Source: Psococerastis gibbosa (taxonomy: Eukaryota; Arthropoda; Insecta; Psocodea; Psocidae). Taken from it: DNA of 64,000 bases. Both the position numbers and the translations under genes were made by a program. Below the pieces are notes generated by a model. That model was not told where the DNA came from. It saw nothing but the letters and a program-made list of their open reading frames with translations, and searched no databases. Each line of letters starts with the position of its first letter. Within the stretch, counting starts at the first letter, position 1. This document shows positions 1 to 64,000 of this stretch, piece after piece. The DNA is taken from positions 868,001 to 932,000 of the forward strand of contig OZ020485.1 in assembly GCA_963971405.1 (NCBI GenBank), read 5' to 3'.

Positions 1-2162
1 GCTTATTTTGGCTCAATGTATTGTACTTAACATTGAGCAATTGCTCCTGCGTGTTCATCGGTGTAAATGTAGCTAAAAAAAATTCATTCGACAAGAATAA
101 GAAAAATAGCTATTTACTTATTTTATTTTTTTAAAGGTCTTAAAAAGATATAGGTGTCTTAATTTTGCTTGTTTAGGTACATTGTGTAGGACTTAACATT
201 GAACAATTGCTCCTGCGTGTTCATCGGTGTAAATGTAGCTACAAAAAATTCATTCGACAAGAATACGAAAAATAGCTATATACTTATTTTATTTTTTTTA
301 ATGGTCTTGAAATGATACGGGTGTCTCAATATTGCTTATTTTGACTCATTGTATTGTACTTAACATTGAGCAATTGCTCCTGTGTGTTCATCGGTTTAAA
401 TGTTGCTAAAAAAAATTCATTCGACAAGAATACGAAAAATAGCTCTATACTTATTTTATTTTTTTTAAAGGTCTTGATGTGACACGGGTGTCTTAATATG
501 GCTTATTTTTGCTCAGTGTATTGTAATTAACATTGAGCAATTGCTCCTGCGTGTTCATCGGTGTAAATGTAGCTAAAAAAAATTCATTCGACAAGTATAA
601 GAAAAATAGCTATTTACTTATTTTATTTTTTTAAAGGTTTTAAAAAGATAAAGGTGTCTTAATTTTGCTTATTTTGGCTCACTGTATTGTACTTGACATT
701 GAACAATTGCTCCTGCGTGTTCATCGGTTTAAATGTTGCTAAAAAAAATTCATTCGACAAGAATAAAAAAAATGGCTATTTACTTATTTTATTTTTTTTA
801 AAGGTCTTGATATGATAAGGGTGTCTTCATTTTGCTTATTTTGGCTCATGGTATTGTACTTAACATTGAACAATTGCTCCTGCGAGTTCATCGGTGTAAA
901 TGTAGCTAAAAAAAATTCATTCGACAAGAATAAGAAAAATAGCTATTTACTTATTTTATTTTTTTAAAGGTTTTAAAAAGATATAGGTGTCTTAATTTTG
1001 CTTATTTTGGCTCATTGTATTGTACTTGACATTGAACAATTGCTCCTGCGTGTTCATCGGTTTAAATGTTGCTAAAAAAAATTCATTCGACAAGAATAAA
1101 AAAAATGGCTATTTACTTATTTTATTTTTTTTAAAGGTCTTGATATGACAAGGGTGTCTTCATTTTGCTTATTTTGGCTCATTGTATTGAACTTAACATT
1201 GAGCAATTGCTCCTGCGTGTTCATCGGTAAATGTAGCTAAAAATAATTCATTCGACAAGAATAAGAAAAATAGCTATTTACTTATTTTATTTTTTTTAAA
1301 GGTTTTAAAAAGATATAGGTGTCTTTATTTTGCTTATTTTGGCTCAATGTATTGTACTTAACATTGAGCAATTGTTCCTGCGTGTTCATCGGTGTAAATG
1401 TAGCTAAAAAAAATTCATTCGACAAGAATAAGAAAAATAGCTATTTACTTATTTAATTTTTTGAAAGGTCTTAAAAAGATATAGGTGTCTTAATTTTGCT
1501 TATTTAGGCTCACTGTATTGTAATTAACTTTGAGCAATTGCTCCTGCGTGTTCATCGGTGTAAATGTGGCTAAAAAAAATTCATTCGACAAGAATATGAA
1601 AAATAGCTATTTACTTATTTTATTTTTTTTAAAGGTTTTAAAAAGATATAGGTGTCTTAATTTTGCTTATTTTGGCTCAATGTATTGTACTTAACATTGA
1701 GCAATTGTTCCTGCGTGTTCATCGGTGTAAATGTAGCTAAAAAAAATTCATTCGACAAGAATAAGAAAAATAGCTATTTACTTATTTTATTTTTTTAAAG
1801 GTCTTAAAAAGATATAGGTGTCTTAATTTTGCTTATTTTGGCTCAATGTATTGTACTTAACATTGAGCAATTGTTCTTGCGTGTTCATCGGTGTAAATGT
1901 AGCTAAAAAAAATTCATTCGACAAGAATAAGAAAAATAGCTATTTACTTATTTTATTTTTTTAAAGGTCTTAAAAAGATATAGGTGTCTTAATTTTGCTT
2001 ATTTAGGCTCATTGTATTGTACTTAACATTGGCCACTTGCTCCTGCGTGTTCATCGGTGTAAATGTTGCTAAAACAAATTCATTCGACAAGAATAAAAAA
2101 AATAGCTATTTACTTATTTTATTTTTTTTAAAGGTCTTGATATTATAAGTGTGTCTTAATTG
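1..2162. repeat. HOR-A copy 1: 13-monomer higher-order unit
   Basis: Monomer starts (GCTT) fall at 1, 167, 334, 501, 667, 834, 1000, 1167, 1332, 1498, 1665, 1831 and 1997, giving 13 monomers before the pattern restarts at 2163. The monomers differ from each other at many sites, but each matches its partner 2,162 bp downstream almost perfectly. One monomer (1167-1331) is 165 bp because it reads ATCGGTAAATG instead of ATCGGTGTAAATG. Monomers starting at 667 and 1000 are near copies of each other, so the unit itself contains an older two-monomer duplication. Confidence 0.93.
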
Positions 2163-4324
2163 GCTTATTTTGGCTCAATGTATTGTACTTAACATTGAGC
2201 AATTGCTCCTGCGTGTTCATCGGTGTAAATGTAGCTAAAAAAAATTCATTCGACAAGAATAAGAAAAATAGCTATTTACTTATTTTATTTTTTTAAAGGT
2301 CTTAAAAAGATATAGGTGTCTTAATTTTGCTTGTTTAGGTACACTGTGTAGGACTTAACATTGAACAATTGCTCCTGCGTGTTCATCGGTGTAAATGTAG
2401 CTACAAAAAATTCATTCGGCAAGAATACGATAATAGCTATATACTTATTTTATTTTTTTTAATGGTCTTGAAATGATACGGGTGTCTCAATATTGCTTAT
2501 TTTGACTCATTGTATTGTACTTAACATTGAGCAATTGCTCCTGTGTGTTCATCGGTTTAAATGTTGCTAAAAAAAATTCATTCGACAAGAATACGAAAAA
2601 TAGCTCTATACTTATTTTATTTTTTTTAAAGGTCTTGATGTGACACGGGTGTCTTAATATGGCTTATTTTTGCTCATTGTATTGTAATTAACATTGAGCA
2701 ATTGCTCCTGCGTGTTCATCGGTGTAAATGTAGCTAAAAAAAATTCATTCGACAAGTATAAGAAAAATAGCTATTTACTTATTTTATTTTTTTAAAGGTT
2801 TTAAAAAGATAAAGGTGTCTTAATTTTGCTTATTTTGGCTCATTGTATTGTACTTGACATTGAACAATTGCTCCTGCGTGTTCATCGGTTTAAATGTTGC
2901 TAAAAAAAATTCATTCGACAAGAATAAAAAAAATGGCTATTTACTTATTTTATTTTTTTTAAAGGTCTTGATATGATAAGGGTGTCTTCATTTTGCTTAT
3001 TTTGGCTCATGGTATTGTACTTAACATTGAACAATTGCTCCTGCGAGTTCATCGGTGTAAATGTAGCTAAAAAAAAATTCATTCGACAAGAATAAGAAAA
3101 ATAGCTATTTACTTATTTTATTTTTTTAAAGGTTTTAAAAAGATATAGGTGTCTTAATTTTGCTTATTTTGGCTCATTGTATTGTACTTGACATTGAACA
3201 ATTGCTCCTGCGTGTTCATCGGTTTAAATGTTGCTAAAAAAAATTCATTCGACAAGAATAAAAAAAATGGCTATTTACTTATTTTATTTTTTTTAAAGGT
3301 CTTGATATGACAAGGGTGTCTTCATTTTGCTTATTTTGGCTCATTGTATTGAACTTAACATTGAGCAATTGCTCCTGCGTGTTCATCGGTAAATGTAGCT
3401 AAAAATAATTCATTCGACAAGAATAAGAAAAATAGCTATTTACTTATTTTATTTTTTTTAAAGGTTTTAAAAAGATATAGGTGTCTTTATTTTGCTTATT
3501 TTGGCTCAATGTATTGTACTTAACATTGAGCAATTGTTCCTGCGTGTTCATCGGTGTAAATGTAGCTAAAAAAAATTCATTCGACAAGAATAAGAAAAAT
3601 AGCTATTTACTTATTTAATTTTTTGAAAGGTCTTAAAAAGATATAGGTGTCTTAATTTTGCTTATTTAGGCTCACTGTATTGTTATTAACTTTGAGCAAT
3701 TGCTCCTGCGTGTTCATCGGTGTAAATGTGGCTAAAAAAAATTCATTCGACAAGAATATGAAAAATAGCTATTTACTTATTTTATTTTTTTTAAAGGTTT
3801 TAAAAAGATATAGGTGTCTTAATTTTGCTTATTTTGGCTCAATGTATTGTACTTAACATTGAGCAATTGTTCCTGCGTGTTCATCGGTGTAAATGTAGCT
3901 AAAAAAAATTCATTCGACAAGAATAAGAAAAATAGCTATTTACTTATTTTATTTTTTTAAAGGTCTTAAAAAGATATAGGTGTCTTAATTTTGCTTATTT
4001 TGGCTCAATGTATTGTACTTAACATTGAGCAATTGTTCTTGCGTGTTCATCGGTGTAAATGTAGCTAAAAAAAATTCATTCGACAAGAATAAGAAAAATA
4101 GCTATTTACTTATTTTATTTTTTTAAAGGTCTTAAAAAGATATAGGTGTCTTAATTTTGCTTATTTAGGCTCATTGTATTGTACTTAACATTGGCCACTT
4201 GCTCCTGCGTGTTCATCGGTGTAAATGTTGCTAAAACAAATTCATTCGACAAGAATAAAAAAAATAGCTATTTACTTATTTTATTTTTTTTAAAGGTCTT
4301 GATATTATAAGTGTGTCTTAATTG
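2163..4324. repeat. HOR-A copy 2
   Basis: This repeats 1-2162 with only about eight differences that I can find by eye. Examples are GTACACTGTG for GTACATTGTG, CGATAATAGC for CGAAAAATAGC in the second monomer, a nine-A run at about 3065 where copy 1 has eight, and TTGTTATTAAC for TTGTAATTAAC near 3680. The two copies are therefore roughly 99.6% identical, which indicates a recent duplication. Confidence 0.93.
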
Positions 4325-4635
4325 GCTTATTTTGGCTCAATGTATTGTACTTAACATTGAGCAATTGCTCCTGCGTGTTCATCGGTGTAAATGTAGCTAA
4401 AAAAAATTCATTCGACAAGAATAAGAAAAATAGCTATTTACTTATTTTATTTTTTTAAAGGTCTTAAAAAGATATAGGTGTCTTAATTTTGCTTGTTTAG
4501 GTACACTGTGTAGGACTTAACATTGAACAATTGCTCCTGCGTGTTCATCGGTGTAAATGTAGCTACAAAAAATTCATTCGACAAGAATACGATAATAGCT
4601 ATATACTTATTTTATTTTTTTTAATGGTCTTGAAA
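4325..4635. repeat. HOR-A copy 3, truncated after about two monomers
   Basis: The unit restarts at 4325 and follows copies 1 and 2 through the monomer with GCTTGTTTAGGTAC. It shares the CGATAATAGC variant of copy 2 but keeps the CGACAAG of copy 1. At about 4,625-4,640 it leaves the A pattern: GATACGGGTGTCTCAATATT is replaced by GATATGGGTGTCTAAGTTTT, which is the B-type sequence seen near 8,635. This is the A/B domain junction. Confidence 0.85.
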
Positions 4636-4964
4636 TGATATGGGTGTCTAAGTTTTGCTTATTTTGACTCACTGTAATGTACTTAACATTGAGCAATTGC
4701 TCCTGCGTGTTCATCGGAGTAAATGTAGCTAAACAAAATTCATTCGACAAGAATAAAAAAAATAGCTATTTACTTATTTTATTTTTTTTAAAGGTCTTAA
4801 AAAGATATAGGTGTCTAATTTTGCTTGTTATGCTCACTGTATTGTACTAAACATTGACCAATTGCCCCTGCGTGTTCATCGGTGTAAATGTAGCTACAAA
4901 AAATTCATTCGACAAGAATACAAAAAATAGCTATATACTTATTTTATTTTTTTAAAGGTCTTAA
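4636..4964. repeat. Transition monomers between HOR-A and HOR-B
   Basis: About two monomers bridge the two domains. They carry private variants such as CTGTAATGTAC (near 4,670), GCTTGTTATGCTCAC (near 4,825) and TTGCCCCTGCG (near 4,862). They are closest to monomers at about 5,640-5,980 and 24,150-24,460, so they look like a B or D-type fragment. I see nothing else in this stretch. Confidence 0.65.
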
Positions 4965-7964
4965 AAAGATATAGGTGTCTTAATTTTGCTTATTTAGGCT
5001 CATTGTATTGTACTTAACATTGACCACTTGCTCCTGCGTGTTCATCGGTGTAAATGTTGCTACAAAAAATTCATTCGACAAGAATACGAAAAATAGCTCT
5101 ATACTTATTTTATTTTTTTAAAGGTCTTGATATGACACGGGTGTCTTAATTTGGCTTATTTTTGCTCATTGTATTGTAATTAACATTGAGCAATTGTTCC
5201 TGCGTGTTCATCGGTGTAAATGTAGCTAAAAAAAATTCATTCGACAAGAATAAGAAAAATAGCTATTTACTTATTTTATTTTTTTTAAAGGTCTTAAAAA
5301 GATATAGGTGTCTTAATTTTAATTATTTAGGCTCATTGTATTGTACTAAACATTGGCCACTTGCTCCTGCGTGATCATCGGTGTAAATGTTGCTAAAAAA
5401 AAATTCATTCGACAAGAATAAGAAAAATAGCTATTTACTTATTTTATTTTTTTAAATGTCTTAAAAAGATATAGGTGTCTTAATTTTGCTTGTTTAGGTA
5501 CATTGTGTAGGACTTAACATTGAACAATTGCTCCTGCGTGTTCATCGGTGTAAATGTAGCTACAAAAAATTCATTCGACAAGAATACGATAATAGCTATA
5601 TACTTATTTTATTTTTTTTAATGGTCTTGAAATGATACGGGTGTCTTAGTTTTGCTTATTTTGACTCACTGTATTGTACTTAACATTGAGCAATTGCTCC
5701 TGCGTGTTCATCGGAGTAAATGTAGCTAAACAAAATTCATTCGACAAGAATAAAAAAAATAGCTATTTACTTATTTTATTTTTTTTAAAGGTCTTAAAAA
5801 GATATAGGTGTCTAATTTTGCTTGTTTAGGCTCAATGTATTGTAGTTAACATTGAGCAGTTGCTCCTTCGTGTTCATCGGTGTAAATGTAGCTAAAAAAA
5901 ATTCATTCGACAAGAATACGAAAAATAGCTATATACTTATTTTATTTTTTTTAAAGGTCTTGAAATGATATGGGTGTCTTAATTTTGCTTATTTTGGCTC
6001 ATTGTATTGTACTTGACATTGAACAATTGCTCCTGCGTGTTCATCGGTTTAAATGTTGCTAAAAAAAATTCATTCGACAAGAAAAAAAAAATGGCTATTT
6101 ACTTATTTTATTTTTTTTAAAGGTCTTGATAAGATAAGGGTGTCTTCGTTTTGCTTATTTTGGCTCATTGTATTGTACTTAACATTGAGCAATTGCTCCT
6201 GCGAGTTCGTCGGTGTAAATGTAGCTAAAAAAAATTCATTCGACAAGAATAAGAAAAATAGCTATTTACTTATTTTATTTTTTTAAAGGTTTTAAAAAGA
6301 TATAGGTGCCTTAATTTTGCTTATTTTGGCTCAATGTATTGTACTTAACAGTGAGCAATTGTTCCTGCGTGTTCATCGGTGTAAATGTAGCTAAAAAAAA
6401 TTCATTCGACAAGAATAAGAAAAATAGCAATTTACTTATCTTATTTTTTTTAAATGTCTTTAAAAGATATAGGTGTCTTAATTTTGCTTATAAGGGCTTA
6501 CTGTATTGTATTTAACATTGGCCACTTGCTCCTGCGTGTTCATCGGTGTAAATGTAGCTACCAAAAATTCATTCGACAAGAATACGAAAAATAGCTATAT
6601 ACTTATTTTATTTTTTTTAAAGGTCTTGATATGACACGGGTGTCTTAATTTGGCTTATTTTGGCTCACTGTATTGTAGTTAACATTGAGCAATTGCTCCT
6701 GCGTGTTCATCGGTGTAAATGTAGCTAAAAAAAATTCATTCGACAAGAATAAAAAAAATGGCTATTTACTTATTTTATTTTTTTTAAAGGTCTTGATATG
6801 ATAAGGGTGTCTTCATTTTGCTTATTTTGGCTCATGGTATTGTACTTAACATTGAACAATTGCTCCTGCGAGTTCATCGGTGTAAATGTAGCTAAAAAAA
6901 ATTCATTCGACAAGAATAAGAAAAATAGCTATTTACTTATTTTATTTTTTTAAAGGTTTTAAAAAGATATAGGTGTCTTAATTTTGCTTATTTTGGCTCA
7001 TTGTATTGTACTTGACATTGAACAATTGCTCCTGCGTGTTCATCGGTTTAAATGTTGCTAAAAAAAATTCATTCGACAAGAATAAAAAAAATGGCTATTT
7101 ACTTATTTTATTTTTTTTAAAGGTCTTGATATGACAAGGGTGTCTTCATTTTGCTTATTTTGGCTCACTGTATTGTATTTAACATTGGCCACTTGCTCCT
7201 GCGTGTTCATCTGTGTAAATGTAGCTACCAAAAATTCATTCGACAAGAATACGAAAAATAGCTATATACTTATTTTATTTTTTTTAAAGGTCTTGATATG
7301 ACACGGGTGTCTTAATTTGGCTTATTTTGGCTCATTGTATTGTAATTAACATTGAGCAATAGCTCATGCGTGTTCATCGGTGTAAATGTAGCTAAAAAAA
7401 ATTCATTCGACAAGAATAAGAAAAATAGCTATTTACTTATTTTATTTTTTTAAAGGTTTTAAAAAGATATAGGTGTCTTAATTTTGCTTATATTGGCTCA
7501 CTGTATTATACTTGACATTGAACAATTGCTCCTGCGTGTTCATCGGTGTAAATGTAGCTAAAAAAAATTCATTCGACAAGAATAAGAAAAATTGCTTTTT
7601 ACTTATATTATTTTTTTTAAAGGTCTTAAAAAGATATAGGTGTCTTAATTTTGCTTATTTAGGCTCACTGTATTGTACTTAACATTGGCCACTTGCTCCT
7701 GCGTGTTCATCGGTGTAAATGTAGCTAAAAAAAATTCATTCGACAAGAATAAGAAAAATAGCTATTTACTTATTTTATTTTTTTTAAAGGTTTTAAAAAG
7801 ATATAGGTGTCTTTATTTTGCTTATTTTGGCTCAATGTATTGTACTTAACATTGAGCAATTGTCCCTGCGTGTTCATCGGTGTAAATGTAGCTAAAAAAA
7901 ATTCATTCGACAAGAATAAGAAAAATAGCTATTTATTTATTTTATTTTTTTTAAAGGTCTTAAA
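4965..7964. repeat. HOR-B copy 1: 18-monomer unit of about 3.0 kb
   Basis: Markers in this block recur 2,999 bp later: the GACCACTTGCTCC monomer at about 4,988 and 7,988, the GCTTGTTTAGGTACATTG monomer at 5,488 and 8,487, and the short-tract monomer with AAGAAAAAAAAAATGGC at about 6,080 and 9,079. The match to copy 2 stops near 6,745. The rest of the block (about 6,745-7,160) instead copies HOR-A monomers found at about 2,930-3,310, and after 7,133 it becomes HOR-C sequence. B is therefore a composite unit. Confidence 0.85.
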
Positions 7965-9744
7965 AAGATATAGGTGTCTTAATTTTGCTTATTTAGGCTC
8001 ATTGTATTGTACTAAACATTGACCACTTGCTCCTGCGTGTTCATCGGTGTAAATGTTGCTACAAAAAATTCATTCGACAAGAATACGAAAAATAGCTCTA
8101 TACTTATTTTATTTTTTTAAAGGTCTTGATATGACACGGGTGTCTTAATTTGGCTTATTTTTGCTCATTGTATTGTAATTAACATTGAGCAATTGTTCCT
8201 GCGTGTTCATCGGTGTAAATGTAGCTAAAAAAAATTCATTCGACAAGAATAAGAAAAATAGCTATTTACTTATTTTATTTTTTTTGAAGGTCTTAAAAAG
8301 ATATAGGTGTCTTAATTTTAATTATTTAGGCTCATTGTATTGTACTTAACATTGGCCACTTGCTCCTGCGTGATCATCGGTGTAAATGTTGCTAAAAAAA
8401 AATTCATTCGACAAGAATAAGAAAAATAGCTATTTACTTATTTTATTTTTTTAAATGTCTTAAAAAGATATAGGTGTCTTAATTTTGCTTGTTTAGGTAC
8501 ATTGTGTAGGACTTAACATTGAACAATTGCTCCTGCGTGTTCATCGGTGTAAATGTAGCTACAAAAAATTCATTCGACAAGAATACGATAATAGCTATAT
8601 ACTTATTTTATTTTTTTTAATGGTCTTGAAATGATATGGGTGTCTTAGTTTTGCTTATTTTGACTCACTGTATTGTACTTAACATTGAGCAATTGCTCCT
8701 GCGTGTTCATCGGAGTAAATGTAGCTAAACAAAATTCATTCGACAAGAATAAAAAAAATAGCTATTTACTTATTTTATTTTTTTTAAAGGTCTTAAAAAG
8801 ATATAGGTGTCTAATTTTGCTAGTTTAGGCTCAATGTATTGTAATTAACATTGAGCAATTGCTCCTGCGTGTTCATCGGTGTAAATGTAGCTAAAAAAAA
8901 TTCATTCGACAAGAATACGAAAAATAGCTATATACTTATTTTATTTTTTTTAAAGGTCTTGAAATGATATGGGTGTCTTAATTTTGCTTATTTTGGCTCA
9001 TTGTATTGTACTTGACATTGAACAATTGCTCCTGCGTGTTCATCGGTTTAAATGTTGCTAAAAAAAATTCATTCGACAAGAAAAAAAAAATGGCTATTTA
9101 CTTATTTTATTTTTTTTAAAGGTCTTGATAAGATAAGGGTGTCTTCATTTTGCTTATTTTGGCTCATTGTATTGTACTTAACATTGAGCAATTGCTCCTG
9201 CGAGTTCGTCGGTGTAAATGTAGCTAAAAAAAATTCATTCGACAAGAATAAGAAAAATAGCTATTTACTTATTTTATTTTTTTAAAGGTTTTAAAAAGAT
9301 ATAGGTGCCTTAATTTTGCTTATTTTGGCTCAATGTATTGTACTTAACAGTGAGCAATTGTTCCTGCGTGTTCATCGGTGTAAATGTAGCTAAAAAAAAT
9401 TCATTCGACAAGAATAAGAAAAATAGCAATTTACTTATTTTATTTTTTTTAAATGTCTTTAAAAGATATAGTCGTCTTAATTTTGCTTATAAGGGCTTAC
9501 TGTATTGTATTTAACATTAGCCACTTGCTCCTGCGTGTTCATCGGTGTAAATGTAGCTACCAAAAATTCATTCGACAAGAATACGAAAAATAGCTATATA
9601 CTTATTTTATTTTTTTTAAAGGTCTTGATATGACACGGGTGTCTTAATTTGGCTTATTTTGGCTCACTGTATTGTAGTTAACATTGAGCAATTGCTCCTG
9701 CGTGTTCATCGGTGTAAATGTAGCTAAAAAAAATTCATTCGACA
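7965..9744. repeat. HOR-B copy 2, partial
   Basis: This follows copy 1 at an offset of 2,999 bp with scattered substitutions, for example GATATGGGTGTCTTAG for GATACGGGTGTCTTAG near 8,635. It diverges at about 9,745, where the sequence reads GAAAAAGAAAAATAGC instead of AATAAAAAAAATGGC. It lies inside the first copy of the larger HOR-C unit, so the B duplication predates the C duplication. Confidence 0.85.
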
Positions 9745-10052
9745 AGAAAAAGAAAAATAGCTATTTACTTATTTTATTTTTTTAAAGGTTTTAAAAAGAT
9801 ATAGGTGTCTTAATTTTGCTTATTTTGGCTCATTGTATTGTACTTGACATTGAGCAATTGCTCCTGCGTGTTCATCGGTTTAAATGTTGCTAAAAAAAAT
9901 TCATTCGGCAAGAATAAAAAAAATAGCTATTTACTTATTTTATTTTTTTTAAAGGTCTTGATATGATAAGGGTGTCTTAATTTTGCTTATTTTGGCTCAT
10001 TGTATTAAACTTAACATTGAGCAATTGCTCCTGCGTGTTCATCGGTGTAAAT

Positions 10053-11387
10053 GTAGCTAAAAAAAATTCATTCGACAAGAATAAGAAAAATAGCTATTTA
10101 CTTATTTTATTTTTTTTAAAGGTCTTAAAAATGTATAGGTGTCTTAATTTTGCCTATTTAGGCTCATTGTATTGTACTTAACATTGGCCACTTGCTCCTG
10201 CGTGTTCATCGGTGTAAATGTAGCTACAAAAAATTCATTCGACAAGAATACGAAAAATAGCTATATACTTATTTTTTTTTTTTTTTAAAGGTCTTGATAT
10301 GACACGGGTGTCTTAATTTGGCTTATTTAGGCTCATTGTATTGTAATTAACATTGAGGAATTGCTCCTGCGTGTTCATCGGTGTAAATGTGGCTAAAAAA
10401 AATTCATTCGACAAGAATAAGAAAAATAGCTATTTACTTATTTTATTTTTTTAAAGGTTTTAAAAAGATATAGGTGTCTTAATTTTGCTTATTTTGGCTC
10501 AATGTATTGTACTTGACATTGAGAAATTGCTCCTGCGTGTTCATCGGTTTAAATGTTGCTAAAAAAAATTCATTCGACAAGAATAAAAAAAAGAGATATT
10601 TACTTATTTTATTTTTTTTAAAGGTCTTGATATGATAAGGGTGTCTTAATTTGGCTTATTTTGGCTCATTGTATTGTACTTAACATTGAGCAATTGCTCA
10701 TGCGTGTTCATCGGTGTAAATGTAGCTAAAAAAAATTCATTCGACAAGAATAAGAAAAATAGCTATTTACTTATTTTATTTTTTTAAAGGTCTTAAAAAT
10801 ATATAGGTGTCTTAATTTTCCTTGTTTAGGTACACTGTGTAGTACTTAACATTGAGCAATTGCTCCTGCGTGTTCATCGGTGTAAATGTAGCTACAAAAA
10901 ATTCATTCGACAAGAATACGAAAAATAGCTATATACTTATTTAATTTTTTTTAATAGTTATGAAATGATATGGGTGTCTTAATATTGCTTATTTTGACTC
11001 ATTGTATTGTACTTAACTTTGAGCAATTGCTCCTGCGTGTTCATCGGTTTAAATGCTGCTAAAAAAAATTCATTCGACAAGAATACGAAAAATAGCTATT
11101 TACTTATTTTATTTTTTTTAAAGGTCTTGATATGACACGGGTGTCTTAATTTGGCTTATGTTTGCTCATTGTATTGTAGTTAACATTGAGCAATTGCTCC
11201 TGCGTGTTCATCGGTGTAAATGTAGCTAAAAAAAATTCATTCGACAAGAATAAGAAAAATAGCTATTTACTTATTTTATTTTTTTAAAGGTTTTAAAAAG
11301 ATATAGGTGTCTTAATTTTGCTTATTTTGGCTCATTGTATTGTACTTGACATTGAAGTATTGCTCCTGCGTGTTCATCGGTTTAAAT
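10053..11387. repeat. Internal 8-monomer tandem duplication in HOR-C copy 1, first copy
   Basis: Markers here recur 1,335-1,337 bp later, for instance the rare GAGGAATTGCTCC at 10,354 and 11,691, and the long pure T-tract at 10,272 and 11,608. The 2-bp change in offset is explained by the longer T-tract in the second copy. Confidence 0.88.
10272..10286. repeat. Pure T15 tract (expanded)
   Basis: The usual interrupted tract (four T, one A, seven or eight T) has lost its A and become an uninterrupted run of 15 T. The same monomer recurs with 17 T at 11,608-11,624, 15 T at 16,777-16,791, 16 T at 20,614-20,629, 16 T at 29,117-29,132 and 16 T at 42,119-42,134. This is ordinary replication slippage inside an otherwise homogenised repeat, though sequencing error in homopolymers is an alternative. 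Confidence 0.85.
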
Positions 11388-12300
11388 GTAGCTAAAAAAA
11401 ATTCATTCGACAAGAATAAGAAAAATAGCTATTTACTTATTTTATTTTTTTTTAAAGGTCTTAAAAAGATATAGGTGTCTTAATTTTGCTTATTTAGGCT
11501 CATTGTATTGTACTTAACATTGGCCACTTGCTCCTGCGTGTTCATCGGTGTAAATGTAGCTACAAAAAATTCATTCGACAAGAATACGAAAAATAGCTAT
11601 ATACTTATTTTTTTTTTTTTTTTTAAGGTCTTGATATGACACGGGTGTCTTAATTTGGCTTATTTAGGCTCATTGTATTGTAATTAACATTGAGGAATTG
11701 CTCCTGCGTGTTCATCGGTGTAAATGTGGCTAAAAAAAATTCATTCGACAAGAATAAGAAAAATAGCTATTTACTTATTTTATTTTTTTAAAGGTTTTAA
11801 AAAGATATAGGTGTCTTAATTTTGCTTATTTTGGCACAATGTATTGTACTTGACATTGAGAAATTGCTCCTGCGTGACCATCGGTTTAAATGTTGCTAAA
11901 AAAAATTCATTCGACAAGAATAAAAAAAAGAGCTATTTACTTATTTTATTTTTTTTAAAGGTCTTGATATGATAAGGGTGTCTTAATTTGGCTTATTTTG
12001 GCTCATTGTATTGTACTTAACATTGGGCAATTGCTCATGCGTGTTCATCGGTGTAAATGTAGCTAAAAAAAATTCATTCGACAAGAATAAGAAAAATAGC
12101 TATTTACTTATTTTATTTTTTTAAAGGTCTTAAAAATATATAGGTGTCTTAATTTTCCTTGTTTAGGTACACTGTGTAGTACTTAACATTGAGCAATTGC
12201 TCCTGCGTGTTCATCGGTGTAAATGTAGCTACAAAAAATTCATTCGACAAGAATACGAAAAATAGCTATATACTTATTTAATTTTTTTTAATAGTTCTGA
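11388..12300. repeat. Internal 8-monomer duplication, second copy, incomplete
   Basis: This copy begins inside a monomer at 11,388, where the upstream half (GAAGTATTGCTCC and TTTAAATG) is joined to a downstream half of another class (GTAGCTAAAAAAAATTC). It ends near 12,300, where ATAGTTCTGAAATGATATAGG runs into a different monomer (CCTTATTTAGGCTC). HOR-C copy 2 has only one copy of this segment (around 16,859). Confidence 0.85.
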
Positions 12301-13469
12301 AATGATATAGGTGTCTTAATTTTCCTTATTTAGGCTCATTGTATTGTACTTAACATTGGCCACTTGCTCCTGCGTGTTCATCGGTGTAAATGTAGCTACA
12401 AAAAATTCATTCGACAAGAATACGAAAAATAGCTATTTACTTATTTTATTTTTTTTAAAGGTCTTGATATGACAAGGGTGTCTTCATTTTGCTTATTTTG
12501 GCTCATTGTATTGTATTTAACATTGAGCAATTGCTCCTGCGAGTTCATCGGTGTAAATGTAGCTAAAAAAAATTCATTCCACAAGAATAAGAAAAATACC
12601 AATTTACTTATTTTATTTTTTTAAAGGTTTTAAAAAGATATACGTGTTTTAGTTTTGCTTATTTAGGCTCACTGTATTGTATTTAACATTGGCCACTTGC
12701 TCCTGCGTGTTCATCTGTGTAAATGTAGCTACCAAAAATTCATTCGACAAGAATACGAAAAATAGCTATTTACTTATTTTATTTTTTTTAAAGGTCTTGA
12801 TATGACAAGGGTGTCTTCATTTTGCTTATTTTGGCTCATTGTATTGTATTTAACATTGAGCAATTGCTCCTGCGAGTTCATCGGTGTAAATGTAGCTAAA
12901 AAAAATTCATTCGACAAGAATAAGAAAAATACCAATTTACTTATTTTATTTTTTTTAAAGGTTTTAAAAAGATATACGTGTTTTAGTTTTGCCTATTTAG
13001 GCTCAATGTATTGTATTTAACATTGGCCACTTGCTCCTGCGTGTTCATCTGTGAAAATGTAGCTACCAAAAATTCATTCGACAAGAATACGAAAAATAGC
13101 TATATACTTATATTATTTTTTTTAAAGGTCTTGATATGACACGGGTGTCTTAATTTGGCTTATTTTGGCTCATTGTATTGTAGTTAACATTGAGCAATTG
13201 CTCCTGCGCGTTCATCGGTGTAAATGTAGCTAAAAAAAATTCATTCGACAAGAATAAGAAAAATAGCTATTTACTTATTTTATTTTTTTAAAGGTTTTAA
13301 AAAGATATAGGTGTCTTAATTTTGCTTATTTTGGCTCAATGTATTGAACTTAACATTGAGCAATTGCTCCTGCGTGTTCATCGGTGTAAATGTAGCTAAA
13401 AAAAATTCATTCGACAAGAATAAGAAAAATAGCTATTTACTTATTTTATTTTTTTTAAAGGTCTTGATA

Positions 13470-16400
13470 TGACAAGGGTGTCTTCATTTTGCTTATTTTG
13501 GCTCACTGTATTGTATTTAACATTGGCCACTTGCTCCTGCGTGTTCATCTGTGTAAATGTAGCTACCAAAAATTCATTCGACAAGAATACGAAAAATAGC
13601 TATATACTTATTTTATTTTTTTTAAAGGTCTTGATATGACACGGGTGTCTTAATTTGGCTTATTTTGGCTCATTGTATTGTAATTAACATTGAGCAATAG
13701 CTCATGCGTGTTCATCGGTGTAAATGTAGCTAAAAAAAATTCATTCGACAAGAATAAGAAAAATAGCTATTTACTTATTTTATTTTTTTAAAGGTTTTAA
13801 AAAGATATAGGTGTCTTAATTTTGCTTATATTGGCTCACTGTATTATACTTGACATTGAACAATTGCTCCTGCGTGTTCATCGGTGTAAATGTAGCTAAA
13901 AAAAATTCATTCGACAAGAATAAGAAAAATTGCTTTTTACTTATATTATTTTTTTTAAAGGTCTTAAAAAGATATAGGTGTCTTAATTTTGCTTATTTAG
14001 GCTCACTGTATTGTACTTAACATTGGCCACTTGCTCCTGCGTGTTCATCGGTGTAAATGTAGCTAAAAAAAATTCATTCGACAAGAATAAGAAAAATAGC
14101 TATTTACTTATTTTATTTTTTTTAAAGGTTTTAAAAAGATATAGGTGTCTTTATTTTGCTTATTTTGGCTCAATGTATTGTACTTAACATTGAGCAATTG
14201 TCCCTGCGTGTTCATCGGTGTAAATGTAGCTAAAAAAAATTCATTCGACAAGAATAAGAAAAATAGCTATTTATTTATTTTATTTTTTTTAAAGGTCTTA
14301 AAAAGATATAGGTGTCTTAATTTTGCTTATTTAGGCTCATTGTATTGTACTAAACATTGACCACTTGCTCCTGCGTGTTCATCGGTGTAAATGTTGCTAC
14401 AAAAAATTCATTCGACAAGAATACGAAAAATAGCTCTATACTTATTTTATTTTTTTAAAGGTCTTGATATGACACGGGTGTCTTAATTTGGCTTATTTTT
14501 GCTCATTGTATTGTAATTAACATTGAGCAATTGTTCCTGCGTGTTCATCGGTGTAAATGTAGCTAAAAAAAATTCATTCGACAAGAATAAGAAAAATAGC
14601 TATTTACTTATTTTATTTTTTTTGAAGGTCTTAAAAAGATATAGGTGTCTTAATTTTAATTATTTAGGCTCATTGTATTGTACTTAACATTGGCCACTTG
14701 CTCCTGCGTGATCATCGGTGTAAATGTTGCTAAAAAAAAATTCATTCGACAAGAATAAGAAAAATAGCTATTTACTTATTTTATTTTTTTAAATGTCTTA
14801 AAAAGATATAGGTGTCTTAATTTTGCTTGTTTAGGTACATTGTGTAGGACTTAACATTGAACAATTGCTCCTGCGTGTTCATCGGTGTAAATGTAGCTAC
14901 AAAAAATTCATTCGACAAGAATACGATAATAGCTATATACTTATTTTATTTTTTTTAATGGTCTTGAAATGATATGGGTGTCTTAGTTTTGCTTATTTTG
15001 ACTCACTGTATTGTACTTAACATTGAGCAATTGCTCCTGCGTGTTCATCGGAGTAAATGTAGCTAAACAAAATTCATTCGACAAGAATAAAAAAAATAGC
15101 TATTTACTTATTTTATTTTTTTTAAAGGTCTTAAAAAGATATAGGTGTCTAATTTTGCTAGTTTAGGCTCAATGTATTGTAATTAACATTGAGCAATTGC
15201 TCCTGCGTGTTCATCGGTGTAAATGTAGCTAAAAAAAATTCATTCGACAAGAATAAGAAAAATAGCAATTTACTTATTTTATTTTTTTTAAATGTCTTTA
15301 AAAGATATAGTCGTCTTAATTTTGCTTATAAGGGCTTACTGTATTGTATTTAACATTAGCCACTTGCTCCTGCGTGTTCATCGGTGTAAATGTAGCTACC
15401 AAAAATTCATTCGACAAGAATACGAAAAATAGCTATATACTTATTTTATTTTTTTTAAAGGTCTTGAAATGATATGGGTGTCTTAATTTTGCTTATTTTG
15501 GCTCATTGTATTGTACTTGACATTGAACAATTGCTCCTGCGTGTTCATCGGTTTAAATGTTGCTAAAAAAAATTCATTCGACAAGAAAAAAAAAATGGCT
15601 ATTTACTTATTTTATTTTTTTTAAAGGTCTTGATAAGATAAGGGTGTCTTCATTTTGCTTATTTTGGCTCATTGTATTGTACTTAACATTGAGCAATTGC
15701 TCCTGCGAGTTCGTCGGTGTAAATGTAGCTAAAAAAAAATCATTCGACAAGAATAAGAAAAATAGCTATTTACTTATTTTATTTTTTTAAAGGTTTTAAA
15801 AAGATATAGGTGCCTTAATTTTGCTTATTTTGGCTCAATGTATTGTACTTAACAGTGAGCAATTGTTCCTGCGTGTTCATCGGTGTAAATGTAGCTAAAA
15901 AAAATTCATTCGACAAGAATAAGAAAAATAGCAATTTACTTATTTTATTTTTTTTAAATGTCTTTAAAAGATATAGTCGTCTTAATTTTGCTTATAAGGG
16001 CTTACTGTATTGTATTTAACATTAGCCACTTGCTCCTGCGTGTTCATCGGTGTAAATGTAGCTACCAAAAATTCATTCGACAAGAATACGAAAAATAGCT
16101 ATATACTTATTTTATTTTTTTTAAAGGTCTTGATATGACACGGGTGTCTTAATTTGGCTTATTTTGGCTCACTGTATTGTAGTTAACATTGAGCAATTGC
16201 TCTTGCGTGTTCATCGGTGTAAATGTAGCTAAAAAAAATTCATTCGACAAGAAAAAGAAAAATAGCTATTTACTTATTTTATTTTTTTAAAGGTTTTAAA
16301 AAGATATAGGTGTCTTAATTTTGCTTATTTTGGCTCATTGTATTGTACTTGACATTGAGCAATTGCTCCTGCGTGTTCATCGGTTTAAATGTTGCTAAAA

Positions 16401-18965
16401 AAAATTCATTCGGCAAGAATAAAAAAAATAGCTATTTACTTATTTTATTTTTTTTAAAGGTCTTGATATGATAAGGGTGTCTTAATTTTGCTTATTTTGG
16501 CTCATTGTATTAAACTTAACATTGAGCAATTGCTCCTGCGTGTTCATCGGTGTAAATGTAGCTAAAAAAAATTCATTCGACAAGAATAAGAAAAATAGCT
16601 ATTTACTTATTTTATTTTTTTTAAAGGTCTTAAAAATGTATAGGTGTCTTAATTTTGCTTATTTAGGCTCATTGTATTGTACTTAACATTGGCCACTTGC
16701 TCCTGCGTGTTCATCGGTGTAAATGTAGCTACAAAAAATTCATTCGACAAGAATACGAAAAATAGCTATATACTTATTTTTTTTTTTTTTTAAAGGTCTT
16801 GATATGACACGGGTGTCTTAATTTGGCTTATTTAGGCTCATTGTATTGTAATTAACATTGAGGAATTGCTCCTGCGTGTTCATCGGTGTAAATGTGGCTA
16901 AAAAAAATTCATTCGACAAGAATAAGAAAAATAGCTATTTACTTATTTTATTTTTTTAAAGGTTTTAAAAAGATATAGGTGTCTTAATTTTGCTTATTTT
17001 GGCTCAATGTATTGTACTTGACATTGAGAAATTGCTCCTGCGTGTTCATCGGTTTAAATGTTGCTAAAAAAAATTCATTCGACAAGAATAAAAAAAAGAG
17101 ATATTTACTTATTTTATTTTTTTTAAAGGTCTTGATATGATAAGGGTGTCTTAATTTGGCTTATTTTGGCTCATTGTATTGTACTTAACATTGGGCAATT
17201 GCTCATGCGTGTTCATCGGTGTAAATGTAGCTAAAAAAAATTCATTCGACAAGAATAAGAAAAATAGCTATTTACTTATTTTATTTTTTTAAAGGTCTTA
17301 AAAATATATAGGTGTCTTAATTTTCCTTGTTTAGGTACACTGTGTAGTACTTAACATTGAGCAATTGCTCCTGCGTGTTCATCGGTGTAAATGTAGCTAC
17401 AAAAAATTCATTCGACAAGAATACGAAAAATAGCTATATACTTATTTAATTTTTTTTAATAGTTATGAAATGATATGGGTGTCTTAATATTGCTTATTTT
17501 GACTCATTGTATTGTACTTAACATTGAGCAATTGCTCCTGCGTGTTCATCGGTTTAAATGCTGCTAAAAAAAATTCATTCGACAAGAATACGAAAAATAG
17601 CTATTTACTTATTTTATTTTTTTTAAAGGTCTTGATATGACACGGGTGTCTTAATTTGGCTTATGTTTGCTCATTGTATTGTAGTTAACATTGAGCAATT
17701 GCTCCTGCGTGTTCATCGGTGTAAATGTAGCTAAAAAAAATTCATTCGACAAGAATAAGAAAAATAGCTATTTACTTATTTTATTTTTTTAAAGGTTTTA
17801 AAAAGATATAGGTGTCTTAATTTTGCTTATTTTGGCTCATTGTATTGTACTTGACATTGAAGTATTGCTCCTGCGTGTTCATCGGTTTAAATGTTGCTAA
17901 AAAAAATTCATTCGACAAGAATAAAAAAAATGGCTATTTACTTATTTTATTTTTTTTAAAGGTCTTGATATGACAAGGGTGTCTTCATTTTGCTTATTTT
18001 GGCTCATTGTATTGTATTTAACATTGAGCAATTGCTCCTGCGAGTTCATCGGTGTAAATGTAGCTAAAAAAAATTCATTCGACAAGAATAAGAAAAATAC
18101 CAATTTACTTATTTTATTTTTTTTAAAGGTTTTAAAAAGATATACGTGTTTTAGATTTGCTTATTTAGGCTCACTGTATTGTATTTAACATTGGCCACTT
18201 GCTCCTGCGTGTTCATCTGTGTAAATGTAGCTACCAAAAATTCATTCGACAAGAATACGAAAAATAGCTATTTACTTATTTTATTTTTTTTAAAGGTCTT
18301 GATATGACAAGGGTGTCTTCATTTTGCTTATTTTGGCTCATTGTATTGTATTTAACATTGAGCAATTGCTCCTGCGAGTTCATCGGTGTAAATGTAGCTA
18401 AAAAAAATTCATTCGACAAGAATAAGAAAAATACCAATTTAATTATTTTATTTTTTTTAAAGGTTTTAAAAAGATATACGTGTTTTAGTTTTGCCTATTT
18501 AGGCTCATTGTATTGTATTTAACATTGGCCACTTGCTCCTGCGTGTTCATCTGTGAAAATGTAGCTACCAAAAATTCATTCGACAAGAATACGAAAAATA
18601 GCTATATACTTATATTATTTTTTTTAAAGGTCTTGATATGACACGGGTGTCTTAATTTGGCTTATTTTGGCTCATTGTATTGTAGTTAACATTGAGCAAT
18701 TGCTCCTGCGCGTTCATCGGTGTAAATGTAGCTAAAAAAAATTCATTCGACAAGAATAAGAAAAATAGCTATTTACTTATTTTATTTTTTTAAAGGTTTT
18801 AAAAAGATATAGGTGTCTTAATTTTGCTTATTTTGGCTCAATGTATTGAACTTAACATTGAGCAATTGCTCCTGCGTGTTCATCGGTGTAAATGTAGCTA
18901 AAAAAAATTCATTCGACAAGAATAAGAAAAATAGCTATTTACTTATTTTATTTTTTTTAAAGGTC
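13470..18965. repeat. HOR-C copy 2 (about 5.5 kb)
   Basis: It aligns to copy 1 at an offset of 6,338 bp up to about 15,255, and at 6,505 bp from about 15,425 onward because one extra monomer is present. It lacks the extra 8-monomer copy of C1, so later markers align at 5,502 bp (12,802 with 18,304). Its distal part, from 17,791, is also the start of HOR-D copy 1, so C and D overlap as nested units. Confidence 0.83.
15256..15422. repeat. Single extra monomer inserted in HOR-C copy 2
   Basis: Relative to copy 1 (about 8,920), copy 2 switches at 15,256 from the expected AATACGAAAAATAGC to AATAAGAAAAATAGCAATTT. It then runs through a complete monomer containing GCTTATAAGGGCTTACTG and ATTAGCCACTTGC before resuming the copy 1 sequence. 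The same monomer occurs about 650-700 bp downstream (GCTT at 15,990), which is the likely source. The extra length is exactly one monomer (167 bp). Confidence 0.85.
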
Positions 18966-19826
18966 TTGATATGACAAGGGTGTCTTCATTTTGCTTATTT
19001 TGGCTCATTGTATTGTATTTAACATTGGCCACTTGCTCCTGCGTGTTCATCTGTGTAAATGTAGCTACCAAAAATTCATTCGACAAGAATACGAAAAATA
19101 GCTATATACTTATTTTATTTTTTTTAAAGGTCTTGATATGACACGGGTGTCTTAATTTGGCTTATTTTGGCTCATTGTATTGTAATTAACATTGAGCAAT
19201 AGCTCATGCGTGTTCATCGGTGTAAATGTAGCTAAAAAAAATTCATTCGACAAGAATAAGAAAAATAGCTATTTACTTATTTTATTTTTTTAAAGGTTTT
19301 AAAAAGATATAGGTGTCTTAATTTTGCTTATATTGGCTCACTGTATTATACTTGACATTGAACAATTGCTCCTGCGTGTTCATCGGTGTAAATGTAGCTA
19401 AAAAAAATTCATTCGACAAGAATAAGAAAAATAGCTTTTTACTTATATTATTTTTTTTAAAGGTCTTAAAAAGATATAGGTGTCTTAATTTTGCTTATTT
19501 AGGCTCACTGTATTGTACTTAACATTTGCCACTTGCTCCTGCGTGTTCATCGGTGTAAATGTAGCTAAAAAAAATTCATTCGACAAGAATAAGAAAAATA
19601 GCTATTTACTTATTTTATTTTTTTTAAAGGTTTTAAAAAGATATAGGTGTCTTTATTTTGCTTATTTTGGCTCAATGTATTGTACTTAACATTGAGCAAT
19701 TGTTCCTGCGTGTTCATCGGTGTAAATCTAGCTAAAAAAAATTCATTCGACAAGAATAAGAAAAATAGATATTTACTTATTTTATTTTTTTTAAAGGTCT
19801 TAAAAAGATATAGGTGTCTTAATTTT
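18966..19826. repeat. HOR-C copy 3, truncated and joined to a later part of the unit
   Basis: It matches 13,470-14,300 at an offset of 5,502 bp and then, around 19,730-19,827, jumps to sequence equivalent to 15,990 onward (GCTTATAAGGGCTTACTG at 19,827; offset 3,837). This is a net loss of about 1,665 bp, or ten monomers, relative to copy 2. A private change, AAATCTAGCTAAA for AAATGTAGCTAAA at about 19,726, lies just before the junction and is carried into the D copies. Confidence 0.82.
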
Positions 19827-21109
19827 GCTTATAAGGGCTTACTGTATTGTATTTAACATTGGCCACTTGCTCCTGCGTGTTCATCGGTGTAAATGTAGCT
19901 ACCATAAATTCATTCGACAAGAATACGAAAAATAGCTATATACTTATTTTATTTTTTTTAAAGGTCTTGATATGACACGGGTGTCTTAATTTGGCTTATT
20001 TTGGCTCACTGTATTGTAGTTAACATTGAGCAATTGCTCCTGCGTGTTCATCGGTGTAAATGTAGCTAAAAAAAATTCATTCGACAAGAAAAAGAAAAAT
20101 AGCTATTTACTTATTTTATTTTTTTAAAGGTTTTAAAAAGATATAGGTGTCTTAATTTTGCTTATTTTGGCTCATTGTATTGTACTTGACATTGAGCAAT
20201 TGCTCCTGCGTGTTCATCGGTTTAAATGTTGCTAAAAAAAATTCATTCGGCAAGAATAAAAAAAATAGCTATTTACTTATTTTATTTTTTTTAAAGGTCT
20301 TGATATGATAAGGGTGTCTTAATTTTGCTTATTTTGGCTCATTGTATTAAACTTAACATTGAGCAATTGCTCCTGCGTGTTCATCGGTGTAAATGTAGCT
20401 AAAAAAAATTCATTCGACAAGAATAAGAAAAATAGCTATTTACTTATTTTATTTTTTTTAAAGGTCTTAAAAAGATATAGGTGTCTTAATTTTGCTTATT
20501 TAGGCTCATTGTATTGTACTTAACATTGGCCACTTGCTCCTGCGTGTTCATCGGTGTAAATGTAGCTACAAAAAATTCATTCGACAAGAATACGAAAAAT
20601 AGCTATATACTTATTTTTTTTTTTTTTTTAAAGGTCTTGATATGACACGGGTGTCTTAATTTGGCTTATTTAGGCTCATTGTATTGTAATTAACATTGAG
20701 GAATTGCTCCTGCGTGTTCATCGGTGTAAATGTGGCTAAAAAAAATTCATTCGACAAGAATAAGAAAAATAGCTATTTACTTATTTTATTTTTTTAAAGG
20801 TTTTAAAAAGATATAGGTGTCTTAATTTTGCTTATTTTGGCTCAATGTATTGTACTTGACATTGAGAAATTGCTCCTGCGTGTTCATCGGTTTAAATGTT
20901 GCTAAAAAAAATTCATTCGACAAGAATAAAAAAAAGAGCTATTTACTTATTTTATTTTTTTTAAAGGTCTTGATATGATAAGGGTGTCTTAATTTGGCTT
21001 ATTTTGGCTCATTGTATTGTACTTAACATTGGGCAATTGCTCATGCGTGTTCATCGGTGTAAATGTAGCTAAAAAAAATTCATTCGACAAGAATAAGAAA
21101 AATAGCTAT

Positions 21110-21276
21110 ATACTTATTTAATTTTTTTTAATAGTTATGAAATGATATGGGTGTCTTAATATTGCTTATTTTGACTCATTGTATTGTACTTAACATTGAG
21201 CAATTGCTCCTGCGTGTTCATCGGTTTAAATGCTGCCAAAAAAAATTCATTCGACAAGAATACGAAAAATAGCTAT
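21110..21276. repeat. Extra monomer specific to HOR-D copy 1
   Basis: At 21,110 copy 1 changes class within AATAGCTA (continuing TATAC instead of TTTAC). It runs through a monomer with TTAATAGTTATGAAATGAT and GCTTATTTTGACTC, then returns to the expected sequence at about 21,277. Copies 2 and 3 of HOR-D (29,60x and 42,61x) lack it. The same monomer type is present about 330 bp downstream. The insert also has a private C in ATGCTGCCAAAA (about 21,237). Confidence 0.85.
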
Positions 21277-24200
21277 TTACTTATTTTATTTTTTTAAAGG
21301 TCTTAAAAATATATAGGTGTCTTAATTTTCCTTGTTTAGGTACACTGTGTAGTACTTAACATTGAGCAATTGCTCCTGCGTGGTCATCGGTGTAAATGTA
21401 GCTACAAAAAATTCATTCGACAAGAATACGAAAAATAGCTATATACTTATTTAATTTTTTTTAATAGTTATGAAATGATATGGGTGTCTTAATATTGCTT
21501 ATTTTGACTCATTGTATTGTACTTAACATTGAGCAATTGCTCCTGCGTGTTCATCGGTTTAAATGCTGCTAAAAAAAATTCATTCGACAAGAATACGAAG
21601 AATAGCTATTTACTTATTTTATTTTTTTTAAAGGTCTTGATATGACACGGGTGTCTTAATTTGGCTTATGTTTGCTCATTGTATTGTAGTTAACATTGAG
21701 CAATTGCTCCTGCGTGTTCATCGGTGTAAATGTAGCTAAAAAAAATTCATTCGACAAGAATAAGAAAAATAGCTATTTACTTATTTTATTTTTTTAAAGG
21801 TTTTAAAAAGATGTAGGTGTCTTAATTTTGCTTATTTTGGCTCATTGTATTGTACTTGACATTGAAGTATTGCTCCTGCGTGTTCATCGGTTTAAATGTT
21901 GCTAAAAAAAATTCATTCGACAAGAATAAAAAAAATGGCTATTTACTTATTTTATTTTTTTTAAAGGTCTTGATATGACAAGGGTGTCTTCATTTTGCTT
22001 ATTTTGGCTCATTGTATTGTATTTAACATTGAGCAATTGCTCCTGCGAGTTCATCGGTGTAAATGTAGCTAAAAAAAATTCATTCGACAAGAATAAGAAA
22101 AATACCAATTTACTTATTTTATTTTTTTTAAAGGTTTTAAAAAGATATACGTGTTTTAGATTTGCTTATTTAGGCTCACTGTATTGTATTTAACATTGGC
22201 CACTTGCTCCTGCGTGTTCATCTGTGTAAATGTAGCTACCAAAAATTCATTCGACAAGAATACGAAAAATAGCTATTTACTTATTTTATTTTTTTAAAGG
22301 TCTTGATATGACAAGGGTGTCTTCATTTTGCTTATTTTGGCTCATTGTATTGTATTTAACATTGAGCAATTGCTCCTGCGAGTTCATCGGTGTAAATGTA
22401 GCTAAAAAAAATTCATTCGACAAGAATAAGAAAAATACCAATTTAATTATTTTATTTTTTTTAAAGGTTTTAAAAAGATATACGTGTTTTAGTTTTGCCT
22501 ATTTAGGCTCATTGTATTGTATTTAACATTGGCCACTTGCTCCTGCGTGTTCATCTGTGAAAATGTAGCTACCAAAAATTCATTCGACAAGAATACGAAA
22601 AATAGCTATATACTTATATTATTTTTTTTAAAGGTCTTGATATGACACGGGTGTCTTAATTTGGCTTATTTTGGCTCATTGTATTGTAGTTAACATTGAG
22701 CAATTGCTCCTGCGCGTTCATCGGTGTAAATGTAGCTAAAAAAAATTCATTCGACAAGAATAAGAAAAATAGCTATTTACTTATTTTATTTTTTTAAAGG
22801 TTTTAAAAAGATATAGGTGTCTTAATTTTGCTTATTTTGGCTCAATGTATTGAACTTAACATTGAGCAATTGCTCCTGCGTGTTCATCTGTGTAAATGTA
22901 GCTAAAAAAAATTCATTCGACAAGAATAAGAAAAATAGCTTTTTACTTATATTATTTTTTTTAAAGGTCTTAAAAAGATATAGGTGTCTTAATTTTGCTT
23001 ATTTAGGCTCACTGTATTGTACTTAACATTGGCCACTTGCTCCTGCGTGTTCATCGGTGTAAATCTAGCTAAAAAAAATTCATTCGACAAGAATAAGAAA
23101 AATAGATATTTACTTATTTTATTTTTTTAAAGGTCTTAAAAAGATATAGGTGTCTTAATTTTGCTTATTTAGGCTCATTGTATTGTACTTAACATTGGCC
23201 ACTTGCCCCTGCGTGTTCATCGGTGTAAATGTAGCTACAAAAAATTCATTCGACAAGAATACGAAAAATAGCTATATACTTATTTTATTTTTTTTAAAGG
23301 TCTTGATATGACACGGGTGTCTTAATTTGGCTTATATAGGCTCATTGTATTGTAATTAACATTGTGCAATTGCTCCTGCGTGTTCGTCGGTGTAAATGTG
23401 GCTAAAAAAAATTCATTCGACAAGAATAAGATAAATAGCTATTTACTTATTTTATTTTTTTTAAAGGTTTTAAAAAGATATAGGTGTCTTAATTTTGCTT
23501 ATTTTGGCTCAATGTATTGTACTTAACATCGAGCAGTTGTTCCTGCGTGTTCATCGGTGTAAATGTAGCTAAAAAAAATTCATTCGACAAGAATAAGAAA
23601 AATAGCTATTTACTTATTTTATTTTTTTTAAAGGTCTTAAAAAGATATAGGTGTCTTAATTTTGCTTATTTAGGCTCATTGTATTGTACTTAACATTTGC
23701 CACTTGCTCCTGCGTGTTCATCGGTGTAAATGTTGCTAAAAAAAATTCATTCGACAAGAATAAAAAAAATAGCTATTTACTTATTTTATTTTTTTTAAAG
23801 GTCTTGATATGATAAGTGTGTCTTAATTTGGCTTATTTTGGCTCATTGTATTGTACTTAACATTGAGCAATTGCTCCTGCGTGTTCATCGGTGTAAATGT
23901 AGCTAAAAAAAATTCATTCGACAAGAATAAGAAAAATAGCTATTTACTTATTTTATTTTTTTAAAGGTCTTAAAAAGATATAGGTGTCATAATTTTGCTT
24001 GATTAGGTACATTGTGTAGGACTTAACATTGAACAATTGCTCCTGCGTGTTCATCGGTGTAAATGTAGCTACAAAAAATTCATTCGACAAGAATACGATA
24101 ATAGCCATATACCCATTTTATTTTTTTTAATGGTCTTGAAATGATATGTGTGTCTTAGTTTTGCTTATTTTGACTCACTGTATTGTACTTAACATTGAGC

Positions 24201-24863
24201 AATTGCTCCTGCGTGTTCATCGGAGTAAATGTAGCTAAACCAAATTCATTCGACAAGAATACAAAAAATAGCTATATACTTATTTTATTTTTTTAAAGGT
24301 CTTAAAAAGATATAGGTGTCTTAATTTTGCTTATTTAGGCTCACTGTATTGTACTAAACATTGGCCAATTGCTCCTGCGTGTTCATCGGTGTAAATGCAG
24401 CTACAAAAAATTCATTCGACAAGAATACAAAAAATAGCTATATACTTATTTTATTTTTTTAAAGGTCTTAAAAAGATATAGGTGTCTTAATTTTGCTTAT
24501 TTAGGCTCATTGTATTGTACTTAACATTGACCACTTGCTCCTGCGTGTTCATCGGTGTAAATGTAGCTAAAAAAAATTCATTCGACAAGAATAAGAAAAA
24601 TAGCTATTTACTTATTTTATTTTTTTTAAAGGTCTTAAAAAGATATAGGTGTCTTAATTTTAATTATTTAGGCTCATTGTATTGTAGTTAACATTGGCCA
24701 CTTGCTCCTGCGTGTTCATCGGTGTAAATGTTGCTAAAAAAAAATTCATTCGACAAGAATAAAAAAAATAGCTATTTACTTATTTTATTTTTTTTAAAGG
24801 TCTTGATATGATAAGGGTGTCTTAATTTGGCTTATTTTGGCTCATTGTATTGTACTTAACATT

Positions 24864-24875
24864 GAGCAATTGCTC
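24864..24875. other. 12-bp perfect palindrome GAGCAATTGCTC (dyad 1, representative)
   Basis: GAGCAATTGCTC equals its own reverse complement. It recurs at monomer positions 35-46 in a large share of monomers, for example at 35-46 of the window and at 24864-24875. A second class of monomers carries GGCCACTTGCTCC or GACCACTTGCTCC at the same place, which destroys the symmetry. A third class has GAACAATTGCTC, which leaves a shorter 8-bp core around CAATTG. Such a dyad could extrude as a small cruciform or bind a dimeric protein; neither is shown by sequence alone. Confidence 0.9.
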
Positions 24876-24932
24876 CTGCGTGTTCATCGGTGTAAATGTA
24901 GCTAAAAAAAATTCATTCGACAAGAATAAGAA

Positions 24933-24944
24933 AAATAGCTATTT
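24933..24944. other. 12-bp perfect palindrome AAATAGCTATTT (dyad 2, representative)
   Basis: AAATAGCTATTT is self-complementary and sits 69 bp (centre to centre) after dyad 1 in the same monomer. Monomers of the other main class read AAATAGCTATAT here, which keeps only an 8-bp core, ATAGCTAT. The two states are linked to upstream and downstream variants: AATAAGAAAAATAGC with the perfect dyad, AATACGAAAAATAGC usually with the broken one. Confidence 0.9.
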
Positions 24945-24995
24945 ACTTATTTTATTTTTTTAAAGGTCTTAAAAAGATATAGGTGTCTTAATTTT

Positions 24996-25162
24996 GCTTG
25001 CTTACGTACATTGTGTAGGACTTAACATTCAACAATTGCTCCTGCGTGTTCATCGGTGTAAATGTAGCTACAAAAAATTCATTCGACAAGAATACGATAA
25101 TAGCTATATACTTATTTTTTTTTTTTAATGGTCTTGAAAAGATATGGGTGTCTCAGTTTTGC
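24996..25162. repeat. Divergent 'GTACATTGTGTAGG' monomer subtype (representative)
   Basis: In this subtype the usual GGCTCATTGTATTGTACTT is replaced by a form reading GTACATTGTGTAGGACTT. It is tightly linked to ACAATTGCTCC, GCTACAAAAAATTC, AATACGATAATAGC and TTAATGGTCTTGAAA. Other copies start at 167, 2329, 4491, 5488, 8487, 14825, 23997, 32333, 33332, 35167, 36000, 38500, 45501, 46668, 47667, 50168, 53994, 55990, 57155, 59152 and 61814. A related form with CCTTGTTTAGGTAC and TGTAGTAC occurs near 10,820, 12,160, 17,330, 21,330, 29,670, 42,670 and 51,665. It serves as a phase marker for the higher-order units. Confidence 0.88.
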
Positions 25163-26460
25163 TTATTTTGACTCACTGTATTGTACTGAACATTGAGCAA
25201 TTGCTCCTGCGTGTTCATCGGTGTAAATGTAGCTAAAAAAAATTCATTCGACAAGAATAAGAAAAATACCAATTTACTTATTTTATTTTTTTTAAAGGTT
25301 TTAAAAAGATATACGTGTTTTAGTTTTGCTTATTTAGGCTCATTGTATTGTATTTAACATTGGCCACTTGCTCCTGCGTGTTCATCTGTGAAAATGTAGC
25401 TACCAAAAATTCATTCGACAAGAATACGAAAAATAGCTATATACTTATATTATTTTTTTTAAAGGTCTTGATATGACACGGGTGTCTTAATTTGGCTTAT
25501 TTTGGCTCATTGTATTGTAGTTAACATTGAGCAATTGCTCCTGCGTGTTCATCGGTGTAAATGTAGCTAAAAAAAATTCATTCGACAAGAATAAGAAAAA
25601 TAGCTATTTACTTATTTTATTTTTTTAAAGGTTTTAAAAAGATATAGGTGTCTTAATTTTGCTTATTTTGGCTCATTGTATTGTACTTGACATTGAGCAA
25701 TTGCTCCTGCGTGTTCATCGGTTTAAATGTTGCTAAAAAAAATTCATTCGACAAGAATAAAAAAAATTGCTATTAACTTATTTTTTTTTTTTTAAAGGTC
25801 TTGATATGATAAGGGTGCCTTAATTTTGCTTATTTTGGCTCACTGTATTGAACTTAACATTGAGCAATTGCTCCTGCGTGTTCATCGGTGTAAATGTAGC
25901 TAAAAAAAATTCATTCGACAAGAATAAGAAAAATAGCTATTTACTTATTTTATTTTTTTTAAAGGTTTTAAAAAGATATAGGTGTCTTTATTTTGCTTGT
26001 TTTGACTCATTGTATTGTACTTAACATTAAGCAATTGCTCCTGCGTGTTCATCGGTTTAAATGTTGCTAAAAAAAATTCATTCGACAAGAATACGAAAAA
26101 TAGCTATTTATTTATTTTATTTTTTTTAAAGGTTTTGAAAAGATATACGTGTCTTAATTTTGCTTATTTAGGCTCATTGTATTGTATTTAACATTGGCCA
26201 CTTGCTCCTGCGTGTTCATCTGTGTAAATGTAGCTACCAAAAATTCATTCGACAAGAATACGAAAAATAGCTATATACTTATTTTATTTTTTTTAAAGGT
26301 CTTGATATGACACGGGTGTCTTAATTTGGCTTATTTTGGCTCATTGTATTGTAATTAACATTGAGCAATAGCTCATGCGTGTTCATCGGTGTAAATGTAG
26401 CTAAAAAAAATTCATTCGACAAGAATAAGAAAAATAGCTATTTACTTATTTTATTTTTTT

Positions 26461-29400
26461 AAAGGTTTTAAAAAGATATAGGTGTCTTAATTTTGCTTAT
26501 TTTGGCTCATTGTATTGTACTTGACATTGAAGTATTGCTCCTGCGTGTTCATCGGTTTAAATGTTGCTAAAAAAAATTCATTCGACAAGAATAAAAAAAA
26601 TGGCTATTTACTTATTTTATTTTTTTTAAAGGTCTTGATATGACAAGGGTGTCTTCATTTTGCTTATTTTGGCTCATTGTATTGTATTTAACATTGAGCA
26701 ATTGCTCCTGCGAGTTCATCGGTGTAAATGTAGCTAAAAAAAATTCATTCGACAAGAATAAGAAAAATACCAATTTACTTATTTTATTTTTTTTAAAGGT
26801 TTTAAAAAGATATACGTGTTTTAGATTTGCTTATTTAGGCTCACTGTATTGTATTTAACATTGGCCACTTGCTCCTGCGTGTTCATCTGTGTAAATGTAG
26901 CTACCAAAAATTCATTCGACAAGAATACGAAAAATAGCTATTTACTTATTTTATTTTTTTTAAAGGTCTTGATATGACAAGGGTGTCTTCATTTTGCTTA
27001 TTTTGGCTCATTGTATTGTATTTAACATTGAGCAATTGCTCCTGCGAGTTCATCGGTGTAAATGTAGCTAAAAAAAATTCATTCGACAAGAATAAGAAAA
27101 ATACCAATTTAATTATTTTATTTTTTTTAAAGGTTTTAAAAAGATATACGTGTTTTAGTTTTGCCTATTTAGGCTCATTGTATTGTATTTAACATTGGCC
27201 ACTTGCTCCTGCGTGTTCATCTGTGAAAATGTAGCTACCAAAAATTCATTCGACAAGAATACGAAAAATAGCTATTTACTTATTTTATTTTTTTAAAGGT
27301 TTTAAAAAGATATAGGTGTCTTAATTTTGCTTATTTTGGCTCAATGTATTGAACTTAACATTGAGCAATTGCTCCTGCGTGTTCATCGGTGTAAATGTAG
27401 CTAAAAAAAATTCATTCGACAAGAATAAGAAAAATAGCTATTTACTTATTTTATTTTTTTTAAAGGTCTTGATATGACAAGGGTGTCTTCATTTTGCTTA
27501 TTTTGGCTCATTGTATTGTATTTAACATTGGCCACTTGCTCCTGCGTGTTCATCTGTGTAAATGTAGCTACCAAAAATTCATTCGACAAGAATACGAAAA
27601 ATAGCTATATACTTATTTTATTTTTTTTAAAGGTCTTGATATGACACGGGTGTCTTAATTTGGCTTATTTTGGCTCATTGTATTGTAATTAACATTGAGC
27701 AATAGCTCATGCGTGTTCATCGGTGTAAATGTAGCTAAAAAAAATTCATTCGACAAGAATAAGAAAAATAGCTATTTACTTATTTTATTTTTTTAAAGGT
27801 TTTAAAAAGATATAGGTGTCTTAATTTTGCTTATATTGGCTCACTGTATTATACTTGACATTGAACAATTGCTCCTGCGTGTTCATCGGTGTAAATGTAG
27901 CTAAAAAAAATTCATTCGACAAGAATAAGAAAAATAGCTTTTTACTTATATTATTTTTTTTAAAGGTCTTAAAAAGATATAGGTGTCTTAATTTTGCTTA
28001 TTTAGGCTCACTGTATTGTACTTAACATTGGCCACTTGCTCCTGCGTGTTCATCGGTGTAAATGTAGCTAAAAAAAATTCATTCGACAAGAATAAGAAAA
28101 ATAGCTATTTACTTATTTTATTTTTTTTAAAGGTTTTAAAAAGATATAGGTGTCTTTATTTTGCTTATTTTGGCTCAATGTATTGTACTTAACATTGAGC
28201 AATTGTTCCTGCGTGTTCATCGGTGTAAATCTAGCTAAAAAAAATTCATTCGACAAGAATAAGAAAAATAGATATTTACTTATTTTATTTTTTTTAAAGG
28301 TCTTAAAAAGATATAGGTGTCTTAATTTTGCTTATAAGGGCTTACTGTATTGTATTTAACATTGGCCACTTGCTCCTGCGTGTTCATCGGTGTAAATGTA
28401 GCTACCATAAATTCATTCGACAAGAATACGAAAAATAGCTATATACTTATTTTATTTTTTTTAAAGGTCTTGATATGACACGGGTGTCTTAATTTGGCTT
28501 ATTTTGGCTCACTGTATTGTAGTTAACATTGAGCAATTGCTCCTGCGTGTTCATCGGTGTAAATGTAGCTAAAAAAAATTCATTCGACAAGAAAAAGAAA
28601 AATAGCTATTTACTTATTTTATTTTTTTAAAGGTTTTAAAAAGATATAGGTGTCTTAATTTTGCTTATTTTGGCTCATTGTATTGTACTTGACATTGAGC
28701 AATTGCTCCTGCGTGTTCATCGGTTTAAATGTTGCTAAAAAAAATTCATTCGGCAAGAATAAAAAAAATAGCTATTTACTTATTTTATTTTTTTTAAAGG
28801 TCTTGATATGATAAGGGTGTCTTAATTTTGCTTATTTTGGCTCATTGTATTAAACTTAACATTGAGCAATTGCTCCTGCGTGTTCATCGGTGTAAATGTA
28901 GCTAAAAAAAATTCATTCGACAAGAATAAGAAAAATAGCTATTTACTTATTTTATTTTTTTTAAAGGTCTTAAAAAGATATAGGTGTCTTAATTTTGCTT
29001 ATTTAGGCTCATTGTATTGTACTTAACATTGGCCACTTGCTCCTGCGTGTTCATCGGTGTAAATGTAGCTACAAAAAATTCATTCGACAAGAATACGAAA
29101 AATAGCTATATACTTATTTTTTTTTTTTTTTTAAAGGTCTTGATATGACACGGGTGTCTTAATTTGGCTTATTTAGGCTCATTGTATTGTAATTAACATT
29201 GAGGAATTGCTCCTGCGTGTTCATCGGTGTAAATGTGGCTAAAAAAAATTCATTCGACAAGAATAAGAAAAATAGCTATTTACTTATTTTATTTTTTTAA
29301 AGGTTTTAAAAAGATATAGGTGTCTTAATTTTGCTTATTTTGGCTCAATGTATTGTACTTGACATTGAGAAATTGCTCCTGCGTGTTCATCGGTTTAAAT

Positions 29401-32400
29401 GTTGCTAAAAAAAATTCATTCGACAAGAATAAAAAAAAGAGCTATTTACTTATTTTATTTTTTTTAAAGGTCTTGATATGATAAGGGTGTCTTAATTTGG
29501 CTTATTTTGGCTCATTGTATTGTACTTAACATTGGGCAATTGCTCATGCGTGTTCATCGGTGTAAATGTAGCTAAAAAAAATTCATTCGACAAGAATAAG
29601 AAAAATAGCTATTTACTTATTTTATTTTTTTAAAGGTCTTAAAAATATATAGGTGTCTTAATTTTCCTTGTTTAGGTACACTGTGTAGTACTTAACATTG
29701 AGCAATTGCTCCTGCGTGGTCATCGGTGTAAATGTAGCTACAAAAAATTCATTCGACAAGAATACGAAAAATAGCTATATACTTATTTAATTTTTTTTAA
29801 TAGTTATGAAATGATATGGGTGTCTTAATATTGCTTATTTTGACTCATTGTATTGTACTTAACATTGAGCAATTGCTCCTGCGTGTTCATCGGTTTAAAT
29901 GCTGCTAAAAAAAATTCATTCGACAAGAATACGAAAAATAGCTATTTACTTATTTTATTTTTTTTAAAGGTCTTGATATGACACGGGTGTCTTAATTTGG
30001 CTTATGTTTGCTCATTGTATTGTAGTTAACATTGAGCAATTGCTCCTGCGTGTTCATCGGTGTAAATGTAGCTAAAAAAAATTCATTCGACAAGAATAAG
30101 AAAAATAGCTATTTACTTATTTTATTTTTTTAAAGGTTTTAAAAAGATGTAGGTGTCTTAATTTTGCTTATTTTGGCTCATTGTATTGTACTTGACATTG
30201 AAGTATTGCTCCTGCGTGTTCATCGGTTTAAATGTTGCTAAAAAAAATTCATTCGACAAGAATAAAAAAAATGGCTATTTACTTATTTTATTTTTTTTAA
30301 AGGTCTTGATATGACAAGGGTGTCTTCATTTTGCTTATTTTGGCTCATTGTATTGTATTTAACATTGAGCAATTGCTCCTGCGAGTTCATCGGTGTAAAT
30401 GTAGCTAAAAAAAATTCATTCGACAAGAATAAGAAAAATACCAATTTACTTATTTTATTTTTTTTAAAGGTTTTAAAAAGATATACGTGTTTTAGATTTG
30501 CTTATTTAGGCTCACTGTATTGTATTTAACATTGGCCACTTGCTCCTGCGTGTTCATCTGTGTAAATGTAGCTACCAAAAATTCATTCGACAAGAATACG
30601 AAAAATAGCTATTTACTTATTTTATTTTTTTAAAGGTCTTGATATGACAAGGGTGTCTTCATTTTGCTTATTTTGGCTCATTGTATTGTATTTAACATTG
30701 AGCAATTGCTCCTGCGAGTTCATCGGTGTAAATGTAGCTAAAAAAAATTCATTCGACAAGAATAAGAAAAATACCAATTTAATTATTTTATTTTTTTTAA
30801 AGGTTTTAAAAAGATATACGTGTTTTAGTTTTGCCTATTTAGGCTCATTGTATTGTATTTAACATTGGCCACTTGCTCCTGCGTGTTCATCTGTGAAAAT
30901 GTAGCTACCAAAAATTCATTCGACAAGAATACGAAAAATAGCTATATACTTATATTATTTTTTTTAAAGGTCTTGATATGACACGGGTGTCTTAATTTGG
31001 CTTATTTTGGCTCATTGTATTGTAGTTAACATTGAGCAATTGCTCCTGCGCGTTCATCGGTGTAAATGTAGCTAAAAAAAATTCATTCGACAAGAATAAG
31101 AAAAATAGCTATTTACTTATTTTATTTTTTTAAAGGTTTTAAAAAGATATAGGTGTCTTAATTTTGCTTATTTTGGCTCAATGTATTGAACTTAACATTG
31201 AGCAATTGCTCCTGCGTGTTCATCTGTGTAAATGTAGCTAAAAAAAATTCATTCGACAAGAATAAGAAAAATAGCTTTTTACTTATATTATTTTTTTTAA
31301 AGGTCTTAAAAAGATATAGGTGTCTTAATTTTGCTTATTTAGGCTCACTGTATTGTACTTAACATTGGCCACTTGCTCCTGCGTGTTCATCGGTGTAAAT
31401 CTAGCTAAAAAAAATTCATTCGACAAGAATAAGAAAAATAGATATTTACTTATTTTATTTTTTTAAAGGTCTTAAAAAGATATAGGTGTCTTAATTTTGC
31501 TTATTTAGGCTCATTGTATTGTACTTAACATTGGCCACTTGCCCCTGCGTGTTCATCGGTGTAAATGTAGCTACAAAAAATTCATTCGACAAGAATACGA
31601 AAAATAGCTATATACTTATTTTATTTTTTTTAAAGGTCTTGATATGACACGGGTGTCTTAATTTGGCTTATATAGGCTCATTGTATTGTAATTAACATTG
31701 TGCAATTGCTCCTGCGTGTTCGTCGGTGTAAATGTGGCTAAAAAAAATTCATTCGACAAGAATAAGATAAATAGCTATTTACTTATTTTATTTTTTTTAA
31801 AGGTTTTAAAAAGATATAGGTGTCTTAATTTTGCTTATTTTGGCTCAATGTATTGAACTTAACATCGAGCAGTTGTTCCTGCGTGTTCATCGGTGTAAAT
31901 GTAGCTAAAAAAAATTCATTCGACAAGAATAAGAAAAATAGCTATTTACTTATTTTATTTTTTTTAAAGGTCTTAAAAAGATATAGGTGTCTTAATTTTG
32001 CTTATTTAGGCTCATTGTATTGTACTTAACATTTGCCACTTGCTCCTGCGTGTTCATCGGTGTAAATGTTGCTAAAAAAAATTCATTCGACAAGAATAAA
32101 AAAAATAGCTATTTACTTATTTTATTTTTTTTAAAGGTCTTGATATGATAAGTGTGTCTTAATTTGGCTTATTTTGGCTCATTGTATTGTACTTAACATT
32201 GAGCAATTGCTCCTGCGTGTTCATCGGTGTAAATGTAGCTAAAAAAAATTCATTCGACAAGAATAAGAAAAATAGCTATTTACTTATTTTATTTTTTTAA
32301 AGGTCTTAAAAAGATATAGGTGTCATAATTTTGCTTGATTAGGTACATTGTGTAGGACTTAACATTGAACAATTGCTCCTGCGTGTTCATCGGTGTAAAT

Positions 32401-34800
32401 GTAGCTACAAAAAATTCATTCGACAAGAATACGATAATAGCCATATACCCATTTTATTTTTTTTAATGGTCTTGAAATGATATGTGTGTCTTAGTTTTGC
32501 TTATTTTGACTCACTGTATTGTACTTAACATTGAGCAATTGCTCCTGCGTGTTCATCGGAGTAAATGTAGCTAAACCAAATTCATTCGACAAGAATACAA
32601 AAAATAGCTATATACTTATTTTATTTTTTTAAAGGTCTTAAAAAGATATAGGTGTCTTAATTTTGCTTATTTAGGCTCACTGTATTGTACTAAACATTGG
32701 CCAATTGCTCCTGCGTGTTCATCGGTGTAAATGCAGCTACAAAAAATTCATTCGACAAGAATACAAAAAATAGCTATATACTTATTTTATTTTTTTAAAG
32801 GTCTTAAAAAGATATAGGTGTCTTAATTTTGCTTATTTAGGCTCATTGTATTGTACTTAACATTGACCACTTGCTCCTGCGTGTTCATCGGTGTAAATGT
32901 AGCTAAAAAAAATTCATTCGACAAGAATAAGAAAAATAGCTATTTACTTATTTTATTTTTTTTAAAGGTCTTAAAAAGATATAGGTGTCTTAATTTTAAT
33001 TATTTAGGCTCATTGTATTGTAGTTAACATTGGCCACTTGCTCCTGCGTGTTCATCGGTGTAAATGTTGCTAAAAAAAAATTCATTCGACAAGAATAAAA
33101 AAAATAGCTATTTACTTATTTTATTTTTTTTAAAGGTCTTGATATGATAAGGGTGTCTTAATTTGGCTTATTTTGGCTCATTGTATTGTACTTAACATTG
33201 AGCAATTGCTCCTGCGTGTTCATCGGTGTAAATGTAGCTAAAAAAAATTCATTCGACAAGAATAAGAAAAATAGCTATTTACTTATTTTATTTTTTTAAA
33301 GGTCTTAAAAAGATATAGGTGTCTTAATTTTGCTTGCTTACGTACATTGTGTAGGACTTAACATTCAACAATTGCTCCTGCGTGTTCATCGGTGTAAATG
33401 TAGCTACAAAAAATTCATTCGACAAGAATACGATAATAGCTATATACTTATTTTTTTTTTTTAATGGTCTTGAAAAGATATGGGTGTCTCAGTTTTGCTT
33501 ATTTTGACTCACTGTATTGTACTGAACATTGAGCAATTGCTCCTGCGTGTTCATCGGTGTAAATGTAGCTAAAAAAAATTCATTCGACAAGAATAAGAAA
33601 AATACCAATTTACTTATTTTATTTTTTTTAAAGGTTTTAAAAAGATATACGTGTTTTAGTTTTGCTTATTTAGGCTCATTGTATTGTATTTAACATTGGC
33701 CACTTGCTCCTGCGTGTTCATCTGTGAAAATGTAGCTACCAAAAATTCATTCGACAAGAATACGAAAAATAGCTATATACTTATATTATTTTTTTTAAAG
33801 GTCTTGATATGACACGGGTGTCTTAATTTGGCTTATTTTGGCTCATTGTATTGTAGTTAACATTGAGCAATTGCTCCTGCGTGTTCATCGGTGTAAATGT
33901 AGCTAAAAAAAATTCATTCGACAAGAATAAGAAAAATAGCTATTTACTTATTTTATTTTTTTAAAGGTTTTAAAAAGATATAGGTGTCTTAATTTTGCTT
34001 ATTTTGGCTCATTGTATTGTACTTGACATTGAGCAATTGCTCCTGCGTGTTCATCGGTTTAAATGTTGCTAAAAAAAATTCATTCGACAAGAATAAAAAA
34101 AATTGCTATTAACTTATTTTTTTTTTTTTAAAGGTCTTGATATGATAAGGGTGCCTTAATTTTGCTTATTTTGGCTCACTGTATTGAACTTAACATTGAG
34201 CAATTGCTCCTGCGTGTTCATCGGTGTAAATGTAGCTAAAAAAAATTCATTCGACAAGAATAAGAAAAATAGCTATTTACTTATTTTATTTTTTTTAAAG
34301 GTTTTAAAAAGATATAGGTGTCTTTATTTTGCTTGTTTTGACTCATTGTATTGTACTTAACATTAAGCAATTGCTCCTGCGTGTTCATCGGTTTAAATGT
34401 TGCTAAAAAAAATTCATTCGACAAGAATACGAAAAATAGCTATTTATTTATTTTATTTTTTTTAAAGGTTTTGAAAAGATATACGTGTCTTAATTTTGCT
34501 TATTTAGGCTCATTGTATTGTATTTAACATTGGCCACTTGCTCCTGCGTGTTCATCTGTGTAAATGTAGCTACCAAAAATTCATTCGACAAGAATACGAA
34601 AAATAGCTATATACTTATTTTATTTTTTTTAAAGGTCTTGATATGACACGGGTGTCTTAATTTGGCTTATTTTGGCTCATTGTATTGTAATTAACATTGA
34701 GCAATAGCTCATGCGTGTTCATCGGTGTAAATGTAGCTAAAAAAAAAATTCATTCGACAAGAATAAGAAAAATAGCTATTTACTTATTTTATTTTTTTAA
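26461..34800. repeat. HOR-D copy 2 (about 8.34 kb)
   Basis: It is directly adjacent to copy 1 and follows it to about 34,800, where GCTTATATTGGCTCACTG replaces the GCTTATTTTGGCTCATTG expected if a further D unit began. It lacks one monomer at about 27,275: AATACGAAAAATAGC joins directly to a TATTTAC end, skipping the equivalent of 18,605-18,771. Together with copy 1 it lacks a monomer that copy 3 has (see 44,403). Confidence 0.88.
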
Positions 34801-34850
34801 AGGTTTTAAAAAGATATAGGTGTCTTAATTTTGCTTATATTGGCTCACTG
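32180..34850. repeat. First copy of a 16-17 monomer (2.67 kb) subunit within HOR-D copy 2
   Basis: Markers here recur at 2,665-2,834 bp: GCTTGATTAGG at 32,333 and 35,167, and TATTATACTTGAC at 34,851 and 37,516. The change of offset is one monomer, missing in the downstream copy near 35,540. The left edge is approximate. Confidence 0.72.
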
Positions 34851-37800
34851 TATTATACTTGACATTGAGCAATTGCTCCTGCGTGTTCATCGGTGTAAAT
34901 GTAGCTAAAAAAAATTCATTCGACAAGAATAAGAAAAATAGATATTTACTTATTTTATTTTTTTTAAAGGTCTTAAAAAGATATAGGTGTCTTAATTTTA
35001 ATTATTTAGGCTCACTGTATTGTAGTTAACATTGGCCACTTGCTCCTGCGTGTTCATCGGTGTAAATGTTGCTAAAAAAAAATTCATTCGACAAGAATAA
35101 GAAAAATAGCTATTTACTTATTTTATTTTTTTAAAGGTCTTAAAAAGATATAGGTGTCTTAATTTTGCTTGATTAGGTACATTGTGTAGGACTTAACATT
35201 GAACAATTGCTCCTGCGTGTTCATCGGTGTAAATGTAGCTACAAAAAATTCATTCGACAAGAATACGATAATAGCTATATACTCATTTTATTTTTTTTAA
35301 TGGTCTTGAAATGATATGTGTGTCTTAGTTTTGCTTATTTTGACTCACTGTATTGTACTTAACATTGAGCAATTGCTCCTGCGTGTTCATCGGAGTAAAT
35401 GTAGCTAAACAAAATTCATTCGACAAGAATACAAAAAATAGCTATATACTTATTTTATTTTTTTAAAGGTCTTAAAAAGATATAGGTGTCTTAATTTTGC
35501 TTATTTAGGCTCACTGTATTGTACTTAACATGGGCCAATTGCTCCTGCGTGTTCATCGGTGTAAATGTAGCTAAAAAAAATTCATTCGACAAGAATAAGA
35601 AAAATAGCTATTTACTTATTTTATTTTTTTTAAAGGTCTTAAAAAGATATAGGTGTCTTAATTTTAATTATTTAGGCTCATTGTATTGTAGTTAACATTG
35701 GCCACTTGCTCCTGCGTGTTCATCGGTGTAAATGTTGCTAAAAAAAAATTCATTCGACAAGAATAAAAAAAATAGCTATTTACTTATTTTATTTTTTTTA
35801 AAGGTCTTGATATGATAAGGGTGTCTTAATTTGGCTTATTTCGGCTCATTGTATTGTACTTAACATTGAGCAATTGCTCCTGCGTGTTCATCGGTGTAAA
35901 TGTAGCTAAAAAAAATTCATTCGACAAGAATAAGAAAAATAGCTATTTACTTATTTTATTTTTTTAAAGGTCTTAAAAAGATATAGGTGTCTTAATTTTG
36001 CTTGTTTACGTACATTGTGTAGGACTTAACATTCAACAATTGCTCCTGCGTGTTCATCGGTGTAAATGTAGCTACAAAAAATTCATTCGACAAGAATACG
36101 ATAATAGCTATATACTTATTTTTTTTTTTTAATGGTCTTGAAAAGATATGGGTGTCTTAGTTTTGCTTATTTTGACTCACTGTATTGTACTGAACATTGA
36201 GCAATTGCTCCTGCGTGTTCATCGGTGTAAATGTAGCTAAAAAAAATTCATTCGACAAGAATAAGAAAAATACCAATTTACTTATTTTATTTTTTTTAAA
36301 GGTTTTAAAAAGATATACGTGTTTTAGTTTTGCTTATTTAGGCTCATTGTATTGTATTTAACATTGGCCACTTGCTCCTGCGTGTTCATCTGTGAAAATG
36401 TAGCTACCAAAAATTCATTCGACAAGAATACGAAAAATAGCTATATACTTATATTATTTTTTTTAAAGGTCTTGATATGACACGGGTGTCTTAATTTGGC
36501 TTATTTTGGCTCATTGTATTGTAGTTAACATTGAACAATTGCTCCTGCGTGTTCATCGGTGTAAATGTAGCTAAAAAAAATTCATTCGACAAGAATAAGA
36601 AAAATAGCTATTTACTTATTTTATTTTTTTAAAGGTTTTAAAAAGATATAGGTGTCTTAATTTTGCTTATTTTGGCTCATTGTATTGTACTTGACATTGA
36701 GCAATTGCTCCTGCGTGTTCATCGGTTTAAATGTTGCTAAAAAAAATTCATTCGACAAGAATAAAAAAAATTGCTATTAACTTATTTTATTTTTTTTAAA
36801 GGTCTTGATATGATAAGGGTGCCTTAATTTTGCTTATTTTGGCTCATTGTATTGAACTTAACATTGAGCAATTGCTCCTGCGTGTTCATCGGTGTAAATG
36901 TAGCTAAAAAAAATTCATTCGACAAGAATAAGAAAAATAGCTATTTACTTATTTTATTTTTTTAAAGGTTTTAAAAAGATATAGGTGTCTTTATTTTGCT
37001 TGTTTTGACTCATTGTATTGTACTTAACATTAAGCAATTGCTCCTGCGTGTTCATCGGTTTAAATGTTGCTAAAAAAAATTCATTCGACAAGAATACGAA
37101 AAATAGCTATTTATTTATTTTATTTTTTTTAAAGGTTTTAAAAAGATATACGTGTCTTAATTTTGCTTATTTAGGCTCATTGTATTGTATTTAACATTGG
37201 CCACTTGCTCCTGCGTGTTCATCTGTGTAAATGTAGCTACCAAAAATTCATTCGACAAGAATACGAAAAATAGCTATATACTTATTTTATTTTTTTTAAA
37301 GGTCTTGATATGACACGGGTGTCTTAATTTGGCTTATTTTGGCTCATTGTATTGTAATTAACATTGAGCAATAGCTCATGCGTGTTCATCGGTGTAAATG
37401 TAGCTAAAAAAAATTCATTCGACAAGAATAAGAAAAATAGCTATTTACTTATTTTATTTTTTTAAAGGTTTTAAAAAGATATAGGTGTCTTAATTTTGCT
37501 TATATTGGCTCACTGTATTATACTTGACATTGAGCAATTGCTCCTGCGTGTTCATCGGTGTAAATGTAGCTAAAAAAAATTCATTCGACAAGAATAAGAA
37601 AAATAGATATTTACTTATTTTATTTTTTTTAAAGGTCTTAAAAAGATACAGGTGTCCTAATTTTGCTTATTTGGGCTCACTGTATTGTACTTAACATTGG
37701 CCACTTGCTCCTGCGTGTTCATCGGTGTAAATGTAGCTACAAAAAATTCATTCGACAAGAATACGAAAAATAGCTATATACTTATTTTATTTTTTTTAAA

Positions 37801-39740
37801 GGTCTTGATATCACACGGGTGTCTTAATTTGGCTTATATAGGCTCATTGTATTGTAATTAACATTGTGCAATTGCTCCTGCGTGTTCGTCGGTGTAAATG
37901 TGGCTAAAAAAAATTCATTCGACAAGAATAAGAAAAATAGCTATTTACTTATTTTATTTTTTTTAAAGGTTTTAAAAAGATGTAGGTGTCTTAATTTTGC
38001 TTATTTTGGCTCAATGTATTGTACTTAACATCGAGCAGTTGTTCCTGCGTGTTCATCGGTGTAAATGTAGCTAAAAAAAATTCATTCGACAAGAATAAGA
38101 AAAATAGCTATTTACTTATTTTATTTTTTTTAAAGGTCTTAAAAAGATATAGGTGTCTTAATTTTGCTTATTTAGGCTCATTGTATTGTACTTAACATTG
38201 GCCACTTGCTCCTGCGTGTTCATCGGTGTAAATGTTGCTAAAAAAAAATTCATTCGACAAGAATAAAAAAAATAGCTATTTACTTATTTTATTTTTTTTA
38301 AAGGTCTTGATATGATAAGGGTGTCTTAATTTGGCTTATTGTGGCTCATTGTATTGTACTTAACATTGAGCAATTGCTCCTGCGTGTTCATCGGTGTAAA
38401 TGTAGCTAAAAAAAATTCATTCGACAAGAATAAGAAAAATAGCTATTTACTTATTTTATTTTTTTAAAGGTCTTAAAAAGATATAGGTGTCTTAATTTAG
38501 CTTGTTTACGTACATTGTGTAGGACTTAACATTCAACAATTGCTCCTGCGTGTTCATCGGTGTAAATGTAGCTACAAAAAATTCATTCGACAAGAATACG
38601 ATAATAGCTATATACTTATTTTTTTTTTTTAATGGTCTTGAAATGATATGGGTGTCTTAGTTTTGCTTATTTTGACTCACTGTATTGTACTGAACATTGA
38701 GCAATTGCTCCTGCGTGTTCATCGGAGTAAATGTAGCTAAACAAAATTCATTCGACAAGAATAAGAAAAACAGCTATTTACTTATTTTATTTTTTTAAAG
38801 GTTTTAAAAAGATAAAGGTGTCTTAATTTTGCTTATTTTGGCTCATTGTATTGTACTTGACATTGAGAAATTGCTCGTGCGTGTTCAACGGTTTAAATGT
38901 TGCTAAAAAAAATTCATTCGACAAGAATAAAAAAAATTGCTATTTACTTATTTTATTTTTTTAAAGGTCTTGATATGATCAGGGTGTCTTAATTTGGCTT
39001 ATTTTGGCTCATTGTATTGTACTTAACATTGAGCAATTGCTCCTGCGTGTTCATCGGTGTAAATGTAGCTAAAAAAAATTCATTCGACAAGAATAAGAAA
39101 AATAGATATTTACTTATTTTATTTTTTTAAAGGTCTTAAAAAGATATAGGTGTCGTTATTTTGCTTATTTTGGCTCAATGTATTGTACTTAACATTGAGC
39201 GATTGTTCCTGCGTGTTCATCGGTGTAAATGTAGCTAAAAAAAATTCATTCGACAAGAATAAGAAAAATAGCTATTTACTTATTTTATTTTTTTTAAAGG
39301 TCTTAAAAAGATATAGGTGTCTTAATTTTGCTTATTTAGGCTCATTGTATTGTACTTAACATTGGCCACTTGCTCCTGCGTGTCCATCGGTGTAAATGTA
39401 GCTACAAAAAATTCATTCGACAAGAATACGAAAAATAGCTATATACTTATTTTATTTTTTTTAAAGGTCTTGATATGACACGGGTGTCTTAATTTGGCTT
39501 ATTTTTGCTCATTGTATTGTAATTAACATTGAGCAATTGTTCCTGCGTGTTCATCGGTGTAAATGTAGCTAAAAAAAATTCATTCGACAAGAATAAGAAA
39601 AATAGCTATTTACTTATTTTATTTTTTTTAAAGGTTTAGAAAAGATATAGGTGTCTTAATTTTGCTTATTTTGGCTCATTGTATTGTACTAAACATTGAC
39701 CAGTTGCTCGTGCGTGTTCATCGGTGTAAATGTAGCTACC
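34801..39740. repeat. HOR-F copy 1 (about 4.9 kb)
   Basis: The first part (34,851-37,515) is a tandem repeat of the preceding 2.67 kb. The rest is a mosaic: 37,600-38,300 resembles HOR-D sequence at about 31,450-32,100, with GATATCACACGGG in place of GATATGACACGGG. The stretch 38,700-39,740 has private markers (GAAAAACAGC, GAGAAATTGCTCGTGCG, TTCAACGG, GATCAGGGTG, GTGTCGTTATTTTGC). It ends at about 39,740, where GCTACCAAAAATTC of HOR-D type follows the ACCAGTTGCTCGTGCG block. Confidence 0.82.
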
Positions 39741-39744
39741 AAAA

Positions 39745-42700
39745 ATTCATTCGAAAAGAATACGAAAAATAGCTATTTACTTATTTTATTTTTTTTAAAG
39801 GTCTTGATATGACAAGGGTGTCTTCATTTTGCTTATTTTGGCTCATTGTATTGTATTTAACATTGAGCAATTGCTCCTGCGAGTTCATCGGTGTAAATGT
39901 AGCTAAAAAAAATTCATTCGACAAGAATAAGAAAAATACCAATTTAATTATTTTATTTTTTTTAAAGGTTTTAAAAAGATATACGTGTTTTAGTTTTGCC
40001 TATTTAGGCTCATTGTATTGTATTTAACATTGGCCACTTGCTCCTGCGTGTTCATCTGTGAAAATGTAGCTAGCAAAAATTCATTCGACAAGAATACGAA
40101 AAATAGCTATATACTTATATTATTTTTTTTAAAGGTCTTGATATGACACGGGTGTCTTAATTTGGCTTATTTTGGCTCATTGTATTGTAGTTAACATTGA
40201 GCAATTGCTCCTGCGCGTTCATCGGTGTAAATGTAGCTAAAAAAAATTCATTCGACAAGAATAAGAAAAATAGCTATTTACTTATTTTATTTTTTTAAAG
40301 GTTTTAAAAAGATATAGGTGTCTTAATTTTGCTTATTTTGGCTCAATGTATTGAACTTAACATTGAGCAATTGCTCCTGCGTGTTCATCGGTGTAAATGT
40401 AGCTAAAAAAAATTCATTCGACAAGAATAAGAAAAATAGCTATTTACTTATTTTATTTTTTTTAAAGGTCTTGATATGACAAGGGTGTCTTCATTTTGCT
40501 TATTTTGGCTCATTGTATTGTATTTAACATTGGCCACTTGCTCCTGCGTGTTCATCTGTGTAAATGTAGCTACCAAAAATTCATTCGACAAGAATACGAA
40601 AAATAGCTATATACTTATTTTATTTTTTTTAAAGGTCTTGATATGACACGGGTGTCTTAATTTGGCTTATTTTGGCTCATTGTATTGTAATTAACATTGA
40701 GCAATAGCTCATGCGTGTTCATCGGTGTAAATGTAGCTAAAAAAAATTCATTCGACAAGAATAAGAAAAATAGCTATTTACTTATTTTATTTTTTTAAAG
40801 GTTTTAAAAAGATATAGGTGTCTTAATTTTGCTTATATTGGCTCACTGTATTATACTTGACATTGAACAATTGCTCCTGCGTGTTCATCGGTGTAAATGT
40901 AGCTAAAAAAAATTCATTCGACAAGAATAAGAAAAATAGCTTTTTACTTATATTATTTTTTTTAAAGGTCTTAAAAAGATATAGGTGTCTTAATTTTGCT
41001 TATTTAGGCTCACTGTATTGTACTTAACATTGGCCACTTGCTCCTGCGTGTTCATCGGTGTAAATGTAGCTAAAAAAAATTCATTCGACAAGAATAAGAA
41101 AAATAGCTATTTACTTATTTTATTTTTTTTAAAGGTTTTAAAAAGATATAGGTGTCTTTATTTTGCTTATTTTGGCTCAATGTATTGTACTTAACATTGA
41201 GCAATTGTTCCTGCGTGTTCATCGGTGTAAATCTAGCTAAAAAAAATTCATTCGACAAGAATAAGAAAAATAGATATTTACTTATTTTATTTTTTTTAAA
41301 GGTCTTAAAAAGATATAGGTGTCTTAATTTTGCTTATAAGGGCTTACTGTATTGTATTTAACATTGGCCACTTGCTCCTGCGTGTTCATCGGTGTAAATG
41401 TAGCTACCATAAATTCATTCGACAAGAATACGAAAAATAGCTATATACTTATTTTATTTTTTTTAAAGGTCTTGATATGACACGGGTGTCTTAATTTGGC
41501 TTATTTTGGCTCACTGTATTGTAGTTAACATTGAGCAATTGCTCCTGCGTGTTCATCGGTGTAAATGTAGCTAAAAAAAATTCATTCGACAAGAAAAAGA
41601 AAAATAGCTATTTACTTATTTTATTTTTTTAAAGGTTTTAAAAAGATATAGGTGTCTTAATTTTGCTTATTTTGGCTCATTGTATTGTACTTGACATTGA
41701 GCAATTGCTCCTGCGTGTTCATCGGTTTAAATGTTGCTAAAAAAAATTCATTCGGCAAGAATAAAAAAAATAGCTATTTACTTATTTTATTTTTTTTAAA
41801 GGTCTTGATATGATAAGGGTGTCTTAATTTTGCTTATTTTGGCTCATTGTATTAAACTTAACATTGAGCAATTGCTCCTACGTGTTCATCGGTGTAAATG
41901 TAGCTAAAAAAAATTCATTCGACAAGAATAAGAAAAATAGCTATTTACTTATTTTATTTTTTTTAAAGGTCTTAAAAAGATATAGGTGTCTTAATTTTGC
42001 TTATTTAGGCTCATTGTATTGTACTTAACATTGGCCACTTGCTCCTGCGTGTTCATCGGTGTAAATGTAGCTACAAAAAATTCATTCGACAAGAATACGA
42101 AAAATAGCTATATACTTATTTTTTTTTTTTTTTTAAAGGTCTTGATATGACACGGGTGTCTTAATTTGGCTTATTTAGGCTCATTGTATTGTAATTAACA
42201 TTGAGGAATTGCTCCTGCGTGTTCATCGGTGTAAATGTGGCTAAAAAAAATTCATTCGACAAGAATAAGAAAAATAGCTATTTACTTATTTTATTTTTTT
42301 AAAGGTTTTAAAAAGATATAGGTGTCTTAATTTTGCTTATTTTGGCTCAATGTATTGTACTTGACATTGAGAAATTGCTCCTGCGTGTTCATCGGTTTAA
42401 ATGTTGCTAAAAAAAATTCATTCGACAAGAATAAAAAAAAGAGCTATTTACTTATTTTATTTTTTTTAAAGGTCTTGATATGATAAGGGTGTCTTAATTT
42501 GGCTTATTTTGGCTCATTGTATTGTACTTAACATTGGGCAATTGCTCATGCGTGTTCATCGGTGTAAATGTAGCTAAAAAAAATTCATTCGACAAGAATA
42601 AGAAAAATAGCTATTTACTTATTTTATTTTTTTAAAGGTCTTAAAAATATATAGGTGTCTTAATTTTCCTTGTTTAGGTACACTGTGTAGTACTTAACAT

Positions 42701-45700
42701 TGAGCAATTGCTCCTGCGTGGTCATCGGTGTAAATGTAGCTACAAAAAATTCATTCGACAAGAATACGAAAAATAGCTATATACTTATTTAATTTTTTTT
42801 AATAGTTATGAAATGATATGGGTGTCTTAATATTGCTTATTTTGACTCATTGTATTGTACTTAACATTGAGCAATTGCTCCTGCGTGTTCATCGGTTTAA
42901 ATGCTGCTAAAAAAAATTCATTCGACAAGAATACGAAAAATAGCTATTTACTTATTTTATTTTTTTTAAAGGTCTTGATATGACACGGGTGTCTTAATTT
43001 GGCTTATGTTTGCTCATTGTATTGTAGTTAACATTGAGCAATTGCTCCTGCGTGTTCATCGGTGTAAATGTAGCTAAAAAAAATTCATTCGACAAGAATA
43101 AGAAAAATAGCTATTTACTTATTTTATTTTTTTAAAGGTTTTAAAAAGATGTAGGTGTCTTAATTTTGCTTATTTTGGCTCATTGTATTGTACTTGACAT
43201 TGAAGTATTGCTCCTGCGTGTTCATCGGTTTAAATGTTGCTAAAAAAAATTCATTCGACAAGAATAAAAAAAATGGCTATTTACTTATTTTATTTTTTTT
43301 AAAGGTCTTGATATGACAAGGGTGTCTTCATTTTGCTTATTTTGGCTCATTGTATTGTATTTAACATTGAGCAATTGCTCCTGCGAGTTCATCGGTGTAA
43401 ATGTAGCTAAAAAAAATTCATTCGACAAGAATAAGAAAAATACCAATTTACTTATTTTATTTTTTTTAAAGGTTTTAAAAAGATATACGTGTTTTAGATT
43501 TGCTTATTTAGGCTCACTGTATTGTATTTAACATTGGCCACTTGCTCCTGCGTGTTCATCTGTGTAAATGTAGCTACCAAAAATTCATTCGACAAGAATA
43601 CGAAAAATAGCTATTTACTTATTTTATTTTTTTAAAGGTCTTGATATGACAAGGGTGTCTTCATTTTGCTTATTTTGGCTCATTGTATTGTATTTAACAT
43701 TGAGCAATTGCTCCTGCGAGTTCATCGGTGTAAATGTAGCTAAAAAAAATTCATTCGACAAGAATAAGAAAAATACCAATTTAATTATTTTATTTTTTTA
43801 AAGGTTTTAAAAAGATATACGTGTTTTAGTTTTGCCTATTTAGGCTCATTGTATTGTATTTAACATTGGCCACTTGCTCCTGCGTGTTCATCTGTGAAAA
43901 TGTAGCTACCAAAAATTCATTCGACAAGAATACGAAAAATAGCTATATACTTATATTATTTTTTTTAAAGGTCTTGATATGACACGGGTGTCTTAATTTG
44001 GCTTATTTTGGCTCATTGTATTGTAGTTAACATTGAGCAATTGCTCCTGCGCGTTCATCGGTGTAAATGTAGCTAAAAAAAATTCATTCGACAAGAATAA
44101 GAAAAATAGCTATTTACTTATTTTATTTTTTTAAAGGTTTTAAAAAGATATAGGTGTCTTAATTTTGCTTATTTTGGCTCAGTGTATTGAACTTAACATT
44201 GAGCAATTGCTCCTGCGTGTTCATCTGTGTAAATGTAGCTAAAAAAAATTCATTCGACAAGAATAAGAAAAATAGCTTTTTACTTATATTATTTTTTTTA
44301 AAGGTCCTAAAAAGATATAGGTGTCTTAATTTTGCTTATTTAGGCTCACTGTATTGTACTTAACATTGGCCACTTGCTCCTGCGTGTTCATCGGTGTAAA
44401 TGTAGCTAAAAAAAATTCATTCGACAAGAATAAGAAAAATAGCTATTTACTTATTTTATTTTTTTTAAAGGTTTTAAAAAGATATAGGTGTCTTTATTTT
44501 GCTTATTTTGGCTCAATGTATTGTACTTAACATTGAGCAATTGTTCCTGCGTGTTCATCGGTGTAAATCTAGCTAAAAAAAATTCATTCGACAAGAATAA
44601 GAAAAATAGATATTTACTTATTTTATTTTTTTAAAGGTCTTAAAAAGATATAGGTGTCTTAATTTTGCTTATTTAGGCTCATTGTATTGTACTTAACATT
44701 GGCCACTTGCCCCTGCGTGTTCATCGGTGTAAATGTAGCTACAAAAAATTCATTCGACAAGAATACGAAAAATAGCTATATACTTATTTTATTTTTTTTA
44801 AAGGTCTTGATATGACACGGGTGTCTTAATTTGGCTTATATAGGCTCATTGTATTGTAATTAACATTGTGCAATTGCTCCTGCGTGTTCGTCGGTGTAAA
44901 TGTGGCTAAAAAAAATTCATTCGACAAGAATAAGATAAATAGCTATTTACTTATTTTATTTTTTTTAAAGGTTTTAAAGGTTAATAGGTGTCTTAATTTT
45001 GCTTATTTTGGCTCAATGTATTGTACTTAACATCGAGCAGTTGTTCCTGCGTGTTCATCGGTGTAAATGTAGCTAAAAAAAATTCATTCGACAAGAATAA
45101 GAAAAATAGCTATTTACTTATTTTATTTTTTTTAAAGGTCTTAAAAAGATATAGGTGTCTTAATTTTGCTTATTTAGGCTCATTGTATTGTACTTAACAT
45201 TTGCCACTTGCTCCTGCGTGTTCATCGGTGTAAATGTTGCTAAAAAAAATTCATTCGACAAGAATAAAAAAAATAGCTATTTACTTATTTTATTTTTTTT
45301 AAAGGTCTTGATATGATAAGTGTGTCTTAATTTGGCTTATTTTGGCTCATTGTATTGTACTTAACATTGAGCAATTGCTCCTGCGTGTTCATCGGTGTAA
45401 ATGTAGCTAAAAAAAATTCATTCGACAAGAATAAGAAAAATAGCTATTTACTTATTTTATTTTTTTAAAGGTCTTAAAAAGATATAGGTGTCATAATTTT
45501 GCTTGATTAGGTACATTGTGTAGGACTTAACATTGAACAATTGCTCCTGCGTGTTCATCGGTGTAAATGTAGCTACAAAAAATTCATTCGACAAGAATAC
45601 GATAATAGCCATATACTCATTTTATTTTTTTTAATGGTCTTGAAATGATATGTGTGTCTTAGTTTTGCTTATTTTGACTCACTGTATTGTACTTAACATT

Positions 45701-46335
45701 GAGCAATTGCTCCTGCGTGTTCATCGGAGTAAATGTAGCTAAACCAAATTCATTCGACAAGAATACAAAAAATAGCTATATACTTATTTTATTTTTTTAA
45801 AGGTCTTAAAAAGATATAGGTGTCTTAATTTTGCTTATTTAGGCTCACTGTATTGTACTAAACATTGGCCAATTGCTCCTGCGTGTTCATCGGTGTAAAT
45901 GCAGCTACAAAAAATTCATTCGACAAGAATACAAAAAATAGCTATATACTTATTTTATTTTTTTAAAGGTCTTAAAAAGATATAGGTGTCTTAATTTTGC
46001 TTATTTAGGCTCATTGTATTGTACTTAACATTGACCACTTGCTCCTGCGTGTTCATCGGTGTAAATGTAGCTAAAAAAAATTCATTCGACAAGAATAAGA
46101 AAAATAGCTATTTACTTATTTTATTTTTTTTAAAGGTCTTAAAAAGATATAGGTGTCTTAATTTTAATTATTTAGGCTCATTGTATTGTAGTTAACATTG
46201 GCCACTTGCTCCTGCGTGTTCATCGGTGTAAATGTTGCTAAAAAAAAATTCATTCGACAAGAATAAAAAAAATAGCTATTTACTTATTTTATTTTTTTTA
46301 AAGGTCTTGATATGATAAGGGTGTCTTAATTTGGC
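39745..46335. repeat. HOR-D copy 3, truncated (6.6 kb)
   Basis: It enters the D pattern at the equivalent of about 18,240 or 26,910 and follows it to the equivalent of 33,170. Offsets are 21,505 then 21,338 bp to copy 1, and 12,835, 13,002 then 13,168 bp to copy 2. It has neither the extra monomer of copy 1 nor the missing monomer at 27,275 of copy 2, and it retains a monomer that both others lack. It therefore looks closest to the ancestral unit. It ends in a hybrid monomer that leads into HOR-F copy 2. Confidence 0.85.
44403..44569. repeat. Monomer present only in HOR-D copy 3
   Basis: In copies 1 and 2 (about 23,063 and 31,399) the GGCCACTTGC monomer is joined within GTAAATCTAGC to the second half of the next monomer. 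In copy 3 the first monomer is complete (GTAAATGTAGC) and a further monomer with GTCTTTATTTTGC and TTGTTCCTGCG precedes the AAATCTAGC site. HOR-C copy 3 (19,550-19,730) has the same full arrangement, so the short form in copies 1 and 2 is most simply a shared deletion. Confidence 0.82.
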
Positions 46336-46500
46336 TTATTTTGGCTCACTGTATTATACTTGACATTGAGCAATTGCTCCTGCGTGTTCATCGGTGTAAA
46401 TGTAGCTAAAAAAAATTCATTCGACAAGAATAAGAAAAATAGATATTTACTTATTTTATTTTTTTTAAAGGTCTTAAAAAGATATAGGTGTCTTAATTTT
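46334..46500. repeat. Hybrid monomer at the HOR-D copy 3 / HOR-F copy 2 junction
   Basis: The start (GATATGATAAGGGTGTCTTA, then GGCTTATTTTGGCTCA) matches the D unit near 33,141-33,170. From about 46,346 it reads CACTGTATTATACTTGAC, which is F-type sequence as at 34,845. The join removes ten monomers (about 1,667 bp) relative to the arrangement at 33,170-34,840. Confidence 0.8.
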
Positions 46501-49500
46501 AATTATTTAGGCTCACTGTATTGTAGTTAACATTGGCCACTTGCTCCTGCGTGTTCATCGGTGTAAATGTTGCTAAAAAAAAATTCATTCGACAAGAATA
46601 AGAAAAATAGCTATTTACTTATTTTATTTTTTTAAAGGTCTTAAAAAGATATAGGTGTCTTAATTTTGCTTGATTAGGTACATTGTGTAGGACTTAACAT
46701 TGAACAATTGCTCCTGCGTGTTCATCGGTGTAAATGTAGCTACAAAAAATTCATTCGACAAGAATACGATAATAGCTATATACTCATTTTATTTTTTTTA
46801 ATGGTCTTGAAATGATATGTGTGTCTTAGTTTTGCTTATTTTGACTCACTGTATTGTACTTAACATTGAGCAATTGCTCCTGCGTGTTCATCGGAGTAAA
46901 TGTAGCTAAACAAAATTCATTCGACAAGAATACAAAAAATAGCTATATACTTATTTTATTTTTTTAAAGGTCTTAAAAAGATATAGGTGTCTTAATTTTG
47001 CTTATTTAGGCTCACTGTATTGTACTTAACATGGGCCAATTGCTCCTGCGTGTTCATCGGTGTAAATGCAGCTACAAAAAATTCATTCGACAAGAATACA
47101 AAAAATAGCTATATACTTATTTTATTTTTTTAAAGGTCTTAAAAAGATATAGGTGTCTTAATTTTGCTTATTTAGGCTCATTGTATTGTACTTAACATTG
47201 ACCACTTGCTCCTGCGTGTTCATCGGTGTAAATGTAGCTAAAAAAAATTCATTCGACAAGAATAAGAAAAATAGCTATTTACTTATTTTATTTTTTTTAA
47301 AGGTCTTAAAAAGATATAGGTGTCTTAATTTTAATTATTTAGGCTCATTGTATTGTAGTTAACATTGGCCACTTGCTCCTGCGTGTTCATCGGTGTAAAT
47401 GTTGCTAAAAAAAAATTCATTCGACAAGAATAAAAAAAATAGCTATTTACTTATTTTATTTTTTTTAAAGGTCTTGATATGATAAGGGTGTCTTAATTTG
47501 GCTTATTTCGGCTCATTGTATTGTACTTAACATTGAGCAATTGCTCCTGCGTGTTCATCGGTGTAAATGTAGCTAAAAAAAATTCATTCGACAAGAATAA
47601 GAAAAATAGCTATTTACTTATTTTATTTTTTTAAAGGTCTTAAAAAGATATAGGTGTCTTAATTTTGCTTGTTTACGTACATTGTGTAGGACTTAACATT
47701 CAACAATTGCTCCTGCGTGTTCATCGGTGTAAATGTAGCTACAAAAAATTCATTCGACAAGAATACGATAATAGCTATATACTTATTTTTTTTTTTTAAT
47801 GGTCTTGAAAAGATATGGGTGTCTTAGTTTTGCTTATTTTGACTCACTGTATTGTACTGAACATTGAGCAATTGCTCCTGCGTGTTCATCGGTGTAAATG
47901 TAGCTAAAAAAAATTCATTCGACAAGAATAAGAAAAATACCAATTTACTTATTTTATTTTTTTTAAAGGTTTTAAAAAGATATACGTGTTTTAGTTTTGC
48001 TTATTTAGGCTCATTGTATTGTATTTAACATTGGCCACTTGCTCCTGCGTGTTCATCTGTGAAAATGTAGCTACCAAAAATTCATTCGACAAGAATACGA
48101 AAAATAGCTATATACTTATATTATTTTTTTTAAAGGTCTTGATATGACACGGGTGTCTTAATTTGGCTTATTTTGGCTCATTGTATTGTAGTTAACATTG
48201 AACAATTGCTCCTGCGTGTTCATCGGTGTAAATGTAGCTAAAAAAAATTCATTCGACAAGAATAAGAAAAATAGCTATTTACTTATTTTATTTTTTTAAA
48301 GGTTTTAAAAAGATATAGGTGTCTTAATTTTGCTTATTTTGGCTCATTGTATTGTACTTGACATTGAGCAATTGCTCCTGCGTGTTCATCGGTTTAAATG
48401 TTGCTAAAAAAAATTCATTCGACAAGAATAAAAAAAATTGCTATTAACTTATTTTATTTTTTTTAAAGGTCTTGATATGATAAGGGTGCCTTAATTTTGC
48501 TTATTTTGGCTCATTGTATTGAACTTAACATTGAGCAATTGCTCCTGCGTGTTCATCGGTGTAAATGTAGCTAAAAAAAATTCATTCGACAAGAATAAGA
48601 AAAATAGCTATTTACTTATTTTATTTTTTTTAAAGGTTTTAAAAAGATATAGGTGTCTTTATTTTGCTTGTTTTGACTCATTGTATTGTACTTAACATTA
48701 AGCAATTGCTCCTGCGTGTTCATCGGTTTAAATGTTGCTAAAAAAAATTCATTCGACAAGAATACGAAAAATAGCTATTTATTTATTTTATTTTTTTTAA
48801 AGGTTTTAAAAAGATATACGTGTCTTAATTTTGCTTATTTAGGCTCATTGTATTGTATTTAACATTGGCCACTTGCTCCTGCGTGTTCATCTGTGTAAAT
48901 GTAGCTACCAAAAATTCATTCGACAAGAATACGAAAAATAGCTATATACTTATTTTATTTTTTTTAAAGGTCTTGATATGACACGGGTGTCTTAATTTGG
49001 CTTATTTTGGCTCATTGTATTGTAATTAATATTGAGCAATAGCTCATGCGTGTTCATCGGTGTAAATGTAGCTAAAAAAAATTCATTCGACAAGAATAAG
49101 AAAAATAGCTATTTACTTATTTTATTTTTTTAAAGGTTTTAAAAAGATATAGGTGTCTTAATTTTGCTTATATTGGCTCACTGTATTATACTTGACATTG
49201 AGCAATTGCTCCTGCGTGTTCATCGGTGTAAATGTAGCTAAAAAAAATTCATTCGACAAGAATAAGAAAAATAGATATTTACTTATTTTATTTTTTTTAA
49301 AGGTCTTAAAAAGATACAGGTGTCCTAATTTTGCTTATTTGGGCTCACTGTATTGTACTTAACATTGGCCACTTGCTCCTGCGTGTTCATCGGTGTAAAT
49401 GTAGCTACAAAAAATTCATTCGACAAGAATACGAAAAATAGCTATATACTTATTTTATTTTTTTTAAAGGTCTTGATATCACACGGGTGTCTTAATTTGG

Positions 49501-51400
49501 CTTATATAGGCTCATTGTATTGTAATTAACATTGTGCAATTGCTCCTGCGTGTTCGTCGGTGTAAATGTGGCTAAAAAAAATTCATTCGACAAGAATAAG
49601 AAAAATAGCTATTTACTTATTTTATTTTTTTTAAAGGTTTTAAAAAGATGTAGGTGTCTTAATTTTGCTTATTTTGGCTCAATGTATTGTACTTAACATC
49701 GAGCAGTTGTTCCTGCGTGTTCATCGGTGTAAATGTAGCTAAAAAAAATTCATTCGACAAGAATAAGAAAAATAGCTATTTACTTATTTTATTTTTTTTA
49801 AAGGTCTTAAAAAGATATTGGTGTCTTAATTTTGCTTATTTAGGCTCATTGTATTGTACTTAACATTGGCCACTTGCTCCTGCGTGTTCATCGGTGTAAA
49901 TGTTGCTAAAAAAAAATTCATTCGACAAGAATAAAAAAAATAGCTATTTACTTATTTTATTTTTTTTAAAGGTCTTGATATGATAAGGGTGTCTTAATTT
50001 GGCTTATTGTGGCTCATTGTATTGTACTTAACATTGAGCAATTGCTCCTGCGTGTTCATCGGTGTAAATGTAGCTAAAAAAAATTCATTCGACAAGAATA
50101 AGAAAAATAGCTATTTACTTATTTTATTTTTTTAAAGGTCTTAAAAAGATATAGGTGTCTTAATTTAGCTTGTTTACGTACATTGTGTAGGACTTAACAT
50201 TCAACAATTGCTCCTGCGTGTTCATCGGTGTAAATGTAGCTACAAAAAATTCATTCGACAAGAATACGATAATAGCTATATACTTATTTTTTTTTTTTAA
50301 TGGTCTTGAAATGATATGGGTGTCTTAGTTTTGCTTATTTTGACTCACTGTATTGTACTGAACATTGAGCAATTGCTCCTGCGTGTTCATCGGAGTAAAT
50401 GTAGCTAAACAAAATTCATTCGACAAGAATAAGAAAAACAGCTATTTACTTATTTTATTTTTTTAAAGGTTTTAAAAAGATAAAGGTGTCTTAATTTTGC
50501 TTATTTTGGCTCATTGTATTGTACTTGACATTGAGAAATTGCTCGTGCGTGTTCAACGGTTTAAATGTTGCTAAAAAAAATTCATTCGACAAGAATAAAA
50601 AAAATTGCTATTTACTTATTTTATTTTTTTAAAGGTCTTGATATGATCAGGGTGTCTTAATTTGGCTTATTTTGGCTCATTGTATTGTACTTAACATTGA
50701 GCAATTGCTCCTGCGTGTTCATCGGTGTAAATGTAGCTAAAAAAAATTCATTCGACAAGAATAAGAAAAATAGATATTTACTTATTTTATTTTTTTAAAG
50801 GTCTTAAAAAGATATAGGTGTCGTTATTTTGCTTATTTTGGCTCAATGTATTGTACTTAACATTGAGCGATTGTTCCTGCGTGTTCATCGGTGTAAATGT
50901 AGCTAAAAAAAATTCATTCGACAAGAATAAGAAAAATAGCTATTTACTTATTTTATTTTTTTTAAAGGTCTTAAAAAGATATAGGTGTCTTAATTTTGCT
51001 TATTTAGGCTCATTGTATTGTACTTAACATTGGCCACTTGCTCCTGCGTGTCCATCGGTGTAAATGTAGCTACAAAAAATTCATTCGACAAGAATACGAA
51101 AAATAGCTATATACTTATTTTATTTTTTTTAAAGGTCTTGATATGACACGGGTGTCTTAATTTGGCTTATTTTTGCTCATTGTATTGTAATTAACATTGA
51201 GCAATTGTTCCTGCGTGTTCATCGGTGTAAATGTAGCTAAAAAAAATTCATTCGACAAGAATAAGAAAAATAGCTATTTACTTATTTTATTTTTTTTAAA
51301 GGTTTAGAAAAGATATAGGTGTCTTAATTTTGCTTATTTTGGCTCATTGTATTGTACTAAACATTGACCAGTTGCTCGTGCGTGTTCATCGGTGTAAATG
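46340..51400. repeat. HOR-F copy 2 (about 5.06 kb)
   Basis: It matches copy 1 at offsets of 11,501 bp and, after one extra monomer near 47,070-47,240, of 11,668 bp. Only a handful of differences are visible in 5 kb, for example TTAATATTGAGC at about 49,027 against TTAACATTGAGC, and GATATTGGTG at about 49,815 against GATATAGGTG. It continues past the end of copy 1 into the divergent G segment with CAAAAAATTC where copy 1 switches to D sequence. Confidence 0.85.
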
Positions 51401-54400
51401 TAGCTACAAAAAATTCATTCGACAAGAATAAGAAAAATAGCTATATACTTATTTTATTTTTTTTAAAGGTCTTGATATGACACGGGTGTCTTAATTTTGC
51501 TTATTTTGGCTCATTATATAGTACTGAACATTGAGCAATTGCTCCTGCGTGTTCATCGGTGTAAATGTAGCTAAAAAAAATTAATTCGACAAGAATAAGA
51601 AAAATAGCTATTTACTTATTTAATTTTTTTAAAGGTCTTAAAAAGATATAGGTGTCTTAATTTTCCTTGTTTAGGTACATTGTGTAGTACTTAACATTGA
51701 GCAATTGCTACTGCGTGTTCATCGGTGTAAATGTAGCTAAAAAAAATTCATTCGACAAGAATAAGAAAAATAGCTATTTACTTATTTTATTTTTTTTAAA
51801 GGTTTAAAAAAGATATAGGTGTCTCAATTTTGCTTATTTTGGCTCAATGTATTGTACTGAACATTGAGCAATTGCTCCTGCGTGTTCATCGGTGTAAATG
51901 TAGCTAAAAAAAATTCATTCGACAAGAATAAGAAAAATAGCTATTTACTTTTTTTATTTTTTAAAGGTCTTAAAAAGATATAGGTGTCATAATTTTCCTT
52001 GTTTAGGTACATTGTGTAGTACTTAACATTGAGCAATTGCTACTGCTTGTTCATCGGTGTAAATGTAGCTACAAAAAATTCATTCGACAAGAATACGAAA
52101 AATAGCTCTATACTTATTTTATTTTTTTTAAAGGTCTTGATATGACCCGGTTGTCTTAATTGGGCTTATTTTTGCTCATTGTATTGTAATTAACATTGAG
52201 CAATTGCTCCTGCGTGTTCATCGGTGTAAATGTAGCTAAAAAAAATTCATTCGACAAGAATAAGAAAAATAGCTATTTACTTTTTTTTTTTTTAAAGGTC
52301 TTTAAAAGATATAGGTGTCTTAATTTTGCTTATTTTGGCTCAATGTATTGTATTTAATATTGAGCAATTGCTCCTGCGTGTTCATCGGTGTAAATGTAGC
52401 TTAAAAAAATTCATACGGCAAGAATACGAAAAATAGCTATTTAATTATTTTATTTTTTTTAAAGGTCTTGATATGACCCGGGTGTCTTAATTTGGCTTAT
52501 TTTTGCTCATTGTATTGTAATTAACATTAAACAATTGCTCCTGCGTGTTCATCGGTGTAAATGTAGCTAAAAAAAATTCATTCGACAAGAATAAGAAAAA
52601 TAGCTATTTACTTCTTTTTTTTTTAAAGGTCTTTAAAAGATATAGGTGTCTTAATTTTGCTTATTTTGGCTCACTGTACTGTATCTAACATTAAGCAATT
52701 GCTCCAGCGTGTTCATCGGTGTAAATGTAGCTACAAAAAATTCATTCGATAAGAATACGAAAAATAGCTATATACTTATTTTTTTTTTTTTAAAGGTCTT
52801 CATATGACATGAGTGTCTTAATTTTGCTTATTTTGGGCTCAATGTATTGTTCTTAACATTGAGCAATTGCTCCTGCGTGTTCATCGGTGTAAATGTAGCT
52901 AAAAAAAATTCATTCGACAAGAATAAGAAAAATAGCTATTTACTTATTTTATTTTTTTTAAAGGTTTAAAAAAGATATAGGTGTCTTAATTTTGCTTATT
53001 TTGGCTCATTGTATTGTACTTAACATTGAGCAATTGCTCCTGCGTGTTCATCGGTGTAAATGAAGCTAAAAAAAATTCATTCGACAAGAATAAGAAAAAT
53101 AGCTATTTACTTATTTTATTTTTTTTAAAGGTCCTAAAAAGATATAGGTGCGTTAATTTTGCTTATTTATGCTCATTGTATTGTACTTAACATTGACCAG
53201 TTGCTCGTGCGTGTTCATCGGTGTAAATGTAGCTACAAAAAATTCATTCGACAAGAATAAGAAAAATAGCTATTTACTTATTTTATTTTTTTTAAAGGTT
53301 TAAAAAAGATATAGGTGTCTCAATTTTGCTTATTTTGGCTCAATGTATTGTACTTAACATTGACCAGTTGCTCGTGCGTGTTCGTCGGTGTAAATGTAGC
53401 TACAAAAAATTCATTCGACAAGAATAAGAAAAATAGCTATATACTTATTTTATTTTTTTTAAAGGTCTTGATATGACACGGGTGTCTTAATTTTGCTTAT
53501 TTTGGCTCACTGTATTGTACTGAACATTGAGCAATTGCTCCTGCGTGTTCATCGGTGTAAATGTAGCTAAAAAAAATTCATTCGACAAGAAAAAGGAAAA
53601 TAGCTATTTACTTATTTTATTTTTTTAAAGGTCTTAAAAAGATATAGGTGTCATAATTTTCCTTGTTTAGGTATATTGTGTAGTACTTAACATTGAGCAA
53701 TTGCTACTGCGTGTTCATCGGTGTAAATGTAGCTAAAAAAAATTCATTCGACAAGAATAAGAAAAATAGCTATTTACTTATTTTATTTTTTTTAAAGGTT
53801 TTAAAAAGATATAGGTGTCCTAATTTTGCTTATTTTGGCTCATTGTATTGTACTTAACATTGAGCAATTGCTCCTGCGTGTTCATCGGTGTAAATGTAGC
53901 TAAAAAAAATTCATTCGACAAGAATAAGAAAAATAGCTATTTACTTATTTTATTTTTTTAAAGGTTTTAACAAGATATAGGTGTCTTAATTTTGCTTGTT
54001 TAGGTACATTGTGTAGGACATAACATTGAACAATTGCTCCTGCGTGTTCATCGGTGTAAATGTAGCTACAAAAAATTCATTCGACAAGAATACGATAATA
54101 GCTATATACTTATTTTATTTTTTTTAAAGGTCTTAAAAAGATATAGGTGTCTAATTTTGCTTGTTTAGGCTCACTGTATTGTACTAAACATTGACCGATT
54201 GCTCCTGCGTGTTCATCGGTATAAATGTAGCTACAAAAAATTCATTCGACAAGAATACAAAAAATAGATATATACTTATTTTTTTTTTTAAAGGTCTTGA
54301 TATGACATGAGTGTCTTAATTTTGCTTATTTTGGCTCATTGTATTGTACTTAACATTGAGCAATTGCTCCTGCGTGTTCATCGGTGTAAATGTAGCTAAA

Positions 54401-54970
54401 AAAAATTCATTCGACAAGAATAAGAAAAATAGCTATTTACTTCTTTTTTTTTAAAGGTCTTTAAAAGATATAGGTGTCTTAATTTTGCTTATTTTGGCTC
54501 AATGTATTGTATTTAATATTGAGCAATTGCTCCGGCGTGTTCATCGGTGTAAATGTAGCTTAAAAAAATTCATACGGCAAGAATACGAAAAATAGCTATT
54601 TACTTATATTATTTTTTTTAAAGGTTTTGAAAAGATATGGGTGTCTTTATATTGCTTATTTTGGCTCACTGTACTGTATCTAACATTAAGCAATTGCTCC
54701 AGCTTGTTCATCGGTGTAAATGTAGCTACAAAAAATTCATTCGACAAGAATACGAAAAATAGCTATATACTTATTTTTTTTTTTTAAAGGTCTTCATATG
54801 ACATGACTGTCTTAATTTTGCTTATGTTGGGCTCATTGTATTGTACTTAACATTGAGCAATTGCTCCTGCGTGTTCATCGGTGTAAATGTAGCTAAAAAA
54901 AATTCATTCGACAAGAATAAGAAAAATAGATATTTACTTATTTTATTTTTTTTAAAGGTCTTAAAAAGAT
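51401..54970. repeat. Divergent G segment 1
   Basis: These monomers have no near-identical partner in the first 51 kb. Private features include GGTCTTCATATGACATG, TTATTTTGGGCTC, TGCTACTGCGTG, CTGTACTGTATCTAACATTAAG, TACTTTTTTTATTTTTTAAAGG, and short tracts reading TACTTCTTTTTTTTTTAAAGG. Some monomers carry broken core blocks (TTCATACGGCAAGAATA near 52,410 and 54,570). The greater private variation suggests an older or less homogenised part of the array. There is nothing but satellite here. Confidence 0.8.
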
Positions 54971-56255
54971 ATAGGTGTCTTAATTTTGCTTATATTGGCT
55001 CACTGTATTATACTTGACATTGAGCAATTGCTCCTGCGTGTTCATCGGTGTAAATGTAGCTAAAAAAAATTCATTCGACAAGAATAAGAAAAATAGATAT
55101 TTACTTATTTTATTTTTTTTAAAGGTCTTAAAAAGATACAGGTGTCCTAATTTTGCTTATTTGGGCTCACTGTATTGTACTTAACATTGGCCACTTGCTC
55201 CTGCGTGTTCATCGGTGTAAATGTAGCTACAAAAAATTCATTCGACAAGAATACGAAAAATAGCTATATACTTATTTTATTTTTTTTAAAGGTCTTGATA
55301 TCACACGGGTGTCTTAATTTGGCTTATATAGGCTCATTGTATTGTAATTAACATTGTGCAATTGCTCCTGCGTGTTCGTCGGTGTAAATGTGGCTAAAAA
55401 AAATTCATTCGACAAGAATAAGAAAAATAGCTATTTACTTATTTTATTTTTTTTAAAGGTTTTAAAAAGATGTAGGTGTCTTAATTTTGCTTATTTTGGC
55501 TCAATGTATTGTACTTAACATCGAGCAGTTGTTCCTGCGTGTTCATCGGTGTAAATGTAGCTAAAAAAAATTCATTCGACAAGAATAAGAAAAATAGCTA
55601 TTTACTTATTTTATTTTTTTTAAAGGTCTTAAAAAGATATAGGTGTCTTAATTTTGCTTATTTAGGCTCATTGTATTGTACTTAACATTGGCCACTTGCT
55701 CCTGCGTGTTCATCGGTGTAAATGTTGCTAAAAAAAAATTCATTCGACAAGAATAAAAAAAATAGCTATTTACTTATTTTATTTTTTTTAAAGGTCTTGA
55801 TATGATAAGGGTGTCTTAATTTGGCTTATTGTGGCTCATTGTATTGTACTTAACATTGAGCAATTGCTCCTGCGTGTTCATCGGTGTAAATGTAGCTAAA
55901 AAAAATTCATTCGACAAGAATAAGAAAAATAGCTATTTACTTATTTTATTTTTTTAAAGGTCTTAAAAAGATATAGGTGTCTTAATTTAGCTTGTTTACG
56001 TACATTGTGTAGGACTTAACATTCAACAATTGCTCCTGCGTGTTCATCGGTGTAAATGTAGCTACAAAAAATTCATTCGACAAGAATACGATAATAGCTA
56101 TATACTTATTTTTTTTTTTTAATGGTCTTGAAATGATATGGGTGTCTTAGTTTTGCTTATTTTGACTCACTGTATTGTACTGAACATTGAGCAATTGCTC
56201 CTGCGTGTTCATCGGAGTAAATGTAGCTAAACAAAATTCATTCGACAAGAATAAG
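54971..56255. repeat. HOR-F partial copy 3
   Basis: From TATATTGGCTCACTG this follows 49,150-50,430 at an offset of 5,822 bp, with the markers GATACAGGTGTCCTAATTTT, GATATCACACGGG, ATCGAGCAGTTG and TTTAGCTTGTTTACG. It ends at about 56,255, where the expected GAAAAACAGC reads GAAAAATAGC and G-type sequence (GGTCCTAAAAAGATATAGG) follows. Confidence 0.83.
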
Positions 56256-58115
56256 AAAAATAGCTATTTACTTATTTTATTTTTTTTAAAGGTCCTAAAA
56301 AGATATAGGTGCGTTAATTTTGCTTATTTATGCTCATTGTATTGTACTTAACATTGACCAGTTGCTCGTGCGTGTTCATCGGTGTAAATGTAGCTACAAA
56401 AAATTCATTCGACAAGAATAAGAAAAATAGCTATTTACTTATTTTATTTTTTTTAAAGGTTTAAAAAAGATATAGGTGTCTCAATTTTGCTTATTTTGGC
56501 TCAATGTATTGTACTTAACATTGACCAGTTGCTCGTGCGTGTTCGTCGGTGTAAATGTAGCTACAAAAAATTCATTCGACAAGAATAAGAAAAATAGCTA
56601 TATACTTATTTTATTTTTTTTAAAGGTCTTGATATGACACGGGTGTCTTAATTTTGCTTATTTTGGCTCACTGTATTGTACTGAACATTGAGCAATTGCT
56701 CCTGCGTGTTCATCGGTGTAAATGTAGCTAAAAAAAATTCATTCGACAAGAAAAAGGAAAATAGCTATTTACTTATTTTATTTTTTTAAAGGTCTTAAAA
56801 AGATATAGGTGTCATAATTTTCCTTGTTTAGGTACATTGTGTAGTACTTAACATTGAGCAATTGCTACTGCGTGTTCATCGGTGTAAATGTAGCTAAAAA
56901 AAATTCATTCGACAAGAATAAGAAAAATAGCTATTTACTTATTTTATTTTTTTTAAAGGTTTTAAAAAGATATAGGTGTCCTAATTTTGCTTATTTTGGC
57001 TCATTGTATTGTACTTAACATTGAGCAATTGCTCCTGCGTGTTCATCGGTGTAAATGTAGCTAAAAAAAATTCATTCGACAAGAATAAGAAAAATAGCTA
57101 TTTACTTATTTTATTTTTTTAAAGGTTTTAACAAGATATAGGTGTCTTAATTTTGCTTGTTTAGGTACATTGTGTAGGACATAACATTGAACAATTGCTC
57201 CTGCGTGTTCATCGGTGTAAATGTAGCTACAAAAAATTCATTCGACAAGAATACGATAATAGCTATATACTTATTTTATTTTTTTTAAAGGTCTTAAAAA
57301 GATATAGGTGTCTAATTTTGCTTGTTTAGGCTCACTGTATTGTACTAAACATTGACCGATTGCTCCTGCGTGTTCATCGGTGTAAATGTAGCTACAAAAA
57401 ATTCATTCGACAAGAATACAAAAAATAGATATATACTTATTTTTTTTTTTAAAGGTCTTGATATGACATGAGTGTCTTAATTTTGCTTATTTTGGCTCAT
57501 TGTATTGTACTTAACATTGAGCAATTGCTCCTGCGTGTTCATCGGTGTAAATGTAGCTAAAAAAAATTCATTCGACAAGAATAAGAAAAATAGCTATTTA
57601 CTTCTTTTTTTTTAAAGGTCTTTAAAAGATATAGGTGTCTTAATTTTGCTTATTTTGGCTCAATGTATTGTATTTAATATTGAGCAATTGCTCCGGCGTG
57701 TTCATCGGTGTAAATGTAGCTTAAAAAAATTCATACGGCAAGAATACGAAAAATAGCTATTTACTTATTTTATTTTTTTTAAAGGTTTTGAAAAGATATG
57801 GGTGTCTTTATATTGCTTATTTTGGCTCACTGTACTGTATCTAACATTAAGCAATTGCTCCAGCTTGTTCATCGGTGTAAATGTAGCTACAAAAAATTCA
57901 TTCGACAAGAATACGAAAAATAGCTATATACTTATTTTTTTTTTTTAAAGGTCTTCATATGACATGACTGTCTTAATTTTGCTTATGTTGGGCTCATTGT
58001 ATTGTACTTAACATTGAGCAATTGCTCCTGCGTGTTCATCGGTGTAAATGTAGCTAAAAAAAATTCATTCGACAAGAATAAGAAAAATAGATATTTACTT
58101 ATTTTATTTTTTTTA
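56256..58115. repeat. Divergent G segment 2
   Basis: This repeats about 53,100-54,960 at an offset of 3,161 bp (19 monomers). Examples are GGTCCTAAAAAG at 53,131 and 56,292, and GTACTGTATC at 54,671 and 57,832. Differences are few, such as GTATAAATG at about 54,220 against GTGTAAATG. Confidence 0.83.
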
Positions 58116-58129
58116 AAGGTCTTAAAAAG

Positions 58130-58424
58130 ATGTAGGTGTCTTAATTTTGCTTATTTTGGCTCAATGTATTGTACTTAACATCGAGCAGTTGTTCCTGCGT
58201 GTTCATCGGTGTAAATGTAGCTAAAAAAAATTCATTCGACAAGAATAAGAAAAATAGCTATTTACTTATTTTATTTTTTTTAAAGGTCTTAAAAAGATAT
58301 AGGTGTCTTAATTTTGCTTATTTAGGCTCATTGTATTGTACTTAACATTGGCCACTTGCTCCTGCGTGTTCATCGGTGTAAATGTTGCTAAAAAAAAATT
58401 CATTCGACAAGAATAAAAAAAATA
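58130..58424. repeat. Two-monomer replacement tract
   Basis: The equivalent positions in the neighbouring unit (60,790-61,087) hold the TATATTGGCTCACTG and TTTGGGCTCACTG monomers. Here they are replaced, without a change in monomer number, by a GATGTAGG / ATCGAGCAGTTG monomer and a GTTGCTAAAAAAAAATTC monomer. Both are the same as the monomers at about 58,630-58,920. The end of the tract is a hybrid (AATAAAAAAAATAGC joined to TATATAC). This fits gene conversion, or a paired duplication and deletion. Confidence 0.78.
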
Positions 58425-60195
58425 GCTATATACTTATTTTATTTTTTTTAAAGGTCTTGATATCACACGGGTGTCTTAATTTGGCTTATATAGGCTCATT
58501 GTATTGTAATTAACATTGTGCAATTGCTCCTGCGTGTTCGTCGGTGTAAATGTGGCTAAAAAAAATTCATTCGACAAGAATAAGAAAAATAGCTATTTAC
58601 TTATTTTATTTTTTTTAAAGGTTTTAAAAAGATGTAGGTGTCTTAATTTTGCTTATTTTGGCTCAATGTATTGTACTTAACATCGAGCAGTTGTTCCTGC
58701 GTGTTCATCGGTGTAAATGTAGCTAAAAAAAATTCATTCGACAAGAATAAGAAAAATAGCTATTTACTTATTTTATTTTTTTTAAAGGTCTTAAAAAGAT
58801 ATAGGTGTCTTAATTTTGCTTATTTAGGCTCATTGTATTGTACTTAACATTGGCCACTTGCTCCTGCGTGTTCATCGGTGTAAATGTTGCTAAAAAAAAA
58901 TTCATTCGACAAGAATAAAAAAAATAGCTATTTACTTATTTTATTTTTTTTAAAGGTCTTGATATGATAAGGGTGTCTTAATTTGGCTTATTGTGGCTCA
59001 TTGTATTGTACTTAACATTGAGCAATTGCTCCTGCGTGTTCATCGGTGTAAATGTAGCTAAAAAAAATTCATTCGACAAGAATAAGAAAAATAGCTATTT
59101 ACTTATTTTATTTTTTTAAAGGTCTTAAAAAGATATAGGTGTCTTAATTTAGCTTGTTTACGTACATTGTGTAGGACTTAACATTCAACAATTGCTCCTG
59201 CGTGTTCATCGGTGTAAATGTAGCTACAAAAAATTCATTCGACAAGAATACGATAATAGCTATATACTTATTTTTTTTTTTTAATGGTCTTGAAATGATA
59301 TGGGTGTCTTAGTTTTGCTTATTTTGACTCACTGTATTGTACTGAACATTGAGCAATTGCTCCTGCGTGTTCATCGGAGTAAATGTAGCTAAACAAAATT
59401 CATTCGACAAGAATAAGAAAAACAGCTATTTACTTATTTTATTTTTTTAAAGGTTTTAAAAAGATAAAGGTGTCTTAATTTTGCTTATTTTGGCTCATTG
59501 TATTGTACTGGACATTGAGAAATTGCTCGTGCGTGTTCAACGGTTTAAATGTTGCTAAAAAAAATTCATTCGACAAGAATAAAAAAAATTGCTATTTACT
59601 TATTTTATTTTTTTAAAGGTCTTGATATGATCAGGGTGTCTTAATTTGGCTTATTTTGGCTCATTGTATTGTACTTAACATTGAGCAATTGCTCCTGCGT
59701 GTTCATCGGTGTAAATGTAGCTAAAAAAAATTCATTCGACAAGAATAAGAAAAATAGATATTTACTTATTTTATTTTTTTAAAGGTCTTAAAAAGATATA
59801 GGTGTCGTTATTTTGCTTATTTTGGCTCAATGTATTGTACTTAACATTGAGCGATTGTTCCTGCGTGTTCATCGGTGTAAATGTAGCTAAAAAAAATTCA
59901 TTCGACAAGAATAAGAAAAATAGCTATTTACTTATTTTATTTTTTTTAAAGGTCTTAAAAAGATATAGGTGTCTTAATTTTGCTTATTTAGGCTCATTGT
60001 ATTGTACTTAACATTGGCCACTTGCTCCTGCGTGTCCATCGGTGTAAATGTAGCTACAAAAAATTCATTCGACAAGAATACGAAAAATAGCTATATACTT
60101 ATTTTATTTTTTTTAAAGGTCTTGATATGACACGGGTGTCTTAATTTGGCTTATTTTTGCTCATTGTATTGTAATTAACATTGAGCAATTGCTCC
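58425..60195. repeat. HOR-F partial copy 4
   Basis: It matches 49,440-51,210 at an offset of 8,984 bp, including GATATCACACGGG at 58,459 and the GTGTCGTTATTTTGC monomer (open frame start at 59,802, matching 50,818). It ends at about 60,195, where TTGCTCCTGCG and a TACTTCTTTTTTTTTAAAGG tract of G type follow instead of TTGTTCCTGCG. Confidence 0.83.
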
Positions 60196-60775
60196 TGCGT
60201 GTTCATCGGTGTAAATGTAGCTAAAAAAAATTCATTCGACAAGAATAAGAAAAATAGCTATTTACTTCTTTTTTTTTAAAGGTCTTTAAAAGATATAGGT
60301 GTCTTAATTTTGCTTATTTTGGCTCAATGTATTGTATTTAATATTGAGCAATTGCTCCGGCGTGTTCATCGGTGTAAATGTAGCTTAAAAAAATTCATAC
60401 GGCAAGAATACGAAAAATAGCTATTTACTTATTTTATTTTTTTTAAAGGTTTTGAAAAGATATGGGTGTCTTTATATTGCTTATTTTGGCTCACTGTACT
60501 GTATCTAACATTAAGCAATTGCTCCAGCTTGTTCATCGGTGTAAATGTAGCTACAAAAAATTCATTCGACAAGAATACGAAAAATAGCTATATACTTATT
60601 TTTTTTTTTTAAAGGTCTTCATATGACATGACTGTCTTAATTTTGCTTATGTTGGGCTCATTGTATTGTACTTAACATTGAGCAATTGCTCCTGCGTGTT
60701 CATCGGTGTAAATGTAGCTAAAAAAAATTCATTCGACAAGAATAAGAAAAATAGATATTTACTTATTTTATTTTT
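60196..60775. repeat. Divergent G segment 3 (short)
   Basis: About 3.5 monomers match 57,530-58,115 at an offset of 2,664 bp, including the broken TTCATACGGCAAG core and the CTGTACTGTATCTAAC monomer. The stretch 57,530-60,195 plus its repeat from here to about 62,860 forms a 16-monomer (2.66 kb) tandem pair. Confidence 0.82.
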
Positions 60776-63045
60776 TTTAAAGGTCTTAAAAAGATATAGG
60801 TGTCTTAATTTTGCTTATATTGGCTCACTGTATTATACTTGACATTGAGCAATTGCTCCTGCGTGTTCATCGGTGTAAATGTAGCTAAAAAAAATTCATT
60901 CGACAAGAATAAGAAAAATAGATATTTACTTATTTTATTTTTTTTAAAGGTCTTAAAAAGATACAGGTGTCCTAATTTTGCTTATTTGGGCTCACTGTAT
61001 TGTACTTAACATTGGCCACTTGCTCCTGCGTGTTCATCGGTGTAAATGTAGCTACAAAAAATTCATTCGACAAGAATACGAAAAATAGCTATATACTTAT
61101 TTTATTTTTTTTAAAGGTCTTGATATCACACGGGTGTCTTAATTTGGCTTATATAGGCTCATTGTATTGTAATTAACATTGTGCAATTGCTCCTGCGTGT
61201 TCGTCGGTGTAAATGTGGCTAAAAAAAATTCATTCGACAAGAATAAGAAAAATAGCTATTTACTTATTTTATTTTTTTTAAAGGTTTTAAAAAGATGTAG
61301 GTGTCTTAATTTTGCTTATTTTGGCTCAATGTATTGTACTTAACATCGAGCAGTTGTTCCTGCGTGTTCATCGGTGTAAATGTAGCTAAAAAAAATTCAT
61401 TCGACAAGAATAAGAAAAATAGCTATTTACTTATTTTATTTTTTTTAAAGGTCTTAAAAAGATATAGGTGTCTTAATTTTGCTTATTTAGGCTCATTGTA
61501 TTGTACTTAACATTGGCCACTTGCTCCTGCGTGTTCATCGGTGTAAATGTTGCTAAAAAAAAATTCATTCGACAAGAATAAAAAAAATAGCTATTTACTT
61601 ATTTTATTTTTTTTAAAGGTCTTGATATGATAAGGGTGTCTTAATTTGGCTTATTGTGGCTCATTGTATTGTACTTAACATTGAGCAATTGCTCCTGCGT
61701 GTTCATCGGTGTAAATGTAGCTAAAAAAAATTCATTCGACAAGAATAAGAAAAATAGCTATTTACTTATTTTATTTTTTTAAAGGTCTTAAAAAGATATA
61801 GGTGTCTTAATTTAGCTTGTTTACGTACATTGTGTAGGACTTAACATTCAACAATTGCTCCTGCGTGTTCATCGGTGTAAATGTAGCTACAAAAAATTCA
61901 TTCGACAAGAATACGATAATAGCTATATACTTATTTTTTTTTTTTAATGGTCTTGAAATGATATGGGTGTCTTAGTTTTGCTTATTTTGACTCACTGTAT
62001 TGTACTGAACATTGAGCAATTGCTCCTGCGTGTTCATCGGAGTAAATGTAGCTAAACAAAATTCATTCGACAAGAATAAGAAAAACAGCTATTTACTTAT
62101 TTTATTTTTTTAAAGGTTTTAAAAAGATAAAGGTGTCTTAATTTTGCTTATTTTGGCTCATGTATTGTACTTGACATTGAGAAATTGCTCGTGCGTGTTC
62201 AACGGTTTAAATGTTGCTAAAAAAAATTCATTCGACAAGAATAAAAAAAATTGCTATTTACTTATTTTATTTTTTTAAAGGTCTTGATATGATCAGGGTG
62301 TCTTAATTTGGCTTATTTTGGCTCATTGTATTGTACTTAACATTGAGCAATTGCTCCTGCGTGTTCATCGGTGTAAATGTAGCTAAAAAAAATTCATTCG
62401 ACAAGAATAAGAAAAATAGATATTTACTTATTTTATTTTTTTAAAGGTCTTAAAAAGATATAGGTGTCGTTATTTTGCTTATTTTGGCTCAATGTATTGT
62501 ACTTAACATTGAGCGATTGTTCCTGCGTGTTCATCGGTGTAAATGTAGCTAAAAAAAATTCATTCGACAAGAATAAGAAAAATAGCTATTTACTTATTTT
62601 ATTTTTTTTAAAGGTCTTAAAAAGATATAGGTGTCTTAATTTTGCTTATTTAGGCTCATTGTATTGTACTTAACATTGGCCACTTGCTCCTGCGTGTCCA
62701 TCGGTGTAAATGTAGCTACAAAAAATTCATTCGACAAGAATACGAAAAATAGCTATATACTTATTTTATTTTTTTTAAAGGTCTTGATATGACACGGGTG
62801 TCTTAATTTGGCTTATTTTTGCTCATTGTATTGTAATTAACATTGAGCAATTGTTCCTGCGTGTTCATCGGTGTAAATGTAGCTAAAAAAAATTCATTCG
62901 ACAAGAATAAGAAAAATAGCTATTTACTTATTTTATTTTTTTTAAAGGTTTAGAAAAGATATAGGTGTCTTAATTTTGCTTATTTTGGCTCATTGTATTG
63001 TACTAAACATTGACCAGTTGCTCGTGCGTGTTCATCGGTGTAAAT
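60776..63045. repeat. HOR-F partial copy 5
   Basis: It matches 49,140-51,400 at an offset of 11,646-11,647 bp (61,122 with 49,475; 62,464 with 50,818). It also matches copy 4 at 2,662-2,663 bp. One base is missing in GGCTCATGTATTG near 62,160, where copy 2 reads GGCTCATTGTATTG. Confidence 0.85.
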
Positions 63046-64000
63046 GTAGCTACAAAAAATTCATTCGACAAGAATAAGAAAAATAGCTATATACTTATTT
63101 TATTTTTTTTAAAGGTCTTGATATGACACGGGTGTCTTAATTTTGCTTATTTTGGCTCATTATATTGTACTGAACATTGAGCAATTGCTCCTGCGTGTTC
63201 ATCGGTGTAAATGTAGCTAAAAAAAATTAATTCGACAAGAATAAGAAAAATAGCTATTTACTTATTTAATTTTTTTAAAGGTCTTAAAAAGATATAGGTG
63301 TCTTAATTTTCCTTGTTTAGGTACACTGTGTAGTACTTAACATTGAGCAATTGCTACTGCGTGTTCATCGGTGTAAATGTAGCTAAAAAAAATTCATTCG
63401 ACAAGAATAAGAAAAATAGCTATTTACTTATTTTATTTTTTTTAAAGGTTTAAAAAAGATATAGGTGTCTCAATTTTGCTTATTTTGGCTCAATGTATTG
63501 TACTTAACATTGTGCAATTGTTCCTGCGTGTTCATCGGTGTAAATGTAGCTAAAAAAAATTCATTCGACAAGAATAAGAAAAATAGCTATTTACTTATTT
63601 TATTTTTTTTAAAGGTCCTTAAAAGATATAGGTGTGTTAATTTTGCTTATTTATGCTCATTGTATTGTACTTAACATTGACCAGTTGCTCGTGCGTGTTC
63701 ATCGGTGTAAATGTAGCTACAAAAAATTCATTCGACAAGAATAAGAAAAATAGCTATATGCTAATTTTATTTTTTTTAAAGGTCTTGATATGACACGGGT
63801 GTCTTAATTTTGCTTATTTTGGCTAATTGTATTGTACTGAACATTGAGCAATTGCTCCTGCGTGTTCATCGGTGTAAATGTAGCTAAAAAAAATTCATTC
63901 GACAAGAATAAGAAAAATAGCTATTTACTTTTTTTATTTTTTAAAGGTCTTAAAAAGATATAGGTGTCATAATTTTCCTTGTTTAGGTACATTGTGTAGT
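63046..64000. repeat. Divergent G segment 4, running off the window
   Basis: It repeats the start of G segment 1 (51,401-52,020) at an offset of 11,646 bp and then, after two extra monomers at about 63,540-63,870, of 11,980 bp. Shared markers are CATTATAT, CCTTGTTTAGGTAC, AATTAATTCGAC and TACTTTTTTTATTTTTTAAAGG. The array continues beyond the window. Confidence 0.83.

What the first reader, a model, noticed from the sequence alone, without database searches (positions are those of the whole stretch)
1..64000. Multi-level higher-order repeat architecture in a 64-kb satellite window
Several nested periods coexist: 1 monomer (166-167 bp), 8-mer (1.34 kb), 13-mer (2.16 kb), 16-17-mer (2.66-2.83 kb), 18-mer (3.0 kb), 19-mer (3.16 kb), 38-mer (6.3 kb), 52-mer (8.67 kb) and 70-79-mer (11.5-13.2 kb). 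Larger units contain smaller ones, so the array grew by repeated tandem duplication of ever larger blocks. HORs are classically described for primate alpha satellite; a non-alpha example of this depth is worth describing.
Basis: seen in the sequence. Interest (0 to 1): 0.72.

Follow-up and report, generated by a model that had tools for sequence, protein, structure and literature searches.

The report
Nested duplications in chromosome-end satellite
The window is part of a long, possibly centromeric, tandem repeat at the end of a chromosome scaffold of what looks like an arthropod, and it grew by many overlapping block duplications of different sizes, a known kind of repeat evolution seen here with unusually clear footprints.

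Summary
The 64 kb are 384 head-to-tail copies of a 166/167-bp monomer. Near-identical multi-monomer blocks far exceed chance: 90 runs of 3 or more monomers at 98% against 0.3 in shuffled order. Periods 13, 16, 18, 19 and 38 and several between 69 and 79 are real; the 52-mer is a true tandem duplication eroded to 51 and 50. The 8- and 17-mer are weak. No period dominates, and blocks recur irregularly, so this is a mosaic of block duplications, not an iterated alpha-satellite-type HOR. "Ever larger blocks" is not supported: the 52-mer duplication looks younger than the 77-mer. Beyond the window, parts of it recur 186-216 kb away at 99.3-99.9% identity. Some junction monomers are exact hybrids, footprints of in-register exchange. 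The window lies near the satellite end of a 52.6-Mb scaffold whose other end is (TTAGG)n; the family makes up roughly 3.5% of the 409-Mb assembly. Best reading: a (peri)centromeric satellite evolving mainly by unequal exchange. HORs outside primates are already published as widespread. The least expected feature is two monomer types that differ mainly in an 11-bp box, one of which avoids itself as neighbour.

The parts
1..64000 (+). satellite array, 384 monomers of 166/167 bp, all on the + strand
   Evidence: no complete ORF of 100 aa or more, no tRNA, no Rfam match
39..4528 (+). 13-mer (2.16 kb) tandem duplication, about two copies, 99.7% identical
5026..9689 (+). 18-mer (3.0 kb) duplication, 5026-6690 against 8025-9689, 99.3%
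7024..19697 (+). 38-mer (6.3 kb) near-tandem duplication, second copy from about 13362/13529, tail eroded (offsets 38, 39, 33)
16028..22867 (+). 23/24-mer duplication, 16028-18863 against 19865-22867, spacer of 6 monomers
17697..34702 (+). 52-mer (8.67 kb) tandem duplication without spacer: A 17697-26366, B 26367-34702 (offsets 52, 51, 50 after one deletion in B and one insertion in A)
26867..51369 (+). 77-mer (12.8 kb) tandem duplication without spacer: 26867-39701 (77 monomers) and 39702-51369 (70 monomers; a 10-monomer deletion in this copy, three single-monomer losses in the other)
32371..37535 (+). 16/17-mer (2.67 kb) duplication, inferred older than the 77-mer because an eroded remnant (offset 7) is seen in the second 77-mer copy
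53032..62848 (+). 19-mer and 16-mer tandem duplications (strictly tandem at 95%)
27201..27366 (+). hybrid monomer 163: left part of monomer 111 (18531), right part of monomer 112 (18698); 21 of 21 informative sites fit one switch (7 left, 14 right); single-monomer deletion in copy B
46204..46371 (+). hybrid monomer 277: left part of monomer 198, right part of monomer 208; 18 of 18 informative sites fit one switch (15 left, 3 right); 10-monomer deletion
21035..21367 (+). monomers 126-127: insertion in copy A of a monomer-length tract (like 128|129 or 104|105, one mismatch) into a monomer whose uninterrupted form is at 29538-29703 and 42540-42705

Best explanation
This is a stretch of a long, probably centromeric or pericentromeric, AT-rich satellite of an arthropod. 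It evolves mainly by in-register homologous exchange between misaligned copies, on sister chromatids or homologues. Exchange misaligned by k monomers gives a tandem duplication or deletion of k monomers; here k is broad (13 to 77 for the duplications seen in the window, 1 and 10 for deletions, and a further level of about 200 kb on the scaffold). At least one short two-switch event inserted a single monomer-length tract. Successive overlapping events, each eroding earlier ones, give nested periods with irregular spacing and no dominant period. Shown by sequence: block duplications, spacer-free tandem units, hybrid junction monomers, scaffold-end position. Inferred: the order 16-mer, then 77-mer, then 52-mer; that exchange rather than replication slippage is the main mechanism; that the array is centromeric; that the host is an arthropod.
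For: Block excess over shuffles. Gapped self-alignment and chaining give spacer-free tandem units. Deletions read as hybrid monomers with one clean switch: 163 (21 sites), 277 (18 sites), 138 = 188 (11 sites, only 2 on the left) and 213 (11 sites, only 1 on the left, weak). Outgroup polarity. Simulated random in-register duplication/deletion with broad sizes (uniform 1-80 or 13-80; 12 runs each) gives median 80 and 78 blocks, 4 and 2 of them below offset 13 (observed 90 and 1). Log-uniform 1-80 gives 132 and 17; small steps (geometric, mean 3) give 81% of blocks below offset 13 at coverage 0.45. C2 starts in this satellite and ends in (TTAGG)n, as do C13, C14 and C20. 18 of 18 10-kb stretches sampled from C2:1-1.21 Mb are this array on the + strand. 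79,843 exact copies of the 19-bp core in the genome, control 0.
Against: The broad simulations give more strictly tandem runs (median 5) and longer runs (64 and 54) than observed (1 and 30). The 126/127 insert needs two switches, which one crossover does not give. The window shares blocks with C2 1.07-1.105 Mb but none with 960-970 kb, which a purely local process does not predict. Of ten large scaffolds, four start in the satellite; the examined ends of C1, C3 and C15 have none, C12 and C19 start in N, C21 starts without it, and chromosome interiors were not examined. No centromere-protein data. Assembly error in such an array cannot be excluded from sequence alone.
Confidence: 0.72

Rival explanations
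1. True alpha-satellite-type HOR array: one n-mer unit iterated many times, with the listed periods as multiples or variants of it.
For: Monomers about 90% alike while blocks are 99-100% alike. By runs of 5 or more monomers, 346 of 383 monomers occur in 2 to 7 places. At about 1.07-1.09 Mb on C2 the first 6.7 kb of the window recur about three times, spaced 6.8 and 8.3 kb.
Against: No dominant offset: the best nearest-partner offset holds 48 of 363 monomers. Only the 13-mer is strictly tandem at 98%, with about two copies; the 16- and 19-mer join it at 95%.
Confidence: 0.1
2. Copy-paste amplification (break-induced replication with template switching, or conversion) rather than crossover makes most blocks.
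For: Blocks shared with C2 1.07-1.105 Mb but not with 960-970 kb. The 126/127 insert needs two switches. A review describes BIR as an alternative to unequal exchange at centromeres (PMC8122249, passage); new human HORs are interspersed among old ones and implicate more than simple unequal crossover (PMC11062924, passages).
Against: The two largest duplications in the window are tandem with zero spacer and collinear; four of the five indels examined read as single-switch hybrids, two of them strongly. BIR can also give tandem products, so the two readings overlap.
Confidence: 0.17
3. Assembly artefact: misjoined or falsely duplicated reads in a repeat.
For: Blocks up to 99.96% identical over 30 monomers; small scaffolds that start in this satellite suggest that the assembler struggled here.
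Against: Copies carry private substitutions and private single-monomer indels; a graded series of divergences exists.
Confidence: 0.08

Closest known systems
Arabidopsis CEN178-type block-duplication HORs as defined by TRASH (PMC10199239, passages seen)
   Same: Pairs of blocks of 3 or more monomers with few differences, not one iterated unit; 150 such pairs here against 3.07 in shuffles
Primate alpha-satellite HOR
   Same: About 170-bp AT-rich monomers; two monomer types distinguished mainly at one short box and tending to alternate; blocks far more alike than monomers. Human alternation of the CENP-B box and about 70% monomer identity: passages of PMC8122249
   Different: No iterated unit, no CENP-B box, (TTAGG)n telomere, monomers about 90% alike. 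No alpha-satellite sequence was compared
Meloidogyne satDNA HORs with CENP-B-box-like motif (PMC3694981, passages seen)
   Same: About 170-bp monomers, HORs, conserved short box, recombination as proposed mechanism
   Different: There, divergent monomers (down to 32% identity) in a HOR; here one family at about 90%
Varecia Vv166/Vr166 lemur centromere satellite (PMC13228423, passages seen)
   Same: 166-bp monomer, HOR configurations from 1 to 35 monomers
   Different: 42% GC there against 29% here; host is a primate; sequences not compared

Membership tests
satellite with block-duplication HORs (TRASH definition) | paired blocks of 3 or more monomers with at most 5 differences per monomer | tested here: met
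   150 pairs, mean 3.07 and maximum 9 in 100 shuffles; 363 of 383 monomers involved
alpha-satellite-type HOR array | one n-mer unit iterated head to tail many times | tested here: not met
   in the window strictly tandem at 98%: only the 13-mer, about two copies; the rest of the array was only sampled
alpha-satellite-type HOR array | units much more alike than the monomers inside them | tested here: met
   mean monomer identity 0.90; longer blocks 0.99-1.00
CENP-B-box satellite | all nine essential bases TTCGNNNNANNCGGG (consensus recalled) | tested here: not met
   63 matches, each with 2 mismatches, none with 0 or 1. This exceeds the shuffles (mean 39.3, maximum 55, 0 of 100 reach 63), but 62 of the 63 are copies of one position of the monomer, so the excess is no independent support
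centromeric satellite | dominant large array at one site per chromosome | tested here: inconclusive
   present in all 18 stretches sampled over 1.21 Mb at the C2 end; 4 of 10 large scaffolds start in it; other ends lacked it, read N or were not seen; interiors not examined
centromeric satellite | binds CENP-A or another kinetochore protein | not testable with these tools
   needs ChIP or CUT&RUN

The most novel reading that the evidence does not exclude
An arthropod satellite has converged on the alpha-satellite plan. Two monomer types, a (TTAAAAAGATATAGG) and b (TTGATATGACACGGG and variants), differ mainly in one 11-bp box and tend to alternate because a sequence-specific protein binds one type, and selection or exchange keeps type b from abutting itself across the whole array.
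Probability: 0.12. Interest if true: 0.65.

Novelty: new member of a known kind. Interest (0 to 1): 0.33.

Why it matters
Satellite growth is seldom readable event by event. Here tandem units, hybrid junction monomers and single-monomer gains and losses can be read directly, and part of the event order inferred, so models of satellite growth (crossover against break-induced copying) become testable on a concrete array. The a/b box rule gives a concrete candidate binding site.

Tried and rejected
Rejected: one dominant HOR period. Rejected: small-step duplication as the main process, by simulation. Rejected: CENP-B box. Considered and dropped: a general minimum duplication size of about 13 monomers. 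It holds in the window at 98% (1 of 90 blocks below offset 13), but in other stretches of the array offsets of 1, 3, 7 and 8 monomers are among the commonest. Considered and reversed: I first read hybrid 177 = 255 as a deletion shared by B and B'. Older copies 64 and 103 have the same uninterrupted form, so A carries an insertion. Also reversed on checking: I had read monomers 266 and 282 of the second 77-mer copy as inserted copies of distant monomers. Their neighbours in older copies show that they are retained, and that the other copies lost them: 138/188 reads as 266|267 and 213 as 282|283. This weakens the copy-paste rival, whose odds I lowered from 0.20 to 0.17. Also corrected there: shorter blocks recur in up to seven places, not two or three.

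Rows 148-157 compare paralogues of the 16-mer duplication and were left out of the 33 triples, as were 106-112 and 126-127. Odd-length monomers (outside 155-180 bp) were dropped.

Led nowhere: first anchor scan (skipped copies); exact 22-bp core pattern in viral contigs and genome contigs (no match) and blastn of window 1-1000 against plasmids (no match); six sequence strings from the monomer in the paper library (none); searches for 166/167-bp satellite papers gave nothing that could be tied to this sequence; passages on the fire-ant CenSol satellite (PMC5024525) hold no 'higher order' or 'higher-order'. Species not identified. A BLAST run gave almost nothing, probably through its settings, and was replaced. 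The histone search found histone-fold genes; no CENP-A candidate was followed.
Full report
What is there. The window is one uninterrupted satellite array. TRF finds period 167 with 384 copies from 1 to 63995. Cutting at a conserved anchor gives 383 full monomers, of which 214 are 167 bp and 126 are 166 bp. G+C is 28-29% throughout. There is no complete ORF of 100 aa or more, no tRNA and no Rfam match at gathering score. Mean pairwise monomer identity is 0.90.

Is the multi-level structure real? Yes. At 98% identity there are 90 runs of 3 or more consecutive monomer pairs, against a mean of 0.3 in 200 shuffles of monomer order. The longest run is 30 monomers, against 3 in shuffles, and 92% of monomers lie in such a block. 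At 97% the counts are 144 against 2.3, at 95% 348 against 49 (100 shuffles). By the published TRASH definition (blocks of 3 or more monomers, at most 5 differences each; PMC10199239, passages) there are 150 pairs against 3.07, involving 363 of 383 monomers.

Which periods? 13, 16, 18, 19, 38, 69, 70, 71, 74, 78 and 79 have runs of 3 or more at 98%; 72, 73 and 75-77 have none. Exact 52 has one run of 5. 8 and 17 appear only at 97%, in runs of 4 and 3. Indels explain them. Chaining gives monomers 106-157 followed without spacer by 158-207, with offset drifting 52, 51, 50: a 52-mer tandem duplication, 17697-26366 and 26367-34702. Likewise monomers 161-237 are followed without spacer by 238-307, with offsets 77, 78, 79, 69, 70: a 77-mer duplication, 26867-39701 and 39702-51369. 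129 is 51 plus 78. Strictly tandem at 98% is only the 13-mer; at 95% the 16-mer and 19-mer join it. Blocks are not all two-copy: by runs of 5 or more monomers, 37 of 383 monomers are single, 81 occur twice, 54 three times, 106 four, 81 five, 23 six and 1 seven times. Spacing is irregular, and no unit is iterated many times inside the window.

How the pieces were made. Several junctions show exchange inside monomers. Monomer 163 of copy B is the left part of 111 and the right part of 112; 21 of 21 informative sites fit one switch, and older copies 78/79 keep both monomers. Monomer 277 is 198 left and 208 right, 18 of 18 (15 left, 3 right), and the next monomer equals 209: a ten-monomer deletion. 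Monomers 138 and 188 read as 266 left and 267 right, 11 of 11 but only 2 sites on the left; 213 reads as 282|283, 11 of 11 but only 1 on the left. Monomers 126 and 127 of copy A flank an inserted monomer-length tract. The uninterrupted form is identical in 64, 103, 177 and 255, and the insert resembles 128|129 or 104|105 with one mismatch. Crossover explains the deletions and the large tandem units; the insert needs two switches.

Order of events (inferred). The 16/17-mer duplication precedes the 77-mer, because a remnant at offset 7 is present in the second 77-mer copy after the ten-monomer deletion. In 33 orthologous triples (5,503 bp) of A, B and B', 12 sites are unique to B', 2 to A and 1 to B. 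At three of the B' sites older copies carry the B' state, so A and B share derived changes; two of these are the shared hybrid 138 = 188. No site unites B and B'. Five of the 12 lie in one monomer and may be one event. The 52-mer duplication is therefore probably the younger. Across 61 blocks of 4 or more monomers, offset is not negatively related to divergence (Spearman +0.22, p 0.09; blocks are not independent). 'Ever larger blocks' is not supported.

Simulation (12 runs each). Random in-register duplication and deletion with sizes uniform on 1-80 or 13-80 gives median 80 and 78 blocks, 4 and 2 of them below offset 13; observed are 90 and 1. Log-uniform 1-80 gives 132 and 17. Small steps (geometric, mean 3) give 81% below offset 13 at coverage 0.45. 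Against the broad models: they give more strictly tandem runs (5 against 1) and longer runs (64 and 54 against 30) than observed.

Surroundings. The window is G000:C2:868001-932000 of a 409,210,807-bp assembly in 68 contigs. C2 is 52,571,483 bp. It begins inside the satellite and ends in (TTAGG)n; C13, C14 and C20 do likewise. C3 has telomere repeat at both ends, C1 at its end only; C12 and C19 start in N; the starts of C1, C15 and C21 and the ends of C12 and C15 show neither satellite nor clean telomere repeat; the ends of C19 and C21 were not seen. (TTAGG)n is the usual arthropod telomere (recalled), so the host is very probably an arthropod; the species is unknown. 18 of 18 10-kb stretches from C2:1-1.21 Mb are 97.9-99.7% satellite on the + strand (180 kb seen). 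At 1.40 Mb the array meets other sequence, including a retroelement with reverse transcriptase (PF00078, 3.6e-24). The exact 19-bp core occurs 36,803 times forward and 43,040 reverse, control 0. The window holds 354, so by proportion the family is about 14 Mb, or 3.5% of the assembly. Ten scaffolds of 12 Mb or more were seen among the 33 contigs looked at, 404 Mb together.

Beyond the window. The share of monomers lying in 98% blocks of 3 or more shared with the window is 93% at C2 1.08-1.09 Mb, 100% at 1.095-1.105 Mb, 52% at 932-942 kb, 41% at 1.12-1.13 Mb, 45-55% at 100-110 and 190-210 kb, and 0 at 1-10, 50-60, 150-160, 400-410 and 960-970 kb and 1.40 Mb; six other stretches lie between 5 and 22%. 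Window 1-2478, 3070-6749, 18041-21109, 27263-31441 and 31377-35567 have matches between 1.077 and 1.104 Mb at offsets of 200-216 kb and 99.7-99.9% identity, in the same broad order; some map to overlapping places because they are paralogues of each other. Other long runs there lie at offsets of 186-211 kb and 99.3-99.9%. So a further, larger level exists; its extent was not mapped. At 1.07-1.09 Mb the first 6.7 kb of the window recur about three times, spaced 6.8 and 8.3 kb. Coverage by runs of 500 bp or more in the eight joined stretches is 0.96, 1.0, 0.39, 0.72, 0.67, 0.56, 0.33 and 0.20.

Two monomer types. Neighbours are less alike than chance (0.888 against 0.902, z -9.6). Two Ward clusters differ at ten columns by more than 0.5 in frequency; six lie in columns 109-119 of 173. 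That box holds the most variable 12-column window (column-permutation p 0.003), while the 22 columns from 41 (around AAATTCATTCGACAAGAAT) are the most conserved (0 of 2000 permutations), both on 101 monomers made non-redundant at 98%. Type b next to type b: 14 against 53.8 in 2000 permutations (minimum 40); 32 of 383 monomers are of neither type. On distinct junctions: 6 of 153, Fisher p 2.8e-6 on the 120 that are a or b on both sides. In 19 other stretches of C2: 66 against 159 expected over 1013 junctions, below expectation in 19 of 19 (stretches share sequence, so they are not independent). Type b resembles the 3' half of the CENP-B box, but no place in the window has fewer than two mismatches to the nine essential bases. 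An inverted repeat (GCTCAATGT ... ACATTGAGC) has arms with at least 8 of 9 pairs in 41% of 101 monomers against 1.8% of shuffles.

Comparison with what is known. HORs outside primates are established: 76 of 171 species with Sanger data (PMC4053949, passages); nematode HORs (PMC3694981, passages); lemur 166-bp satellites with HOR lengths up to 35 (PMC13228423, passages). New human HORs spread by saltatory, interspersed changes (PMC11062924, passages). This array is a new member of a known kind. Of the nine paper searches, only looked for the sequence itself and found none; most subscription papers are not in that library.

Noticed in passing
window, alignment columns 109-119 of the monomer (type b for example at 474-488): Two monomer types differing mainly in an 11-bp box; type b avoids itself as neighbour in the window and in 19 of 19 other stretches of C2.
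   Followed up: partly
L041 (G000:C14:1-1000), about 600-640: Satellite orientation flips within 1 kb at the start of C14; in Tribolium such flips form macro-dyad symmetries (PMC13081366, passages).
   Followed up: no
window 11-38 and the same place in other monomers: Inverted repeat with 9-bp arms and 10-base loop, above shuffled expectation.
   Followed up: partly
G000:C2:1070001-1105000 (L069, L023, L024): Near-identical matches to much of the window 186-216 kb away, while 960-970 kb shares no 98% block of 3 monomers.
   Followed up: partly
L009, L010, L014, L015, L017, L018, L019: Odd monomers of 104, 184, 196, 198 and 260 bp occur elsewhere in the array but not in the window.
   Followed up: no
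L027 1876-3408 (G000:C2 about 1.402-1.403 Mb): Retroelement ORF with reverse transcriptase and weak aspartyl-protease matches near the array edge.
   Followed up: no
G000:C19:8506-74303: Cluster of histone-fold genes, four with equal scores, near the start of C19, whose first 1 kb reads N.
   Followed up: no
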